From: an uncultured Bacteroidales bacterium
GTDB lineage: Bacteria; Bacteroidota; Bacteroidia; Bacteroidales; Paludibacteraceae
Reading direction: 5' to 3'
Length of the DNA stretch: 55,324 bases
NCBI GenBank assembly: GCA_900320865.1
Contig: ONTT01000011.1
Span: forward strand, 1 to 55,324
The position numbers and the translations under genes were made by a program. The notes under the pieces were generated by a model. The model saw only the letters and a program-made list of their open reading frames with translations, was not told the origin of the DNA and made no database searches. Every line of letters begins with the position of its first letter. Position 1 is the first letter of the stretch. Below, in pieces: positions 1-55,324 of the stretch.

Positions 1-93
1 GGGCTTAGGATCTTTTTGTTTGTTACAGCACGTGCACGCGAATATAAGGAGCGTGCATGTAAACACCAAAAAATAAGACAAAAAACGACTTTT

Positions 94-129
94 CATGTGC
101 ACTAATAAACGGGCATTTATTTGCACATG
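94..129. repeat. CATGTGCA inverted repeat around a -33 element
   Basis: CATGTGCA at 94-101 is matched by TGCACATG at 122-129 across a 20-nt spacer. The right arm overlaps the TTTG (120-123) of the promoter at 120-151. This could be an operator or simply two facing promoter elements; no regulator gene is visible nearby. A second short inverted repeat (TGCACGC / GCGTGCA) lies just upstream. Confidence 0.3.
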
Positions 130-151
130 TCATTTTTTTGTTGTACCTTTG
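120..151 (+). promoter_or_regulatory. Bacteroidales-type promoter P1
   Basis: TTTG (120-123) and TACCTTTG (144-151) are separated by exactly 20 bp, the spacing seen at every other good promoter in this window. The -7 element overlaps a perfect 18-bp palindrome, CCTTTGCGGCCGCAAAGG (146-163). It points right but is followed by a terminator-like hairpin at 325-353 before ssb, so it may drive a short separate transcript. Confidence 0.6.
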
Positions 152-185
152 CGGCCGCAAAGGTTTTTCGGTGCTTTCGTAAAGT

Positions 186-305
186 ATGGAAGAATTAAAT
201 TTTGCTCAACTTAAATGCCCCTTTTTTTTGAGCACACCTCCTAAAATCGGTTACGGGTTACGGGTTACCGGTTATGGGTTACGGGGGATCGGCTTTTTAC
301 TTTGA
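186..305 (+). other. Possible 39-codon ORF in a short transcription unit
   Basis: An ATG at 186 opens 39 codons ending with TGA at 303-305. It lies between promoter P1 (-7 box ending at 151) and an intrinsic terminator (325-353). The heptamer array at 249-283 is read in frame as repeats of Gly-Tyr-Gly-Leu-Arg-Val type. Nothing else supports translation. The unit could equally be a small RNA of about 190 nt or a spurious ORF. Confidence 0.2.
249..283. repeat. Heptamer array, GGTTACG x5
   Basis: Five consecutive 7-bp units (GGTTACG, GGTTACG, GGTTACC, GGTTATG, GGTTACG) lie in the intergenic region upstream of ssb. This is one of 27 arrays with the same 7-bp period in the window. Confidence 0.9.
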
Positions 306-324
306 GCGAAACGGTCTTTCTACT

Positions 325-353
325 AAAAAATCGCTCTCGTGCGATTTTTTTTT
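325..353 (+). terminator. Intrinsic terminator between P1 unit and ssb promoter
   Basis: AAAAAATCGC (325-334), loop TCTCGT, GCGATTTTTT (341-350) plus further T. The perfect 10-bp stem with a T run would end transcripts from P1. The ssb -33 element (351-354) begins within its T tail. Confidence 0.7.
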
Positions 354-382
354 GCATATGTCAAAAAAAAGCAGTAACTTTG
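351..382 (+). promoter_or_regulatory. ssb promoter
   Basis: TTTG (351-354), 20-bp spacer beginning CATATGTC, TAACTTTG (375-382). Transcription would start near 388, giving a leader of about 50 nt before the ssb ATG at 440. Confidence 0.8.
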
Positions 383-439
383 CAGCGCAAAAATTTTTGA
401 ACGAACGCATTACTAACAACAAACAATTCATTTAATCTT

Positions 440-907
440 ATGTCAAGCGTAAACAAAGTGATTTTGATTGGTAACGTAGGCGCAGACCCTGAAGTACGTT
501 ACTTGGACAGAGGCGTAGCAATTGCCACCTTTAATTTAGCGACCACGGAGCGTGGTTACACGATGCAGAACGGAACGCAAGTGCCGGATGTGACGGAATG
601 GCATTCCGTAGTTCTATGGCGCAACTTAGCGGAATGGGCGCAGCAGAATCTTCGCAAGAGCATGAAAGTGTATGTAGAGGGCAAACTGAAAACACGCGCA
701 TGGGAGAAAGACGGTCAGATTCGACGCAAGACGGAAGTGATCGCAGAGAACATCCAGATTCTCTATCGTCCGGAGCAATACAAGCGCAACGACGGACTGA
801 ACACCGCCCCCCTCAATGACGAGGTGCGCGCGGAAGAACCTATTCAGGAACCCCAAGAACAGACACCCGAAGCAGGCAGCGGATTTTTCAACGGATTATT
901 CAGATGA
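440..907 (+). CDS. ssb: Single-stranded DNA-binding protein
   Basis: SSB binds single-stranded DNA during replication, repair and recombination. Residues 1-110 form the OB-fold domain: the N-terminus SSVNKVILIGNVGADPEVRY and the later TEWHSVVLW stretch are family hallmarks. The tail (about 110-155) is acidic and Glu/Pro/Gln-rich. Length (155 residues) fits bacterial SSBs. Oddly, the protein ends GSGFFNGLFR, so the usual acidic tip ending in Pro-Phe, which docks partner enzymes, is not present; only the aromatic end is reminiscent of it. The stop overlaps the next start (ATGA at 904-907), so the acyltransferase is probably translationally coupled. It has its own promoter at 351-382. Confidence 0.95.
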   Translation: MSSVNKVILIGNVGADPEVRYLDRGVAIATFNLATTERGYTMQNGTQVPDVTEWHSVVLWRNLAEWAQQNLRKSMKVYVEGKLKTRAWEKDGQIRRKTEVIAENIQILYRPEQYKRNDGLNTAPLNDEVRAEEPIQEPQEQTPEAGSGFFNGLFR

Positions 908-1863
908 CCAACAAAGAACGTTACATAGAATGGGCAGCCACACAGGAGTTTCTGCCGATCTCGATGCAGCCTTGGTGGCTTGATGCCGTATGTGCAGGCA
1001 AAGAATGGAACGTGCTGTTCGCCGAAGATGAGAACAAGAACATCCTCGGTATGATGCCCTACCTGCTGCGCAAGCGGTTATGGTACAAGTATATCGTGAT
1101 GCCTGTTCTCTCGCAGTCAGGCGGTATATGGGTAACTCCGGAAGTGACAGGAGACCGATGGAAAGTAGCGGAGGTATGCCGCCAGATCAAAGAGCAGTTG
1201 GATGGCATGCACCTGGCGTATTACTACCAGCAGTATATCCCGGGTAGCCTATGCGTAGATGCGCTGAAGGCGCTGGGTTTCAAGGCCAAAGAACGTATCA
1301 CTTATCGCGTAGAGGACCTGAGCGACCTGGATGCCCTCATTGCTTCGTTTAGCAAGAACAAACGTCGTCAGTTACAGAAAGCGCTTAGTCTGCATGCGGA
1401 GCGGAAGATGGATATCGAGGAGTTTTACCGGTTCCATGAACGCTGTCTGGAGTCCCGCAAGCGTCAATGCAGTTACACGCGCGAGTTCCTTATAGTATTA
1501 GAGCGCAAAGCGAGACGACTCAAGCAATGCGAGATCATCTCTATTCATAATGCGGATGGACAACCGTATGCCGCGGCGTTCCTGGTTTGGGACAGTAGGT
1601 ATATGTACTATCTGATTCCGACGTACGATGCGGCGTTCAAGGACTCGGGAGCTTCTGCGCTGTTAGCTCTCGAGGCGATGAAACTTGCGCGTGAGAAGCA
1701 TGTGCATTTTGATTTCGAAGGCTCGATGGAACGCGGCATAGCAAACCACTACAAGCAGTTCGGTTCCACACCTGTTACCTATTTCGCCGTAGAGAAATAC
1801 TATAAACCGCTCTTCCGCCTCGCGATCTGGATTCAGAAGTTACGCGAGTGGAAATACAGGTAA
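904..1863 (+). CDS. FemAB/GNAT-like acyltransferase
   Basis: This 319-residue protein resembles the FemAB-like GNAT family (two tandem GNAT-type folds), which transfer acyl or aminoacyl groups. The N-terminal half has the typical pattern SMQPWWLDAVCAGKEWNVLF followed by a short strand-rich domain. The central FSKNKRRQLQKAL (about 148-160) and the later YYLIPTYDAAFKDSGASALL and HFDFEGSM stretches (about 235-280) match the acyl-CoA-binding half of such proteins. No signal peptide is seen, so it is cytoplasmic. The neighbouring glycosyltransferases suggest cell-envelope or glycan modification, but the substrate cannot be read from the sequence. Confidence 0.75.
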   Translation: MTNKERYIEWAATQEFLPISMQPWWLDAVCAGKEWNVLFAEDENKNILGMMPYLLRKRLWYKYIVMPVLSQSGGIWVTPEVTGDRWKVAEVCRQIKEQLDGMHLAYYYQQYIPGSLCVDALKALGFKAKERITYRVEDLSDLDALIASFSKNKRRQLQKALSLHAERKMDIEEFYRFHERCLESRKRQCSYTREFLIVLERKARRLKQCEIISIHNADGQPYAAAFLVWDSRYMYYLIPTYDAAFKDSGASALLALEAMKLAREKHVHFDFEGSMERGIANHYKQFGSTPVTYFAVEKYYKPLFRLAIWIQKLREWKYR

Positions 1864-1866
1864 TTA

Positions 1867-1894
1867 ACAATATACAATGAACAATGCACAACGG
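1867..1894. repeat. Heptamer array, ACAATGN x4
   Basis: Units ACAATAT, ACAATGA, ACAATGC and ACAACGG follow directly after the acyltransferase stop codon. Confidence 0.8.
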
Positions 1895-1971
1895 GCTATT
1901 TATGTTTAGTACAAAATTCTAAGATTCGTACGGTTCTTTAAGTTTTATACAAAACTTGCCAGGATGCCTTG

Positions 1972-1999
1972 TGAATTGTAAATTATAAATTGTAAATTG
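1972..1999. repeat. Heptamer array, TAAATTG x4, holding the GT4 start codon
   Basis: Units TGAATTG, TAAATTA, TAAATTG, TAAATTG. The TTG of the last unit (1997-1999) is the only plausible start codon of the downstream glycosyltransferase, so the array sets its translation start. Confidence 0.85.
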
Positions 2000-3058
2000 A
2001 AAGTCCTCTTTCTCACACCGTGGTATCCTTCAAAGAAGGATGAGATGTCCGGTCTCTTCGTGCGCAAGCACGTGGAGGCCGTTCGTGCACAAGGGGTAGA
2101 GGTACGCGTGATCTTCGCTGAGTCATGGCGCGAGACGGGACGGCAATGGAAGGCCTTGCGGCGCGAAGGATGGATACCGGATGTGGTGCAGCTGAATGTG
2201 ATTCAGAAGCAGGGCCTGTTGGCTCTATGGTTGAAGAAACGCTATGGGATTCCGTATGTGATCGTAGAGCACTGGAGTGGTTATCTGCCGGAGAACGGGA
2301 TGTTTAAGCGGCTGTCGGCGATCAAGAAACGGATCTATCGCCGTATCGCCGCGCAAGCGGAACAGGTGCTTTGCGTGAGTCAGCGGTTGCAGCAGGCCAT
2401 GCAGGACTGTGGCATCCGGGCGCAGCAATGGGGACTGATTGATAATGTGGTGGATGGGTTTTTCTTCGAAAAAGTAGAAAGTAAAAAGACAAAAGTAGAA
2501 AGTAAAAAGACAAAAGTAGAAAGTAGAAAGACTCTGCTGCATGTGAGTTGTTTTGACGAACGGGCGAAGAATGTGAAGGGATTGTTGCGGGCCGCGAAGA
2601 TGCTGAGCGAGAAACGGCAAGACTGGAAATTGGTACTGGTAGGAACGGGAGCGGACTATGAGGACGTTCGTGCGTTTGCAGACACGTTAGACATACCAGA
2701 AGGATTGCTGGAATGGACAGGTGAGTTGACGCCGAGAGAAGTGGCGGAGAAGATGCACGAGGTCGATGCGTTTGTGCTGAGTAGCCGATATGAGACATAC
2801 AGCGTCGTGTTAGCGGAAGCCGCAGCAGCAGGGTTACCCATACTGAGCACTCCGGTTGGTATTGCAGAAGGAGTCGCAGATCTGATTGTACCACAAGAGA
2901 TCGCACAGAACAAACCGGGCACTTTCGCTGAGTTTATGGAAGCCATCTGCTTTCAGCCGTCAGAAGTCAGAAGTCAGGAATCAGCACGGTTCAAGGCAGA
3001 GACAATAGGCAAGAAACTGGTAGATATCTATGATAGCTGTTTGCATCGCGACATATAA
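1997..3058 (+). CDS. Glycosyltransferase family 4 protein
   Basis: A GT-B fold glycosyltransferase (GT4) that would move a nucleotide-sugar-derived sugar onto a glycan or lipid acceptor. The N-terminus MKVLFLTPWYPSKKDEMSG is the typical acceptor-domain opening. The donor domain follows, with LVLVGTGADYEDVRA and the E-x7-E pattern ETYSVVLAE near residue 265. The start is TTG, placed within a heptamer array; no ATG gives the conserved N-terminus. Residues about 159-179 are an insertion of three KVESKKT-type heptapeptides encoded by nine 7-bp DNA units between the acceptor and donor domains, a tolerant linker. A second array (2959-2986) lies near the C-terminus. It overlaps the next glycosyltransferase by 29 bases, implying coupled expression. 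Confidence 0.88.
   Translation: MKVLFLTPWYPSKKDEMSGLFVRKHVEAVRAQGVEVRVIFAESWRETGRQWKALRREGWIPDVVQLNVIQKQGLLALWLKKRYGIPYVIVEHWSGYLPENGMFKRLSAIKKRIYRRIAAQAEQVLCVSQRLQQAMQDCGIRAQQWGLIDNVVDGFFFEKVESKKTKVESKKTKVESRKTLLHVSCFDERAKNVKGLLRAAKMLSEKRQDWKLVLVGTGADYEDVRAFADTLDIPEGLLEWTGELTPREVAEKMHEVDAFVLSSRYETYSVVLAEAAAAGLPILSTPVGIAEGVADLIVPQEIAQNKPGTFAEFMEAICFQPSEVRSQESARFKAETIGKKLVDIYDSCLHRDI
2471..2533. repeat. In-frame heptamer array in GT4 gene, 9 units
   Basis: Nine 7-bp units with a 21-bp super-period: AAAGTAG, AAAGTAA, AAAGACA, the same three again, then AAAGTAG, AAAGTAG, AAAGACT. Total length is 63 bp, so the reading frame is kept and 21 residues are added (KVESKKT-like, three times). Confidence 0.95.
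2959..2986. repeat. In-frame heptamer array in GT4 gene, GTCAGAA x4
   Basis: Units GTCAGAA, GTCAGAA, GTCAGGA, ATCAGCA encode a Ser-Glu-Val-Arg-Ser-Gln-Glu stretch close to the C-terminus of the glycosyltransferase. Confidence 0.85.
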
Positions 3059-3803
3059 TCACGAGGCGTTTATTGCGCAAGCGATAGAGAGCGTGCTGGC
3101 GCAGGTATGCGATGAACCCATACGGGTTTATATCGGTGACGACGCTTCAACGGACGGGACGCGGGCTGTATGCGAGCAGTACGCTGCTCAAGACGAGCGC
3201 ATCGTCTATATCCGCCGTCCGAAGAACTTAGGTCTAAGTGCCAACACCATCGATCTTTACCGGCGCATCATGGCAGACGGAGCGGAATACATCGCGATGT
3301 TAGACGGAGATGACTATTGGACGGACGAGAAGAAGTTGCAGCGGCAAGTGGATTATCTGCGCGAGCACCCGGAAGTAGGGTTCGTGCACACAGCAGCCGA
3401 AGGTCAAGGAGATGAGACGATACCTACCGGAGACATGAGTCAGTGCTACGACCGTTCGGGTGCAAGACAGACCAACAGTACCGTGCTTTTCCGTGCGTCT
3501 TTGCTACACGAAGCGGACCTGGCGGAGATCGAGCAACAAGGATTTCCGGTATTGGACTATCCACTTTACGGCATCTTCTCGCAGCATACGCAATTCGGTT
3601 ATCTGCCTATAGCGACGGCGGTCTGGCGAGAGCATATTTCCGTATCACGTCCATCGTCCGTCGGAGCACAAATACGTTACAAAAAAGAACGAATCAGGAT
3701 ATGGCATTGGCTCGATAAAAAATACAACGGGCACTTCCATTTTCGTTGGTATCGTGCGATTTTATGGTATTTATGGCAAATTTTTTACATTTTATTTGCA
3801 TAA
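3030..3803 (+). CDS. Glycosyltransferase family 2 protein
   Basis: A GT-A fold glycosyltransferase. The N-terminus IAVCIATYNHEAFIAQAIES is the nucleotide-sugar entry strand. DDASTDGT (about 38-45) and DGDDYW (about 92-97, the DxD metal site) are clear GT2 motifs. The 257-residue protein is soluble except for a hydrophobic C-terminal stretch. It starts inside the end of the upstream GT4 gene, so the two probably act in one glycan pathway, perhaps surface polysaccharide. Acceptor and donor are unknown. Confidence 0.88.
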   Translation: MIAVCIATYNHEAFIAQAIESVLAQVCDEPIRVYIGDDASTDGTRAVCEQYAAQDERIVYIRRPKNLGLSANTIDLYRRIMADGAEYIAMLDGDDYWTDEKKLQRQVDYLREHPEVGFVHTAAEGQGDETIPTGDMSQCYDRSGARQTNSTVLFRASLLHEADLAEIEQQGFPVLDYPLYGIFSQHTQFGYLPIATAVWREHISVSRPSSVGAQIRYKKERIRIWHWLDKKYNGHFHFRWYRAILWYLWQIFYILFA

Positions 3804-3826
3804 ATAAAAAAATTGTTGTATCTTTG
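3795..3826 (+). promoter_or_regulatory. Promoter of the TonB-type gene
   Basis: TTTG (3795-3798), 20-bp spacer, TATCTTTG (3819-3826). The -33 element overlaps the end of the upstream glycosyltransferase gene. The leader to the ATG at 3866 is about 33 nt. Confidence 0.8.
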
Positions 3827-3865
3827 CAGCCAGTTTTACTAATTACGACCTAAAAAACACAAGAT

Positions 3866-4543
3866 ATGCAAGTCAAGAAATCTGAAAAAGCCAGTTTGGA
3901 GAAGGACAAACTCGTCTATGTACTGATGGGTTTGGTTTTCGTGCTCAGCCTCGTTTACGTAGCGCTTGAGTGGACTGAGAAAGAGGTGACTAAGTATGAA
4001 GTGACCGACACCGAATTCCTCTTTGAGGAAGAAGTAGAGATTCAACAGACGAGTCAAGAGACTCCTCCTCCTCCCCCACCCCCTGCTGTACAGGAAGTGG
4101 AAGTGCTGAACGTAGTGGAAGATAACGTCGAGACCGAGTCTATCGAGGTGAACACCGAGGAGACCGAGCAAGAGGTTGTTATCGCAGCGCCGGTAGAGGC
4201 TCCTGTTGAGGAAGAGGAAGAAGAGGTTGTCTTCGTCGTTGTAGAGAAGATGCCGGAGTTCCCTGGTGGACAACAAGCGTTATTCAAATATCTGAGCGAG
4301 AACGTGAAGTATCCGGTTATCGCACAGGAGAACGGTATCCAAGGTCGTGTGATCTGCCAGTTCGTCGTTAACCGTGACGGTTCGATCGTCGATGTAGAAG
4401 TCGTTCGTTCCGGTGGTGATCCTTCGCTGGACAAAGAGGCGGTTCGCGTCATCAAGTCCATGCCGAAATGGAAACCGGGTCAACAACGTGGCAAACCCGT
4501 GCGCGTGAAATATACCGTGCCGGTTAACTTCAAGCTCCAATAG
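3866..4543 (+). CDS. tonB: Energy transducer TonB
   Basis: A TonB-family protein that carries proton-motive energy from the ExbBD complex in the inner membrane to TonB-dependent outer-membrane receptors. One membrane helix lies near residues 17-38 (YVLMGLVFVLSLVYVAL). A run of seven prolines follows (about 69-75), then a Glu/Val-rich periplasmic spacer. The C-terminal TonB domain (about 128-225) has the typical KMPEFPGGQQALFKYL start and the VKYTVPVNFKL end. No exbB or exbD lies nearby. Several Bacteroidetes TonB paralogues usually exist, so the receptor at 24918-27140 need not be its partner. Confidence 0.9.
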   Translation: MQVKKSEKASLEKDKLVYVLMGLVFVLSLVYVALEWTEKEVTKYEVTDTEFLFEEEVEIQQTSQETPPPPPPPAVQEVEVLNVVEDNVETESIEVNTEETEQEVVIAAPVEAPVEEEEEEVVFVVVEKMPEFPGGQQALFKYLSENVKYPVIAQENGIQGRVICQFVVNRDGSIVDVEVVRSGGDPSLDKEAVRVIKSMPKWKPGQQRGKPVRVKYTVPVNFKLQ

Positions 4544-4594
4544 TCGATCGGATCGACACCTGTTAAAGCCATTCGGCGAAAGCCATGCGGATAC

Positions 4595-6691
4595 ATGGAT
4601 TTAGCTTATAGAGATATAACCTATTGTAAGAATGTCGGCGCTAAGCGTGCCGACATTCTTCGTAAAGAACTGAGTGTGAACACCGCACTCGAGTTGCTGG
4701 TGAAGTGTCCGCCGTACAAGTATATCGACCGCAGTCGGTTCTATAAGATAGCCGAGTTAGACGACGAAGATACATATGTTCAAATTGTCGGCGAAGTGAC
4801 GGAATGGCATACGATAGGTATCGGTAAGGCGCAGCGACTTAGTGCCACGTTCTTCGACGGCACGCATCAATGCGAGTTAGTCTGGTTCCAGGGTGTCAAG
4901 TACGTCAAGTTACAGCGTAATGTGCCCTATTTGCTCTTTGGAAAGCCGTCCCGCTTTAATCATATCTATAACTTCGTTCATCCGGAACTGACACCGATGA
5001 GTAAGGTGACTCCGGAGATGACGCAGGGCTTGGAGCCGTACTACAACACGACGGAGACCATGAAACGGCATGGTCTCAACTCCAAAGCCATACGCTCGAT
5101 CATCGCGGAGCTGTTGCCGGATCTGAAGCAAGGTATTCCCGATACGATAGGCGCGGATATATTACAACGCTATCGGTTGATGAGTCTGACGGATGCGCTG
5201 ATCAATGTGCATTTCCCGAAGGACTCGCTCTCGATGCAGAATGCCCGCGCTCGGCTGAAGTTCGAAGAGCTGTTCTACATCCAGCTTCAGATCCTGCGTG
5301 TGATGAAACGTAGGGAGCAGAATCCGGGTTATACTTTCCCGCTGGTTGGCAGTCGTTTTCATGCGTTGTATAAATCCCTGCCCTTCGACCTGACGGGCGC
5401 GCAGAAACGGGTGATTCATGAGATTCACGACGACCTGAAGAGCGGCCACCAGATGAATCGCTTGCTGCAAGGCGATGTGGGTTCGGGTAAGACCTTAGTA
5501 GCGTTGTTATGCTGTCTGTTGGCGGTAGATAACGGGTATCAGGCCTGTATCATGGCGCCGACAGAGATCTTGGCGAACCAGCATTACGAGACGTTGAAGA
5601 AATTCCTGGCCCCTCTGGGTGATAAGGTACATGTAGCGTTATTGACAGGTTCGACGAGCGCGAAGAACCGTGTGCCGATTCATAACGGTTTGATGAACGG
5701 AACGATTCATATCCTGATAGGTACGCACGCGCTATTGGAGGATAATGTACAATGGCAGAACTTGGGATTTGTGGTGATTGATGAGCAACACCGCTTCGGC
5801 GTGGCGCAACGGGCAAAACTTTGGAGCAAGAATCAAACACCGCCTCATATCTTAGTTATGACAGCGACGCCTATACCGCGTACGTTAGCCATGACGGTTT
5901 ATGGCGATTTGCAGGTGAGTATCATCGATGAGTTACCGCCGGGACGTAAGCCGATTCAGACCGTTCACTATTCGCTGCAACGCCGCGCACAGGTCTATTC
6001 CTTCATCCGCAAGCAGATACAGGAAGGCAGGCAGGTGTATGTGGTCTATCCGCTGATTAAGGAGAACGAGAAGATGGACCTGCTGGATCTGCAGAACGGC
6101 TTTAATGAGCTATGCGAGGCTTTTCCGGATTGCAAGATCTCGATGGTTCACGGGCAGATGAAGGCCGCAGACAAAGACCTGCAGATGCAGCGGTTTGTAA
6201 GCGGCGAGACTCAGATATTAGTGGCGACGACAGTGATTGAAGTGGGTGTGAACGTGCCGAATGCGACGGTAATGATGATTCAGAATGCGGAGCGGTTCGG
6301 GTTGAGTCAGTTGCACCAGTTACGCGGTCGAGTAGGTCGCGGAGGAGACCAGAGTTATTGTTTGCTTCTGACCGACCAGGAGTTGAGTAAAGAAACCCGT
6401 AAGCGCATGGATATCATGGTAGCTACGAATGATGGTTTCCGCATCGCCGAGGCAGACTTGGCTCTACGCGGCCCGGGTGATTTACAGGGAACGCTGCAGT
6501 CCGGAACGCCGTTTGAACTGCATATAGCGAATTTAGCGACGGATGGTCAGATAATAACGTTGGCACGTCAGGCCGCCAAAGAGATACTGGATAAAGATCC
6601 CCTTTTGGAAGATCAAATGAACCGAATTTACAAGCATCAATTGGATATTCTGCGCGTAAAACAGAGTTTCAATTGGAGCGAAATCAGTTAA
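4595..6691 (+). CDS. recG: ATP-dependent DNA helicase RecG
   Basis: RecG remodels stalled replication forks and Holliday junctions. At 698 residues it has the normal length. The first 190 or so residues are the wedge/OB region (VQIVGEVTEWHTIG). The motor follows: LTGAQKRVIHEI, Walker A GDVGSGKT (near residue 298), DEQH box with HRFGVAQR, TATPIPRTLAMT, and in the second motor domain QLRGRVGRG. Downstream of the RGRVGRG motif is the RecG-type C-terminus with LRGPGDLQGTLQSG. It lies 51 bases after the TonB gene and has no obvious promoter of its own. Confidence 0.97.
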   Translation: MDLAYRDITYCKNVGAKRADILRKELSVNTALELLVKCPPYKYIDRSRFYKIAELDDEDTYVQIVGEVTEWHTIGIGKAQRLSATFFDGTHQCELVWFQGVKYVKLQRNVPYLLFGKPSRFNHIYNFVHPELTPMSKVTPEMTQGLEPYYNTTETMKRHGLNSKAIRSIIAELLPDLKQGIPDTIGADILQRYRLMSLTDALINVHFPKDSLSMQNARARLKFEELFYIQLQILRVMKRREQNPGYTFPLVGSRFHALYKSLPFDLTGAQKRVIHEIHDDLKSGHQMNRLLQGDVGSGKTLVALLCCLLAVDNGYQACIMAPTEILANQHYETLKKFLAPLGDKVHVALLTGSTSAKNRVPIHNGLMNGTIHILIGTHALLEDNVQWQNLGFVVIDEQHRFGVAQRAKLWSKNQTPPHILVMTATPIPRTLAMTVYGDLQVSIIDELPPGRKPIQTVHYSLQRRAQVYSFIRKQIQEGRQVYVVYPLIKENEKMDLLDLQNGFNELCEAFPDCKISMVHGQMKAADKDLQMQRFVSGETQILVATTVIEVGVNVPNATVMMIQNAERFGLSQLHQLRGRVGRGGDQSYCLLLTDQELSKETRKRMDIMVATNDGFRIAEADLALRGPGDLQGTLQSGTPFELHIANLATDGQIITLARQAAKEILDKDPLLEDQMNRIYKHQLDILRVKQSFNWSEIS

Positions 6692-6739
6692 AATAATAAA
6701 AACCGACGCGGCGATGGGATATAACCGCCACTAAGAACA

Positions 6740-7204
6740 ATGAAAAAGTTCCTATTCTCTGCTATTGTAGCTTGTTTCTGCTTCGTAATGAATGCACAGG
6801 CGTTGAACCCTCAGCAAACAAAACTGAGAGATGACATCCAAAATTTCTTGAATGAGGAAGGTTTCCGCGCTGAGATTGACAGCGATGGTGATATCAAGTT
6901 CAAACGCGAGGGGCTTACCTGGTTCGTTGTAATGTCTTCTACAGATGTTGATCCGATGTTCATCGTACTGATGCGTATGCACCCGTATGGCGAGATCACG
7001 AAAGAGAATCTGACTCCGATCTTGAACGAAATCAACTCCTGGAAAGGTGTGAAGATCTATTTGGGCGAGAAGAGTTATTCCTATCGTGCAGAGTTGTATG
7101 TCAATTCGGCAGAACCGTTCAAGGCTGCGTTCTATAAGTTAGCGAGCCAAATCGATAACATGTCATCAGACGTCATCTCTATTTTAAGCAACGCTAACAA
7201 ATAA
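6740..7204 (+). CDS. Small exported protein, YbjN-like
   Basis: The 154-residue product starts with a signal peptide (KKFLFSAIVACFCFVMNAQA, about residues 2-21, cleavage after AQA). The remaining 130 residues alternate strands and helices in a way that recalls the YbjN/type III chaperone-like fold (FLNEEGFRAEIDSDGDIKFK, then VDPMFIVLMRMHPY). That link is by pattern only. It is probably periplasmic, and its function is unknown. It follows recG by 48 bases in the same direction and ends at a strong terminator. Confidence 0.75.
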   Translation: MKKFLFSAIVACFCFVMNAQALNPQQTKLRDDIQNFLNEEGFRAEIDSDGDIKFKREGLTWFVVMSSTDVDPMFIVLMRMHPYGEITKENLTPILNEINSWKGVKIYLGEKSYSYRAELYVNSAEPFKAAFYKLASQIDNMSSDVISILSNANK

Positions 7205-7225
7205 TTTTGCGAACAAATAGCAAAA

Positions 7226-7257
7226 AATAAAGGACTCACCGAAGTGGGTCCTTTATT
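7226..7257. terminator. Bidirectional terminator
   Basis: AATAAAGGACTCAC (7226-7239), loop CGAA, GTGGGTCCTTTATT (7244-7257), with one G-T pair. An A run on the left and T-rich right side let it serve both the gene ending at 7204 and rpsU ending at 7279 on the other strand. Confidence 0.8.
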
Positions 7258-7278
7258 TGTAATGATTGAGGTCATTCA

Positions 7279-7473
7279 TTACATATCGTCATGAGCGTGC
7301 AACGACTGCACATACTTCGCATGTGCCATCTTCACACGTTTCAGCTCGCTCGGTTTGTCGAACTGTTGGCGACGACGGAGCTCTTTAACGACACCCGTCT
7401 TATCGAATTTGCGTTTGAATTTCTTAATCGCGCGCTCGATGTTCTCACCTTCTTTAACAGGAACGATAATCAT
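7279..7473 (-). CDS. rpsU: 30S ribosomal protein bS21
   Basis: bS21 is a small basic protein of the 30S subunit, near the anti-Shine-Dalgarno end of 16S rRNA. The 64-residue product (MIIVPVKEGENIERAIKKFK at the start, many Lys/Arg) matches the family. A longer ORF to 7530 runs through a tRNA gene and is wrong. The chosen ATG has a strong Shine-Dalgarno site, AAAGGAGGT (7481-7489), spaced 7 nt. This is exceptional here, since other genes lack one. In Bacteroidetes the anti-SD is known to be masked by ribosomal proteins including bS21, and the SD of rpsU lets bS21-free ribosomes make more bS21, an autogenous loop. The only visible promoter lies before the tRNA-Leu gene just upstream. Confidence 0.96.
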   Translation of the reverse strand: MIIVPVKEGENIERAIKKFKRKFDKTGVVKELRRRQQFDKPSELKRVKMAHAKYVQSLHAHDDM

Positions 7474-7480
7474 TGCATTC

Positions 7481-7489
7481 ACCTCCTTT
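7481..7489 (-). promoter_or_regulatory. Strong Shine-Dalgarno site of rpsU
   Basis: On the minus strand AAAGGAGGT precedes the rpsU ATG (7471-7473) by 7 nt and begins only 4 nt after the tRNA-Leu discriminator base. I see no comparable SD at other starts in the window. Confidence 0.9.
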
Positions 7490-7493
7490 CTTG

Positions 7494-7573
7494 TACCCAG
7501 GGCCGGGATCGAACCGGCACGGTTTCCCATTGGTGTTTGAGACCAACGCGTCTACCAATTCCGCCACCTGGGC
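7494..7573 (-). tRNA. tRNA-Leu(CAA)
   Basis: An 80-nt class II tRNA. The acceptor stem GCCCAGG pairs with CCTGGGT (one G-U at the end). The D arm contains GGTAGACGC. The anticodon arm is TTGGT-CTCAAAC-ACCAA, with anticodon CAA at 7537-7539. The variable arm is 11 nt, and the T arm is GCCGG-TTCGATC-CCGGC. The discriminator A is at 7494 and CCA is not encoded. It reads UUG codons. rpsU follows 20 nt later on the same strand, so the transcript is probably shared and 3' tRNA processing would create the rpsU leader. Confidence 0.95.
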
Positions 7574-7643
7574 TTCGCGCGAGCGAAGGCTTAATTAGGA
7601 TTCGCGAGCGCGACTTCCCGCCTTTTGAGGCGAAAAGCGGGTG

Positions 7644-7675
7644 CAAAAGTACTGCTTTTTTTTGAATTGACCAAA
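7644..7675 (-). promoter_or_regulatory. Promoter of tRNA-Leu and rpsU
   Basis: Minus strand TTTG (7672-7675), 20-bp spacer, TACTTTTG (7644-7651). Transcription would start near 7637, about 65 nt before the tRNA 5' end. Confidence 0.75.
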
Positions 7676-7690
7676 AAAAATTGCACTTTT

Positions 7691-7722
7691 TTTGCATAAA
7701 TGCGCATTTTTTTGTATTTTTG
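7691..7722 (+). promoter_or_regulatory. tcdA promoter
   Basis: TTTG (7691-7694), 20-bp spacer, TATTTTTG (7715-7722). The leader to the ATG at 7739 is about 10 nt. Confidence 0.75.
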
Positions 7723-7738
7723 CGCTCAAATTGAATGA

Positions 7739-8437
7739 ATGATGGACGAATTTTTCAGCAGAAGTGAAGCTTTATTGGGTGCTAAAGCCATGGAAGCCCT
7801 GCGCGCTAAGAAGGTGATCATCTTCGGAGTAGGGGGAGTGGGTTCCTATGCTGCAGAGGCATTGGTTCGTACGGGTCTGACTCACCTGACGATCGTGGAT
7901 GGGGATACTGTACAGCCGAGTAATATCAATCGACAATTGCCAGCCACGCGGGCGACGATGGATATGCCGAAAGTGGAGGTGCTCAAAGAACGGTTGCTGG
8001 AAATCAACCCGGAGGCGGAGATAAAGGCGATAGCGGAGATGATTAATGGCGAATGGTTAATGGCGAATGGATTAGAGGGGTATGACTTTGTAATTGATGC
8101 CATCGATAGCGTGAATGATAAGACAGACCTTATTATAAACGCGACGCGCGCACGCGTGAAGATATTCAGCAGTATGGGGGCCGCATTACGGCTCGATCCG
8201 ACGAAAGTAACGACGGGTGAGTTAATGGATATCAAAGGCGATGCACTAGCGAAAGCCGTACGGGCACGCATGAAGAAGTTAGGCGTTAAGCCGTATAAAA
8301 AAGTACGCTGCGTCTATTCGAGCGAACAGGCGCAGCGCTGTGAGACACGAGGGAGTCTGATGCAAGTGACGGCGGTGTTTGGCTTAACACTCGCATCCCT
8401 CGTCATTTCCGATATTACAAACCAAGCGAAGCTTTGA
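7739..8437 (+). CDS. tcdA: tRNA threonylcarbamoyladenosine dehydratase
   Basis: An E1-like ThiF/MoeB-family enzyme that uses ATP to cyclise t6A to ct6A at position 37 of ANN-decoding tRNAs. The nucleotide-binding GVGGVGSYAAEAL sits at residues 30-42, followed by DGDTVQPSNINRQ (adenylating site) and VIDAIDSVNDKTDLI. At 232 residues it is near the family length. Residues about 101-113 (MINGEWLMANG region) are encoded by a heptamer array (8043-8070) and look inserted in a surface loop before the conserved Asp strand. The 3' end overlaps the convergent phosphomutase gene by 23 bases. Confidence 0.92.
   Translation: MMDEFFSRSEALLGAKAMEALRAKKVIIFGVGGVGSYAAEALVRTGLTHLTIVDGDTVQPSNINRQLPATRATMDMPKVEVLKERLLEINPEAEIKAIAEMINGEWLMANGLEGYDFVIDAIDSVNDKTDLIINATRARVKIFSSMGAALRLDPTKVTTGELMDIKGDALAKAVRARMKKLGVKPYKKVRCVYSSEQAQRCETRGSLMQVTAVFGLTLASLVISDITNQAKL
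8043..8070. repeat. In-frame heptamer array in tcdA, x4
   Basis: Units TTAATGG, CGAATGG, TTAATGG, CGAATGG encode the NGEWLMANG stretch of the protein. Confidence 0.85.
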
Positions 8438-10196
8438 TAGCGGGAACGCGGGCATCGGCTTCCGCGGTGCAGCGCTCGTAGTCAGCACCGGTGAACGGTT
8501 TGCCAGACTTAACCGGGATCTCGAAGTAGAACTTGATCTTCGGTTCGGTTCCTGACGGACGAACGGAAACCTTGAGGCCACCTTCGGTGAAGTACTGGAG
8601 TACATTCGAAGTAGCGTTCAACGGCATCTCGATCGGGCTCTCAACCCACTTGCCATCCTTGAGTTCCTGTTGTTTGAGGAGCTTGAAGTCTTTGATCTTG
8701 ATGACTTTCTCGCTTGCGATCTCCTTCGGAGCATTCGCACGGTAGTCAACCATCATCTGTGCGATCTCTTCTGCACCCGTCTTACCCGGACGAACGACGT
8801 TGATAGTCGTCTCTTTCTGGAAGCCGTAGTCCTCGTAGATCTTGAGCAGGTAGTCATACAGCGTCATACCGTTGTCTTTCGCGTAAGCAGCGATCTCGCA
8901 GATCAAGCAGATAGCCGAAGGCGAGCATTTATCACGTACGGCATCGTACGGCAGGAAGCCGAAGGACTCTTCTCCACCACCGATATATTTGCGTTTGCCT
9001 TCCCACATACGGATACGGTTAGCAATCCACTTGAAGCCGGTATATTCGTCGGTAAGGGTTACTCCCTGCGCGTCCGCGATCTTACGGATGAGTTCGGAGG
9101 TAACGATGGTCTTGACGATATACATATCCGGACGCATCTTACCCAGACGTTTCATGTTATTGATGATGTAGTAGTGGTACATGATGTTGGTCTGGTTACC
9201 ATTGATGATGACCCACTCGCCCTTGTCGTTACGGCAAACGATAGCGATACGGTCCGCATCCGGGTCAGAAGCGATTACCAGATCGGCACCCAGTTTGGTA
9301 CCGAGTTTCATACCGAGGGTCATCGCCTCCGGGTTCTCGGGGTTCGGGGAAACGACAGTGGGGAAGTTACCGTCGATCACCATCTGCTCGGGCACTACGT
9401 GGATGTTCTGGAAGCCCCAGCTGCGGAGACACATCGGCACGATCTGACGGCCGGCTCCGTGCATCGGAGTATAGACGATGTTGAGGTCTTTCTGACGCAG
9501 GATAGAATCCTGGTCGATCATAACGGACTTAACCGCCATCATGTAATCGTAGTCCATCTCACCACCGATGATCTCGATGAGATCCTTGTTAGCCTCCCAT
9601 TTCACGTCCGCGAGGGTTACTTTATTCACCTCTTCGATGATACCCTGGTCGTGCGGTTGGAGTACCTGAGAACCATCCTCCCAGTAAGCCTTGTAACCGT
9701 TGTACTCTTTCGGGTTGTGGGACGCGGTCACGTTCACACCACCTTGGCATTTGAGATGACGGATAGCAAACGAACACTCCGGAGTCGGGCGGAGGGACTC
9801 GAAGAGATACACCTGGATGCCGTTCGCGGAGAATATGTTCGCTACGGTCTCGGCGAAGAGACGACCGTTGTTACGGCAGTCGTGACCAACCACAACCGCT
9901 ACGCGGCCGTTCTGTACATTCTGGAAGCCACCTTGTTTCTGCACCTTAAGCAGGTAGTTCGCGTAACCCTGGGTAGCCATAGCTACGATGTATTTATTCA
10001 TACGGTTGGTACCCGGTCCCATGATACCACGGAGTCCTCCGGTGCCGAATTCGAGGGTACGATAGAAAGCATCGATGAGTTCGGTTTTGTCCTCTGCTTC
10101 CATCATGGCTTTCACTTGTGCGCGGGTCTCCGCGTCAAACGGTTCGCGGGTCCATACTTCCGCGATCTCCATTACTTTTTTCAGTTCTTCATTCAT
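8415..10196 (-). CDS. Phosphoglucomutase/phosphomannomutase
   Basis: An alpha-D-phosphohexomutase that interconverts hexose 1- and 6-phosphates, feeding nucleotide-sugar and glycogen synthesis. The active-site serine lies in TASHNPKEYNGYKAY (Ser159), and the metal site is DPDADRIAI (about residue 322). The sugar-binding GGGEESFGF and the phosphate-binding SVRPSGTEPKIKFY near the C-terminus complete the four domains. At 593 residues it matches the long phospho-sugar mutases (PgcA type). It lies 64 bases after hpt on the same strand with no clear promoter between, so it is probably the last gene of an hflX-hpt operon. Confidence 0.95.
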   Translation of the reverse strand: MNEELKKVMEIAEVWTREPFDAETRAQVKAMMEAEDKTELIDAFYRTLEFGTGGLRGIMGPGTNRMNKYIVAMATQGYANYLLKVQKQGGFQNVQNGRVAVVVGHDCRNNGRLFAETVANIFSANGIQVYLFESLRPTPECSFAIRHLKCQGGVNVTASHNPKEYNGYKAYWEDGSQVLQPHDQGIIEEVNKVTLADVKWEANKDLIEIIGGEMDYDYMMAVKSVMIDQDSILRQKDLNIVYTPMHGAGRQIVPMCLRSWGFQNIHVVPEQMVIDGNFPTVVSPNPENPEAMTLGMKLGTKLGADLVIASDPDADRIAIVCRNDKGEWVIINGNQTNIMYHYYIINNMKRLGKMRPDMYIVKTIVTSELIRKIADAQGVTLTDEYTGFKWIANRIRMWEGKRKYIGGGEESFGFLPYDAVRDKCSPSAICLICEIAAYAKDNGMTLYDYLLKIYEDYGFQKETTINVVRPGKTGAEEIAQMMVDYRANAPKEIASEKVIKIKDFKLLKQQELKDGKWVESPIEMPLNATSNVLQYFTEGGLKVSVRPSGTEPKIKFYFEIPVKSGKPFTGADYERCTAEADARVPAIKASLGL

Positions 10197-10260
10197 GGTG
10201 ATTAAAGTTTATATGTTTATAATGTTGATTAGTTTATTCTTAGTTTTCGCACGATTATTT

Positions 10261-10806
10261 TCAATTTTCTTTGACTTTGTAAATAGCATCGAGGTTACGG
10301 ACGAAGCCGTCGAAATCGAGGCCGTATCCGATAACAAACTCCTCGGAAATCTCTCTTCCGAGATAGTCGGGTTTGGCGTCCGGGTACTCGAGTTTGGTGG
10401 GTTTAAAGAGCATAGCAGCGACGCGCACAGACGAAGCGCCGAGTCCGCGCATATGCTCCTTGAGTTGATGGATAGTAAGGCCAGTGTCCACAATATCTTC
10501 CACGATGATGACATCGCGGTTCTCCACTACCTGCTGCAGCGGCACGATGAATTCGAGTTTTCCTGTGGACGACATGCCCCAATAGGAGCTGACACGGATG
10601 AAAGTCACCTCACAGCGCACGTTGTCAAGCGCTCTGAGGAGGTCCGAAGCGAACACAAAGGCACCGTTCAGCACGACGACAAAGAGGGGTTCCTTGCCCT
10701 GATAGTCCTTACTAATTTTTTTAGCCACTTGCTTCACATCCTTCGCGATTTCCTCGGGAGTGAACCATTCTTCAAAATGATAACCTTGTTCGTCAATTGT
10801 CCTCAT
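10261..10806 (-). CDS. hpt: Hypoxanthine phosphoribosyltransferase
   Basis: A purine-salvage enzyme that joins hypoxanthine or guanine to PRPP to make IMP or GMP. The PRPP-binding motif VEDIVDTG is at residues 102-109. The upstream LNGAFVFASDL loop and the SSYWGMSSTG flexible loop (about 73-82) are typical, as is YGLDFDGFVRNL near the C-terminus. At 181 residues it is the normal length. Its start overlaps the end of hflX by 14 bases, which indicates one operon. Confidence 0.95.
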   Translation of the reverse strand: MRTIDEQGYHFEEWFTPEEIAKDVKQVAKKISKDYQGKEPLFVVVLNGAFVFASDLLRALDNVRCEVTFIRVSSYWGMSSTGKLEFIVPLQQVVENRDVIIVEDIVDTGLTIHQLKEHMRGLGASSVRVAAMLFKPTKLEYPDAKPDYLGREISEEFVIGYGLDFDGFVRNLDAIYKVKEN

Positions 10807-12019
10807 AGTTCTGAAACAAAAAATCGTTGTATGGGTATCGTTTTATATGGATTGCTTTCACGCGCTCGTATAGGAGTGTGCGGAGGGCATCGATATTTTC
10901 TTTGTTTTTGGCAGAGATGAAGATACAGTCCTCGCCCAAACGGGACATCCAGCTCTTCTGCAGGTCGGCCAAAGAGAGGTTCTCGCGCTGAATAGGCGTG
11001 AGGTCGTCTTCCTCCTTGGGGATATAGGTGAAATTGTCGATTTTATTGAAAACAACTATCGTAGGTTTGTCCTCTTTGCATATATCGGCGATGGTCTGCT
11101 GGACCACTTCGTACTGTTCTTCGAAGTTCGGATGGGAGATATCGACCACATGCACGAGCAGATCGGCTTCGCGCACTTCGTCCAGGGTTGATTTGAAAGA
11201 CTCGACGAGATGATGCGGCAGTTTGCGGATGAAACCGACCGTATCGGAGAGCAGGAACGGCAGATTCTCGACCGTCACTTTTCGAACGGTAGTATCGAGG
11301 GTAGCAAAGAGTTTATTCTCCGCGAACACATCGGACTTGGAGAGCAGATTCATGAGGGTGGACTTACCGACATTGGTATAACCGACGAGCGCGACGCGTA
11401 CCATCTTTCCGCGATGTTGGCGTTGGGTAGCCATCTGTTTATCAATCGTTTTGAGTTGCTCACGCAGGAGGGCGATACGTTGCCCGATGACCCGTTTATC
11501 CGCCTCAATCTGGGTCTCACCCATACCGCGGTTGGTTCCCCCACCGCCTCGTTGGCGATCCAAGTGGGACCACATACGGGTAAGTCGGGGCAGCATATAT
11601 TGGAGATGCGCCATTTCGACCTGGGTCTTAGCATAGGATGTCTGGGCGCGTTGAAGGAAGATCTCGAGGATAAGAATAGTGCGATCGATGACACGGACGT
11701 CCGGGAGGCCTTTGTGATTAAGCGCTTTCTCGATATTACGTATCTGCCGCGGGGAGAGTTCGTCGTCGAAGATCACGACGTCTATGGGATGATGCTCCCG
11801 TATATACTGGTCGATTTCATCGAGTTTGCCTTCGCCCACATAGGTAGCCGTAATCGGAAGATTCAATCGCTGGGTGAACCGTTTGACGGAAACGATACCA
11901 TGTGTGTCGGCCAGAAAAGCCAACTCATCCAGGTATTCTTTGGTGCGTTCTTCCGGTTGATTAGGGGTTATCAATCCTACCAATACTGCGTGCTCTATGT
12001 AGGGCTTTATCTCTATCAT
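10793..12019 (-). CDS. hflX: Ribosome-associated GTPase HflX
   Basis: HflX is a GTPase that binds 50S subunits and rescues or splits stalled ribosomes. With the start at 12019 it has 408 residues. The N-terminal HflX domain (residues about 1-200) has VGEGKLDEI and the glycine-rich GGGGTNRGMGETQIE. The G domain follows: G1 GYTNVGKS (213-220), ATLDTTVR, DTVGFIRKLPH and NKID. An ORF opening at 12136 would overlap rpsO and lies upstream of the promoter (-7 box at 12035-12042), so the ATG at 12019, giving a leader of only 8-10 nt, is the better start. Confidence 0.95.
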   Translation of the reverse strand: MIEIKPYIEHAVLVGLITPNQPEERTKEYLDELAFLADTHGIVSVKRFTQRLNLPITATYVGEGKLDEIDQYIREHHPIDVVIFDDELSPRQIRNIEKALNHKGLPDVRVIDRTILILEIFLQRAQTSYAKTQVEMAHLQYMLPRLTRMWSHLDRQRGGGGTNRGMGETQIEADKRVIGQRIALLREQLKTIDKQMATQRQHRGKMVRVALVGYTNVGKSTLMNLLSKSDVFAENKLFATLDTTVRKVTVENLPFLLSDTVGFIRKLPHHLVESFKSTLDEVREADLLVHVVDISHPNFEEQYEVVQQTIADICKEDKPTIVVFNKIDNFTYIPKEEDDLTPIQRENLSLADLQKSWMSRLGEDCIFISAKNKENIDALRTLLYERVKAIHIKRYPYNDFLFQNYEDN

Positions 12020-12034
12020 ACATCTTTGCGGGTG

Positions 12035-12066
12035 CAAAGATACACAAAAAAAATGACATATGCAAG
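12035..12066 (-). promoter_or_regulatory. hflX promoter
   Basis: Minus strand CTTG (12063-12066), 20-bp spacer, TATCTTTG (12035-12042). It lies between rpsO and hflX and sets the hflX start at 12019. Confidence 0.75.
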
Positions 12067-12101
12067 CATATGCCATTCTTTTCTGAAATTTTTCCGTAAA
12101 A

Positions 12102-12371
12102 TTACTTACGAATACCGAGTTCTTTGATGATAGCACGATAGCGCTCGATGTCTTTCGCCTTCAGATAATCCAACATGCGGCGACGCTTACCAACGAGTGC
12201 AGTCAGTGCGCGCTCTGTACCGAAGTCCTTGCGGTTTTCCTTGAGGTGCTCGGTAAGGTGGTTGATACGGAAGGTAAATAAAGCGATTTGGCTCTCAGCA
12301 GAACCGGTGTTTTTAGCGTCGTTGCCGTATTTAGCGAACAACTCAGCTTTCTTCTCAGAAGTTAAATACAT
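12102..12371 (-). CDS. rpsO: 30S ribosomal protein uS15
   Basis: uS15 binds the central domain of 16S rRNA early in 30S assembly. The 89-residue sequence shows the family hallmarks TGSAESQIALFTFRINHLTEHL and GKRRRMLDYL. The transcript starts near 12460, leaving a leader of about 90 nt. In other bacteria uS15 represses its own mRNA through such a leader; I see no clear matching structure here, so this is only a possibility. Confidence 0.97.
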   Translation of the reverse strand: MYLTSEKKAELFAKYGNDAKNTGSAESQIALFTFRINHLTEHLKENRKDFGTERALTALVGKRRRMLDYLKAKDIERYRAIIKELGIRK

Positions 12372-12466
12372 TTCTGTTTCCTTTTTAAGTTAAACAATGT
12401 CGGCCAAAGCAGTATGCAAGCATGAAAACTTCGCCGGATTTAGTGCTCTTTCTTCGAAAAAGCGTG

Positions 12467-12498
12467 CAAAAGTACAACAAATTTATGAATTGTGCAAA
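12467..12498 (-). promoter_or_regulatory. rpsO promoter
   Basis: Minus strand TTTG (12495-12498), 20-bp spacer, TACTTTTG (12467-12474). Confidence 0.75.
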
Positions 12499-12556
12499 TA
12501 ATTTTGCATTTTTTTGTCATTTTGCCCGGTGTATTTGTCGAAATTATCAAAAAATA

Positions 12557-12588
12557 TTTGTATATATGAAAAAAAAGCAGTACTTTTG
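12557..12588 (+). promoter_or_regulatory. Promoter of the DUF5606 gene
   Basis: TTTG (12557-12560), 20-bp spacer, TACTTTTG (12581-12588). The leader to the ATG at 12612 is about 17 nt. Confidence 0.8.
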
Positions 12589-12611
12589 CAGCCGAATTTG
12601 CGATAAGAATT

Positions 12612-13040
12612 ATGGAAAGTATCAAAAATATCCTTGCTATCACCGGTAAGCCGGGTTTGTATAAGTTGGTTAGTCGCGGCAACAACATGCTGATTGTAGA
12701 GAGCTTGGTAGACGGCAAGCGTATGCCGACCTATGCTCGTGACAAGATCGTTGCGCTGAGCGATGTATCGATGTTCACGGACGGAGATGATGTAACGCTA
12801 AGCGAAGTGCTGACTTCCGCCGGCAAGAAAGAAGGGTTGAAACCGGTAGCGATGGATGCGAAGAAAGCGGACAATAAGGAGTTACAGGCATGGTTTGACC
12901 AAGTGCTGCCGAATTGGGATCGCGACCGAGTTTATCCATCCGATATTCGCAAGCTCATCCAATGGTATAATATCCTCGTGAATGCAGGCATCACGGACTT
13001 CCGCATCGAAGACGAAGCCGCTGAAGAGGAAAAAGCATAA
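12612..13040 (+). CDS. DUF5606 domain protein
   Basis: A 142-residue soluble protein of the Bacteroidetes-wide DUF5606 family. The N-terminal ILAITGKPGLYKLVSRGNN and the following VESLVDGKRMPTYARDKI are the family signature. The N-terminal 60 residues look like a small beta-rich fold; the C-terminal half is helical and ends in an acidic tail (DEAAEEEKA). The function is unknown. The stop codon directly abuts the GTG start of the Nif3-like gene, so they form an operon with the zinc-ribbon gene. Confidence 0.85.
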   Translation: MESIKNILAITGKPGLYKLVSRGNNMLIVESLVDGKRMPTYARDKIVALSDVSMFTDGDDVTLSEVLTSAGKKEGLKPVAMDAKKADNKELQAWFDQVLPNWDRDRVYPSDIRKLIQWYNILVNAGITDFRIEDEAAEEEKA

Positions 13041-13814
13041 GTGCTCCTCAGGGAGATCATCAATAGCATAGAACTTGTAGCGCCACGGAGTGCCCAAGAA
13101 GAATGGGATAACTCGGGAATGCAGGTAGGTGACACAGGACGCGATATCCAGTCCGTTCTCTTGACCACAGACGTAACGTTGGATGTGGTCAATGAGGCTA
13201 TTGAATGCGGATGTCAGCTTATTATCTCTCATCACCCCTTATTATTTCACGGATTGAAGCAGGTATGCGGTCAAACGCCGCAGGCCCGCATCGTAGAGAT
13301 GGCTATCAAGCACGATATCGCCATTTATTCGGCGCATACGAGTCTGGACGTAGCGGCGGATGGTATCAATACACGCTTGGCGAAGAAGATCGGGTTAAAG
13401 AACAGCCGTCCGCTTATAGAGAACGGTTTGGGTGCGATAGGCGAATTGGAAGAGGAGATGAATTACACCGATTTCATCGGAAAAATTCGTGCTATATTGG
13501 GTTGCACATATGTGCGTTATACGCGACCGAAGAAAGAGCAAGTGAAGACGATTGCTTTGTGTGGAGGCAGCGGAGCCGAGTTTATCGGGGAAGCTATTGC
13601 GCAGGGCGCGGATGTATATCTCACGGCGGACTGCAAGTATCACGAGTTCCAAGACGCGGAAGGACGAATCGGGTTGATTGATATCGACCATTGGATCAGC
13701 GAGCGTCATGCGAGAGAGATTTTCCTCGATTTCATCGGGAATCTTGGTTTAGACTGTACGATTAGTAAAACAGATAAAACACCTATATTATTATGGCAAG
13801 AACAAAAGAATTGA
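13041..13814 (+). CDS. Nif3-like dinuclear metal centre protein
   Basis: A member of the NIF3/YbgI family, which forms hexameric rings with a two-metal site in each subunit and is often labelled GTP cyclohydrolase 1 type 2 homologue; the true reaction is unsettled. The metal ligands are visible in ISHHPLLFHGLK (about 64-75), in YSAHTSLD (about 96-103) and in the C-terminal DHWISERHAREI. At 257 residues it is the short form without the PII-like insert found in many Bacteroides relatives. The start is GTG directly after the DUF5606 stop; no ATG fits. The end overlaps the next gene by 22 bases. Confidence 0.92.
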   Translation: MLLREIINSIELVAPRSAQEEWDNSGMQVGDTGRDIQSVLLTTDVTLDVVNEAIECGCQLIISHHPLLFHGLKQVCGQTPQARIVEMAIKHDIAIYSAHTSLDVAADGINTRLAKKIGLKNSRPLIENGLGAIGELEEEMNYTDFIGKIRAILGCTYVRYTRPKKEQVKTIALCGGSGAEFIGEAIAQGADVYLTADCKYHEFQDAEGRIGLIDIDHWISERHAREIFLDFIGNLGLDCTISKTDKTPILLWQEQKN

Positions 13815-14527
13815 CTGTAGAGGACAAGCTGAAATACCTCTACGAGTTGCAGCAAGTTGACACGAAGATCGATAACTTGCGCACCCTGGCCGGCGAGTTA
13901 CCGCAGGAAGTAAAAGACATGGCCGATGAGGTGGAGGGTTTGAAGACCCGTTTGACCAACATCGAGAATGAGATTAAGGAATGCGAGACGCAGATCTCGG
14001 ACCATCGTGTTCGTACAGAGAATGCGAACGCATCTATCTCGCGTTACAAAGAGCAGCAGAACACGGTTCGCAACAACCGCGAGTTCGACAACCTGAACAA
14101 AGAGATCGAGTATCAGGAATTGGAGATCGAGGCTTCGCAGCGTAAGATCAAACACTACTCTGCAGAGTTAGAGGCTCGTTTGGCAGACAAAGCCAAGACG
14201 ACCAAGGACATTGAGGAGCGTACGGTTGATCTGAACCAGAAGCGTTCGGAGTTGGATCAGATTCTCTCGGAGACAAAAGCTGAGACGGAGGCATTGGTTC
14301 TTCGTGCAGGCGAATTGGAGAAGAAGATCGACGAGCGTCTGTTGACCGGTTTCAAACGTATTCGTAAGAATGCACGTAACGGTCTGGCTGTAGTAAAGAT
14401 CGAGCGCGACTCCTGTGGCGGTTGTCACGCAAAGATCCCTGCACAGCAGCAATTGGATATCCGTACTCGCAAGAAAATTATTGTTTGTGAGTTCTGCGGT
14501 AGAATATTAGTAGACCAAGACATGTAA
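13793..14527 (+). CDS. C4-type zinc-ribbon coiled-coil protein
   Basis: This 244-residue protein has a long coiled coil (about residues 10-180; rich in Glu, Lys, Arg and Leu heptads). A C-terminal zinc ribbon follows with cysteine pairs CGGC (about 204-207) and CEFC (about 229-232). Such proteins (related to CdsZ and HP0958) are commonly encoded beside Nif3-like genes, as here. They are thought to bind nucleic acids or act as adaptor proteins, and the role in Bacteroidetes is not established. The 3' end overlaps the convergent CPBP gene by 50 bases. Confidence 0.9.
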   Translation: MARTKELTVEDKLKYLYELQQVDTKIDNLRTLAGELPQEVKDMADEVEGLKTRLTNIENEIKECETQISDHRVRTENANASISRYKEQQNTVRNNREFDNLNKEIEYQELEIEASQRKIKHYSAELEARLADKAKTTKDIEERTVDLNQKRSELDQILSETKAETEALVLRAGELEKKIDERLLTGFKRIRKNARNGLAVVKIERDSCGGCHAKIPAQQQLDIRTRKKIIVCEFCGRILVDQDM

Positions 14528-15317
14528 TAACGAGGCTGATAAGGCCTAACCACCAAGTATCGCCTGCTCCTATGGAGTCGGCGATATTTTTGTTATCTAC
14601 CGCACGTTCGTCAAAGAGGTAAAAGGCCAGAACCGCCAAACCATTATTGGTAAAATGCATGAGGATAGGAATCCAGAGACTACCGGTCCAGACAAACATA
14701 TAACCCAATAAAGCGCCAATGAGCATACGAGGGATAAAACCATAGAACTGCATATGGATCGCCGAAAAGATGATGGCTGTCACCCAAATAGCGATGTGCT
14801 TATTGCCCAGGATCTGCTGCAAGGTACCGCGGAAGGAGAGTTCTTCCGCCATTGCCGGCAGAAGCGCCATAAGGGCGATATTGATGAGCAATACGCCGAA
14901 GTTATCGGCCTGGAGAAAACGCTCCGTTAAAGCCGCAGCGGCATCCTCTTGTTGCTTCAAAAATTGCTCGATGGAATCGAGACTTTCCGGCAGTTGAACA
15001 CGTCCGTTGAGGTCGGCGAGGAGGTTGATAGCCGGCAAGGCCGCGACCATGATAAGGATACCCGCCATGTAATACCACCAAGGCACTGTTCGGTCCATTT
15101 TGAGCCAAGCAAACGGACGTCTATTCGGATCCCAGATCAGGGCACAAAGGACAGGCGGGAGGAGGAATGTACCCGCCGTTTGCAGGAACTGCAACCACTT
15201 CAAAGAGGCGGTAGATTGGTCGGCATGGAAAAGGATTTTCCATAGCAATAATGCTACGATTGTTAAGGCCAGCATGATACCCAGCCACGTCGCAATTCGG
15301 ATGAATTTTTCTTTCAT
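14478..15317 (-). CDS. CPBP family intramembrane metalloprotease
   Basis: An integral membrane protein with about seven or eight helices. The CPBP/Abi motifs are intact: EELSFRGTLQQ (glutamate pair plus Arg), then SAIHMQFYGFIPRM, then the HFTNNGLAV histidine and asparagine. The family includes Rce1-like CAAX proteases and bacteriocin self-immunity proteins; the substrate here is unknown. An ORF opens at 15356, but the -7 box at 15334-15341 places transcription start near 15327, so the ATG at 15317 (279 residues) is preferred over those at 15356 and 15329. Confidence 0.85.
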   Translation of the reverse strand: MKEKFIRIATWLGIMLALTIVALLLWKILFHADQSTASLKWLQFLQTAGTFLLPPVLCALIWDPNRRPFAWLKMDRTVPWWYYMAGILIMVAALPAINLLADLNGRVQLPESLDSIEQFLKQQEDAAAALTERFLQADNFGVLLINIALMALLPAMAEELSFRGTLQQILGNKHIAIWVTAIIFSAIHMQFYGFIPRMLIGALLGYMFVWTGSLWIPILMHFTNNGLAVLAFYLFDERAVDNKNIADSIGAGDTWWLGLISLVITCLGLLIFYRRTHKQ

Positions 15318-15333
15318 TTCATTTTTCATGCGG

Positions 15334-15364
15334 CAAAGGTACGAAAAAATTTGCACATATCAAA
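15334..15364 (-). promoter_or_regulatory. CPBP gene promoter, facing ileS
   Basis: Minus strand TTTG near 15361-15364 and TACCTTTG (15334-15341). It interlocks with the ileS promoter: the two -33 elements lie within a TTTGCACATATCAAAA block. Confidence 0.65.
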
Positions 15365-15381
15365 ATTTTTTTGTAATTTTG
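15350..15381 (+). promoter_or_regulatory. ileS promoter
   Basis: TTTG (15350-15353), 20-bp spacer starting CACATATC, TAATTTTG (15374-15381). The leader is about 36 nt. Confidence 0.8.
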
Positions 15382-15423
15382 CGCCGTTTTTAGTATATAC
15401 TAAAGAATTTATTTTCACACTAT

Positions 15424-18400
15424 ATGAAACATTTTAACGAATACAAGCGATTAGATTTGGCTGCGTTGAGCCGGGAGGTGTTAGCGCAGTGGGAGAAAGA
15501 AGGGTTGTTTGAGAAGAGTATTTCCACACGCGAGGGTCATACTCCGTTTTTATTCTTCGAGGGTCCTCCTTCGGCGAACGGAAAGCCAGGTATTCACCAT
15601 GTGATGGCTCGTACGATCAAGGATACGTTCTGTCGATTCAAGACGATGCAGGGTTATCAGGTTCGTCGCAAGGCGGGCTGGGACACGCATGGTCTGCCGG
15701 TTGAGTTAGGCGTAGAGAAGATGTTGGGTATCACAAAGGAAGATATCGGCAAGAAGATCAGTGTAGATGAGTATAATGCGGCTTGCCGTCGCGAGGTGAT
15801 GAAATACACCAAGGAATGGACGGAGTTAACCAAGCAGATGGGTTATTGGGTTGATCTGGACGATCCGTATATCACGTACGACAACAAATATATCGAGACG
15901 CTATGGTACCTGCTGAAAGAGCTGTATAAGAAGGGCTATTTGTATAAGGGGTATACGATTCAGCCGTATTCACCGGCCGCAGGAACGGGATTGAGTAGCC
16001 ATGAGTTGAATCAACCGGGTTGTTATCGCGATGTAAAAGACCTGACATGTACGGCCAAGTTCCACTTGAAAGACGGTCGTTATATCATCGCTTGGACGAC
16101 GACTCCGTGGACGCTGCCGAGCAATACGGCTCTTTGTGTCGGTCCGAAAATCGACTACGTAGAGGTAGAAACACCTACCGGCGACCATATTATCCTTGCG
16201 GAAGCTCGTCTCTCGGCTTATCAGAAAGATCTGTGCGGCGTGGATGAAGAAGGCAAACCCGTAGAGCCGAAGATCGTTGCCCGCTACAAAGGCGCCGACC
16301 TCGTGGGTCTTGAATACGAACCTCTTTTCCCGTGGGTTAATCCGGGCGAAGGAGCATTCCGTGTGATCCCGGGCGACTATGTCACGACGGAAGACGGTAC
16401 AGGTATCGTACACATCGCGCCGACCTTCGGTGCCGATGACAAGAAAGTGGCAGACGCAGCCGGCGTGCCGGGACTCTATATGCAGACCAAGAACAACGGA
16501 CCGCGTCCGATGGTGGATTTCACCGGTAAATATTGGCGTGTGGAAGACCTGGACGAAGAGTGGTACAAAGCGAATGTCAACGATGAACTCTACCGCCGCT
16601 ATGCCGGCCGCTGGGTGAAGAACGCTTATGACCCGCAGTTCACCATCGACGGAAAATACGATGAAACCGCAGCTTCCAAGGCAGAAACACTCGATCTCCA
16701 CCTCTGTCTTGAGATGAAAGCCGACGGACGTCTCTTGCGCACGGAGAAACATGTTCACTCGTACCCCCATTGCTGGCGTACCGATAAGCCTGTCCTCTAC
16801 TACCCGCTTGACTCTTGGTTCATCAAATCTACCAAAGCCCGCGAGGAGATGATTGCTCTCAACAAAACCATCAACTGGCAACCGGAATCCACCGGAACAG
16901 GTCGTTTCGGCCAGTGGCTCAATAACCTCAACGATTGGAACCTCAGCCGCAGCCGTTATTGGGGAACACCGTTGCCGATCTGGCGCACCGAAGATGGAAC
17001 AGAGGAAATTTGTATCGGTTCCATCGCAGAATTATTCGATGAAATCGAGAAATCTGTGAAGGCAGGCTTCATGCAAGCCAACCCATGGCCGAAGCATAAA
17101 GTGGGTGATTACAGCAAAGCGAATTACGATCCGAGTATCATTGATTTGCATCGTCCGTACGTAGACAGCATCATTTTGGTATCGCCGAGCGGTAAGCCGA
17201 TGAAGCGCGAGTTAGACCTGATTGATGTATGGTTTGATTCGGGCGCTATGCCTTACGCACAGAACCACTATCCGTTCGAGAACGCGGATGCTCCGCGTAC
17301 TGCAGACTTCATCTCGGAGGGTGTGGACCAGACTCGCGGATGGTTCTTTACGCTGCATGCTATTCACACGATGATCGAAGGTACGGTAGCGTATAAGAAT
17401 GTGATCTCGAATGGTCTGGTACTGGATAAGAACGGCAATAAGATGAGTAAACGTCTGGGCAATGCCGTGGATCCGTTCGGTGCGCTGGACACTTATGGAG
17501 CGGATGCAGTACGATGGTACATGCTGACCAATTCGAGTCCTTGGGAGAACCTGAAGTTCGATCCGGAAGGCGTGGATGAAGTGCGCCGTAAGTTCTTCGG
17601 AACGCTGTACAACACGTACGGATTCTTTGCCCTCTACGCCAATGTAGACGGCTGGGCCGGTTCAGAACCGGAGCAAGCCAGCCATGCGGCGTACTCGGAG
17701 ATTGACCGTTGGATTTTGAGTAAACTCAACTCCTTAATCAAGGAGGTGACCGAGGCATATGAGGCTTATGAACCGACGAAAGCCGGTCGTGCGATTAGCG
17801 ATTTCGTACAGGACGACTTAAGTAACTGGTACGTACGTCTGAACCGCAAACGTTTCTGGGGCGGAGAGATGAATGCGGACAAACAGGCCGCTTATGAGAC
17901 GCTCTATACGTGTCTGAAGACCGTAGCGCAATTGACTGCACCGAATGCGCCCTTCTATGCGGATCGTTTATACCGCGATTTAGTCGGTGAAACCGTGCAT
18001 TTAAGTGAATGGCCGAAGGCCAATGAGGCGCTTATTGACACGCGTCTGGAGCGCCAGATGTACCTGGCTCAACAGGCGACGAGTATGATTCTCAGTCTGC
18101 GCAAACGCGCGGAGAAGAATGTTCGTCAACCGCTGCAGAAGGCTGTTATTCCGACGCCGGATGCAGAGACTACAGAGGCCCTGCTGCATGTAGCGGAGTT
18201 GATCAAGAGCGAGGTGAACGTGAAGGAACTGATTATTGTTCCGGCCGAGCAGAGCGAGATTAAGTTGGTCAAGAAAATCAAACCGCAGTTCAAAGTGCTG
18301 GGTAAGAAAGTGGGCGCGAACATGAAGGCCGTGGCTGCGGAGATTGCATCGATGACCCAAGACCAAATTGCGAAGATGGAAGCCGAGGGTTGCTATCCAT

Positions 18401-18783
18401 TGACCACGGTGGACTATCAATTAATTCCGGAAGATGTAGAGATCATCACGGAAGATATGCCGGGTTGGTTGGTAAGCAACAATGGAATTCTGACCATCGC
18501 GCTGGATATCGAGTTGACGGATGAACTTATTGAAGAAGGTCTGGCTCGTGAGTTGATTAACCGCATCCAGAACCTGCGTAAATCGAGCGGTTTGGAGATT
18601 ACCGACCGTATCTCAATTGTATTGGAAGACCGCGAAGAGATTCATAATGCGGTACTGCATTGCTCGGATTATATTGCCAGTCAGGTGTTGGCTACTTCTA
18701 TCCAATTGCAAGCGCAAGCAGAAGGGGACCAGCACTTGGAGATGGACGGATACAACGTAGGTATTTCTATTCAAAAAGCATAA
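15424..18783 (+). CDS. ileS: Isoleucyl-tRNA synthetase
   Basis: A class I synthetase that charges tRNA-Ile with isoleucine and edits valine. The HIGH-type motif is in PSANGKPGIHHVMAR (about 49-63). The editing CP1 domain has TTTPWTLPSNTALCV (about 222-236). The KMSKS-type loop is GNKMSKRLGN (about 674-683). The C-terminal half carries the anticodon-binding helical domain. At 1119 residues it is the long type usual in Bacteroidetes. A lipoprotein gene follows after 5 bases. Confidence 0.98.
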   Translation: MKHFNEYKRLDLAALSREVLAQWEKEGLFEKSISTREGHTPFLFFEGPPSANGKPGIHHVMARTIKDTFCRFKTMQGYQVRRKAGWDTHGLPVELGVEKMLGITKEDIGKKISVDEYNAACRREVMKYTKEWTELTKQMGYWVDLDDPYITYDNKYIETLWYLLKELYKKGYLYKGYTIQPYSPAAGTGLSSHELNQPGCYRDVKDLTCTAKFHLKDGRYIIAWTTTPWTLPSNTALCVGPKIDYVEVETPTGDHIILAEARLSAYQKDLCGVDEEGKPVEPKIVARYKGADLVGLEYEPLFPWVNPGEGAFRVIPGDYVTTEDGTGIVHIAPTFGADDKKVADAAGVPGLYMQTKNNGPRPMVDFTGKYWRVEDLDEEWYKANVNDELYRRYAGRWVKNAYDPQFTIDGKYDETAASKAETLDLHLCLEMKADGRLLRTEKHVHSYPHCWRTDKPVLYYPLDSWFIKSTKAREEMIALNKTINWQPESTGTGRFGQWLNNLNDWNLSRSRYWGTPLPIWRTEDGTEEICIGSIAELFDEIEKSVKAGFMQANPWPKHKVGDYSKANYDPSIIDLHRPYVDSIILVSPSGKPMKRELDLIDVWFDSGAMPYAQNHYPFENADAPRTADFISEGVDQTRGWFFTLHAIHTMIEGTVAYKNVISNGLVLDKNGNKMSKRLGNAVDPFGALDTYGADAVRWYMLTNSSPWENLKFDPEGVDEVRRKFFGTLYNTYGFFALYANVDGWAGSEPEQASHAAYSEIDRWILSKLNSLIKEVTEAYEAYEPTKAGRAISDFVQDDLSNWYVRLNRKRFWGGEMNADKQAAYETLYTCLKTVAQLTAPNAPFYADRLYRDLVGETVHLSEWPKANEALIDTRLERQMYLAQQATSMILSLRKRAEKNVRQPLQKAVIPTPDAETTEALLHVAELIKSEVNVKELIIVPAEQSEIKLVKKIKPQFKVLGKKVGANMKAVAAEIASMTQDQIAKMEAEGCYPLTTVDYQLIPEDVEIITEDMPGWLVSNNGILTIALDIELTDELIEEGLARELINRIQNLRKSSGLEITDRISIVLEDREEIHNAVLHCSDYIASQVLATSIQLQAQAEGDQHLEMDGYNVGISIQKA

Positions 18784-18788
18784 ACACA

Positions 18789-19253
18789 ATGAAAAAGTTG
18801 TTTTATTGGACGCTTGTCGTCTTTGTAAGTATTGCTTTTAGCAGCTGTTCGCTATTTGGCGGAGGAGGCAAATCGAATGACCCGAATTTCCAAATCAGCG
18901 ACCTGCAGGGTCTTTGGGAAGAGAACAACACGCAACATTACGTGCGTTTCACCGCGGACCGCGCGGAGGAGTATCCGTATTTCTACGCTCGCGAATGGGA
19001 TGAAGGAGAGGATGTAACAGAGCAGGATCTCTTGGACACCTGGACCCAGTCAGGTATTCGCGGCAACGGATGGTTTCAATACAAATTTGAGACCAACGGT
19101 AATCTGACGGAGATCCATTTCATGGATAACGGCGGAGCTGAAATACCGAAAGTGTACGTCGTATCGGTTTTGACGGACACGAAATTGGAATATTACGAGA
19201 AAGACTATACGTCGAACAAGTTCTACTTTTCCAAAGTCGTAGAAAGTAAATGA
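18789..19253 (+). CDS. Small lipoprotein
   Basis: The ATG at 18789 begins a 154-residue lipoprotein. A signal peptide (KKLFYWTLVVFVSIAFSSC) ends in a lipobox with the lipidated cysteine at about residue 20. The mature part, with DLQGLWEENNTQHYVRFTAD and later strands ending in tyrosines, resembles the lipocalin-like/DUF families common in Bacteroidetes, but no family can be named with certainty. An earlier in-frame ATG at 18660 lies inside ileS and is unlikely. The stop overlaps the AsmA-like start (ATGA at 19250-19253). Confidence 0.85.
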   Translation: MKKLFYWTLVVFVSIAFSSCSLFGGGGKSNDPNFQISDLQGLWEENNTQHYVRFTADRAEEYPYFYAREWDEGEDVTEQDLLDTWTQSGIRGNGWFQYKFETNGNLTEIHFMDNGGAEIPKVYVVSVLTDTKLEYYEKDYTSNKFYFSKVVESK

Positions 19254-22200
19254 AACGAGTTCTCATCATAACGGGTTGGAGTCTTTTAGGACTATTTGGA
19301 GCGATTATAATCGCTTTATCTATCGCGTGCTATCTCATTTTCACTCCTGCGCGTTTGACTGCTATTGCGCATCAGGTAGCGGATCAATATGTGACCTGCG
19401 AGTACGAGTTAGACGAAGTGGAGTTGACCTATTTCTCCACTTTCCCGTATTTCGGTGTATCGGTGAAGGACGCGTGCCTTATCAACCCGATGGAAGGGGC
19501 GCAGTCCGATACGCTGGTAGCTGTTCCGGAACTGTTGGTATCGCTCAAACTGATAGATGCCATTCATGGCAATATCTGCATTAAGCGCTTCCATCTGCGC
19601 GATGCGACCGCCAATATTTATATTGCGGCGGACGGAACGACCAACTTCGATGTATTTAAGTCGGAGGACGACGAAGAAGAAGAGGAGGATGAAGGCGGGT
19701 GGCAGCTCAAGTCGGTACGATGGGAAGAAGATTTGAAGGTAAGTGCACGCCATCTCTCTTTCGTGGACGAGAAAGATACGATTACTGCTTCGTTGGATGA
19801 AGCATCGATTGTTTTGGCGAGTCAGAAGCGGGATGAATTAGATGGGGCGCGATTGGATTTGAGTGCGCAGCATGTAAGCGCGACCTTGAAAGGCGAGGAA
19901 TACGCGCAGGACTTGGAGTTGAGACTTCACCTGCCGGTTTATTATAAGAGTCTTGAGCATGTCTATATCGACAAAGCCAAGCTGCAAGTGAATGATTTCG
20001 GTCTTCTGCTGGATGGAGAAGCAGGTACTCCGGATTTGAGCAGCGGCGTGTACACCTGTGATGCGACGGTTTCAACCGATGGAGCATGGCAGATACAAGA
20101 GATCCTGGCGTTGGTGCCGGAGCGTTTTAAAGCATCGTTGAAGGATATCAAGGTGGACGGTTTGATGGCATTGGAGGCAAACGCCAAGGGAACATATGCG
20201 GATTCTATCATGCCGATGATTACTGCGCATATGGAGTTGAAGGACGGTCAAGGTGCTTATAAACCGCTGCCTTATACGCTGCGCGACTTGCAATTGGATG
20301 CCGATGCCCGTTTGGATTTGAACAAACAACAGCCTTCGACAGTAACGATCAACAAACTATCGGCGAAGACGAAAGAGAGTCGTATTGCTGCGAAAGGCAA
20401 GGTAGAGGACTTGCTGGAAGACATGTTGCTGGATCTGCATTTAGATATCGATGCCAACCTACCCGATTTCGCTTATTTTATGCCGAAAGAGATGGACTTG
20501 AAGGGACGAACAAAGGGTAAAGCGAATGCCAAGATACGGCTGTCCGATTTGAGCGAGATGCGATTAGAGAAAGGAACGATCGATGCAGATTTGACACTGA
20601 CGGATATTGCATACGCAATGGATAGCATGTATGCTACCCTGCCGCATACCAAAGCAAAGATCTTTATTCCGAATAAGAATCCGAGCAGAAAATCGGTGAA
20701 CTGGGCATGCGTGGATTTAGACACGAAGCAGGTTGATTTCTCGATGGATACGACGATAAATGCTGCTTTAGGTGCCTCAATGATTCGTATTGAAGCGGCG
20801 AATGTGCTGAATAATGAGCAAGACTATTTTGCCTCTATTCATACGGCTTCTTTGGACGGTAGATTCGAAGATATCCATGCGGATTTGACGAATGCGGAGC
20901 TGGAAGCCTATATCGTTGGCGGCAAGAAAATGAGCGCAAAGATCCAAACCGATGCGCTGCAAGCCGAGATGGGTGAGGAGTTGATGGCCAAGACGGAGGC
21001 ATTGCATATCGAAGCCGCAGCCCGCTACAACAGCAAAGAAGAGAATCTTCTGCTGCAATGGAATCCGAGACTGAAGATTCATCTGAAGAACGGAGAGGTT
21101 CGTATGCCGGAACGTTTGCCGGAGCCGGTTTATATCCCGTCTATCGAGTTCGCGTATTCGAATAAAGAGATGACTATCGCCAATTCGCGCATTGAGTTGG
21201 GTAATTCGGATTTGAATATCAAGGGTAATGTACGTCATATCGGCAAATGGTTCAGGCACAAGAAGATTTTGGAAGGAGAGTTAGACATTGTCTCCGACCA
21301 CTGCGATGCGAACCAACTCATGGCATGGTTCAGTGCCGATGAAGAGACAAGCCAAGAGTCGGGAGCCGAGAGTCAAGAGTCAAAAGCCGAGAGTCAAGAG
21401 GAGCTGACGAGCACTCCGGAACAAAATACGCCGGATTCAACGAAAGAAATAGAACCGTTTATGGTACCGTTGGATGTGGATTTGGCGCTGAATACGAACC
21501 TGAAGGAAGTGGAGATATTTAATCAAGTAGCAAAGGACCTGAAGGGTGGTATCTTCATGCAAGAAGGTAATCTGATACTGGATGAGGTTGGTTTTGTATG
21601 CCGGGCAGCCAAACTTCAGTTAACCGCCATGTATCGTTCGCCGCGTCGCAACCACCTGTATTTGGGAATGGACTATCATATGATAGATGTCGATATCGAT
21701 GAATTGCTGACCATGATACCCAATCTGGAAGAGATGGTACCGATGTTAAGCAGTTTCAAAGGAGCGGCAGAGTTCCACTTAGCGGCAGAGACGTATCTGA
21801 ACAGCCAATATCAACCGAAGATGAGTACTTTACGCGGTGCGGCTTCGTTGACCGGTAAAGACCTGGTGGTTTTGGACGGAGAGACGTTTGATAAGATCAG
21901 TAAGTTACTGCTATTCAAGAAGAAGACCGAAAACAAGATTGACTCGATCAATGCGGAGTTAACGATCTATAAGAATCAGATAGATGTCTATCCGCTCTGC
22001 GTTCAGATGGATAATTATATGGTAGCTTTAGGCGGTCGTCATAACACGAATATGACCTTTGACTACGACATCAACGTGCTGAGCCCGATTTATCTGGGAG
22101 TCAACGTAAGCGGATCGATAGACGACTTACAGATCAAGTTGGCCAAATGCAAGTTCGCGCAGGACTTCAAGCCGCATTGGTATCAGAAGGTAGACAACCA

Positions 22201-22261
22201 GTCCCGAGAACTGAGAGAACGCATCAAACAATCGATGGAGAAAAACGTTCGAATTAAATGA
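19250..22261 (+). CDS. AsmA-like envelope protein
   Basis: A 1003-residue protein anchored by one N-terminal membrane helix (about 6-32), with a large periplasmic body of repeated beta-strand units. The opening TARLTAIAHQVADQYVTCEYELDEVEL and the repeated VKGRIKGKA-like strands fit the AsmA/TamB/YhdP group, which form grooves thought to move lipids between membranes. Residues about 700-717 (SQES, AESQ repeats) are encoded by seven 7-bp units (21350-21398) and look like a low-complexity insertion between two domains. The gene is coupled to the preceding lipoprotein and ends 31 bases before the M3 peptidase start. Confidence 0.85.
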   Translation: MKRVLIITGWSLLGLFGAIIIALSIACYLIFTPARLTAIAHQVADQYVTCEYELDEVELTYFSTFPYFGVSVKDACLINPMEGAQSDTLVAVPELLVSLKLIDAIHGNICIKRFHLRDATANIYIAADGTTNFDVFKSEDDEEEEEDEGGWQLKSVRWEEDLKVSARHLSFVDEKDTITASLDEASIVLASQKRDELDGARLDLSAQHVSATLKGEEYAQDLELRLHLPVYYKSLEHVYIDKAKLQVNDFGLLLDGEAGTPDLSSGVYTCDATVSTDGAWQIQEILALVPERFKASLKDIKVDGLMALEANAKGTYADSIMPMITAHMELKDGQGAYKPLPYTLRDLQLDADARLDLNKQQPSTVTINKLSAKTKESRIAAKGKVEDLLEDMLLDLHLDIDANLPDFAYFMPKEMDLKGRTKGKANAKIRLSDLSEMRLEKGTIDADLTLTDIAYAMDSMYATLPHTKAKIFIPNKNPSRKSVNWACVDLDTKQVDFSMDTTINAALGASMIRIEAANVLNNEQDYFASIHTASLDGRFEDIHADLTNAELEAYIVGGKKMSAKIQTDALQAEMGEELMAKTEALHIEAAARYNSKEENLLLQWNPRLKIHLKNGEVRMPERLPEPVYIPSIEFAYSNKEMTIANSRIELGNSDLNIKGNVRHIGKWFRHKKILEGELDIVSDHCDANQLMAWFSADEETSQESGAESQESKAESQEELTSTPEQNTPDSTKEIEPFMVPLDVDLALNTNLKEVEIFNQVAKDLKGGIFMQEGNLILDEVGFVCRAAKLQLTAMYRSPRRNHLYLGMDYHMIDVDIDELLTMIPNLEEMVPMLSSFKGAAEFHLAAETYLNSQYQPKMSTLRGAASLTGKDLVVLDGETFDKISKLLLFKKKTENKIDSINAELTIYKNQIDVYPLCVQMDNYMVALGGRHNTNMTFDYDINVLSPIYLGVNVSGSIDDLQIKLAKCKFAQDFKPHWYQKVDNQSRELRERIKQSMEKNVRIK
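21350..21398. repeat. In-frame heptamer array in the AsmA-like gene, 7 units
   Basis: Units AGCCAAG, AGTCGGG, AGCCGAG, AGTCAAG, AGTCAAA, AGCCGAG, AGTCAAG. The array encodes Ser-Gln-Glu-Ser and Ala-Glu-Ser-Gln repeats. Confidence 0.95.
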
Positions 22262-22285
22262 ATAATGAATAATGAAAAATGAATA
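22258..22285. repeat. Heptamer array, ATGAATA x4, at a gene junction
   Basis: Units ATGAATA, ATGAATA, ATGAAAA, ATGAATA. The TGA stop of the AsmA-like gene lies in the first unit, and a misleading in-frame ATG for the next gene lies in the third. Confidence 0.85.
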
Positions 22286-22292
22286 TTTAGTT

Positions 22293-24401
22293 ATGAAGAA
22301 AGCGTTAATTTTAGGAGTGATGGCTATGAGTCTATTAGCTTGCAAACAGACGAATCCGTTGTTGGAGCAGCCGAACACACCGTTTGGTGTACCGGCGTTT
22401 GACAAAGTAAAGATCGAGCATTATTTACCGGCATTTGAGGAGGCTATTCGCCAAAATAAAGCGGAGATTGATGCGATAGTGAATAACGAAGATGCGCCTA
22501 CGTTTGAGAACACGATCGTAGCGTTAGACCGTTCCGGTCTGCTGTTAGATCGCGTGACGGGTGTTTTCTTCAACGTATTGGAGGCAGACGGCAATGATGA
22601 GATGAACGCCATTGCCGAGCAGGTAAGCCCGATGCTGAGTGAACTGAGCGACGGTATTATTCTGAACGACGCCCTTTTCCAACGCGTGAAGGCGGTATAC
22701 GACGAGCGTGAGCAGTTGGGTCTGAACGCCGAGCAGATGAGACTGGTAACGCAGACCTACAAGGCTTTTGCGGATAACGGAGCTAATCTGCCGGAAGACA
22801 AGAAAGAGCGTCTGAAAGAGATTAACCAGGAGTTAAGTTTGCTTTCGCTTAAGTTCGGCAACAACGTAGTAGCAGAGACCAATAGCGACGATGTAAAACG
22901 CTTTATTACGGACGAGGCACTGTTGGCAGGTCTTCCCGAGAGCGCAAAAGCCGCAGCGGCAGAAGAGGCAGAGGCGGCCGGTCATCCTGGTGAGTGGTTA
23001 TTTACTCCGAAGCGCACGAGTTTCACCCCGGTTCTGCAATACTGCGAGAATCGCGAGTTACGCAAACAACTGCTGATGGACTACACGACACGCTGCAACC
23101 ATGACAACGAGAACGACAACAAAGCCGTTATTATTCGTGAGATGGAATTGCGTATTGAGCGTGCGAAATTGTTCGGTTATGATAATCCGGCGGATTATAT
23201 CTTGGCTGACTGTATGGCGAAGAATCATCAGACGGTAGATGCCTTCCTGGCATCCGTTTGGGCTCCGTCATTAGAGGCAGCAAAACGTGAGGCCGCAGAG
23301 TTACAAGCCCTGTTGGAGCAAGATCTGCCGGGCGAGAAACTGCAGCCTTGGGATTGGTGGTATTACGCCGAGAAACTGCGTAAAGCCAAATATGCCTTGG
23401 ACGAAGAGGAGTTGAAGCCGTACTTCGAGTTGAACAACGTCCGCAAAGGTGCGTTCGGCGTAGCAACCAAACTGTATGGTCTGCAATTTGAGAAATTAGA
23501 GAATATGCCGGTTTATAATCCGGAGGTAGAGGTATTCAAGGTAACGGAGGCTGATGGTTCGTTAGTAGGTATTCTGTACACGGACTATTTCCCGCGTGCG
23601 GGTAAACGTCCGGGCGCGTGGATGAACAATATCCTGCCGCAATACATCGATGCAGAGGGCGTTGATCATCGTCCGGTAATTATCAATGTAGGTAACTTCA
23701 ACAAACCGACGGCAGGTAATCCATCGTTGCTCTCGATGGACGATGTGGAGACCCTGTTCCATGAGTTCGGTCACGCATTGCACGGTTTGCTGAGCAAGGC
23801 GCATTATAAGAGCCTGAGCGGCACGAATACGCCGCGCGATTTCGTAGAGTTGCCGAGTCAGTTCATGGAGAACTATGCGTATGAGCCGGAAGTGCTGAAG
23901 ACCTATGCATTCCATTACGAGACCGGAGAGGTTATTCCTGACGAATTGATCGAGAAAATCAACAAAGCGAGTGCATTCAATCAGGGCTTTGTAACGACTG
24001 AGTTACTGAGTGCGTCTATTCTGGATATGGACTTCCATGAGTTGACGAGTGCAGAGGGCTTGGATGTCAATGCATTCGAGGCAGAGAGTCTCAAGAAGAT
24101 GGGTATGATCGATGAGATCATCGTTCGCTATCGTCCGACGTTCTATAATCATATCTTCACGACCGGATATGAGGCAGGTTATTACAGCTATACCTGGTCG
24201 GCGGTACTGGATGCCGATGCTTTTGCAGCCTTCAAGGAGACGGGCGACCTGTTTGAGGCCGAGACCGCTAAACGTTTCCGTCACTTGTTAGAGCAAGGCG
24301 GGACACGCGATGCACAGGAGTTGTATCTGGAGTTCCGCGGCAAAGAGGCAGATCCGAAATATCTGTTGATACGGAAGGGATTTTTGAAAATTGAAAATTG
24401 A
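22293..24401 (+). CDS. M3 family oligopeptidase, lipoprotein (Dcp-like)
   Basis: A zinc metallopeptidase of family M3 (peptidyl-dipeptidase Dcp/oligopeptidase A group) that trims short peptides. The zinc motif is in LFHEFGHALHG (His-Glu-x-x-His near residue 490), and the downstream ETGEVIPDELI and YEAGYYSYTWSAVLDADAF stretches are typical. The start at 22293 gives a lipoprotein signal, KKALILGVMAMSLLAC, with the lipid-modified Cys near residue 17; the in-frame ATG at 22272 lies in a heptamer array and would mask the signal. The C-terminal codons run into another array (24386-24427). Confidence 0.93.
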   Translation: MKKALILGVMAMSLLACKQTNPLLEQPNTPFGVPAFDKVKIEHYLPAFEEAIRQNKAEIDAIVNNEDAPTFENTIVALDRSGLLLDRVTGVFFNVLEADGNDEMNAIAEQVSPMLSELSDGIILNDALFQRVKAVYDEREQLGLNAEQMRLVTQTYKAFADNGANLPEDKKERLKEINQELSLLSLKFGNNVVAETNSDDVKRFITDEALLAGLPESAKAAAAEEAEAAGHPGEWLFTPKRTSFTPVLQYCENRELRKQLLMDYTTRCNHDNENDNKAVIIREMELRIERAKLFGYDNPADYILADCMAKNHQTVDAFLASVWAPSLEAAKREAAELQALLEQDLPGEKLQPWDWWYYAEKLRKAKYALDEEELKPYFELNNVRKGAFGVATKLYGLQFEKLENMPVYNPEVEVFKVTEADGSLVGILYTDYFPRAGKRPGAWMNNILPQYIDAEGVDHRPVIINVGNFNKPTAGNPSLLSMDDVETLFHEFGHALHGLLSKAHYKSLSGTNTPRDFVELPSQFMENYAYEPEVLKTYAFHYETGEVIPDELIEKINKASAFNQGFVTTELLSASILDMDFHELTSAEGLDVNAFEAESLKKMGMIDEIIVRYRPTFYNHIFTTGYEAGYYSYTWSAVLDADAFAAFKETGDLFEAETAKRFRHLLEQGGTRDAQELYLEFRGKEADPKYLLIRKGFLKIEN

Positions 24402-24427
24402 AAGGCGAAAGGGGAAAGGTGAAACGA
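24386..24427. repeat. Heptamer array, GAAAGGT-type x6, at a gene junction
   Basis: Units GAAAATT, GAAAATT, GAAAGGC, GAAAGGG, GAAAGGT, GAAACGA. The array holds the last codons and stop of the M3 peptidase and the start of the next gene. Confidence 0.9.
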
Positions 24428-24952
24428 CATGAAGCGACCATATTATCCCGCGTGCTGCCAATTGTCTTCTGGACATTGGCAGTAGCGGGTAGTGTGGGGA
24501 TACCCTTTCTGTTATCCGCATTAGAGGTACAATCTCCCGATTTCAACGAGAATTATTGGTGGGGTTTTGCGGCAACAGCATTGGTATTGACAATTATCGT
24601 TATTCTGCAGAAACTCGATCGTCATAAGATCGCGATCCAAGAAGCCTTTAGTTCGTCTTTGCTATTAGGTATCGCTTCATTCTGGTTGCCTACGGTCCTT
24701 TTCCTGACGATCCCGGTTATTATCTTTTTGATTTATTATAACCATTTTTCTTTTCGGTCCTTCACGGCCATAATAATAGGATTCGCCACCGTAGCGATAT
24801 GGGCTACAGTGGCGATCGTGCTGGGTTGGATTCCCAATAACTGGGCGATTTTCTTCTCGTCCTCTATTGCATGGGGATGGATTCCGTTAGGTTCTATTCT
24901 CCTCGCGTGGTTAGGTTCTACCATTGTACGACAAAGCCTGCGTGTACGTTAA
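24398..24952 (+). CDS. Integral membrane protein of unknown function
   Basis: A 184-residue hydrophobic protein with five or so membrane segments (ILSRVLPIVFWTLAVAGSVG, WGFAATALVLTIIVIL, then three more, ending GSILLAWLGSTIV). No family is recognised. The start is uncertain: the TTG at 24398 and the GTG at 24419 both lie in a heptamer array, and the first seven codons from the TTG are pure repeat. The 3' end overlaps the convergent TonB receptor gene by 35 bases. Confidence 0.7.
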   Translation: MKGERGKVKRHEATILSRVLPIVFWTLAVAGSVGIPFLLSALEVQSPDFNENYWWGFAATALVLTIIVILQKLDRHKIAIQEAFSSSLLLGIASFWLPTVLFLTIPVIIFLIYYNHFSFRSFTAIIIGFATVAIWATVAIVLGWIPNNWAIFFSSSIAWGWIPLGSILLAWLGSTIVRQSLRVR

Positions 24953-27140
24953 TGCCCGCTTGGGCGTAGTACCACGGGCTGTAGTAACGGCTTCCGTCTT
25001 CGAATTGGCACATCCAGTTTCCTCCGTTCGACTCATAGGCACTGTTGAACAGGTTATTCGCCTGCGCCATCAACTGTATCGTCGGCCATTTAGCCGGCAG
25101 CGGTAACGTGTAGTGCATCGTCACGTTCGTCACCGTGTAGGGTTTCAGGATCGCTTCTTCTGACATCGTGTTATCCAGATACTGCTTGCTGACGGCAATC
25201 GTCTGTATGTCTGCGCGGAAACCCGCGTAGTCGAAGGTGAACGTGTTGCTGAAGATCACAGACGGCGAGAAAGCGATCGTCACTGTGCCGAAATTGATCT
25301 CGTCCTGACGAATCTCATTCCAGTCTGCGTCATAGATAGATACCCAGTCCGTGTAGTTAGGAATCTTATTACGCGAGAGCGTCAGATTGGCTGCCCATTG
25401 GAACCAACTCGTCGGCATCCAAAGACCCGTCAACTCAATACCCATTCGGTGACTCTTCGCTACGTTGCGTGTCAGATACGCACCCGTATCGGAATACTTA
25501 CCCGTCAATACCAACTGGTTCTTGTAATCCATATAATAGAGGTTCGCGCCCACGTGCCAGCGCTCGCCCGAGTACGTGTAACCCAATTCGTAGTCATATA
25601 ACTTCTCTGGCAGCGGGATATCATGCTCGCCGGCTTCCGTGAAATTCTTTCTGCTCGGTTCGCGGTTAGCAATCGCGAAATTGAAATACACCTGATGGCC
25701 ATGATCCTCATACGTGATACCCGCCTTCGGGTTGAAGAAATGGTAATGGCGTGTAGCGGTGAGCGGTTGCAGATCCTCGTCATTGATGCCGCCGATGTGA
25801 TAATATACATAGCGGTATTGCAGATCGCCGTACAGCGTCAGTTTCCGTTTCTGTTTGTTGATGATTCGCCAGTTCGCTTTGGCGTAGATATTGCCTTCTG
25901 CCTTCACGCCGTTGCTGCGGTAGAACTCCTCAGCAGTCACGGTCTGATACAGGTCATCCGTCACCAATCCCCAGTGCTCGCCCATATAATGGCTACCGGC
26001 ACCACCGATCGTCAGGTCGGCCGGTTCAGAGCGGTAGTTGATGCTGAAAATGCCGCCGTAGTAATGGTTGTCCAGGTGTTTGTAACGAATAAAATTGGAC
26101 CTCTTGATGACGGTCGAGTCGTTTGGCTCGTAGTTTGGCAAACCGAAAGCAGAATACTTCTTGTCCGCCTTCATCTGCTCGTAGTAACCGCCGCCGTGCG
26201 TATAATGCAGCGTCGCATTCAGCACCCATTGTGGCGCTAATTTTTGCACCAGATTGATCTGAAAATGCTGTTGCTTGTAGTTGTCGTTCTGTCGCGGATA
26301 GTACGCGATATCTCCGTTCGCATCCGTATATTCGCCGGCAGGGTTATAACGCCGGTCGGTCAGCAGATTTTCAGCCGTCACGCCGTCCCACGCCATATAC
26401 GTCGTCTCCATACCTCCGAAGGCGGAGAACGTGATATTCGTTGCTTTGCCGTAGTATCCTACCGAACCGTAGTACGAGAACAGATCGGACTTCGCGCGAT
26501 AGAGATAACCGTCGGAATTGACCTTACTCAATCGAGCCTCGATACGCCAGTTGCGTGGGAACTGCACCTGTGCACTCACCATCTCGCGGAAAGTGTTGTA
26601 CATACCGCCGTTGAACTGCAACCTCACGTGTGCACGTGCGCTGTCGTTCAGCATCTTCTGCGTAGGTAACGTACTCATGTTCAACGATGCGCCGAAAGAG
26701 GACGAACCGTTCGTACTCGTACCTACACCGCGCTGTAACGTCAGGTTGGTCAGACTGGAAGCCATGTCGGTCATGTTCACCCAGAAAACGGTCTGGCTCT
26801 CCGCATCGTTCAGCGGCACGTCGTTCACCGTCATGTTGATACGTGTGTGATCCGTTCCGCGCACACGGAAATAGGTGTAACCGATACCCAAACCGTCGTC
26901 ACTCGTCGCTAATAACGAAGGCGTGTTCTGCAGCAGGAACGGCAAGTTCTGACCCGTATTCTCGCGGTTCAACTGCTCGTTGTTTAACTTCTTGCGGGTG
27001 TCCGCAGGTTGCTCCACCTTCGCAATAATCGATACTTCAGGAATGTCACGTCCTTGAATAAGGATCGTGTCCTCACTCGTCTGCGCATAGGCAGACATAC
27101 ACAGCGCGAAAGCGCATAAAAAAAGAATGTTCCTTTTCAT
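24918..27140 (-). CDS. TonB-dependent receptor, predicted thiamin uptake
   Basis: An outer-membrane beta-barrel receptor with a signal peptide (KRNILFLCAFALCMSAYAQ), a plug domain (LPFLLQNTPSLLATSDDG, YFRVRGTDHTRINMTVNDVP) and a 22-strand-type barrel ending in an aromatic residue (Trp). There is no N-terminal carboxypeptidase-like domain, unlike SusC proteins. The upstream TPP riboswitch marks it as a thiamin or thiamin-precursor transporter (the OMR1 type known in Bacteroidetes). The ATG at 27140 is chosen. An ORF beginning at 27155 uses an ATG that is part of the conserved riboswitch core and would not give a proper signal peptide start. Confidence 0.93.
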   Translation of the reverse strand: MKRNILFLCAFALCMSAYAQTSEDTILIQGRDIPEVSIIAKVEQPADTRKKLNNEQLNRENTGQNLPFLLQNTPSLLATSDDGLGIGYTYFRVRGTDHTRINMTVNDVPLNDAESQTVFWVNMTDMASSLTNLTLQRGVGTSTNGSSSFGASLNMSTLPTQKMLNDSARAHVRLQFNGGMYNTFREMVSAQVQFPRNWRIEARLSKVNSDGYLYRAKSDLFSYYGSVGYYGKATNITFSAFGGMETTYMAWDGVTAENLLTDRRYNPAGEYTDANGDIAYYPRQNDNYKQQHFQINLVQKLAPQWVLNATLHYTHGGGYYEQMKADKKYSAFGLPNYEPNDSTVIKRSNFIRYKHLDNHYYGGIFSINYRSEPADLTIGGAGSHYMGEHWGLVTDDLYQTVTAEEFYRSNGVKAEGNIYAKANWRIINKQKRKLTLYGDLQYRYVYYHIGGINDEDLQPLTATRHYHFFNPKAGITYEDHGHQVYFNFAIANREPSRKNFTEAGEHDIPLPEKLYDYELGYTYSGERWHVGANLYYMDYKNQLVLTGKYSDTGAYLTRNVAKSHRMGIELTGLWMPTSWFQWAANLTLSRNKIPNYTDWVSIYDADWNEIRQDEINFGTVTIAFSPSVIFSNTFTFDYAGFRADIQTIAVSKQYLDNTMSEEAILKPYTVTNVTMHYTLPLPAKWPTIQLMAQANNLFNSAYESNGGNWMCQFEDGSRYYSPWYYAQAGINVHAGFVVQW

Positions 27141-27146
27141 TTTCTT

Positions 27147-27205
27147 TAACAGCATTACCTGTTCAAGTTCTAAGGGTATATTCTCAGCCGAAGCACCCCT
27201 AATTA
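27147..27205 (-). promoter_or_regulatory. TPP riboswitch (THI element)
   Basis: On the minus strand the aptamer shows AGGGGTGC, then GGCTGAGA, then ACCC, and GAACAGGTAATGCTG: the conserved core of the thiamin pyrophosphate riboswitch. P1 can form between TAATTAG (27199-27205) and CTGTTA (27147-27152) with one bulge. The aptamer ends only six nucleotides before the receptor ATG (27138-27140), with no separate terminator, so control is probably of translation start. TPP binding would lower receptor synthesis. Confidence 0.93.
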
Positions 27206-27216
27206 CAAATCGGGTG

Positions 27217-27248
27217 CAAAGGTACAGCTTTTTTTTGATATATGCAAG
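27217..27248 (-). promoter_or_regulatory. Promoter of the riboswitch-receptor unit
   Basis: Minus strand CTTG (27245-27248), 20-bp spacer, TACCTTTG (27217-27224). Transcription would start about 5 nt before the aptamer. Confidence 0.8.
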
Positions 27249-27249
27249 A

Positions 27250-27275
27250 AAAAATCGCTCTTACGGGCGATTTTT
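27250..27275 (-). terminator. Terminator of the giant-protein operon
   Basis: AAAAATCGC (27250-27258) and GCGATTTTT (27267-27275) form a 9-bp stem with an 8-nt loop; on the minus strand it ends in six T. It separates the 27293-27715 gene from the riboswitch promoter. Confidence 0.75.
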
Positions 27276-27292
27276 CCGATTTTCTATTTTCT

Positions 27293-27715
27293 TTATTGCC
27301 TTGCTTTTCTTCCAGAACGGGAAGTAAGGAAGAAGGCATAAAATGCGGCGAGAAGGGCGAGGAGGATGAGAGGGGTTTCCCCGACGGGTGACTCCCAAAC
27401 GCCTTCACCGATCGCTTCTGTATCGGGTTCAGGTTCTTTCACCTTGACTCTTTTAGATCCGCAAGTAGCGGAAGGTATATAACAAGCTCCTCCTTCGCTA
27501 TTGAGCGTAGCAAAATTCGATGCACTAATCGCGGTAAGAGAAGAGGTTGCGCCTACCCTATCCCTTCCTGAAGGGAAGGAATTCGACGATGCCGTATAAG
27601 CCGATGTAGAGCGGAACTCCGTTGGCGGAGCGCTATACGCAAAGGGCTTGTATTCCGCGGCGTAAACGCTCGCCGCGACCCATAAACAGACTAAAACACT
27701 TACTAATTTCCTCAT
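27293..27715 (-). CDS. Small exported, membrane-anchored companion protein
   Basis: A 140-residue protein with a signal peptide (RKLVSVLVCLWVAASVYA), a Ser/Thr/Ala-rich middle and a C-terminal membrane segment. The end (ESPVGETPLILLALLAAFYA, then a basic tail SRSGRKARQ) has the layout of a processing or anchoring signal: Pro-Val-Gly, hydrophobic stretch, basic end. It overlaps the stop of the giant T9SS gene by 4 bases, so the two are co-expressed. Residues around SFPSGRDRVG are encoded by a palindromic GC-rich repeat (27552-27579). The function is unknown. Confidence 0.7.
   Translation of the reverse strand: MRKLVSVLVCLWVAASVYAAEYKPFAYSAPPTEFRSTSAYTASSNSFPSGRDRVGATSSLTAISASNFATLNSEGGACYIPSATCGSKRVKVKEPEPDTEAIGEGVWESPVGETPLILLALLAAFYAFFLTSRSGRKARQ
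27552..27579. repeat. GC-rich palindromic interspersed repeat, copy 1
   Basis: CCTACCC, then CCCTTCCTGAAGGGAAGG: an imperfect palindrome that shares its layout with the copy at 48437-48470 in the MATE gene (opposite orientation). Both copies are inside coding sequence and read in different frames. Confidence 0.7.
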
Positions 27716-30700
27716 CTAATCACCATCCTTTCTGTATTTTTGCCTCGTTGTATAATATATACACCTGTAGGCAATTGGATATTAGAGATGAGGTCGTGTT
27801 CAGATAGTTTAAGTACAGGTCGTCCAAGGACATCGTAAATTATTGCAGATTGGTTATTGGCAGTTGGTAATTGGTCATCTACCTCGTCGATGTCGGTTGT
27901 AACGCCGGGTTGGCCACCGTCGGTCGTTGTGCGCGCGCCGTTACCATTGATGAAATAGCGGATTTGATCCGACTCCGGCGTACGAACGGCTACTTGGAGT
28001 CCGTTCGTAATCTGGATGCTATCATTGGTAAGCGCATCGTAGAGATAAAGCGGCGTCGACCAGTGGCCTTCGAAAGCGAACGAGAGTAAAGTATAATCCT
28101 CATACTCATAGTCGGGCAGCGTAGCAAAGACGAGCGGAATAGTCCCGATGGAATCGCGGACATCGAGCATCAGCGCTTCATTTCCGGCGATGGTATACAT
28201 CGAGAGCGGGGTCTCGTATGCCACGTTATTGCTTGTACCGGACGAGAGGTTGAGCGCATCCTCTCCTGCTACATAGTTTCTCGAAGCCATCGCAGACTGA
28301 CCGATGGTCAGATATGCTTTGCAAAGTCCTCCGTCGGTTTCGTTTGCAGCAGACATATAGAGCCAGTTGACTGGAGAGGGCTCTTGGTACGCAGCGCGTC
28401 TTGCGGGAGCGGAGAAAGATATCGTATCAATAGAGATAGCACTACCATCCGCCATTGCAACGAGAGCTTCGGGACGAAGTTCCACTTCTAATTCTGTGTC
28501 TGCCGAAGCGGCTATCAATCCTACAGACCGCTGCGGTGCTACGAAGAACTGACCGGGTCCGTTTATGACACGTATGCTGTAAGAGGCTTCTCCTTCACGC
28601 AGGTGATAAGCCGTGAAGTAATAAGAGGTTCCAGTTCCTCCCTTATCCAACTTGCTACTGTTGTCTTGGCAGAGTTTATACACATCGATAAGCGCCATGG
28701 TCGGGTTTCCGAAGAAGAACACTTTAGACGGCGTTTCGTTAGTGAGCGTATAGGTCATACCGGCTGTTTCCGAGCCGGCCGTTGTACGCGCAGTAGCCAA
28801 GTCTGTCTTATTGAAAGCCAAGTTATTGGACAGATCTTCGAAAGCAGGTTTGCCCTCCATAGTCTCAACAGAGCCGGTGCCCCAAGAGCCATCGGGTTTC
28901 TTACCGATATAGGGATAATGGGTCTCTTTCTTGGGCAAGCGAACGATAACCGAATCTTTATCCTCGCCCGTCTTATCGTACGCCAAGAGCAAGCAAGCCG
29001 TACCCGGCGTGAGCGGCATCTTCATCGTGTTGGTAAATACCCAGTCTGCGGAAGAGCGGGATTTGTACGACAATTCATTGCCTTCCGTATCGGTGTTATA
29101 ATAAGCGAAGGGTACGGTCTGGTTATAATACGCGGCATACATCGCATACGGCGTTTTACGATTATACTCAGCCGAATAAGAGGTAGAGGGATCTTTAAAC
29201 TCCTTCGGATCGAAGTCCACATTATCGGCTACTTTTGGGATATACATATCGCCTGCATAGATGTATTTGAGTGCCGGAGAGAAGGTCATATACTCGGCTG
29301 TTGCCAAAGGCACATCCACGAATGCTTTCTCGTAATCCAGATTCTCCTGGCCGAGCATGGTAGCACGAGGCTTGAAGAGCACCTTTTTACAGGTATTCTT
29401 CGCAAATCCATAATCGAGCGTATCGATACGACGAGGAACGGTGTTGTTGACAATAGGCAGGGTGTTAGCCGCAGCCATCTCCGGAATGATAACCTGGGTT
29501 TCACCCATGGGCACTTTGGCTTTGAAGCCATCGGCAGGGGCGCTCACCATAACAGGCGTCCAGTTGTTATCATCGTTCCAATAGTTAATACCATCCGGGT
29601 GCGAAGGTGTCCATTGTACCTTATCAGGAGCGATAGCCAGAATGAATTCCGAATTACCGCGGCAGGTACCATCTCCTCCTTCGTTATAGTAAACGATGCT
29701 ACTTACATCGAAGAAGGACGTTTTGAATTTATACCAATAACCCGCTTTGAGGGTAATGTTATTGGCTACCTGATAACCCGGCATGTTGTGGTCAGCAGTT
29801 CCTGTACGTGTAGCGCCTCCTTCTGCGATGTATTTCACACCCCACTTATTACAACCGCTATCCGATTGCTTGATTAATACATTGTCATCTCCTGTTCCAG
29901 AGGCATCCCATGTCGTCTTCGAAGCATCATAATTATAGCATTTGCAATCGGTTGCCTGCAATTGCGCGATATACTCACTCGTTACCGGGGTGAAGGTCAC
30001 ATAGCGGTTATCAATGGTTGATTCTTTAGACGGCGCTTTGTAATACTCATCAAAGATACGCTCTTGCACGATGCGGTCCTGGTGATAACGGAAGGTCTTG
30101 GTAGCAGGGTTCCATTCCGGATCATTACTATCGATCACATAGGTCGAGTCCCAACCGATAACCACGCCTGCATGCTCTGTGTGGGTGATATCTGCAATTC
30201 GCACTTTCAGGCTACTATTTGCTTCTGCAGCCGTAGCACGAATGACAGGGGTCATGTAGTAGTTACCCGGCTGGAGATTATCGTATCCAAAACGCAAGTG
30301 ATAATCGGACTTATCGGAGTGTATCTCAAACCAACGCGGCGTAGCACAAACGGTAATCTCTCGCGTTTCACGGGTCTCAGCATCCACGTAGGTACCACTC
30401 GCAGGTATCGGCCAGAACACCGCGTATGAGTTATTATTATCCGCCATGTAGATATCGTAAGACGAAACACCTATTTCTACATAGCCCAAATCCACGATAA
30501 GGTGGTTGAGAACCGCGTAGATAGAGTCGGCTTGTTCCTTTGAATAACGTTTATCATACATAAAGTATTCAGGACGCACATTATTCCAGTTAGTCTCTGT
30601 TTTCATTTGATTCCCCGGTTCATCCGCACGGAAAATAGTCATTATTTCACGGAACTGGTGACGCGTTACACCGAAACGATTCTTGAACCATTCATCTGCA

Positions 30701-33700
30701 GTCATGTTACGGTCAATAGAGTCCGTACGAACGACATCGAACATACACTTACCGGAACCCGATAAAGCACCGCTCGGCAAGAAGGCATCATTGATAGTAG
30801 CTGTAACGCTATAGGTAGCATTCGCTGTGCGAAGTGTATGCGCAGCGTCACTACCATTTAATTCATCGCGCCTATAGTTCGGCCAAACGCCATCAAATCC
30901 GGAGACATGTATCTCAATCGGGTTTTTAATAGGGATAGTTCGTACCGCCGCACAACCTACTGTAGAGAAGTTCGGGTGTGTCTCCGCATTGGGAATGACA
31001 GCCATTACCACGCGGAATGTATCACCCATAAGCGCATGTACCTGCTGCGATAAATACATTACATAGTACTTTTTCTCATCCGTTCCCTCGTTCACATAAC
31101 ATTTCTTTTTAGTTGTTACGGCTGTAACAGCTACAATCGAATCGCAAGGCGATGACCCATTGCAAGGCATATGAGCGGTAGACGGGATACGAATCACACC
31201 GCAACTCTTGCCGGAGAGATCCGTATGGGGAGTGAGGGATATATCGTTGACATAGACATCGATATCTCCGGCTCCGGAAGTTCCACCCGCCTCTACATCC
31301 GTTTGTAAGGGCTCGAAGCCGCTGCCACCTCTTGCTTTCTTCTGATACTGGAATGCGACCAATTTGCCGGAGAGATCCGGTAAATTTTTATAGTCGAGAC
31401 GAGCCGTAAGATGCACATCACCTCCTGCCTCCGATTCCAAACATGTTGCTTTATTCTGGAAGACCGTCATCGGACGCTCTTTGGCGATAAAACGGAGACG
31501 ATCAATAAGCACATAAGCGTTATCTACTGTAGATCCGTTCAGTGTAGCCACACAGCGGAAACTATCTTTATCGAGGATGGATTCGCGAGGAATCTCCAAT
31601 ACGAACTGCTGCCAGACATCATCTCCTTTATACTCTAACTCACTTGTCTTGAATCGGTGAATCGGTGTCCAATCGCCTGCGCCTATTTTTCCTTGCAACT
31701 CCGCCGTGATTTGCGGGTTATAACCCGTTCCAGGCAATGGATTCGCAAGGTCAAAAGTGAGGTAAATCTGCTGGTCGGAGCAGGGCAATTGCGGATAGGT
31801 AAAGTCAAATATGGATAGCGGCTTCTGCGCGGCATGGATACAGAGCATATATCCGTTCGCCGCTCCCGCCATTGCTTCGGTTGTACGCCCGTTCAACGTG
31901 AACTTATTGAGGTACGCATACTCACCCGCAGCCGGCAGATCGGTCTTGAACACACGATAGTCATCGGAAATTGACCCGGTACCTGTACGCGGATAGTGGT
32001 AACTGAATTCGGTGTAGGACCAAGGCAAGGTATGATAATATGCCTTTACATCCGTGGTACCCGGAGCTTCGAAGTTCTCATTACCCAACGTGAACAAGAT
32101 ATCATAGTGGTTCTGGATACTATCCTCCGATATGATCGCCGAAGTAGAAGGTCCCACTTTCGCCTTATCGCGCGTCACAACGGTAAACTGCGCCAATTGG
32201 AAGTGGTCGGTACGCAAGCGATAGTATATCGTTTGTCCCGCTGAAGTATGGGTAGTCGCGCTGATACGCAAGGTTCCATCTTCGAGCATACGATAGTTTG
32301 CGTTATTGGTTCCTTTACGCGCTACAGGATCCCACGTTGAGGTAGATGGGTTATACTTCTCCCAAACCGGTACTTCTTCATAATCCGTTTTCGAGGACTC
32401 GATTATCTCATAAATCATCCAACCTTGGTTGACATCAGTAGAACCAGAGTTACCACCTCCTTCTATCACATCAAAATCAGGTTCATAGTGTTTCGTCAGA
32501 GTCCAGTGATAGTCCCACTCAGAAGCTGCTATAAAACCATTTCGGCTGAACGTCGATAATCCCCACTTTTTACTCCACTGCATGTGTAATTTAAAGAGCG
32601 TACACGAATCGGAATTATAATTCCCTTTGTACGAGTATTTACATCCGCTCACCATATCGCTTTCACCACAGCCAGTAAAATCGTCATATCGAATCCATTT
32701 ATCACCCGTAACATCACTCTCTCTACCAGAAATCCATTTCATAATATAGCCTTCACCTATACGGCGATAACTATACAATGGATAATTGTTTTGGGATAGC
32801 GTAAAATAGCCTTGTGTAGAGGATTTTGTTAGCACTATCTCACAGTTAGCATTTTCCAAGACACGACTCGTCATTAAATAGGCACGCAAGTCTGAGGTAT
32901 CGTTTACGGTTCTACCTTGCGAATACCAGTCCAGAGCCGCAATATCTTCCGTTCCGGTACGACCCACGGCATAACCGGAGGTCTGATAGTCCGAATGACC
33001 AGACGTCTTACGCGGGTTCACCAAGATGACTTTCTTGGTTTGTCCGGAGGTCATATCATTCAGGTCTTTCTTGGTAAGCAGTTTTAGACGTTTGGGTAAC
33101 TCAACTGTACGTTTTACACCCACACGACTATAAGAGTCTTTTTTCGTATCATTCAAGGTCCCCTTCAAGCCCATATCGTCTCCTCCATTGCCGGTATTGA
33201 AATAATAGATATACTGCAAGTGGTCGCGCTGAACGACATTATCCGAATCTATCACCGGATAACGCTGGATCAAGGAGAACGGACGACCCGCCGGCACAAC
33301 AACTGTATGTGTCTCCATCCATTTGCCTCCGGTTCCATTTCCACGATACTTCTGCAGTGTATCTGCTTGTTCCTTCGCAGGGTGAATATCGAGTATTTGG
33401 CGATAACTAATCGTCGGTTCTTTTACGGCAGACAAGTTAACATCTACTTGACCTGTAGGATCAATATCATAGTACGCACTTACATCGCACGCTATCTTAC
33501 CGTGTTTATTATTGACTTCTCCGTATCTGATGGTTGGGATGTGTGTAGGTTCTGCCGTACTAAAGTGAGGGATAGTAAATCTCGGATTGGAAGGGTTTTC
33601 CACATCTGTCATCACATCCCAACGGCCACGAGAGGACGCATCACTCGTATGGTTGATTTCCATGAACGCACTGTCCCGCTCATTAGTCGGCTGACTTCCC

Positions 33701-35763
33701 CAAGTCCATGTACCATCATACACCACATCTTTCTCTCGTTTATCCGCATCGTATATAAACCAACGGTAGTAACCCCAGTGGTCACGATGCAAAAGCAGCT
33801 GCATCTCTTGGCCCGGAATAGCATAGAAGGTCTGTGACTTTTCGTGCGTGCGCTGTAAGTTATCGGTGCTTGTACCATCCGCCTCTTTATGGTCGAACGC
33901 ATAGATCGAGGCACTTGTCGAACTATATCCTTTTTGCGTAATCCAAATAGAACGCGTACTTTCCGCTCGATCACCAGGTGCCATAGAGTGACGATAACGA
34001 TAGGTAAAACGGATTTGCGCTGTACGGTTGCTCAAATCGCTTACAGTCATCGCTTTCGTGACTACTCGGATGACGTTATTACTAGGAACCGAAACGGATT
34101 TAATCCACTGTCCTTCTCCATCGCCAATGGCCGATGTACCATCTATCAATAGTGCTTCTACAATCAGTTGGTTGTAGAGCGTATCTTTGTAGGTATAAGG
34201 AGTCAACTCTGTCAAATCCAAGTCATCGTCGTTTTCTATTACTCTCCGTGCTACTGTGTTGTTTGCATACAGGATGTCATATCCGTTCTTGTACTTAGCA
34301 GAGATTTCGAAATCAGCAGTCAGTTCAATCGTACTATAATCCAACACGGTATCGTTCGGCGAAGACGAGGTATTCAAGGTAGTAAAAGGCGCCTTGTGGA
34401 AGGTACGGCGCACAATATTCACCGAGTCCACAAAATGCTCGTAAACTCCGCTACTGTTTTTTACATAGAAATGTTGGCGGAGCCAGTCTGTATGGGGCGT
34501 ATAAGCTCCCTCTACCGGCGGGGTGTCATCGTCCACTTTGCGCAGCACACGACACATCTCCATTCTCTCCGGGTTATCAAAAGGCGATTTGCCAATTGCG
34601 AAAATTGTGTCGTACCATAAATTCTTTACTTTATCCAGCGAATACTTCGTATCGCTTACCCATAACACCATAGAATCCGTCCATAGGCTATCCAATGTCC
34701 ATTGCGACTCATCGTCCGTACCATGACGATTGATACTATCCACATAGACCGGCATCAACGAACGACCATTATAATCCTGACCCGCCAACTCCGCGGGAGT
34801 AGTCGGGAGTGTAGGACGAGGATTAGAGGCCCACTCGTAAAAACCGAACATGTAGTACGGCTCTTGGGTCAAACCATATTGGTCATCATACACTGTCGGT
34901 TGACGCACAAAGACATCGGTTTGGTCATAACGGCTGCGGAAACGATCACCGTTTGTATAATAATAGACGTGCGACGTAATCGTCAGGCGCTGGATATCCT
35001 CCGTCGTATTAAGACCAAAGATATAACCGGGCGGCGTCAAGGTACACGTAACGTCATTACCCGTTTTACGATCCCAGACTGAGATACGTTGGGATTCTTC
35101 GGGACGAGCGGCATAGGCACGGCTGAAACCGTAGAGGGGGTTAAAAGTCAGATAGCGGTAGAAATCGACACCTGAAGCACCGGAATAATAATACAAGAAA
35201 CCCTGGATGTACTTGTTCTGCTCGCGGTCGTCTTTTTGGGTATACCAAATCGCCACATTACCGTTAGGAGTAGCGGTAGAGGAGTCGCGGAGAATAAGGG
35301 TGTTGTACGTTACTCCGGTCGGGGCATCGCCAAGGGCCAGGTATTTCTTACGACTACACCGCTCGCGAATCCAGAGACTCTCGATAGCACGTTGGTAGTT
35401 CTTGTCCGGCAAGACATCCGTTTCCGAGGTAGCACGGGGGTTATACAAACCACCGACGACCCACATGGAAGCGTAGTTCGGCTGATCGTACCAAGCTACC
35501 GTATCCTTGGCCGGTATGGCTTTGGCACGGGTAGTATCAATACCGAGATAATAACGCTTACCTTCATAAACGGTGGAAAACGTCGTATATGCTCCAGCCG
35601 GCACAGCTACCGTATTATCAATGACATACTTACCCGCAATAGCGGCGGGAGCCTTCTCTCCGCCCTGCGCGTACACACCCATGAGCGCACATACGAGAAC
35701 GAAATTACAAAAAACAAACAGCCATTTGAGCATGGCCGTTGATAGCAAATTACCTATCTTCAT
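27712..35763 (-). CDS. Giant secreted protein with T9SS type A sorting domain
   Basis: A 2683-residue protein. A signal peptide lies near residues 1-33 (LKWLFVFCNFVLVCALMGVYA), and a type IX secretion C-terminal domain occupies the last 65 or so residues (IYDVLGRPVLKL, then PTGVYIIQRGKNTERMVIR). It would cross the outer membrane and be anchored on the surface or released. The interior is rich in Tyr, Thr, Asp and Trp and reads as many beta-sandwich-like stretches, including a jelly-roll-like segment around residue 1350 (DQQIYLTFDLANPLPG). No catalytic motif is recognised, so an adhesin or surface-layer role is a guess. The linker before the sorting domain (DQLPTANNQSAI) is encoded by a heptamer array. 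It has its own promoter and a co-transcribed small gene downstream. Confidence 0.88.
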   Translation of the reverse strand: MKIGNLLSTAMLKWLFVFCNFVLVCALMGVYAQGGEKAPAAIAGKYVIDNTVAVPAGAYTTFSTVYEGKRYYLGIDTTRAKAIPAKDTVAWYDQPNYASMWVVGGLYNPRATSETDVLPDKNYQRAIESLWIRERCSRKKYLALGDAPTGVTYNTLILRDSSTATPNGNVAIWYTQKDDREQNKYIQGFLYYYSGASGVDFYRYLTFNPLYGFSRAYAARPEESQRISVWDRKTGNDVTCTLTPPGYIFGLNTTEDIQRLTITSHVYYYTNGDRFRSRYDQTDVFVRQPTVYDDQYGLTQEPYYMFGFYEWASNPRPTLPTTPAELAGQDYNGRSLMPVYVDSINRHGTDDESQWTLDSLWTDSMVLWVSDTKYSLDKVKNLWYDTIFAIGKSPFDNPERMEMCRVLRKVDDDTPPVEGAYTPHTDWLRQHFYVKNSSGVYEHFVDSVNIVRRTFHKAPFTTLNTSSSPNDTVLDYSTIELTADFEISAKYKNGYDILYANNTVARRVIENDDDLDLTELTPYTYKDTLYNQLIVEALLIDGTSAIGDGEGQWIKSVSVPSNNVIRVVTKAMTVSDLSNRTAQIRFTYRYRHSMAPGDRAESTRSIWITQKGYSSTSASIYAFDHKEADGTSTDNLQRTHEKSQTFYAIPGQEMQLLLHRDHWGYYRWFIYDADKREKDVVYDGTWTWGSQPTNERDSAFMEINHTSDASSRGRWDVMTDVENPSNPRFTIPHFSTAEPTHIPTIRYGEVNNKHGKIACDVSAYYDIDPTGQVDVNLSAVKEPTISYRQILDIHPAKEQADTLQKYRGNGTGGKWMETHTVVVPAGRPFSLIQRYPVIDSDNVVQRDHLQYIYYFNTGNGGDDMGLKGTLNDTKKDSYSRVGVKRTVELPKRLKLLTKKDLNDMTSGQTKKVILVNPRKTSGHSDYQTSGYAVGRTGTEDIAALDWYSQGRTVNDTSDLRAYLMTSRVLENANCEIVLTKSSTQGYFTLSQNNYPLYSYRRIGEGYIMKWISGRESDVTGDKWIRYDDFTGCGESDMVSGCKYSYKGNYNSDSCTLFKLHMQWSKKWGLSTFSRNGFIAASEWDYHWTLTKHYEPDFDVIEGGGNSGSTDVNQGWMIYEIIESSKTDYEEVPVWEKYNPSTSTWDPVARKGTNNANYRMLEDGTLRISATTHTSAGQTIYYRLRTDHFQLAQFTVVTRDKAKVGPSTSAIISEDSIQNHYDILFTLGNENFEAPGTTDVKAYYHTLPWSYTEFSYHYPRTGTGSISDDYRVFKTDLPAAGEYAYLNKFTLNGRTTEAMAGAANGYMLCIHAAQKPLSIFDFTYPQLPCSDQQIYLTFDLANPLPGTGYNPQITAELQGKIGAGDWTPIHRFKTSELEYKGDDVWQQFVLEIPRESILDKDSFRCVATLNGSTVDNAYVLIDRLRFIAKERPMTVFQNKATCLESEAGGDVHLTARLDYKNLPDLSGKLVAFQYQKKARGGSGFEPLQTDVEAGGTSGAGDIDVYVNDISLTPHTDLSGKSCGVIRIPSTAHMPCNGSSPCDSIVAVTAVTTKKKCYVNEGTDEKKYYVMYLSQQVHALMGDTFRVVMAVIPNAETHPNFSTVGCAAVRTIPIKNPIEIHVSGFDGVWPNYRRDELNGSDAAHTLRTANATYSVTATINDAFLPSGALSGSGKCMFDVVRTDSIDRNMTADEWFKNRFGVTRHQFREIMTIFRADEPGNQMKTETNWNNVRPEYFMYDKRYSKEQADSIYAVLNHLIVDLGYVEIGVSSYDIYMADNNNSYAVFWPIPASGTYVDAETRETREITVCATPRWFEIHSDKSDYHLRFGYDNLQPGNYYMTPVIRATAAEANSSLKVRIADITHTEHAGVVIGWDSTYVIDSNDPEWNPATKTFRYHQDRIVQERIFDEYYKAPSKESTIDNRYVTFTPVTSEYIAQLQATDCKCYNYDASKTTWDASGTGDDNVLIKQSDSGCNKWGVKYIAEGGATRTGTADHNMPGYQVANNITLKAGYWYKFKTSFFDVSSIVYYNEGGDGTCRGNSEFILAIAPDKVQWTPSHPDGINYWNDDNNWTPVMVSAPADGFKAKVPMGETQVIIPEMAAANTLPIVNNTVPRRIDTLDYGFAKNTCKKVLFKPRATMLGQENLDYEKAFVDVPLATAEYMTFSPALKYIYAGDMYIPKVADNVDFDPKEFKDPSTSYSAEYNRKTPYAMYAAYYNQTVPFAYYNTDTEGNELSYKSRSSADWVFTNTMKMPLTPGTACLLLAYDKTGEDKDSVIVRLPKKETHYPYIGKKPDGSWGTGSVETMEGKPAFEDLSNNLAFNKTDLATARTTAGSETAGMTYTLTNETPSKVFFFGNPTMALIDVYKLCQDNSSKLDKGGTGTSYYFTAYHLREGEASYSIRVINGPGQFFVAPQRSVGLIAASADTELEVELRPEALVAMADGSAISIDTISFSAPARRAAYQEPSPVNWLYMSAANETDGGLCKAYLTIGQSAMASRNYVAGEDALNLSSGTSNNVAYETPLSMYTIAGNEALMLDVRDSIGTIPLVFATLPDYEYEDYTLLSFAFEGHWSTPLYLYDALTNDSIQITNGLQVAVRTPESDQIRYFINGNGARTTTDGGQPGVTTDIDEVDDQLPTANNQSAIIYDVLGRPVLKLSEHDLISNIQLPTGVYIIQRGKNTERMVIR
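27842..27876. repeat. In-frame heptamer array before the T9SS domain, x5
   Basis: Plus-strand units ATTGCAG, ATTGGTT, ATTGGCA, GTTGGTA, ATTGGTC. On the minus strand they encode DQLPTANNQ, the linker just before the sorting domain of the giant protein. Confidence 0.9.
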
Positions 35764-35811
35764 TGTAGACCTTAAATTTCAAACAAACAATCTTTTCCTT
35801 CGAAAAGTTTG

Positions 35812-35843
35812 CAAAAGTACTGCTTTTTATTGAAATTTGCAAA
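35812..35843 (-). promoter_or_regulatory. Promoter of the giant T9SS protein gene
   Basis: Minus strand TTTG (35840-35843), 20-bp spacer, TACTTTTG (35812-35819). The leader is about 42 nt. Confidence 0.8.
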
Positions 35844-35914
35844 TTTTTAGAACAAAAAAATGCCAATATACATAATTTTGCAAAGTAGATATAGCAAAAT
35901 AGGGGGACTCTGAC

Positions 35915-36037
35915 GTTACGTAGTGGTAACGATGTGGTAACGTAAATGACCGCTGAATAGGCCGTAATTAGGCAGTAAATAGGCCGTTATAGGGTGGATG
36001 TCGGAAGATGGGGGTGTGCCATAGTTTTGACACACCC
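35915..36037. repeat. Repeat-rich intergenic segment of a mobile-element scar
   Basis: This gene-free stretch holds short direct repeats (GTGGTAACG twice near 35924-35943, AATAGGCCGT twice near 35956-35987). A hairpin GGGTGTG (36012-36018) and CACACCC (36031-36037) follows. Together with the inverted repeat and VirE-like remnant next to it, this looks like what is left of a mobile gene block. Confidence 0.5.
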
Positions 36038-36070
36038 TCGCAATGGACGATGTTTTTAGGGTGATCAGAT

Positions 36071-36168
36071 GAGCAGATGAGCAGATGAGCAGCTCATCAT
36101 GTTAATATCACACACACGCGTGGGTGTGTATAGTTCAAGAAAACAACTGCTCATCTGCTCATCTGCTC
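36071..36168. repeat. 22-bp perfect inverted repeat built of 8-bp units
   Basis: The left arm (36071-36092) is made of GATGAGCA units. The right arm (36147-36168) is its exact reverse complement, with a 54-nt spacer that itself contains an ACACAC...GTGTGT hairpin. The right arm ends at the stop codon of the VirE-like remnant. The period is 8 bp, unlike the 7-bp arrays. Confidence 0.85.
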
Positions 36169-36359
36169 TATGACCGCCCTTCGATGTTTCTGTTGGCATT
36201 GACCTCTTCCATGCCTCTTTCCCTTACTATCCATCCGCGAGTACGGGAGGCTCCCACCATTTTGTTCTGATACCCTGCTTTCTTGAGGAGCATACCAAGG
36301 CGGTTGAGGGGCATCGGCTTCTTGATGGAGCCCCAGGAGACGAGTTTGTCGGAGATCTC
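36168..36359 (-). pseudogene. Remnant of a VirE/DUF3874-type protein, C-terminal end
   Basis: Starting directly after the MBL stop codon and in the same frame, 63 codons read EISDKLVSWGSIKKPMPLNR, LGMLLKKAGYQNKMVG and TRGWIVRERGMEEVNANRN before TAG. This matches in style the C-terminal winged-helix end of DUF3874/VirE-family primase-like proteins carried on Bacteroidales mobile elements. No start codon or upstream part is present, so it is a fragment. The family call is from memory of such sequences, not a search. Confidence 0.6.
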
Positions 36360-37052
36360 TCAGGAAAGAATCAACGGAGCGGAACTCCATCTCGCCTCGG
36401 CGGCGATAGTAGTGGGTTCGCCATGACCGGGAAAGACTTGTACGTCGGAGGGCAGGGCTAAGAGGCGATCGAGGGAGTCGATGAGTTGGGAGAAATTGCC
36501 TCCGGGGAGGTCGGTGCGGCCATAGCCCATATGGAAGAGCGTGTCGCCGGAGAAGAGGAGGGGGGATTGGTGATTGGTAATTGGTGATTGGTGATTGGGG
36601 ATTGGTGATTCTGGGAAATAGAGACAGATAGAGCCGGGGGTATGGCCGGGTGTCGATAAAATCGACACATTGGTCATTGGTAATTTGTCATTGTTAATTG
36701 GTTCTATAGGGAAGGGTTCGGGTTTGGCGGGGATGCCGAAGAGGTCATATTGGGATTGCATGGCTTTAGCCATTGGGATATCGGCTTCGTGCATCAGAAC
36801 GGGGGTGTTCCATTTTTCGCACGCCCAGGCAGCGCCCCAGAGATGGTCGAGATGGCCGTGGGTCGCCAAAATTGAAAGGTGAAAATTGAAAGGTGAAAGG
36901 TTTTCTATATATCGGTACAATTGTTGCTGCTCATAGGGTGTATAACACGCCGGATCCACCAGCAAGATGTACCGATCGTCACTCACCACATAGGTGTTCG
37001 TCTGAAACGGACCGAAAACAAAGGATTTTATTTGTAATTGGTAATTGGTCAT
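36360..37052 (-). CDS. MBL-fold metallo-hydrolase
   Basis: A glyoxalase-II-like metallo-beta-lactamase-fold hydrolase. The metal motif is THGHLDH (about residues 64-70), with later ligands in STPGHTPGS, FSGDTLFHMGYGRTDLPGG and FPGHGEPT. It probably hydrolyses a thioester, but the substrate is unknown. At 230 residues it is longer than the usual 210 because four heptamer arrays are embedded: the first residues (MTNYQLQ), SPFNFHLS before the THGHLDH strand, INNDKLPMTN and the IPNHQSPITNHQSP loop. None removes a metal ligand. The stop is followed in frame by the VirE-like remnant. Confidence 0.9.
   Translation of the reverse strand: MTNYQLQIKSFVFGPFQTNTYVVSDDRYILLVDPACYTPYEQQQLYRYIENLSPFNFHLSILATHGHLDHLWGAAWACEKWNTPVLMHEADIPMAKAMQSQYDLFGIPAKPEPFPIEPINNDKLPMTNVSILSTPGHTPGSICLYFPESPIPNHQSPITNHQSPLLFSGDTLFHMGYGRTDLPGGNFSQLIDSLDRLLALPSDVQVFPGHGEPTTIAAEARWSSAPLILS
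36566..36607. repeat. In-frame heptamer array in the MBL gene, 6 units
   Basis: Units ATTGGTG, ATTGGTA, ATTGGTG, ATTGGTG, ATTGGGG, ATTGGTG: 42 bp, adding 14 residues (PNHQSPITNHQSP type) in frame. Confidence 0.95.
36668..36702. repeat. In-frame heptamer array in the MBL gene, 5 units
   Basis: Units CATTGGT, CATTGGT, AATTTGT, CATTGTT, AATTGGT encode INNDKLPMTN on the minus strand. Confidence 0.9.
36867..36901. repeat. In-frame heptamer array in the MBL gene, GAAAGGT type
   Basis: Units CAAAATT, GAAAGGT, GAAAATT, GAAAGGT, GAAAGGT encode LSPFNFHLS just before the THGHLDH strand. Confidence 0.9.
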
Positions 37053-37070
37053 TGGTCATTGGTAATTGCT
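37036..37070. repeat. Heptamer array joining radical SAM and MBL genes
   Basis: Units AATTGGT, AATTGGT, CATTGGT, CATTGGT, AATTGCT. The MBL start codon (37050-37052) and first base of the radical SAM stop (37070) lie in the array. Confidence 0.9.
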
Positions 37071-38128
37071 CATTTCCAGCATTCTTGACAGATTTGAGGG
37101 GTTTGGCGGAAGGCAGCTTGACGGAACGCGAGTGCTTTGTCATTCGTGAAGAGTTCGCGCAGCGGCTTTTCCATAATATTTCCGTACGCAAAAGCGTGCG
37201 ACTTATCGTAACAACAGGGCAGGACATCGCCATTCGTCGTGATGACCGCTCCGCTCCATACACGGAAACAGCCTTTGCGCAGTTTGCGACGATGGTACTT
37301 ACCGTCTTTGCCCAAGATATACCGGCTGTATTTCGGGTTCGTGGGCATCAGAGGATGGCCATTCTGATAGTCGTAGAGTTGGGCGGTCTTAAAAACCAGT
37401 CGATCGGCTCCGAAGAGCTTGTACTGCTGTTTGAAAGCACGCCATTCGTGTTCGTTAGATTTTAATCGTAGAACTTGAAGTTCTATTAAAATTTTTGATT
37501 TTTGATTTTTGATTTTTGATTTTCGAAGATACTGCAGTGCGGCTTTGGTTTTTTCGAGTGATCCGCCGATGCGATAGGCGCCATAGGATTCTTGGGTAAG
37601 TCCGTCCATGGAGATGATAATTCGGTTCAGTCCGGACTGCACGAGTGCTTCAGCCAATTCGGGTGTCATGGCCTGCGAATTTGTACTGACGATGGTATAT
37701 AAGCCCGCTTCGTGCGCTTCGCGAATCATTTGCGGAAGGTCTTTGTTGAGCAGGGGTTCGCCCTGGAAATAGAACTGGATGACGGATGCCTGCTGCTTCA
37801 CTTCGTTCAGCACGCGATGCCAGACGGAAAGTGGCATCATTGGTAATTGGGGATTGGTGATTGGTGATAACCCTTCTCGGCGGAGGCCGCTCTTCCCGTT
37901 CCGTCGGGAAGACGCTCCGGGTGATTGGTGATTGGTGATTGGTGATTGGTGATTTTCACCTCTTCCGACGGGACACTCGGGGCAGCGGAGTTGGCAGATA
38001 TTCGCGGGTTCGACGGAGATGAAAAGGGGCATATGCGAAATACGCACCAAGCCGAAGCGGCTCAGCGCGTAATTCCAATAGCAACGCAAAGCGTTAATGA
38101 ATCGCGATTTTGTTAACACGACGCTCAT
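37070..38128 (-). CDS. Radical SAM/SPASM domain protein
   Basis: A radical S-adenosylmethionine enzyme. The [4Fe-4S] motif C-x3-C-x2-C is in ICQLRCPECPVG. The C-terminal SPASM domain has further cysteines (KGCFRVWSG, VLPCCYDK, QICQECW). Such proteins modify peptides, tRNAs or other small molecules; the target is unknown. The ATG at 38128 is chosen; a longer ORF to 38320 runs antisense-like through rpiB, and a GTG at 38119 is also possible. Two blocks of heptamer-encoded sequence (37838-37955 and 37491-37525) are inserted in frame, one directly after the cluster motif. It overlaps the end of rpiB by 35 bases. Confidence 0.88.
   Translation of the reverse strand: MSVVLTKSRFINALRCYWNYALSRFGLVRISHMPLFISVEPANICQLRCPECPVGRGENHQSPITNHQSPGASSRRNGKSGLRREGLSPITNPQLPMMPLSVWHRVLNEVKQQASVIQFYFQGEPLLNKDLPQMIREAHEAGLYTIVSTNSQAMTPELAEALVQSGLNRIIISMDGLTQESYGAYRIGGSLEKTKAALQYLRKSKIKNQKSKILIELQVLRLKSNEHEWRAFKQQYKLFGADRLVFKTAQLYDYQNGHPLMPTNPKYSRYILGKDGKYHRRKLRKGCFRVWSGAVITTNGDVLPCCYDKSHAFAYGNIMEKPLRELFTNDKALAFRQAAFRQTPQICQECWK
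37491..37525. repeat. In-frame heptamer array in the radical SAM gene, ATTTTTG x5
   Basis: Four ATTTTTG units and one ATTTTCG encode RKSKIKNQKSKI on the minus strand. Confidence 0.9.
37838..37955. repeat. Composite in-frame insertion: two ATTGGTR arrays around a GC-rich palindrome
   Basis: Units at 37838-37865 (CATTGGT, AATTGGG, GATTGGT, GATTGGT) and 37921-37955 (GTGATTG x4, GTGATTT) flank a GC-rich 55-bp core holding CTTCCCGTTCCGTCGGGAAG. The whole 118-bp block encodes a loop rich in NHQSPITNHQ and SRRNGKSGLRREG, placed just after the iron-sulfur motif. Confidence 0.9.
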
Positions 38129-38543
38129 GACGACCGCCTTCAAAATCGGTAGCAAAGAAGGTGCGCACGATATCGAGGGCTTTCTCCTCCGAGATGAAGT
38201 TAGCCGGCATACCGAGCACATTGGCGTTGTTATGCTGGCGTGCGAGCTGAGCGAGCGGCGTATCCCAACAGAGTGCAGCCCGAATGCCCTGATGTTTGTT
38301 GGCGGTGATGCAGATACCATTACCGGTAGAGCAGATCACAATACCGAAATCAAACTCACCTTTCTCTACTGCATCCGCAAGGGGATGAGCGAAATCAGGA
38401 TAGTCACAACTCTCGGTAGAATAACAACCGAAATCTTTCACTTTCGCGCCCTGCTCCTCGAGGAAGGCACGTACTTTTTGTTTGAGTGCAAATCCGGCGT
38501 GGTCACTCGCCATTGCCAGATTCATCTCCGATAAATTCTTCAT
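38094..38543 (-). CDS. rpiB: Ribose 5-phosphate isomerase B
   Basis: Interconverts ribose 5-phosphate and ribulose 5-phosphate in the pentose phosphate pathway. Family hallmarks are ASDHAGFALK near the N-terminus, the catalytic cysteine in IVICSTGNGICITANK, and the closing FEGGRHERRVNKI. About 149 residues is normal. The start (38543) lies inside the end of marC, and the ATG at 38525 is an alternative; the end overlaps the radical SAM gene. The three genes thus form a tight overlapping operon. Confidence 0.95.
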   Translation of the reverse strand: MKNLSEMNLAMASDHAGFALKQKVRAFLEEQGAKVKDFGCYSTESCDYPDFAHPLADAVEKGEFDFGIVICSTGNGICITANKHQGIRAALCWDTPLAQLARQHNNANVLGMPANFISEEKALDIVRTFFATDFEGGRHERRVNKIAIH

Positions 38544-39204
38544 GATTATCAATGGTATTTATAATTTCCGTTTGGAGTTCCTCTTTCTCATTCTGGAAGA
38601 CGGTAGCGAGGTTACCGAACATCAGTTTACAAGCGATGGCCAGCACGATAATTCCGAAGAATTTACGAATGATATAAAGGGATGTTTGACCCAGATATTT
38701 GGTGAGCCAGTGGGTACCAATGAGCACCAAATACAGCACCGTGATACAAAGTATCAAGGAGACGCAAAGGCTCGCGATACTATACTCGGCCGTAATAGCC
38801 AGAAGGGCGGTAAACGCTCCGGGTCCGGCATACATCGGGAAGGCCAGCGGAACGATCGAACTATCCGCACTAATCTGCCCCTCGAGCTTATCATTTTGGA
38901 AGATCGTGATATCCAAAATCATCTCCAAGGCCATGAGGAAAATAATAAATCCTCCGGCAATTGCGAAATGCTCAATTTGCACGCCGAAAATCTTCAAGAT
39001 CCACTCTCCGAGGAAGAGGAAGGCCATCAAAATCAAGAGGCTGGCGATACAAACCTTATGCGCATTGATCTTAAATCCCTTTTTCTCTATCGCGATGGTA
39101 ACAGGAATGTTACCAAATGGGTCAATAATCGCGATTAAGAAGATGAATGAGGACAGAACCTGCCAGATATCCAACTCACCAAAAAATGCACGAATTGCTT
39201 CCAT
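38503..39204 (-). CDS. MarC family membrane protein
   Basis: A six-helix inner-membrane protein of the MarC/UPF0056 family. The typical FIFLIAIIDPFGNIPVTIAI opening and the later VPLAFPMYAGPGAFTALLAI stretch are clear. Despite the name, a role in antibiotic resistance has not held up, and the function is unknown. A hydrophilic acidic tail ends the 233-residue protein. It is the first gene of the marC-rpiB-radical SAM run and has a promoter facing that of efp. Confidence 0.92.
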   Translation of the reverse strand: MEAIRAFFGELDIWQVLSSFIFLIAIIDPFGNIPVTIAIEKKGFKINAHKVCIASLLILMAFLFLGEWILKIFGVQIEHFAIAGGFIIFLMALEMILDITIFQNDKLEGQISADSSIVPLAFPMYAGPGAFTALLAITAEYSIASLCVSLILCITVLYLVLIGTHWLTKYLGQTSLYIIRKFFGIIVLAIACKLMFGNLATVFQNEKEELQTEIINTIDNHEEFIGDESGNGE

Positions 39205-39255
39205 AATTTATCAAAATTCTCCTATTGCCAAAGGCTCAAACAACAAATTCGGGCA

Positions 39256-39287
39256 CAAAATTAGTAAAAAATTTGCATATGTGCAAA
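39256..39287 (-). promoter_or_regulatory. marC promoter, interlocked with efp promoter
   Basis: Minus strand TTTG (39284-39287), 20-bp spacer, TAATTTTG (39256-39263). Its -33 lies in the spacer of the efp promoter. Confidence 0.75.
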
Positions 39288-39303
39288 AAAAATAGTACTT
39301 TTG
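39272..39303 (+). promoter_or_regulatory. efp promoter
   Basis: TTTG (39272-39275), 20-bp spacer, TACTTTTG (39296-39303). TTTGCATATGTGCAAA (39272-39287) carries the -33 elements of both divergent promoters. Confidence 0.8.
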
Positions 39304-39350
39304 CACGATTTTTCAATAATACGAACAAAAAATTAGACAAATAAAGCGTT

Positions 39351-39914
39351 ATGATCAACAGTCAAGACATCAAAAACGGCGTATGTATCCGCATGGACGG
39401 CCGTCTGTACTTCGTAATTGAGTTCCTTCACGTAAAACCGGGCAAGGGTAACACAATTATGCGTGTTAAATTTAAAGATGTAGTAGATGGTCGTGTATTG
39501 GAGCGTCGCTTCAATATCGGCGAGAAGTTGGAGGATGTTCGCGTAGAGCGTCGTCCGTACCAATTCCTTTACAAGGAAGGCGAGGACTACATCTTCATGA
39601 ACAACGAGACCTTCGAGCAAGTGCCCATCGCACATGACCTGATTACGGGAGTTGACTTCCTGAAGGAAGGTATGAACGTAGACGTTGTATCGGATGCCTC
39701 TTCGGATACGGTGCTTTTCGCAGAGTTGCCGACCAAGGTTGAGTTGACCGTCACTTATACGGAGCCGGGTCTGAAAGGCGATACAGCTACCAACACGTTG
39801 AAGCCGGCTACGGTTGAGACGGGCGCAGAGGTACGTGTTCCGCTCTTCATCAACGAAGGAGAGGTGATTCGTATTGACACTCGCGACGGTTCGTACTGCG
39901 AGCGCGTTCGCTAA
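39351..39914 (+). CDS. efp: Translation elongation factor P
   Basis: EF-P enters the ribosomal E site and relieves stalling at polyproline stretches, such as the seven-proline run of the TonB protein at 3866-4543. The three beta-barrel domains are present: [14 protein letters not shown] at the tip of domain [18 protein letters not shown] in domain II and [12 protein letters not shown] at the end. The conserved tip lysine lies in PGKGN. At 187 residues it is normal. An intrinsic terminator follows. Confidence 0.97.
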
Positions 39915-39941
39915 TGAAGCAAATACATTGGTAAATTAAAG

Positions 39942-39962
39942 GCGTCCTTCGGGACGCTTTTT
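39942..39962 (+). terminator. efp terminator
   Basis: GCGTCC (39942-39947), loop TTCG, GGACGC (39952-39957) and five T. A standard tetraloop terminator; the next gene starts 17 nt later. Confidence 0.85.
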
Positions 39963-39978
39963 ACAATAGTAAGGAATT

Positions 39979-40530
39979 ATGATTTATCGTTTTACTTTTT
40001 CGTGTGAGGAAGGTGATCCGAATTTCCGCCGCGTTTTTGAGGCCGATGCCGATGCTACATTTTTAGAGTTACACGAGGCTATTTTGAAGAGCGTAGGCTA
40101 TCCGGACGACCAGATGACCTCTTTCTTCCTTTGCAATGACGAATGGGAGAAAGGTCAGGAAGTGACGCTCGTAGAGATGGATTCGAACTTCGAGTACGAC
40201 AACATGGTGATGAACGAGACGCGTCTGAGCGACCTGATCAAAGAACAAGGTCAACGGCTGATTTACATCTTCGATCCGATGTTCGAGCGCTATTTCTTCG
40301 GCAGCCTGAAGGAGATCAAAGCGGGTTCGATGAACGGCGTGGAGTGCGTAGAGTCGACGGGCAAAGCGCCGAAGCAGCTGAAGAGCGAAGATCCGATAGC
40401 CGGTGTCGGTGGCAAGGGCAGCGACGACGATTTCCTGTTTGACGACGAGTTCAAAGACGAGTACGACATGGGCGACATCGACATGGATGGCTTCCAGGAC
40501 CTCAGTTTTGACGATGGAACGATGTTTTGA
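39979..40530 (+). CDS. pRiA4b ORF-3-like protein
   Basis: The first 115 or so residues (MIYRFTFSCEEGDPNFRRVF, TFLELHEAILKSVGY, FFLCNDEWEKG) match the pattern of the plasmid pRiA4b ORF-3/IS1096 passenger family, a small alpha-beta fold of unknown function. The C-terminal 60 residues are strongly acidic (DDDFLFDDEFKDEYDMGDID). The longest heptamer array begins 14 bases after the stop codon. Confidence 0.8.
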   Translation: MIYRFTFSCEEGDPNFRRVFEADADATFLELHEAILKSVGYPDDQMTSFFLCNDEWEKGQEVTLVEMDSNFEYDNMVMNETRLSDLIKEQGQRLIYIFDPMFERYFFGSLKEIKAGSMNGVECVESTGKAPKQLKSEDPIAGVGGKGSDDDFLFDDEFKDEYDMGDIDMDGFQDLSFDDGTMF

Positions 40531-40543
40531 CATCGTCAAAACT

Positions 40544-40620
40544 ATTGGTGATTGGTAATTGGTGATTGGTAATTGGTAATTGGTGATTGGTAATTGGTAA
40601 TTGGTGATTGGTAATTGGTG
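40544..40620. repeat. Longest heptamer array, ATTGGTR x11
   Basis: Eleven perfect ATTGGTA or ATTGGTG units in the order G A G A A G A A G A G, between the pRiA4b-like gene and the four-helix-bundle gene. It faces an inverted array at 40970-41004, so the two flank that gene like terminal inverted repeats. Confidence 0.97.
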
Positions 40621-40625
40621 ATTTT

Positions 40626-40991
40626 ATGGATAAGGAGTTGATATTGGATAAATGTATAAAATTCTCAATCAAAATAAATAAATTGAGAAGGTTTCTTTGC
40701 GAAACTCAACACGAGTATAACAACTCCGACCAAATCCAACGGTGCGGTACAAGCATTGGAGCCAATTACAGCGAAGCTTGCGATGCGGAAACAAAAGCAG
40801 ACTTTGTACATAAACTCGCAATATCCCAAAAAGAAGCCAATGAAACCATATACTGGCTGAAAGTGCTGTATGGATCAGAACTTATATCTTTGGAAGTTTA
40901 TAAAGATCTGATGACAGATGTTAATGAGTTATATAAAATCATAACTGCAAGCATTAGAACAGCCAAGTTGTCAATAACCAATGACCAATAA
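40626..40991 (+). CDS. Four-helix-bundle protein (S23/IVS type)
   Basis: A 121-residue helical protein of the S23/23S rRNA intervening-sequence family (DKELILDKCIKFSIKINKLR, SIGANYSEACDAETKADFVHK, SQKEANETIYWLKVL). Relatives are encoded in inserts of 23S rRNA genes, and a structural cousin (Avd) binds the reverse transcriptase in diversity-generating retroelements; here neither rRNA nor a reverse transcriptase is near. The ATG at 40626 follows six bases after the 11-unit heptamer array; an upstream start at 40608 would be array sequence. Its last codons (SITNDQ) and stop are made of the inverted array at 40970-41004. The link between protein and arrays is an inference from position. Confidence 0.88.
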   Translation: MDKELILDKCIKFSIKINKLRRFLCETQHEYNNSDQIQRCGTSIGANYSEACDAETKADFVHKLAISQKEANETIYWLKVLYGSELISLEVYKDLMTDVNELYKIITASIRTAKLSITNDQ

Positions 40992-41004
40992 CCTATGACC
41001 AATA
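40970..41004. repeat. Heptamer array, ACCAATR x5, at S23-miaA junction
   Basis: Units GTCAATA, ACCAATG, ACCAATA, ACCTATG, ACCAATA: the reverse complement of the ATTGGTR type. The array contains the last codons and stop of the four-helix-bundle gene and the ATG of miaA (40995-40997). Confidence 0.92.
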
Positions 41005-41918
41005 TTAAAACGCTAGTTTTAATCCTCGGACCAACGGGGGTCGGGAAGACGGAGTTGTCTTTGCGCTTAGCGGAGCGGTACGGATGTCCCATCGTGAACT
41101 GCGACAGCCGTCAGGTTTTTCGCGACATTCCGATCGGCACAGCAGCCCCTACGGTCGAAGAGCAGCGACGCGTGAAGCATTATTTTGTAGCTACGCGTGC
41201 ATTGGAGGAGGACTATAACGCCGGTCAGTATGAGCGCGATGCGTTGGCGCTGTTGGATGAACTGTTTCGGACGCATGAGGTGGTCATTATGACCGGAGGG
41301 TCGATGCTTTATGCGGATGCCGTTTGCAATGGTCTGGATGACCTGCCGTCCGTTCCTGCGGAGATCCGGGAAGAGGTGCAGCGCGGCTATGAGCAAGGCG
41401 GTCTTGCCTGGTTGCAGGCCGAAGTACAGCGATTAGATCCGACGTATTGGGATATCGTCGATCAGCAGAACCCGGCACGCTTAATGCACTGCATAGAGAT
41501 ATGCCTGACAACCGGAAAGGCGTATTCGTCGCTTCGCACGAACGAACGCAAAGAACGTCCGTTTCGGATCGTTAAAGTCGGATTGGAGCGACCTCGCGAA
41601 GAATTATACGACCGGATAAACCGACGCGTTAAGCAGATGATGGACGAGGGCCTGTTGGAAGAGGCGAAAGCGGTGTATTCCAAACGTGCTCTGAACAGTT
41701 TACAGACCGTGGGCTATCGTGAGTTATTCGGTTATTTTGACGGGGAGTATGATCTTGACCGTGCCGTCGAATTGATACAACAAGACACGCGTCATTACGC
41801 CAAGCGGCAATTGACTTGGTTTCGACGCGACAAAGAAATACATTGGCTGAGTGCCACAGATGAATATGAAAAAAACGTTTCTATTATTGACGCTTTGCTG
41901 CGCGCTGATAGCTTGTAA
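40995..41918 (+). CDS. miaA: tRNA dimethylallyltransferase
   Basis: MiaA adds a dimethylallyl group to A37 of tRNAs that read UNN codons (the tRNA-Leu(CAA) at 7494-7573 is of this class). The P-loop is GPTGVGKTELS (about 11-21), followed by NCDSRQVFRDIPIGTAAP and GGSMLYADAVCNGLDDLP. The C-terminal QTVGYRELFGYFDG and RHYAKRQLTWFRRD stretches are typical. At 307 residues it is normal. The first three or four codons derive from a heptamer array. It overlaps the next gene by 53 bases. Confidence 0.96.
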   Translation: MTNIKTLVLILGPTGVGKTELSLRLAERYGCPIVNCDSRQVFRDIPIGTAAPTVEEQRRVKHYFVATRALEEDYNAGQYERDALALLDELFRTHEVVIMTGGSMLYADAVCNGLDDLPSVPAEIREEVQRGYEQGGLAWLQAEVQRLDPTYWDIVDQQNPARLMHCIEICLTTGKAYSSLRTNERKERPFRIVKVGLERPREELYDRINRRVKQMMDEGLLEEAKAVYSKRALNSLQTVGYRELFGYFDGEYDLDRAVELIQQDTRHYAKRQLTWFRRDKEIHWLSATDEYEKNVSIIDALLRADSL

Positions 41919-42903
41919 GAAGACGCAGGTGGACTTCACGTTCAGTCCGACCGCTCCCCGCGCAGGAGAGACCGTCCGATTCACGAACCTCAGTTCCTCG
42001 GGAGAGGAATGGGAGTGGTCTTTCGGCGATGGAGCTTCTACGACCTTGAAGTCGCCCAGCCATACGTATAAACGTCCGGGTTCGTATCTGGTCGTGCTGA
42101 AAGTGGATAAGAAGAACTCGCTGCGCGAGACCAAGGAGATCACGGTATATGATACCATTCCTACCTTTGTTTGCGAGGACAGTGTTTTCTATATCTACAA
42201 GGACTATACCTTCACCGCCAATGTCTATAACCCGTATAACTACAAGGTGGAATATGAATGGTACACGGAGACGGATGCGGAAGATCCGGATATTGTGGTA
42301 GTAGATACCACAACCAGTATCTCGACGCTGCACGTCTATTTCACGAAAGCCGCAACGCTGGCTATTCGTTTGCGCGTGATCCTGAACGGCGATACGTCGG
42401 ATGTGCGAAAGGAGTTTGATGTCCGGGATCGCGAGACGAACTCGATAGGTATGCGAACCGGGTCGGGCGACTACATGCAACGTATCTTCGGCGAGCGCGC
42501 AGAGAAACTCCGTAAAGCCGATGAATTGACGACTTACCTGCTCGACATCGAGCAAGATACGATGCAGATCTATAACGACAGCACGTTCTACCTGAGCGAA
42601 TTGCAGCAGATATTCCCGCAAATCGAAGGTTTTCATATCTTCAATCGCAAGATTTACATTCGCGCAAAGGGGTTATGGGTAGCCAATATCGACGGAACGT
42701 ATCTTGAGCTGATCGACGGAACGCCGTGCAATGCAATGACGTTAGATGTAGTAGATAACCGCATCTATTGGGCGAATGCGCAAGGCGTATGGTACATGCC
42801 GTTCATCGGGTCAGACAATAATAAGTTCGTCACTACCCCATTGCTGCTGAACAACCTGAGCGATGTGAGCAAATTGGCATCAAATCCTATTCCTAACGAA
42901 TAA
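41866..42903 (+). CDS. PKD-domain lipoprotein
   Basis: A surface or periplasmic lipoprotein (signal KKTFLLLTLCCALIAC, lipid Cys near residue 16). One PKD domain spans about residues 22-85 (FSPTAPRAGETVRFTNLSSS, WSFGDGASTT, HTYKRPGSYLVVL). A second beta-sandwich follows, and the C-terminal part (GLWVANIDGTYLELIDG, NRIYWANAQGVWYMPF) resembles two blades of a beta-propeller. The start at 41866 gives the signal peptide and overlaps the end of miaA. The function is unknown; binding to a sugar or protein surface is a guess. Confidence 0.85.
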   Translation: MKKTFLLLTLCCALIACKKTQVDFTFSPTAPRAGETVRFTNLSSSGEEWEWSFGDGASTTLKSPSHTYKRPGSYLVVLKVDKKNSLRETKEITVYDTIPTFVCEDSVFYIYKDYTFTANVYNPYNYKVEYEWYTETDAEDPDIVVVDTTTSISTLHVYFTKAATLAIRLRVILNGDTSDVRKEFDVRDRETNSIGMRTGSGDYMQRIFGERAEKLRKADELTTYLLDIEQDTMQIYNDSTFYLSELQQIFPQIEGFHIFNRKIYIRAKGLWVANIDGTYLELIDGTPCNAMTLDVVDNRIYWANAQGVWYMPFIGSDNNKFVTTPLLLNNLSDVSKLASNPIPNE

Positions 42904-42915
42904 ACGATAGAACAC

Positions 42916-44472
42916 ATGCTAAGTCCTGATTATATTTTTGAGACCTCATGGGAAGTATGCAACCGCGTAGGCGGAATCTACGCCGTACTCAGTACGCGCG
43001 CCGCATCGATGCAAGCAGAGCACCCGGACAAGGTCTTTTTCTTCGGCCCCGATTTCGGAGCACACAGCGATATCTACTTTAAGGAGGACAAAAATCTTCT
43101 TAAAGATTGGTCATTGGTGATTGGTGATAGGTCATTGGAGATTCCGATTCGTATCGGTAGATGGCAAGTGCCGGGAGAGCCGATAGCGATCCTGCTGAAG
43201 TTCGACGCGATGTGGCCGCAAAAAGACAGCATCTACGCCTGGGCTTGGAACAAATTCCAAGTGCAGAGCCATGCGGCCTATGGTGATTATGACGAGTCGT
43301 GTCTATTCAGTTATACAGCCGGCATGGTGATGGAGAGTTTGTATAACTATCTCACTGGTCTCTATAGAGGCGTTAGGAAACCTAAGTTCTGCATGCATGC
43401 GAACGAATGGCAGACCGCTTTTTCTATCTTCTATCTGGAGGATCATTGTCCGGAGATAGCCACTTTGTTTACCACTCATGCGACGGGTATCGGTCGTTCG
43501 ATAGCCGGAAACGGCAAGCCGCTTTACGACTATTTCGAGGGGTATAACGGCGATCAGATGGCAGCGGAGCTGAATATGGTGAGCAAACACTCGGTGGAGA
43601 AACAAGCGGCTCATTGGGCGGACTGCTTCACTACTGTCAGTTATATCACCGCTCGGGAATGCAAGCAATTGCTGGACAAACCGGTAGATATCGAGACTCC
43701 GAACGGATTCGAACCGACCTTTGTTCCGAAAGGCAAGGAGTTCGATATCAAGCGCGAGAAAGCACGTACGGCACTGCGCAAAGTAGCCGGAGAGAAATTA
43801 GGCGGAGTGGTACCTGAGAATGCATTACTGCTGTGTATTTCGGGGCGACTGGAATGGAAGAATAAAGGTATCGATGCGTTCGCCGAAGCGCTGGATAAGT
43901 TAGCACAAAAGATCTATCATAGCACGCAACCCGAACGCGAGGTGATCGCGTTTGTGATGATTCCATATTTAGACCGCGCTCCTTCGCGCAAGGGTAAAGT
44001 AAGTGCCGTTTTTGTGCCGTATTATCTGGACGGACACGATCCGCTGTTCGGCATGAGTTATTACGACCTGCTGATCGGCATGGACGTGACGGTCTTCCCG
44101 TCGTACTACGAGCCTTGGGGGTATACTCCCCTCGAGTCCTGCGCCTTCCACGTACCGACCATCACAACGTCGCTGGCGGGTTATGGCGAATGGGCGGCTC
44201 GGCAGAAAGAGCAAGGCGGCGTAGTAGTTATCGATCGCAACGACAGCAACTTCAACGAAGTGACCGAGCGCATCGCGGATGCACTCTTCCGCTTCTCGCA
44301 TCTGAATGCGGAGGAAACGGAGAAAGCACGCAAAGCCGCTGCCGCCGTAGCGAAGAAAGCCGACTGGAAGCACTTCTTCAAATATTATCGCGAGGCCTAT
44401 TCCATCGCACTTACCAAAGCCGCAGCCCGCAATTCCAAACCCAAGAAAACAACCAAACGTAAAACAAAATGA
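42916..44472 (+). CDS. Glycogen synthase, GT3-like
   Basis: Makes alpha-1,4-glucan from a nucleotide sugar. The N-terminus IFETSWEVCNRVGGIYAVLS is the eukaryote-like glycogen synthase (GT3) signature that Bacteroidetes share. THATGIGRSIAGNGKPLYDYF, VETPNGFEPTF-like and the catalytic YYEPWGYTPLESCAF regions follow. At 518 residues it is shorter than the yeast enzyme. Residues about 64-75 (DWSLVIGDRSLE) are encoded by a heptamer array (43105-43139) and lie in a surface loop. The C-terminal tail is basic (SKPKKTTKRKTK). The stop overlaps the C69 gene (ATGA). Confidence 0.9.
   Translation: MLSPDYIFETSWEVCNRVGGIYAVLSTRAASMQAEHPDKVFFFGPDFGAHSDIYFKEDKNLLKDWSLVIGDRSLEIPIRIGRWQVPGEPIAILLKFDAMWPQKDSIYAWAWNKFQVQSHAAYGDYDESCLFSYTAGMVMESLYNYLTGLYRGVRKPKFCMHANEWQTAFSIFYLEDHCPEIATLFTTHATGIGRSIAGNGKPLYDYFEGYNGDQMAAELNMVSKHSVEKQAAHWADCFTTVSYITARECKQLLDKPVDIETPNGFEPTFVPKGKEFDIKREKARTALRKVAGEKLGGVVPENALLLCISGRLEWKNKGIDAFAEALDKLAQKIYHSTQPEREVIAFVMIPYLDRAPSRKGKVSAVFVPYYLDGHDPLFGMSYYDLLIGMDVTVFPSYYEPWGYTPLESCAFHVPTITTSLAGYGEWAARQKEQGGVVVIDRNDSNFNEVTERIADALFRFSHLNAEETEKARKAAAAVAKKADWKHFFKYYREAYSIALTKAAARNSKPKKTTKRKTK
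43105..43139. repeat. In-frame heptamer array in the glycogen synthase gene, x5
   Basis: Units GATTGGT, CATTGGT, GATTGGT, GATAGGT, CATTGGA encode DWSLVIGDRSLE. Confidence 0.9.
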
Positions 44473-46202
44473 AACAGCTTAGACTATTAGCAGCCCTGCT
44501 GCTTCTTTCACCTTTCACCTTTCACCTTTCAACTATACAGGCGTGTACCAACTTCCTCGTGGGCAAAGACGCCTCGGTAGACGGCAGCACAATGATTTCG
44601 TATGCCGCTGACTCGTACGGCATGTACGGTTTTCTGCATTTCTCTCCTGCCGCAGACTATCCTGAGGGAGCCGTTCGTGAGGTGTACGACTGGGACACCG
44701 GGCGTCCGCAAGGGTCGATTCCTCAAGTAGCGCACACCTACTCGGTAGTAGGTAATATGAACGAGCATCAAGTGACGATAGGGGAGACCACTTGGGGTGG
44801 CCGTGAAGTGCTGTGGGACACCGTCGGTGTGGATTATGGCAGCCTGATTTATATTGCGCTGGAGCGCAGTAAGACGGCTCGCGAAGCCATCGAATGGATG
44901 ATCTCGCTGGTGAATGAGTACGGTTACGCATCGGAAGGCGAGACCTTCTCTATCGGCGACCCGAACGAAGTATGGATGTTGGACCTGATCGGGAAGGGTC
45001 CGGGTAAGAAAGGTGCAGCGTGGGTAGCTGTTCGTATTCCGGATTATGCCATTGCCGCTCATGCTAATCAGTCGCGTATCACGACGCTTCCTATCGGACG
45101 CAAAGTGAAAGTAAGCAGCAAGGTAGCCAAGGAGCAGAAACGGCTGGAGAAGAAACTGAACTGCGTATGCAACGGCGACTGGATGTGGGATAAAGAGGTG
45201 ATCTCTTTGGCACGCGAGAAAGGTTTCTTCCGCGGGGAGGACAAAGACTTCTCCTATCAGGCGGCTTATAACCCGTTCGATTTCAGCGGTTTATATGTAT
45301 GCGAGGCACGCGTATGGTCATTCTTCAACCATTTCGAGAATATGGAGGCGTACTACGACTATGCTACCGGCACCACCTTCCGCGAGACGAACGGAAAGGA
45401 CGAAGGCGAGCATATGCCGCTGTGGATCGTTCCGAATCGCAAAGTGAGTGTACAGGACCTCAAGGAATGTATGCGCGATGAATACAAAGGTACGCCGTTG
45501 GATATCACGCAAGGAACGGACGCCGGTCCATGGAACAGCAAACTGCGTTATGGAGGATTGGGATTCAAAGTAGCTGCAGAAGGGACGACGGACACGCTTC
45601 AATACTGGTATGAGCGCCCGACGGCTACACAACAGACAGCCTGGTCGTTTATCGCCCAGATGCGGTCGTTTGTGGACCCGAAAATAGGCGGTATCTTCTG
45701 GTTCGGTGTGGACGATGCAGCTTGCAGTTGCTATACCCCGATGTATTGCCGGATTAATCATATTCCGGAGTGCTTTGCGGAAGACAATGGCGATAGTTTT
45801 ACTTTCTCGCCGACCAGCGCCTGGTGGACGTTCAACATCGTGGCCAACTGGGCCTACACCAAGTATAGCCGCATGTATCCGCATATTCGCGAACTGCAAT
45901 TGGCTTGGGATGATAAATTCAATATGCAGGTTCCCGGCGTAGATGCACAAGCCGCCGGGCTGAACGAGGAAGAGGCTCGGGCATTCCTGACTTCCTATTC
46001 CTGCTCGCAGGCAGAGAACCTCGTAGCGGACTGGCAGCGCTTGTATATCTACCTCGTCACGAAGTTCATCGACGGACAAGAGCGCAAAGAAGAGAACGGA
46101 CAGTTCAAGCGCAACCAATACGGACACAGTTGCGGTCCGAACCGCTTGGCGTTCCCGGAAGAGTTCTTACGCAAAATAGCACCGGAGATCACGCATGAGT
46201 AA
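44469..46202 (+). CDS. C69 family dipeptidase
   Basis: A secreted Ntn-hydrolase dipeptidase. The catalytic cysteine (about residue 26) is exposed when the signal peptide is cut before CTNFLVGKDASVDGSTM. The following EVYDWDTGRPQ, GETTWGGRE and MDLIGKGPG-like stretches fit PepD/C69 enzymes, and at 577 residues it matches the Bacteroidetes type. The signal peptide hydrophobic core continues into SPFTFHLST, which is encoded by a heptamer array (44506-44533). The gene overlaps the glycogen synthase stop by 4 bases and ends at a strong terminator. Confidence 0.92.
   Translation: MKQLRLLAALLLLSPFTFHLSTIQACTNFLVGKDASVDGSTMISYAADSYGMYGFLHFSPAADYPEGAVREVYDWDTGRPQGSIPQVAHTYSVVGNMNEHQVTIGETTWGGREVLWDTVGVDYGSLIYIALERSKTAREAIEWMISLVNEYGYASEGETFSIGDPNEVWMLDLIGKGPGKKGAAWVAVRIPDYAIAAHANQSRITTLPIGRKVKVSSKVAKEQKRLEKKLNCVCNGDWMWDKEVISLAREKGFFRGEDKDFSYQAAYNPFDFSGLYVCEARVWSFFNHFENMEAYYDYATGTTFRETNGKDEGEHMPLWIVPNRKVSVQDLKECMRDEYKGTPLDITQGTDAGPWNSKLRYGGLGFKVAAEGTTDTLQYWYERPTATQQTAWSFIAQMRSFVDPKIGGIFWFGVDDAACSCYTPMYCRINHIPECFAEDNGDSFTFSPTSAWWTFNIVANWAYTKYSRMYPHIRELQLAWDDKFNMQVPGVDAQAAGLNEEEARAFLTSYSCSQAENLVADWQRLYIYLVTKFIDGQERKEENGQFKRNQYGHSCGPNRLAFPEEFLRKIAPEITHE
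44506..44533. repeat. In-frame heptamer array in the C69 signal peptide, TTTCACC x4
   Basis: Units TTTCACC, TTTCACC, TTTCACC, TTTCAAC encode SPFTFHLST at the signal peptide end. Confidence 0.9.
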
Positions 46203-46209
46203 AAAAAAG

Positions 46210-46234
46210 GCCTCTCGCTCGAGAGGCTTTTTTT
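46210..46234 (+). terminator. C69 gene terminator
   Basis: GCCTCTC (46210-46216), loop GCTC, GAGAGGC (46221-46227) and seven T. Confidence 0.9.
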
Positions 46235-46289
46235 ATTGGTCATTGGTAATTGGTCATTGATAATTGATAATTGATAATTGGTCATTAGA
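46234..46289. repeat. Heptamer array, ATTGGTR/ATTGATA x8, between convergent genes
   Basis: Units TATTGGT, CATTGGT, AATTGGT, CATTGAT, AATTGAT, AATTGAT, AATTGGT, CATTAGA. It starts at the terminator T run and reaches the stop codon of the minus-strand barrel gene. Confidence 0.92.
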
Positions 46290-47052
46290 ACTTGTAAGAG
46301 AAACTGACGAACCAACCCCACTCGGCCATATACTGATCTTTCGTCTTCTGATGCTTGACGAGGTTATTCAAACCGAAGTCATAACCCGCCTGCAAGCGAT
46401 AACGATCCCACTCCAGACCGCCGCCTAATCCCCATTGGATATTCGCGCGGATCACTTGATCTGCCATTCTATCATAAGGCTCGGTAGCCACACCGATGCT
46501 CTCCAACCAAGTCTTGGTACCTTCGCTGAGGTTATTCTGCAGATAGTCGTTCTCCGCCAAGCCGATATGGAGCTGCGGACCGGTAAAGAAGAAGAGGTTG
46601 AGCTGTTTCCACAAAGGAATGGTATAGTACACGCGGACCGGAATCGTCAGGTTATGCTCCAATACGCGATGGCGAATATACTCGGTCTGCACGGAAGGGG
46701 CATCGATCGAGCGCCAATGCTGGTCATTCCGTCCGTATACCAAGGTATAGAGCAATCCCGTCTGGAGATCAAAACGCATAGGAAGCGCGAACGAGAACGT
46801 AGCACCCAGACGAATACCATGCAAGTACATATCCGGATAACTGATTCTACGCGTACGCTGCCAATGCTGGACATATCCGACCTCCAGACGATAATCCACA
46901 CGGAAACTATAGGCATCCTTGGTCTGCTCTTTGCGCGTCGGATCAAAGAAGGTGTTGTCCGCTATCTGGTATGCCGGTTTATTGTTATCATCCGCCAGGA
47001 TGAAGCCCGTCGAAAGGGCCAGAAATAACAAAATTATTCCTAATTTTTTCAT
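46285..47052 (-). CDS. Outer-membrane beta-barrel protein
   Basis: A 255-residue protein with a signal peptide (KKLGIILLFLALSTGFILA) and alternating strands ending in Phe (WGWFVSFSYKF), as in small porin-like or PorT-type barrels. The stretches HGIRLGATFSFALPMRFDLQ and GLGGGLEWDRYRLQAGYDF are typical of the outer-membrane beta-barrel family. The ATG at 47052 is chosen: transcription should start near 47055, so the mRNA leader is only a few nucleotides; a longer ORF to 47100 starts upstream of the promoter. The function is unknown. Confidence 0.85.
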   Translation of the reverse strand: MKKLGIILLFLALSTGFILADDNNKPAYQIADNTFFDPTRKEQTKDAYSFRVDYRLEVGYVQHWQRTRRISYPDMYLHGIRLGATFSFALPMRFDLQTGLLYTLVYGRNDQHWRSIDAPSVQTEYIRHRVLEHNLTIPVRVYYTIPLWKQLNLFFFTGPQLHIGLAENDYLQNNLSEGTKTWLESIGVATEPYDRMADQVIRANIQWGLGGGLEWDRYRLQAGYDFGLNNLVKHQKTKDQYMAEWGWFVSFSYKF

Positions 47053-47061
47053 AATCGGCTG

Positions 47062-47093
47062 CAAAATTACAAAAATTCCATGAATTATGCAAA
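47062..47093 (-). promoter_or_regulatory. Promoter of the beta-barrel gene
   Basis: Minus strand TTTG (47090-47093), 20-bp spacer, TAATTTTG (47062-47069). The ATG lies only 10 bp from the -7 box. Confidence 0.75.
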
Positions 47094-47119
47094 TTTTCAA
47101 TTTTCAATTTTCAATTTTC
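47092..47119. repeat. Heptamer array, AATTTTC x4, between divergent genes
   Basis: Four AATTTTC units sit where the -33 element of the MATE gene promoter would be expected (-7 box TAACTTTG at 47132-47139). Confidence 0.9.
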
Positions 47120-47131
47120 AATTATTTTTTG

Positions 47132-47139
47132 TAACTTTG
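47132..47139 (+). promoter_or_regulatory. -7 box of the MATE gene
   Basis: TAACTTTG lies 15 bp before the ATG at 47155. No TTTG is found 20 bp upstream; that position is filled by the AATTTTC array. Confidence 0.55.
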
Positions 47140-47154
47140 TGCCCGATTTGTGGT

Positions 47155-48624
47155 ATGACCTATTCGTTTCGCACATATTTGCCGTATTACAAACGCAACT
47201 TGCAAGTGGCGTTCCCCGTGATGCTTACCCAATTAGGTGCGGCGATGGTTGGTTTGGCGGACTCTATTATGGTCGGTCACTATGGCACAACGGATTTGGC
47301 GGCGGTGAGTTTCTCCAACGCCATCTTCTTCACCGTCATGGTCTTCTCCATGGGTGCATTGATGGGTATCACGCCGCTGGTAGGACATGTGCATGGACGA
47401 TTGGAGAAACTGCTGCAGCAAGGAACGACGGATGAGGAGATAGCCCATAAACATGAGCAAATCAGTTCGTATCTTGCGAATGGCCTTGTCTTTACCGCGC
47501 TCGTCAGCATTCTCTCCTTGGCTTTGTTGGTGCCGTGCATCCCATTCCTCGACTATTTCGGGCAAGAACCCGATGTCTCCGCATGCGCGCGCCCGTACTT
47601 TATTTTAATTGTGCTTTCGATCATTCCGTTCCTGCTATTCTGCTTCTCCAAGCAGTTCTTGGAGGGGCTCGGAAACACCTTCGTGGCAATGATGATTACC
47701 GTCGGGTGCAACCTGCTCAATATCGGCCTGAACTGGGTTCTTATCTTCGGCCATTGGGGGGTTCAACCCATGGGAGCAGAAGGAGCAGGATGGGCAACGC
47801 TTATTGCGCGACTTCTCATGCCGGTTTGTTTCTTTATCGCGATGGCATGCAAAACCGAATGGCGGCGATATCTTCAGTCCATCCGGCGATGGATGATTAC
47901 GCGGCGCGAAGTGGAGCACTTGATAGCCCTCGGAACACCTATCGGTTTGCAGTCTTTTGCGGAGGCGTTTCTCTTCACGGCTTCCTTCGTCATCATCGGA
48001 TGGATCAGTAAAGAAGCGCTTGCGGCGCATCATATAGCGAACCAGATGTGCGACTTAACCTTCATGCTGGCATTGGGTATCGGTTCGGCAACTACCATCC
48101 GCGTCTCGCATCAATTAGGCAAAGGGGATCTGCAAGCTGTACGGATGGCGAGCCATGCATCGGTGCATCTATGCCTGCTGATGAATACCATAGGAGCGGC
48201 TATTATGATCTTCGGAAGAAAGTATATACCCTATATCTTCACCGACGACCCCGAAGTTATTCCCATCGCTTCGACCTTACTGCTCATCGGAGGACTTTTC
48301 CAATATGCGGACGGACTGCAGTGCATCGGTGCCGCTATGCTGCGCGGCATACAGGATGTACGCGTACCGATGCGTATCGCCCTCTTCGCCTATATTGCCG
48401 TCGCCCTGCCGCTGGGAATATACTTAACCTTCTATTACCCCCTTCCCTTCAGGGAGGGGCTGGGGGTAGGCTCCCTCGGACTCGGCGCCAAAGGGATGTG
48501 GTTGGCGTTTATCATCGCACTCGCTATCCCTGCCGTGCTCTTCCATATACGGTTTAACAAGCAACTAAAACGACTAAAATATGAAATCACCAATGACCAA
48601 TCACCAATCACCAATCAGCAATAG
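47155..48624 (+). CDS. MATE family efflux transporter
   Basis: A multidrug/toxin exporter with 12 membrane helices that uses a cation gradient (RNLQVAFPVMLTQLGAAMVG and LADSIMVGHYGTTDLAAVSF at the start, LIALGTPIGLQSFAEAFLF mid-protein). The ATG at 47155 follows the -7 box; an ORF to 47080 includes the intergenic array. Between helices near the C-terminus the stretch PLPFREGLGVGSLG is encoded by a palindromic GC-rich repeat (48437-48470). The last residues (ITNDQSPITNQQ) come from a heptamer array that also begins pepD. Gene end and pepD start overlap by 44 bases. Confidence 0.93.
   Translation: MTYSFRTYLPYYKRNLQVAFPVMLTQLGAAMVGLADSIMVGHYGTTDLAAVSFSNAIFFTVMVFSMGALMGITPLVGHVHGRLEKLLQQGTTDEEIAHKHEQISSYLANGLVFTALVSILSLALLVPCIPFLDYFGQEPDVSACARPYFILIVLSIIPFLLFCFSKQFLEGLGNTFVAMMITVGCNLLNIGLNWVLIFGHWGVQPMGAEGAGWATLIARLLMPVCFFIAMACKTEWRRYLQSIRRWMITRREVEHLIALGTPIGLQSFAEAFLFTASFVIIGWISKEALAAHHIANQMCDLTFMLALGIGSATTIRVSHQLGKGDLQAVRMASHASVHLCLLMNTIGAAIMIFGRKYIPYIFTDDPEVIPIASTLLLIGGLFQYADGLQCIGAAMLRGIQDVRVPMRIALFAYIAVALPLGIYLTFYYPLPFREGLGVGSLGLGAKGMWLAFIIALAIPAVLFHIRFNKQLKRLKYEITNDQSPITNQQ
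48437..48470. repeat. GC-rich palindromic interspersed repeat, copy 2
   Basis: CCCTTCCCTTCAGGGAGGGG followed by CTGGGGGTAGG. The reverse complement aligns with the copy at 27552-27579. It encodes PLPFREGLGVG in a loop of the MATE protein. Confidence 0.75.
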
Positions 48625-50062
48625 CAAAGCTGTCTTCGACATCTTTGCAGAGATCTGCAAAGTCCCCCGCCCCTCGAAACATGAGGAACAAATCAGTAAA
48701 TGGTTACAGGATTTCGCCGCAGCCCATCAGATCGAGTGCATCGCGGATGAAGCGATGAACGTCATTATGCGGGTTCCGGCTACAACCGGATACGAAAACC
48801 ATGAGGGCGTCATCCTGCAGGCGCACATGGATATGGTAGCCGAGAAAGACGGGAATGTGCAGCACGATTTCATGCGTGATCCGATCGAGACCTACGTGGA
48901 TGGCGAGTGGCTCAAAGCCAAAGGAACCACCCTCGGTGCCGACGACGGAATCGGTATTGCGATGGCACTTGCCGCTATCACCGATCCGAACCTGCCGCAC
49001 CCGGCTATCGAGTGTCTTTTCACGGTAGACGAAGAGACCGGACTGACCGGCGCAATGAAACTGCAGGATGGCATGCTCAAACATAAACGCCTCATCAATA
49101 TCGACTCCGAGGATGACGGCCAGATCTTCATCGGCTGCGCCGGTGGCATCGACACCCTCGCCAAGATGCATTATGAGCCCCAAATCCTAAATCATAAATC
49201 TCAAATCATAAATGCAATCCCAATCCGCTTGAGCGTATCGGGATTGCTCGGCGGCCACTCCGGCGATGATATCAACAAAGGTCGCGCTAACGCTAATCAG
49301 CTCATCGTTTGGTTCTTAGCACGTATCTGGCCGCAAACGGAGGTACAACTGGCCTCTATTAACGGAGGAAACCTCCGCAATGCCATCGCGCGGGAAGCAG
49401 AAGCGGTCATCGCGATACCTATGGCGTACAAAGAGCAGATTCGTATCGAATGGAATCATTTCGTAGCCCAGATGGAAGGCGTCTTCGGCGAAGTGGAAAA
49501 AGACATGCGTCTTGAACTCGAGACTTGCGATATGCCGGAGGTATTCATCCCTGCCGACAAAGCGTATCGCCTCGTCATGGCACTTTGCGAATGTCCGCAC
49601 GGCATGATCGCCATGAGCAAAGACATACCCGGACTCGTCGAGACCTCCACCAACCTCGCCTCCATCAAGATGAGAGAGGGCTATATCGAAATCAACACTT
49701 CGCAGCGATCTTCTATTGAGGCAAGCAAGCATCATCTCAAGTGGGCAGTAGAACAAGCTTTGTCCTTAGCCTGCGATGAGGTCACACACGGTGACGGCTA
49801 CCCGGGTTGGGCTCCGAATCCGAAATCGGAACTGCTGGAGGTGGTGAAGAAAGCATACACCGATTTATTCAAAGCTGAACCGAAAGTGCTGGCTATCCAT
49901 GCGGGACTGGAGTGCGGTTTGTTCCTCGAGAAATACCCGTATCTCGATATGGTTTCCATCGGTCCGCAGATGTACGGCGTTCACTCCCCCCAGGAACGAC
50001 TCTCTATCCCCTCCACCGAACGATGCTACTCCTGGCTCTGCCAAATCATCAAGACGATGTAA
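48581..50062 (+). CDS. pepD: Aminoacyl-histidine dipeptidase (PepD-like, M20)
   Basis: A cytosolic zinc dipeptidase of family M20 that splits Xaa-His and other dipeptides. The metal site is in LQAHMDMVAEKD (about 86-97) and TTLGADDGIGIAMALA (about 114-129), with the catalytic Glu pair in TVDEETGLTGA. At 493 residues it is normal. The first dozen residues (MKSPMTNHQSPISN) come from a heptamer array and precede the conserved FDIFAEICKVPRPSKHE. A second array (49181-49215) encodes QILNHKSQIINA inside the protein. The start overlaps the MATE gene. Confidence 0.93.
   Translation: MKSPMTNHQSPISNSKAVFDIFAEICKVPRPSKHEEQISKWLQDFAAAHQIECIADEAMNVIMRVPATTGYENHEGVILQAHMDMVAEKDGNVQHDFMRDPIETYVDGEWLKAKGTTLGADDGIGIAMALAAITDPNLPHPAIECLFTVDEETGLTGAMKLQDGMLKHKRLINIDSEDDGQIFIGCAGGIDTLAKMHYEPQILNHKSQIINAIPIRLSVSGLLGGHSGDDINKGRANANQLIVWFLARIWPQTEVQLASINGGNLRNAIAREAEAVIAIPMAYKEQIRIEWNHFVAQMEGVFGEVEKDMRLELETCDMPEVFIPADKAYRLVMALCECPHGMIAMSKDIPGLVETSTNLASIKMREGYIEINTSQRSSIEASKHHLKWAVEQALSLACDEVTHGDGYPGWAPNPKSELLEVVKKAYTDLFKAEPKVLAIHAGLECGLFLEKYPYLDMVSIGPQMYGVHSPQERLSIPSTERCYSWLCQIIKTM
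48586..48620. repeat. Heptamer array, ATCACCA x5, in the MATE-pepD overlap
   Basis: Units ATCACCA, ATGACCA, ATCACCA, ATCACCA, ATCAGCA. They are read in one frame as the MATE C-terminus and in another as the PepD N-terminus. Confidence 0.92.
49181..49215. repeat. In-frame heptamer array in pepD, x5
   Basis: Units CAAATCC, TAAATCA, TAAATCT, CAAATCA, TAAATGC encode QILNHKSQIINA. Confidence 0.9.
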
Positions 50063-50079
50063 CCCAACTACTGACTATC

Positions 50080-51765
50080 ATGAAAAAACTATTTTCACTA
50101 CTTGTCCTCTTGTGCTGTGTGATAGCAGTCATGGCGACCGACCAAAAACCGCCGGAGAAGATAGACACCTTGCTGGAGCAGTTTGATCATAAGCCCGGGC
50201 TGAAAACGGCGAGGGAGTTCTTCGCCTATATGGATAAAGAGGAGTTTATGGACGAGCCGGTTGTTTTCACGGATGCTACACCGCTTGACACCATGAAGGC
50301 TCTCGTATGGTACTGGGCGGGCGAATGGTATTATGCCGAGCAGGATTATCCGCGCGCCGAGAAAAATCTGCTGCGCGCGTTAGAGTTGATGGAGTATGCA
50401 GATGAGAAATCCATCTCCGATAATCTGGCTATGTTGGGACTAACCTTTATGCGCCAGTCCAAATACGACGAGGCCCTGCATTATATGCATCGGTGCTACC
50501 GGCTGGATAGCGAGAGCGGCGACCCCGACCGGATGAGTTCGTCTCTGAATATGATCGCCGGTACTCTCCTGGCGGCAGGTAATCCCGAGGAAGCGGAGGG
50601 GTATAGTCTGAAGGCTATCAACTATGCCAAGAAGGCGAACAACCCTTCACGCATGGCTATCATCTACGGCATGGCGAGCGAGATAGAGAACCGCCTCGAG
50701 CATAAGGAGCAGGCGCTGCTTTATGCCGATAGCGCGTGCCTTATCGAATCCACTACAGGTAACCGGTATAAGATGGCGGTCCGACTCACCCAGAAAGCAT
50801 CTATCCTCCTGGCCCTGAACCGGAACGATGAAGCGGAACATATATTGGCGGACGTAGTACCGTATTTCCGCGAGACGGGCGACCAACTGTCGTTAGCGAT
50901 AGCCCTGAACAAACGCGGTCAGGCGGCAAGCGGCCTGGGACGTACGGACGAGGCGGTGACCTACCTCACCGAGGCGATCGACATATGCCGACGGATCGGT
51001 AACCCCTATAACGAGGCGTATGCCCAGCGCGCTATTTACGAGATTCTCTATAAGTCTAACCCCGACGCTGCGCGAATGCATCTGGGGCGCTACCATCTCC
51101 TCAAAGACTCCCTCTACTCGCATGCTACGGCAGAGCAGTTAGCTCGCTTCAACGCAGAGTTCGGACGCAACGAGTTGGAGAAAGAGAAGGAGCAACTCAC
51201 CCGCAGAAACCACCGCCTCGCCGGTATTGGAGTTGCGGTTGCCGTGGGCGCGATCCTCTGTGTCCTCGGCTCGCTCATCTGGTTCCGCAAGCGCCAGAGC
51301 AAGACCAACGAACTGCTGAGTACCGTCATGACGGAGCTCAATGAAGCACGTCGCTCTCCGGCGTCGGCGGCTGAACAAGAAACCGAACCGGAACCCGAAG
51401 AAAATGTGGAATATTTGACGCAGGAGGACAAAACTTTCCTCAAGAAACTAATCCTCTCCGTCACGCAAATGATGGATCATCAGGCAGTTACAGTCACCCA
51501 AATTGCCGATAAGATGTGCATGTCGCCCAAGACCCTCAACCGAAAGGTGAAATATTTGACGGGCGAAGGCGCGAAGCGGTATATAATGCGTATCCAGCTG
51601 GAGCAGGCACGGATCATGCTTCTCCAGGATCTCGATATTCCTATCGTTGAAATAGGTAACTGTTGTGGCTTCGACGACCATAGTTCTTTCACCAGAACCT
51701 TCACTCAAAACGTCGGAATGTCCCCTTCAGACTACCGTTTAAACCGAGGAAAAATGCCAAATTAA
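50080..51765 (+). CDS. TPR membrane protein with AraC-type DNA-binding domain
   Basis: A 561-residue one-component sensor-regulator. It has a signal-like N-terminus (KKLFSLLVLLCCVIAVMA), then seven or so tetratricopeptide repeats (EWYYAEQDYPRAEKNLLRAL, YDEALHYMHRCYRLD, ...). One membrane helix (IGVAVAVGAILCVLGSLIWF, about residue 385), a Glu-rich linker and a C-terminal AraC helix-turn-helix pair (VTQIADKMCMSPKTLNRKVK, IVEIGNCCGFDDHSSFTRTF) complete it. The TPRs would sit in the periplasm and the DNA-binding part in the cytoplasm. The start at 50080 gives the signal. The adjacent surface-protein genes are possible targets, but this is only from position. Confidence 0.9.
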   Translation: MKKLFSLLVLLCCVIAVMATDQKPPEKIDTLLEQFDHKPGLKTAREFFAYMDKEEFMDEPVVFTDATPLDTMKALVWYWAGEWYYAEQDYPRAEKNLLRALELMEYADEKSISDNLAMLGLTFMRQSKYDEALHYMHRCYRLDSESGDPDRMSSSLNMIAGTLLAAGNPEEAEGYSLKAINYAKKANNPSRMAIIYGMASEIENRLEHKEQALLYADSACLIESTTGNRYKMAVRLTQKASILLALNRNDEAEHILADVVPYFRETGDQLSLAIALNKRGQAASGLGRTDEAVTYLTEAIDICRRIGNPYNEAYAQRAIYEILYKSNPDAARMHLGRYHLLKDSLYSHATAEQLARFNAEFGRNELEKEKEQLTRRNHRLAGIGVAVAVGAILCVLGSLIWFRKRQSKTNELLSTVMTELNEARRSPASAAEQETEPEPEENVEYLTQEDKTFLKKLILSVTQMMDHQAVTVTQIADKMCMSPKTLNRKVKYLTGEGAKRYIMRIQLEQARIMLLQDLDIPIVEIGNCCGFDDHSSFTRTFTQNVGMSPSDYRLNRGKMPN

Positions 51766-51829
51766 GCAGTTTGTCCGATTTTGTAAAATAATTGTCCGCT
51801 TTTGCAAAAGCAATTTCGGAAAATTCCAC

Positions 51830-51837
51830 TACTTTTG
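51830..51837 (+). promoter_or_regulatory. -7 box before the small-protein gene
   Basis: TACTTTTG; no TTTG at the usual 20-bp distance (the nearest TTTG, 51801-51804, is 25 bp away), so it may need an activator. It would drive 51882-52052 and the T9SS gene downstream. Confidence 0.5.
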
Positions 51838-51881
51838 CACTCGATTTTCATCGGGTGCTTTTTTATGCTATTTGATCGGGC

Positions 51882-52052
51882 ATGGAAAACAAGAACAACG
51901 ACAAACATTCTGCAAAAGAAACTCCTTCTGTATCGCAACGACGCCATGAGGAAGCAAAAGAGTTTACGAAGACGCTGATAGAGGAGTTACTCTCTTCCGA
52001 TTCGGGCGGCGCGCTCGCGCGCACGCCCGATGAGAAAACTAACATGCAATAA
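51882..52052 (+). CDS. Small hydrophilic protein, 56 residues
   Basis: An ATG at 51882 opens 56 codons: MENKNNDKHSAKETPSVSQR, then a helix RHEEAKEFTKTLIEELLSS and a short tail. It is charged, with no signal or membrane segment. A strong GC-rich hairpin (TCGGGCG with CGCCCGA, inner GCGCG with CGCGC; about 52003-52031) lies within its last third. No family is recognised. It lies 33 bases before the T9SS gene in the same direction. Confidence 0.5.
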   Translation: MENKNNDKHSAKETPSVSQRRHEEAKEFTKTLIEELLSSDSGGALARTPDEKTNMQ

Positions 52053-52085
52053 TTTCATTTATTAATACTAAACGATTTAAAGTTT

Positions 52086-53189
52086 ATGAGAAAAACATTT
52101 ACTTTATTCATTGCCCTGATGGCGCTGTGCGTCAGCTCATGGGCAGTTACATGGGGTCAGGCAACAATCCAAAGTATTGATGTCGACAGAACGACCACTT
52201 CAACTCAAACGGTTGATGAAATCTCCGTTACAGCCACTGCTCCAGATGAGTCAGAATGCTGGTTTGGAAGTTCTAGCATCTCCATCAAAGGGAATGGAGA
52301 GATTATTTTTTCCACGGCATCCGGTCAATTAACAAGCGTTGTTATTACCTGTCCTGGTTCCGTGAACATCACACACTTGGTAGGTTTAGGCACCGAGTGG
52401 ATTTGGGACGACAATACTCTGGAACTTACATGGACAGGTAGTGCTGCATCTGTCGCTTTAGAGTGTGATGGTTCGTCTGGCGGTATTTATTTGGGAAATA
52501 TTTATTCTATCGATTTTACCGTGGTAGGTGGTGGTTCAGCATCGTCGGTTACATGGAACGAAAATGATGTAGACAATGTAGAACTATATCTGCCCACTAA
52601 TTACGTCGGCCAAACAACATCAGCTAGTCCAATAAAAAATATTACTGCCTCATTAACAAGAACCTCAGCTGAAAGTAATGATTGCCAATTCTCTAATAAA
52701 ATATTTCATTTAGTTAACAATGGCAATGTTACATTTACATCCTCTATTGGAGATATATCTCGTATTGTAATCACTTGCAGTGGAGTATATGGTGAATTTC
52801 AGGATATTACTCAGAGTCTTCCGACAGGTTGGGAATATAATGAGACAGCTCAAACCTTTACATGGGATGATACCCCTGCTAGTGCTGTTAGTATCTCAGG
52901 AAATTTATATTTCGCTATTACATCCATCGTGTTTACTCTGGATAATGGTGGCTCTGCTCCTGCTTTGGATGGAACTATTACATGGGAGGCGCGCCAAGTA
53001 AGCCATGTGGATCTCTCATACTATGCTACATCGCCTGTTATCAAAAACATTATTTTGACGAAAGCTGACAATACTGGCTCTTGCTCTTTCAGTGATAGAC
53101 ATCTTTCTATTACCAATGATGCATCATTAGATGCTCTGATCTGGGGAGTCCAAGTGATCTTTCCGACGGTTGGTCTTCTCAAACGGTAG
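52086..53189 (+). CDS. T9SS surface protein, N-terminal part (frameshifted)
   Basis: The first 367 codons of a secreted protein: a signal peptide (RKTFTLFIALMALCVSSWA), then beta-sandwich repeats with the pattern GNGEIIFSTASGQLTSVVIT ... TWTGSAASVALECDG (first) and NNGNVTFTSSIGDISRIVIT ... TFTWDDTPASAVSISG (second). The third repeat breaks at about 53125-53133: the strand after SITNDASL is missing and the frame shifts, so the ORF ends in unrelated residues at 53189. The missing piece continues in another frame in the next entry. The gene is probably inactivated, or the assembly lost about 40-45 bases. Confidence 0.8.
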   Translation: MRKTFTLFIALMALCVSSWAVTWGQATIQSIDVDRTTTSTQTVDEISVTATAPDESECWFGSSSISIKGNGEIIFSTASGQLTSVVITCPGSVNITHLVGLGTEWIWDDNTLELTWTGSAASVALECDGSSGGIYLGNIYSIDFTVVGGGSASSVTWNENDVDNVELYLPTNYVGQTTSASPIKNITASLTRTSAESNDCQFSNKIFHLVNNGNVTFTSSIGDISRIVITCSGVYGEFQDITQSLPTGWEYNETAQTFTWDDTPASAVSISGNLYFAITSIVFTLDNGGSAPALDGTITWEARQVSHVDLSYYATSPVIKNIILTKADNTGSCSFSDRHLSITNDASLDALIWGVQVIFPTVGLLKR

Positions 53190-53197
53190 CAAAAACC

Positions 53198-54904
53198 TTG
53201 ACGTGGACAGGTGATGCAGAGGAAGTTACTCTCTCCGGAAATATCGGTTGTACCATTTCTTCCATTGAGTTTACCTATACTCCTGCTGCCGCTCCGCATG
53301 TTGGAGAAACAATTGAACAAGCCTACCAATCATACGTAATTACAGGTGCACACACGGCAAAAGTGCCTGCACAATCATTTGGAGGTTCGTTTGCAATCCC
53401 GGAATATGTGGACTACGACGAAGTAAGGTATTATATCACCGAGATAGATGATTATGCGTTCTATAATGAAGATGACCTGTTTGATATAACGGGCGGCGAA
53501 AACATTGCTCGTATCGGTGCACATGCTTTTGAGGGTTGTACCCATATGAGAAGTTTTAGTTTGGATGGTGGAGTATTAGATGAAATCGGTGTTGATGCAT
53601 TCAAGAACTGCAAACTTTTGGCTTACTACGAATCTAATACAACTACTCCTCCCGTACTCGAAAGTGACATATTCGCTGGAGATGAATTGTTGAATCATAT
53701 CCTTATAGATTATTTTGGTGTAGGTGCTTATAAAGAGGCAGCCGTTTGGTCTGCATACGAGTCTATCATTGATTATAGAGGTATAGATGCCAGCGTCGGC
53801 GAGAAATTCTTTGACCTTGTACAAATGTACACCGGATTGTATGAGGTTACTACTCCTGCTACTTATGGTACGCCAGGAGAAGCGAAAGTGGTTCCTTATA
53901 CTTCATATATTAATGACATCTATCCGATTACCCGCACAGGTACACTCGTTATTCCTGAGGACGCAAACTATATGGGTAGTGAATATGCAATAACCGGTAT
54001 TGGCGAAAATGCGTACAAAGATAGCACGCGCTTCAATGCTGTAATGATTCCGCAGCAGGTAACATCTATCGAGGCCGGTGCATTCCTTAACTGCACAGGT
54101 GTGGAGAATGTATATTTCCTATGGGAAAACCCGAATACTATCACTTGGTATGATCGTGACAAAGGTCTTGAGTTTGCAACGGCTACCAGCGGAAAGACAA
54201 AAATCTATGTTCCGAAAGGCAAATTGGCTGCTTATCAGTCATGGGCTCCGTCATGGGCAAGTTGCATGTATGATGTCGAACTCTTTGATGTTGATGTTAC
54301 ACAAGCGGAAGATCCTGATCATTCCGGACGTTTCTATCGTACTTTCTTCGATAGTGAGAACGATTACTTGTTGCCGCCAAGCGTTTGGGCACATGTGGGC
54401 TATGTACAGGACAACGAATTTATTCTGCGTTCTATCGCATACGATGGTCAAATTCTGCCTAAAAACACAGCAGTTGTCCTCGAATCGGAGACTCCTATTT
54501 ATCATTTGATAAAGTCTGAAGGCTCAGCTCCTGCTTATACAGGTCAAAATGACCTCCGCGGAACGGATGTGAATTTAGCTGTAAGTTCGCTGCCTGCTGC
54601 ACAGCAAGACAAAGTCTATGTACTGGGCAAGGAAGCTTGGATTAATAGTGTTCGCCAAGTAGGTATGGGTCTGTACCGCTACACCGGCACAACCTTGGGC
54701 GCACATAAAGCCTATATGATTGTAGGTGGCACTTCCGGTGCTCCTACCCGCGCGCGCTTCCTCTTCAGGCATGAGGACGAAACAACCGGTGTTGAGAATG
54801 TACAAAGTGACAAGGTACAATGTACAAAGATCCTGCGTGACGGCCAGCTGATCATCATCAAGGATGGTAAAGAGTACAACGCTCAAGGTCAGATTGTAAA
54901 GTAA
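53198..54904 (+). CDS. T9SS surface protein, C-terminal part (frameshifted, BspA-like)
   Basis: The frame holding the rest of the protein is open from about 53118: CSDLGSPSDLSDGW leads into TWTGDAEEVTLSG, which completes the third repeat of the preceding ORF. The ATG at 53198 is only the first Met in this frame. A BspA-type leucine-rich region follows (ITEIDDYAFYNEDDLFDITG, IGAHAFEGCTHMRSF, ITGIGENAYKDSTRFNAVMI). The C-terminal T9SS sorting domain ends KDGKEYNAQGQIVK. The linker (NVQSDKVQCTK) before it is encoded by a heptamer array. Base composition is more AT-rich than the housekeeping genes. A surface-exposed adhesin-like role is likely. Confidence 0.8.
   Translation: MTWTGDAEEVTLSGNIGCTISSIEFTYTPAAAPHVGETIEQAYQSYVITGAHTAKVPAQSFGGSFAIPEYVDYDEVRYYITEIDDYAFYNEDDLFDITGGENIARIGAHAFEGCTHMRSFSLDGGVLDEIGVDAFKNCKLLAYYESNTTTPPVLESDIFAGDELLNHILIDYFGVGAYKEAAVWSAYESIIDYRGIDASVGEKFFDLVQMYTGLYEVTTPATYGTPGEAKVVPYTSYINDIYPITRTGTLVIPEDANYMGSEYAITGIGENAYKDSTRFNAVMIPQQVTSIEAGAFLNCTGVENVYFLWENPNTITWYDRDKGLEFATATSGKTKIYVPKGKLAAYQSWAPSWASCMYDVELFDVDVTQAEDPDHSGRFYRTFFDSENDYLLPPSVWAHVGYVQDNEFILRSIAYDGQILPKNTAVVLESETPIYHLIKSEGSAPAYTGQNDLRGTDVNLAVSSLPAAQQDKVYVLGKEAWINSVRQVGMGLYRYTGTTLGAHKAYMIVGGTSGAPTRARFLFRHEDETTGVENVQSDKVQCTKILRDGQLIIIKDGKEYNAQGQIVK
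54799..54826. repeat. In-frame heptamer array before the T9SS domain, x4
   Basis: Units TGTACAA, AGTGACA, AGGTACA, ATGTACA encode VQSDKVQCTK at the start of the sorting domain, as at 27842-27876. Confidence 0.85.
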
Positions 54905-54925
54905 TGTGTATTGTGTAATGTATAA
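54905..54925. repeat. Short heptamer array, TGTGTAT x3
   Basis: Units TGTGTAT, TGTGTAA, TGTATAA directly follow the stop codon of the T9SS gene. Confidence 0.6.
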
Positions 54926-54936
54926 ATTGAATCAGT

Positions 54937-55113
54937 ATGAAAAACAATATGAATAGTGCCCTTATGGCTAAAAAACTTTATAATCAACCTGTAGTCACTA
55001 TAGCGTCTATCCGTACGACATCTATTATCTGCGTCAGCGGAGGAGGCGGAGGAGGAGGCAGCAGTTCATCTATGGCTATCCCTCCGGACGCAACAACGGA
55101 CATACAGCTATAA
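54937..55113 (+). CDS. Small glycine-rich protein, 58 residues
   Basis: The ATG at 54937 opens 58 codons: a start MKNNMNSALMAKKLYNQPVV, then TIASIRTTSIICVSG, seven glycines, four serines and a short tail. Such KK-Y-x-P-x-V... peptides with a Gly-rich middle are common next to surface-protein genes in Bacteroidales, but their role is unknown. It lies 32 bases after the T9SS gene. No catalytic motif or clear signal peptide is seen. Confidence 0.55.
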   Translation: MKNNMNSALMAKKLYNQPVVTIASIRTTSIICVSGGGGGGGSSSSMAIPPDATTDIQL

Positions 55114-55232
55114 CCCAATCAACTAACGTTATACGGGCGTAGGAAATAACATCAATGGTAATTCCCTACCCATGGGAATACCAAAGATTATTCCAACTAA
55201 TTCATTTTTTCAAAGAGAGCGGCCGCGTGTAA

Positions 55233-55324
55233 TGAACCCCAAAAGTTGAACAAAAAACTTTTGGGGTTTTATTATGAAACATTCTTATGAAAAAAGGTTA
55301 CTAGCTGTTAAAAAATGTCTTAAA
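55233..55324 (+). mobile_element. Left end of an IS3-family (IS150-like) insertion sequence, cut by the window edge
   Basis: TGAACCCCAAAAGTTGAAC opens at 55233. Its AACCCCAAAAGTT (55235-55247) is repeated in reverse as AACTTTTGGGGTT a few bases later, as in IS150-type left ends. The transposase OrfA start follows at 55274. The rest lies outside the window. Confidence 0.75.
55274..55324 (+). CDS. IS3-family transposase OrfA, N-terminal fragment
   Basis: The 17 codons visible (MKHSYEKRLLAVKKCLK) match the opening of the helix-turn-helix OrfA of IS150-like elements. The ORF is open at the window end, so nothing can be said about completeness. Confidence 0.65.
   Translation, partial: MKHSYEKRLLAVKKCLK

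Follow-up and report, generated by a model that had tools for sequence, protein, structure and literature searches.

Why should short tandem arrays scattered along one stretch of bacterial DNA share a period of 7 bp when their units differ in sequence? The stretch concerned, hereafter the window, is 55,324 nt long and derives from an uncultured Bacteroidales bacterium of the Paludibacteraceae (GCA_900320865.1, contig ONTT01000011.1, positions 1–55,324 of the forward strand). A first-pass annotation had counted 27 such arrays and placed the unit ATTGGTR at about eleven loci; both counts were borne out by Tandem Repeats Finder (score 30), which gave about 28 distinct period-7 loci (Table 1), with ATTGGT-type arrays at 11 of them (27849, 36565, 36668, 37030, 37839, 37920, 40544, 40972, 43106, 46235 and 48585). 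We consider that the arrays probably belong to a population of imperfect heptanucleotide repeats spread through the genome and turned over by strand slippage, with steps of 7 nt being favoured.

Array census and period preference

Under two stricter thresholds, 13/14 matches and 17/21 matches, 16 and 20 period-7 arrays, respectively, were obtained in the window, while the remaining periods in the range 2–13 gave 0–2 arrays each, and ten Markov-2 simulations of the window contained no period-7 array at either threshold. Periods 14 and 21 are harmonics of 7. The annotation had assigned a period of exactly 7 to all arrays; the strong dominance of 7 stands, but the window also holds two period-8 arrays (36062-36092 and 36147-36168), and periods 8, 9 and 11 of the genome exceed chance, yet lie far under 7.

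Table 1. Period-7 arrays of the window, with their gene context and the corresponding sites of relatives
Coordinates	Strand	Unit or peptide	Location	Comparison with relatives
245..285	.	GGTTACG	intergenic by script's gene calls	
1968..2004	.	AAATTGT	start of GT4 glycosyltransferase ORF	
2469..2532	+	AAAAAGT-type, 21-bp higher-order repeat	within GT4 glycosyltransferase ORF	
2949..2987	+	GTCAGAA; peptide CFQPSEVRSQESAR	within the same GT4 ORF as 2469..2532	
8039..8070	+	AATGGCG / ATGGTTAATGGCGA	within ThiF-family ORF	
21353..21400	+	CAAGAGT	within 1003-aa ORF	insert missing in G118, sole relative found; flanks 79/58% identical
22254..22289	+	AATGAAT	across one gene's stop and start of next gene (M3 peptidase)	
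24383..24427	+	drifting from TTGAAAA to GAAAGGT	over M3 peptidase stop codon	
27845..27875	-	ATTGGTA	close to C-terminus of 2683-aa ORF	
36557..36612	-	ATTGGTR; peptide PESPIPNHQSPITNHQSPLL	in frame, metallo-beta-lactamase-fold hydrolase	PEEKVL in L124
36668..36702	-	CATTGGT	within metallo-beta-lactamase-fold hydrolase ORF	
36868..36901	-	GAAAGGT/GAAAATT; peptide NLSPFNFHLS	within metallo-beta-lactamase-fold hydrolase ORF	different repeat-coded peptide NSQLSIVNSQLS in L124
37026..37076	-	ATTGGTA/C	radical-SAM/hydrolase gene junction	
37485..37530	-	ATTTTTG; peptide YLRKSKIKNQKSKILI	within radical-SAM/SPASM protein	
37837..37869	-	ATTGGTG	within radical-SAM protein	
37916..37958	-	ATTGGTG; peptide GENHQSPITNHQSPG, following CQLRCPECPVGR	within radical-SAM protein	missing from both relatives found, L124 and L139
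40542..40624	+	ATTGGTR, 11 units, longest array		
40972..41004	-	CAATAACCAATGACC (minus-strand ATTGGTN)		
43104..43143	+	ATTGGTN; peptide KDWSLVIGDRSLE	in frame, glycogen-synthase-like ORF	KDWKAP (L074), KGWKAPH (L066)
44499..44539	.	CTTTCAC	close to start of C69 peptidase ORF	
46232..46289	.	ATTGGTN to ATTGATA	between convergent genes	
47087..47130	.	AATTTTC	between divergent genes, or start of longer MATE ORF	
48583..48625	+	CACCAAT	MATE transporter C-terminal tail and also dipeptidase gene start	
49179..49213	+	AAATCAT	in frame, aminoacyl-histidine dipeptidase loop	10 of 10 compared orthologues differ from the window's loop
54797..54827	.	AATGTAC, 4.3 units	within end of ORF 53198-54904	
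54901..54925	.	GTAATGT, 3.6 units	over end of ORF 53198-54904	

The excess is genome-wide. A period scan of the genome, proposed in the annotation as a check, was run in part, on 400 kb sampled from the 1.97 Mb of the genome, and the excess of 7 was present; with the window included (455 of 1966 kb), 66 period-7 arrays were counted. Array density in the window is about twice that found elsewhere in the sampled genome (16 arrays versus 6.9 expected; the p value of 0.002 is post hoc, the window having been singled out before testing). All compared genomes are drafts, those known to be of the same genus being G001-G024 and G041-G116. Among 20 sampled relatives, most of them represented by 18–100 kb apiece, 16 showed the period-7 excess; at least one member of the clade, G011, is array-poor (1 array in 100 kb), and other families of the order have nearly none (1 array in 228 kb over 16 genomes). 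When the window, the own-genome sample and the 20 relatives were pooled, period 7 accounted for 152 arrays as against 40, 21, 4 and 44 at periods 8, 9, 10 and 11, and periods 2–6 gave at most 5 each. Because the array criterion needs fewer copies for longer units, it is not biased to 7 over longer periods.

Placement in genes and turnover between relatives

The 92 arrays of the own-genome sample (G000) were divided into 33 intergenic, 32 boundary and 27 coding ones, while intergenic bases make up 12.8%; on these rough gene calls, arrays are over-represented outside coding sequence and concentrate near gene starts and stops. The calls were made by a simple codon-usage script in place of a standard caller, and the script missed two array-carrying genes of the window (36360-37052 and part of 37070-38320), so that the coding counts are approximate and probably underestimates. 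In the own-genome sample, 23 of the 92 arrays lie in ORFs with both protein flanks found in relatives, 13 of these 23 being matched in one relative only.

Many arrays stand in frame within conserved enzymes such as MurF, the His-dipeptidase and the radical-SAM protein, and the loops holding them are empty or occupied by another heptamer in relatives, with strong variation between nearly invariant flanks. Loop 2 of MurF was compared in 33 rows (the best 30 of 101 genomes, to which L037, L040 and the own genome were added); the loop was empty in 17, while 7 carried period-7 arrays, 2 carried period-8 arrays and 7 had other fillings, the empty and filled labels being assigned by eye. The reading frame is open in all 33 aligned rows. 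On a tree made without the loops, at least 11 changes of loop 2 are needed; the sisters L084 and L087 are filled and empty, respectively, and the loop peptide of L084 is common to L079, which is more distant than the sister. AlphaFold models the own MurF with its longest stretch of pLDDT <50 at residues 297-310, in the array-coded loop and between a helix and a strand. Selection for coding-compatible units was considered and rejected, because stop-free units are not more frequent among 69 unit types (0.71) than at random (0.75). Units without C or G on one strand are slightly more frequent than random (0.61 versus 0.51), a weak effect.

A close pair of genomes (L037/G117 and L040/G118), 95.5% identical over 75 kb of long alignments, shows how rapidly the arrays change. 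At 6 of 14 comparable loci the array has been replaced, gained, lost or rewritten, these change classes being assigned by eye, and one of the 14 differs by exactly 14 bp, namely two units. The TGAACGA copies of L037 are TGAAAGA in L040. Both MurF loops differ too greatly in sequence between the two to have drifted apart step by step, so that a fast reset or recombination is needed. Empty sites and gain or loss between strains had been named in the annotation as points to check; empty sites do exist, along with rewriting at fixed loci in relatives, and the strain comparison, run in part on this pair, revealed gain, loss and unit change. Neither this comparison nor the period scan refuted the observation.

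Dominant units and the origin of the arrays

In G000 the listed positions of ATTGGTN number 39, two being 28 bp apart; GTTTARN occurs in 18 of 60 arrays of G118, and GTTAGTN in 114 overlapping matches in G139, which belongs to another genus, against 0 in its congener G169. Reversed-pattern controls gave 0 matches in the own genome, 1–7 in four congeners and 73 in G139, and the matches in the congeners and G139 are other heptamer arrays. Identical units are 4.5 times commoner within than between genomes, or 6.4 times without the own genome, neighbouring arrays being counted in these ratios. The observation of one unit type at many unlinked loci is supported, with a type that is species-specific in these three genomes. 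Slippage acting independently from site to site leaves unexplained why a single unit dominates a whole genome, at dozens of unlinked loci, and is absent from a congener.

As to strands, the G-rich strand compared with the leading strand by GC skew gave 56:28 in G000 (p = 0.003), 48:35 in G118 (p = 0.19) and 43:25 in eight other genomes (p = 0.04). Between aligned genes, the G-rich strand was the sense strand for 29 of 43 arrays in G000 and 29 of 47 in G118, a modest bias.

The internal structure of the arrays bears on how they arise. In-phase similarity beyond the array edge was 0.43, 0.34, 0.30, 0.32, 0.28 and 0.27, against 0.26–0.29 off phase (203 arrays), and in long arrays unit similarity drops with lag (0.81, 0.77, 0.74, 0.70). 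Neighbouring units that are most alike, together with decaying edges, fit birth and turnover by slippage and not the insertion of finished arrays. No common flank or end motif was seen by eye among 29 ATTGGT-type arrays, on the basis of which a mobile element with shared ends or inverted repeats was rejected. The mean length of segments shared between arrays was above all 40 shuffles of unit order (17.65 versus 14.72–17.13 in G000; 14.57 versus 12.24–14.43 in G118), and the longest shared segments resembled the shuffles (35 versus a mean of 35.7, and 30 versus 28.1). Under a reversed-unit-order control, which keeps local homogeneity, the excess vanished (17.29 versus 17.01 in G000; 13.78 versus 14.27 in G118), and direct copying of array segments between loci was therefore rejected.

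As DNA is synthesised, strand slippage that strongly favours steps of 7 nt would give birth to arrays, lengthen and homogenise them, and remove them; loops of 7-nt size would be expected to escape mismatch repair, which the genome possesses. New unit variants would spread to adjacent units (concerted evolution), so that the unit changes over time but the period is passed on. Arrays would persist where harm is small, namely at the ends of genes, in the spaces between them and in enzyme surface loops, the last being tolerated on a stop-free strand, where three units equal seven codons. Array-bearing loop alleles may pass between species via short-tract homologous recombination, and ectopic exchange among arrays of the same period probably draws a genome toward one dominant unit. 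Several points count against this explanation: it leaves the large excess of period 7 over period 8 without account, independent slippage does not account for the dominance of one unit in a genome, the MurF loops of the close pair do not fit stepwise drift, and the shared mosaics, being no longer than in the reversed-order control, give no direct sign of ectopic copying.

An alternative, which we regard as unlikely, is a dedicated process: a heptamer specific to the genome would be copied into many genic and intergenic sites by an enzyme or through templated repair. The single dominant unit in each of three genomes (G000, G118 and G139), the within-genome enrichment of identical units and the same-site replacement by different units in the 95.5% pair would all suit it, whereas the lack of a common motif at the ends of the 29 arrays inspected, the gradual decay of edges and the absence of excess in shared mosaics do not. 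A reverse transcriptase is a conceivable but unsupported heptamer writer: RVT_1 proteins are not consistently present, being found in 4 of 14 genomes, namely 1 of 5 array-poor ones and 3 of 9 array-bearing ones (own genome included), from incomplete assemblies. Of the common process that the annotation had suggested for spreading or writing heptamers, the genome-wide, period-7 and species-specific aspects are retained, and an inserter of finished arrays finds no support. A bolder wording, that a genome-specific heptamer word is spread by a templated process to dozens of unlinked sites, in-frame loops of essential enzymes included, and that species are periodically rewritten with their own word, seems unlikely; if true, such word-spreading would be a heritable mechanism placing short peptide loops in housekeeping proteins.

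Readings based on function fare less well. That arrays within genes are adaptive loop diversifiers, for phase variation or surface change, would agree with highly variable loops between nearly invariant flanks, but we think it improbable, because the named proteins are mostly enzymes expected in the cytoplasm (MurF, the dipeptidase and the radical-SAM protein), the MurF frame stays open throughout the alignment, and intergenic arrays have the same period. Binding sites maintained by selection, of the sort suggested for TAACTGA repeats and recognised by a DNA- or RNA-binding protein with 7-bp periodicity, would explain the concentration near gene starts and stops and the dominance of a single unit, and are about as improbable given that 27 of 92 arrays fall in coding sequence by the gene script, that units vary by locus and at one site between relatives, and that position and strand are inconstant, with a modest sense bias. 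An assembly artefact could be imagined from draft, metagenome-assembled genomes in which arrays are hard to assemble; the pattern, however, recurs when assemblies made separately are compared, with the reading frame kept, the same loops affected and the flanks intact, and assemblies from other families of the order are nearly free of arrays, which makes this reading hardly credible. General microsatellite growth after loss of mismatch repair is just as implausible and was rejected, because periods 2–6 are nearly absent and a MutS match better than the curated cut-off is present in the own genome, as in 94 of the 101 genomes searched (any MutS match: 99 of 101, some perhaps MutS2-like).

Relation to known heptamer repeats

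The tandem heptanucleotides of cyanobacteria are named STRR. They resemble the arrays reported here, by description only, in being dispersed in the genome, and differ in that three unit types are mentioned, as cited for Calothrix in PMC4692102. The annotation knew of no Bacteroidales counterpart, which was too strong: according to excerpts of MacGregor (2015, PMC4679880), TAACTGA repeats occur in Beggiatoaceae, Cyanobacteria and five Bacteroidetes, Paludibacter propionicigenes among them. These are likewise patchy heptamer direct repeats near gene boundaries, but they consist of a single fixed unit, unlike the present arrays; TAACTGA was the leading unit in 0 of 212 arrays, and no TAACTGA dimer was found in the window.

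Among long simple repeats, heptanucleotides are reported to be the most frequent type in the majority of repeat-rich bacteria (Mrazek et al. 2007, cited in PMC4679880 and PMC4692102). As there, we found a period-7 excess and genome-wide scatter, for which slippage was proposed, and also non-coding over-representation and unit-number change (1 of 14 loci). The present arrays differ in being imperfect, in forming species-specific unit families and in often lying in frame in conserved enzymes, and this clade is not named among those of the Mrazek repeats in the excerpts citing them. The GGGNATC heptamers of Xanthomonas and Nostoc (Rehm et al. 2015, PMC4692102), described in excerpt as 68% intergenic and partly intragenic in Nostoc, share a degenerate position, many loci, a location near stop and start codons, and unit numbers varying between relatives. 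In contrast, our arrays are not built from G-tract units, related species differ in their dominant unit, and one protein loop is filled by different heptamers; GGGAATC led 1 of 212 arrays, and GGGGATT or GGGGACT led 0 of 212, other N variants being uncounted. Rickettsia palindromic elements (PMC10969869, in excerpt) also lie in frame in unrelated metabolic genes, but are palindromic and about 150 bp long, unlike tandem heptamers.

Heptamer repeats are thus already known as a class in cyanobacteria, Xanthomonas, Beggiatoaceae and a few Bacteroidetes, while the swapping of enzyme loops and the bursts of a unit peculiar to one species look new against the open-access literature on Bacteroidales heptamers. 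Through the arrays, short peptides can become in-frame loops of conserved enzymes, and such loops appear to be swapped between species, which bears on annotation, on hypervariable loops read as adaptive and on protein evolution. For period 7 in bacterial tandem repeats, the explanation so far in the excerpted literature is a proposal, the polymerase footprint. With genomes of at least 101 species, a sharp period-7 excess, fast turnover, distinct dominant units and the array-poor G011, the question of why seven becomes testable. Several of the array-bearing bacteria of this group are from ruminant stomachs.

Period-7 arrays in the window and its lineage

The first-pass annotation had counted 27 short tandem arrays, all of exactly period 7, and Tandem Repeats Finder (score 30) came close to this with about 28 separate loci of that period across the window, together with the same number of loci, 11, carrying ATTGGT-type arrays. 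When every period is held to the same threshold, 13 matching positions out of 14 at distance p, the window has 16 arrays of period 7, two of period 8, one of period 3 and none of the remaining periods within 2–12; periods 14 and 21 are harmonics of period 7, and ten Markov-2 simulations yielded no period-7 array. The dominance of 7 was thereby borne out, and its exclusivity was not, given the two period-8 arrays. These consist of TGAGCAGA and its reverse complement, opposed around a GT-rich stretch (see Table), and could form a large hairpin.

The source genome (G000) is a 1.97-Mb draft, 82.65% complete, in which the window is contig 27. The genome-wide period scan that the annotation had proposed was run on a 400-kb sample of it and showed an excess at 7, with 50 arrays vs 3, 7, 7, 0 and 6 at periods 6, 8, 9, 10 and 11; together with the window, 66 period-7 arrays occur in 455 kb. 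Twelve named relatives, assigned to Bacteroidales or Paludibacteraceae and with a ruminant source given for three, were covered by 18–28 kb each, and eight of them have arrays (38 altogether; 0 in the other four). In eight further same-genus genomes, sampled at 100 kb apiece, the count ranges from 1 to 9, with 1 in G011, and the relative G118 has 60 in 800 kb, but a total of 228 kb drawn from 16 genomes in the order's other families contains only one. Therefore, the excess at period 7 is a property of the window's lineage and is unevenly distributed inside it. Sporadic ATTGGT-like patterns occur in further genera of Paludibacteraceae. Period 11 is likewise above chance in the window, the own-genome sample and the relatives, with 44 arrays vs 4 at period 10, which is not above chance.

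Turnover of arrays at corresponding loci

Loci L037 and L040, from the relatives G117 and G118, are 95.5% identical across 75 kb in long alignments. Projection succeeded for 8 of 10 arrays in the stretches of G117 and for 13 of 101 in those of G118, the G117 counterpart of most unprojected G118 arrays lying outside the compared set, and combined these give 14 distinct loci. Classified by eye, five are identical or one substitution apart and two are slightly changed. At one locus the length difference is exactly 14 bp, equal to two GTTTAGA units, and at six the array has been replaced, gained, lost or rewritten, one of these six having a flank identity of just 78/85% (see Table). At a second of the six, TGAACGA copies with 8-bp spacing in L037 are TGAAAGA in L040, a concerted change. 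At a third, L040 has a segment 33 bp longer, with CATTTAC units next to a terminator-like hairpin, and L037 is without it. This close pair, which covers in part the strain comparison that the annotation had called for, shows array gain, loss and unit change, and the arrays are not all old and fixed. In the same pair, diverged blocks of L037 (see Table) contain TCCCT...AGGGA-type palindromic sequence and look like a second dispersed repeat family. Loci L034 and L039 share 93% identity along 7.3 kb with little further alignment, which suggests that this segment was recombined or transferred.

Two of the replaced arrays lie in frame in murF, for which we compared 33 sequences (the best 30 of 101 genomes, L037, L040 and the own genome), all with the reading frame open and in frame. 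In 17 of the 33, loop 2 (EAF...YILGAMREL) has no filling (KG-type); it holds period-7 arrays in seven (AAATCAC twice, CACTCAA, GTCAGAA, CAATCAT, CACCAAT and GGCCAAC), period-8 arrays in two and other sequence in seven; loop 1 has period-7 fillings in four and period-9 fillings in two. A tree made without the loop columns, in which just 2 of the 30 inner branches are strongly supported, implies a minimum of 11 changes in loop 2 and of six in loop 1. One strong branch joins L084 and L087, whose loops are filled and empty, respectively; L084 has the loop peptide of L079, a more distant sequence, and short-tract recombination would explain this. The own MurF loop exceeds that of L076 by exactly seven residues, that is, three heptamers. 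In its AlphaFold model (25-row alignment; mean pLDDT 79; nearest solved structure E. coli MurF, 1gg4), the longest low-confidence segment lies within the loop, between a helix and a strand (see Table).

In the window's aminoacyl-histidine dipeptidase (nearest structure 3mru), an array encodes a loop with flanks that hardly vary among 10 orthologues, and the loop itself is unlike the window's in all 10; that of L064 comes near it, and those of L065 and L066 are alike. In the own-genome sample, 23 of 92 arrays lie in ORFs with both protein flanks present in relatives, 13 of these being supported by one relative each. The ORFs concerned include a metallo-beta-lactamase-fold hydrolase and a glycogen-synthase-like protein; a radical-SAM/SPASM protein holds three arrays, and a 462-aa ORF, presumably MiaB-like judging by motifs, holds two. 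Two of the 23 are weak cases (see Table).

Coordinates of features discussed in the text
Feature	Sequence	Position
Facing period-8 arrays	window	36062–36168
Changed array with low flank identity	L040	26602
Diverged palindromic blocks	L037	21.0–21.1 kb; 26.56 kb
Helix before loop segment	own MurF	residues 283–295
Low-confidence loop segment	own MurF	residues 297–310
Strand after loop segment	own MurF	residues 314–318
Weak case: 104-aa ORF whose sole match has a stop	L048	8396
Weak case: 192-aa ORF	L057	14126
Split of model match	MutS of G081, G089, G108	near 590

Unit families and proposed array growth

Among 212 arrays there are 84 unit types. The unit is identical in 8.2% of array pairs within one genome, a figure that counts neighbouring arrays too, and in 1.8% of pairs between genomes (5.7% and 0.9% with the own genome removed; random heptamers, 0.09%). 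The dominant heptamer differs by species. ATTGGTN x3 has 61+41 overlapping matches in the own genome; each of 24 congeners has between 0 and 33, and 16 other-family genomes lack it altogether. GTTTARN units build 18 of the 60 arrays of G118. In G139, a genome of another genus in the same family, ACTAACN x3 (GTTAGTN on the other strand), which came to light via the reversed-pattern control for ATTGGT-like patterns, has 66+48 matches at dozens of loci, and 0 in its congener G169. One G139 array changes its unit from ATTAACC to ACTAACC along its length. Heptamer repeats are an already known class, with GGGNATC in Xanthomonas and Nostoc (PMC4692102), TAACTGA in Beggiatoaceae, cyanobacteria and Bacteroidetes (PMC4679880) and repeats in Haemophilus hmw promoters (PMC2651432). 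Repeats that sit in frame within housekeeping genes have been described in Rickettsia, where they are palindromic elements (PMC10969869). In searches of open-access papers, we found no description of differing heptamers swapping in one enzyme loop and no account of a species-by-species dominant heptamer inside one group.

The annotation had suggested a common process that spreads or writes heptamers, and a genome-specific unit at dozens of loci speaks for such a process. Insertion of finished arrays is disfavoured, because similarity in phase outside the arrays falls off across several units, unit similarity within arrays drops with distance between units, and one array of the close pair differs by whole units; these three features point to arrays that grow and homogenise locally. 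Under such growth, the period would be passed on while the unit sequence drifts, giving one period with differing units. Local growth alone is insufficient to explain a single unit across dozens of loci per genome, and we prefer to add ectopic exchange among same-period arrays, which would spread a unit, with the shared-mosaic test for it negative once the control preserves local homogeneity.

Mismatch repair acts on short loops, and 7-nt loops are expected to escape it. The presence of mutS fits the near-absence of periods 2–6, provided that short loops are repaired here and 7-nt loops are not, and the strong excess of 7 over 8 is left unaccounted for by slippage-type local growth. Mrazek et al., as quoted in PMC4679880 and PMC4692102, proposed that the heptamer period is tied to the DNA length held by the polymerase. 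In three relatives, the model match of mutS is split (see Table) and the frames are 919–959 aa vs the usual 870–890, perhaps reflecting an insert within MutS itself.
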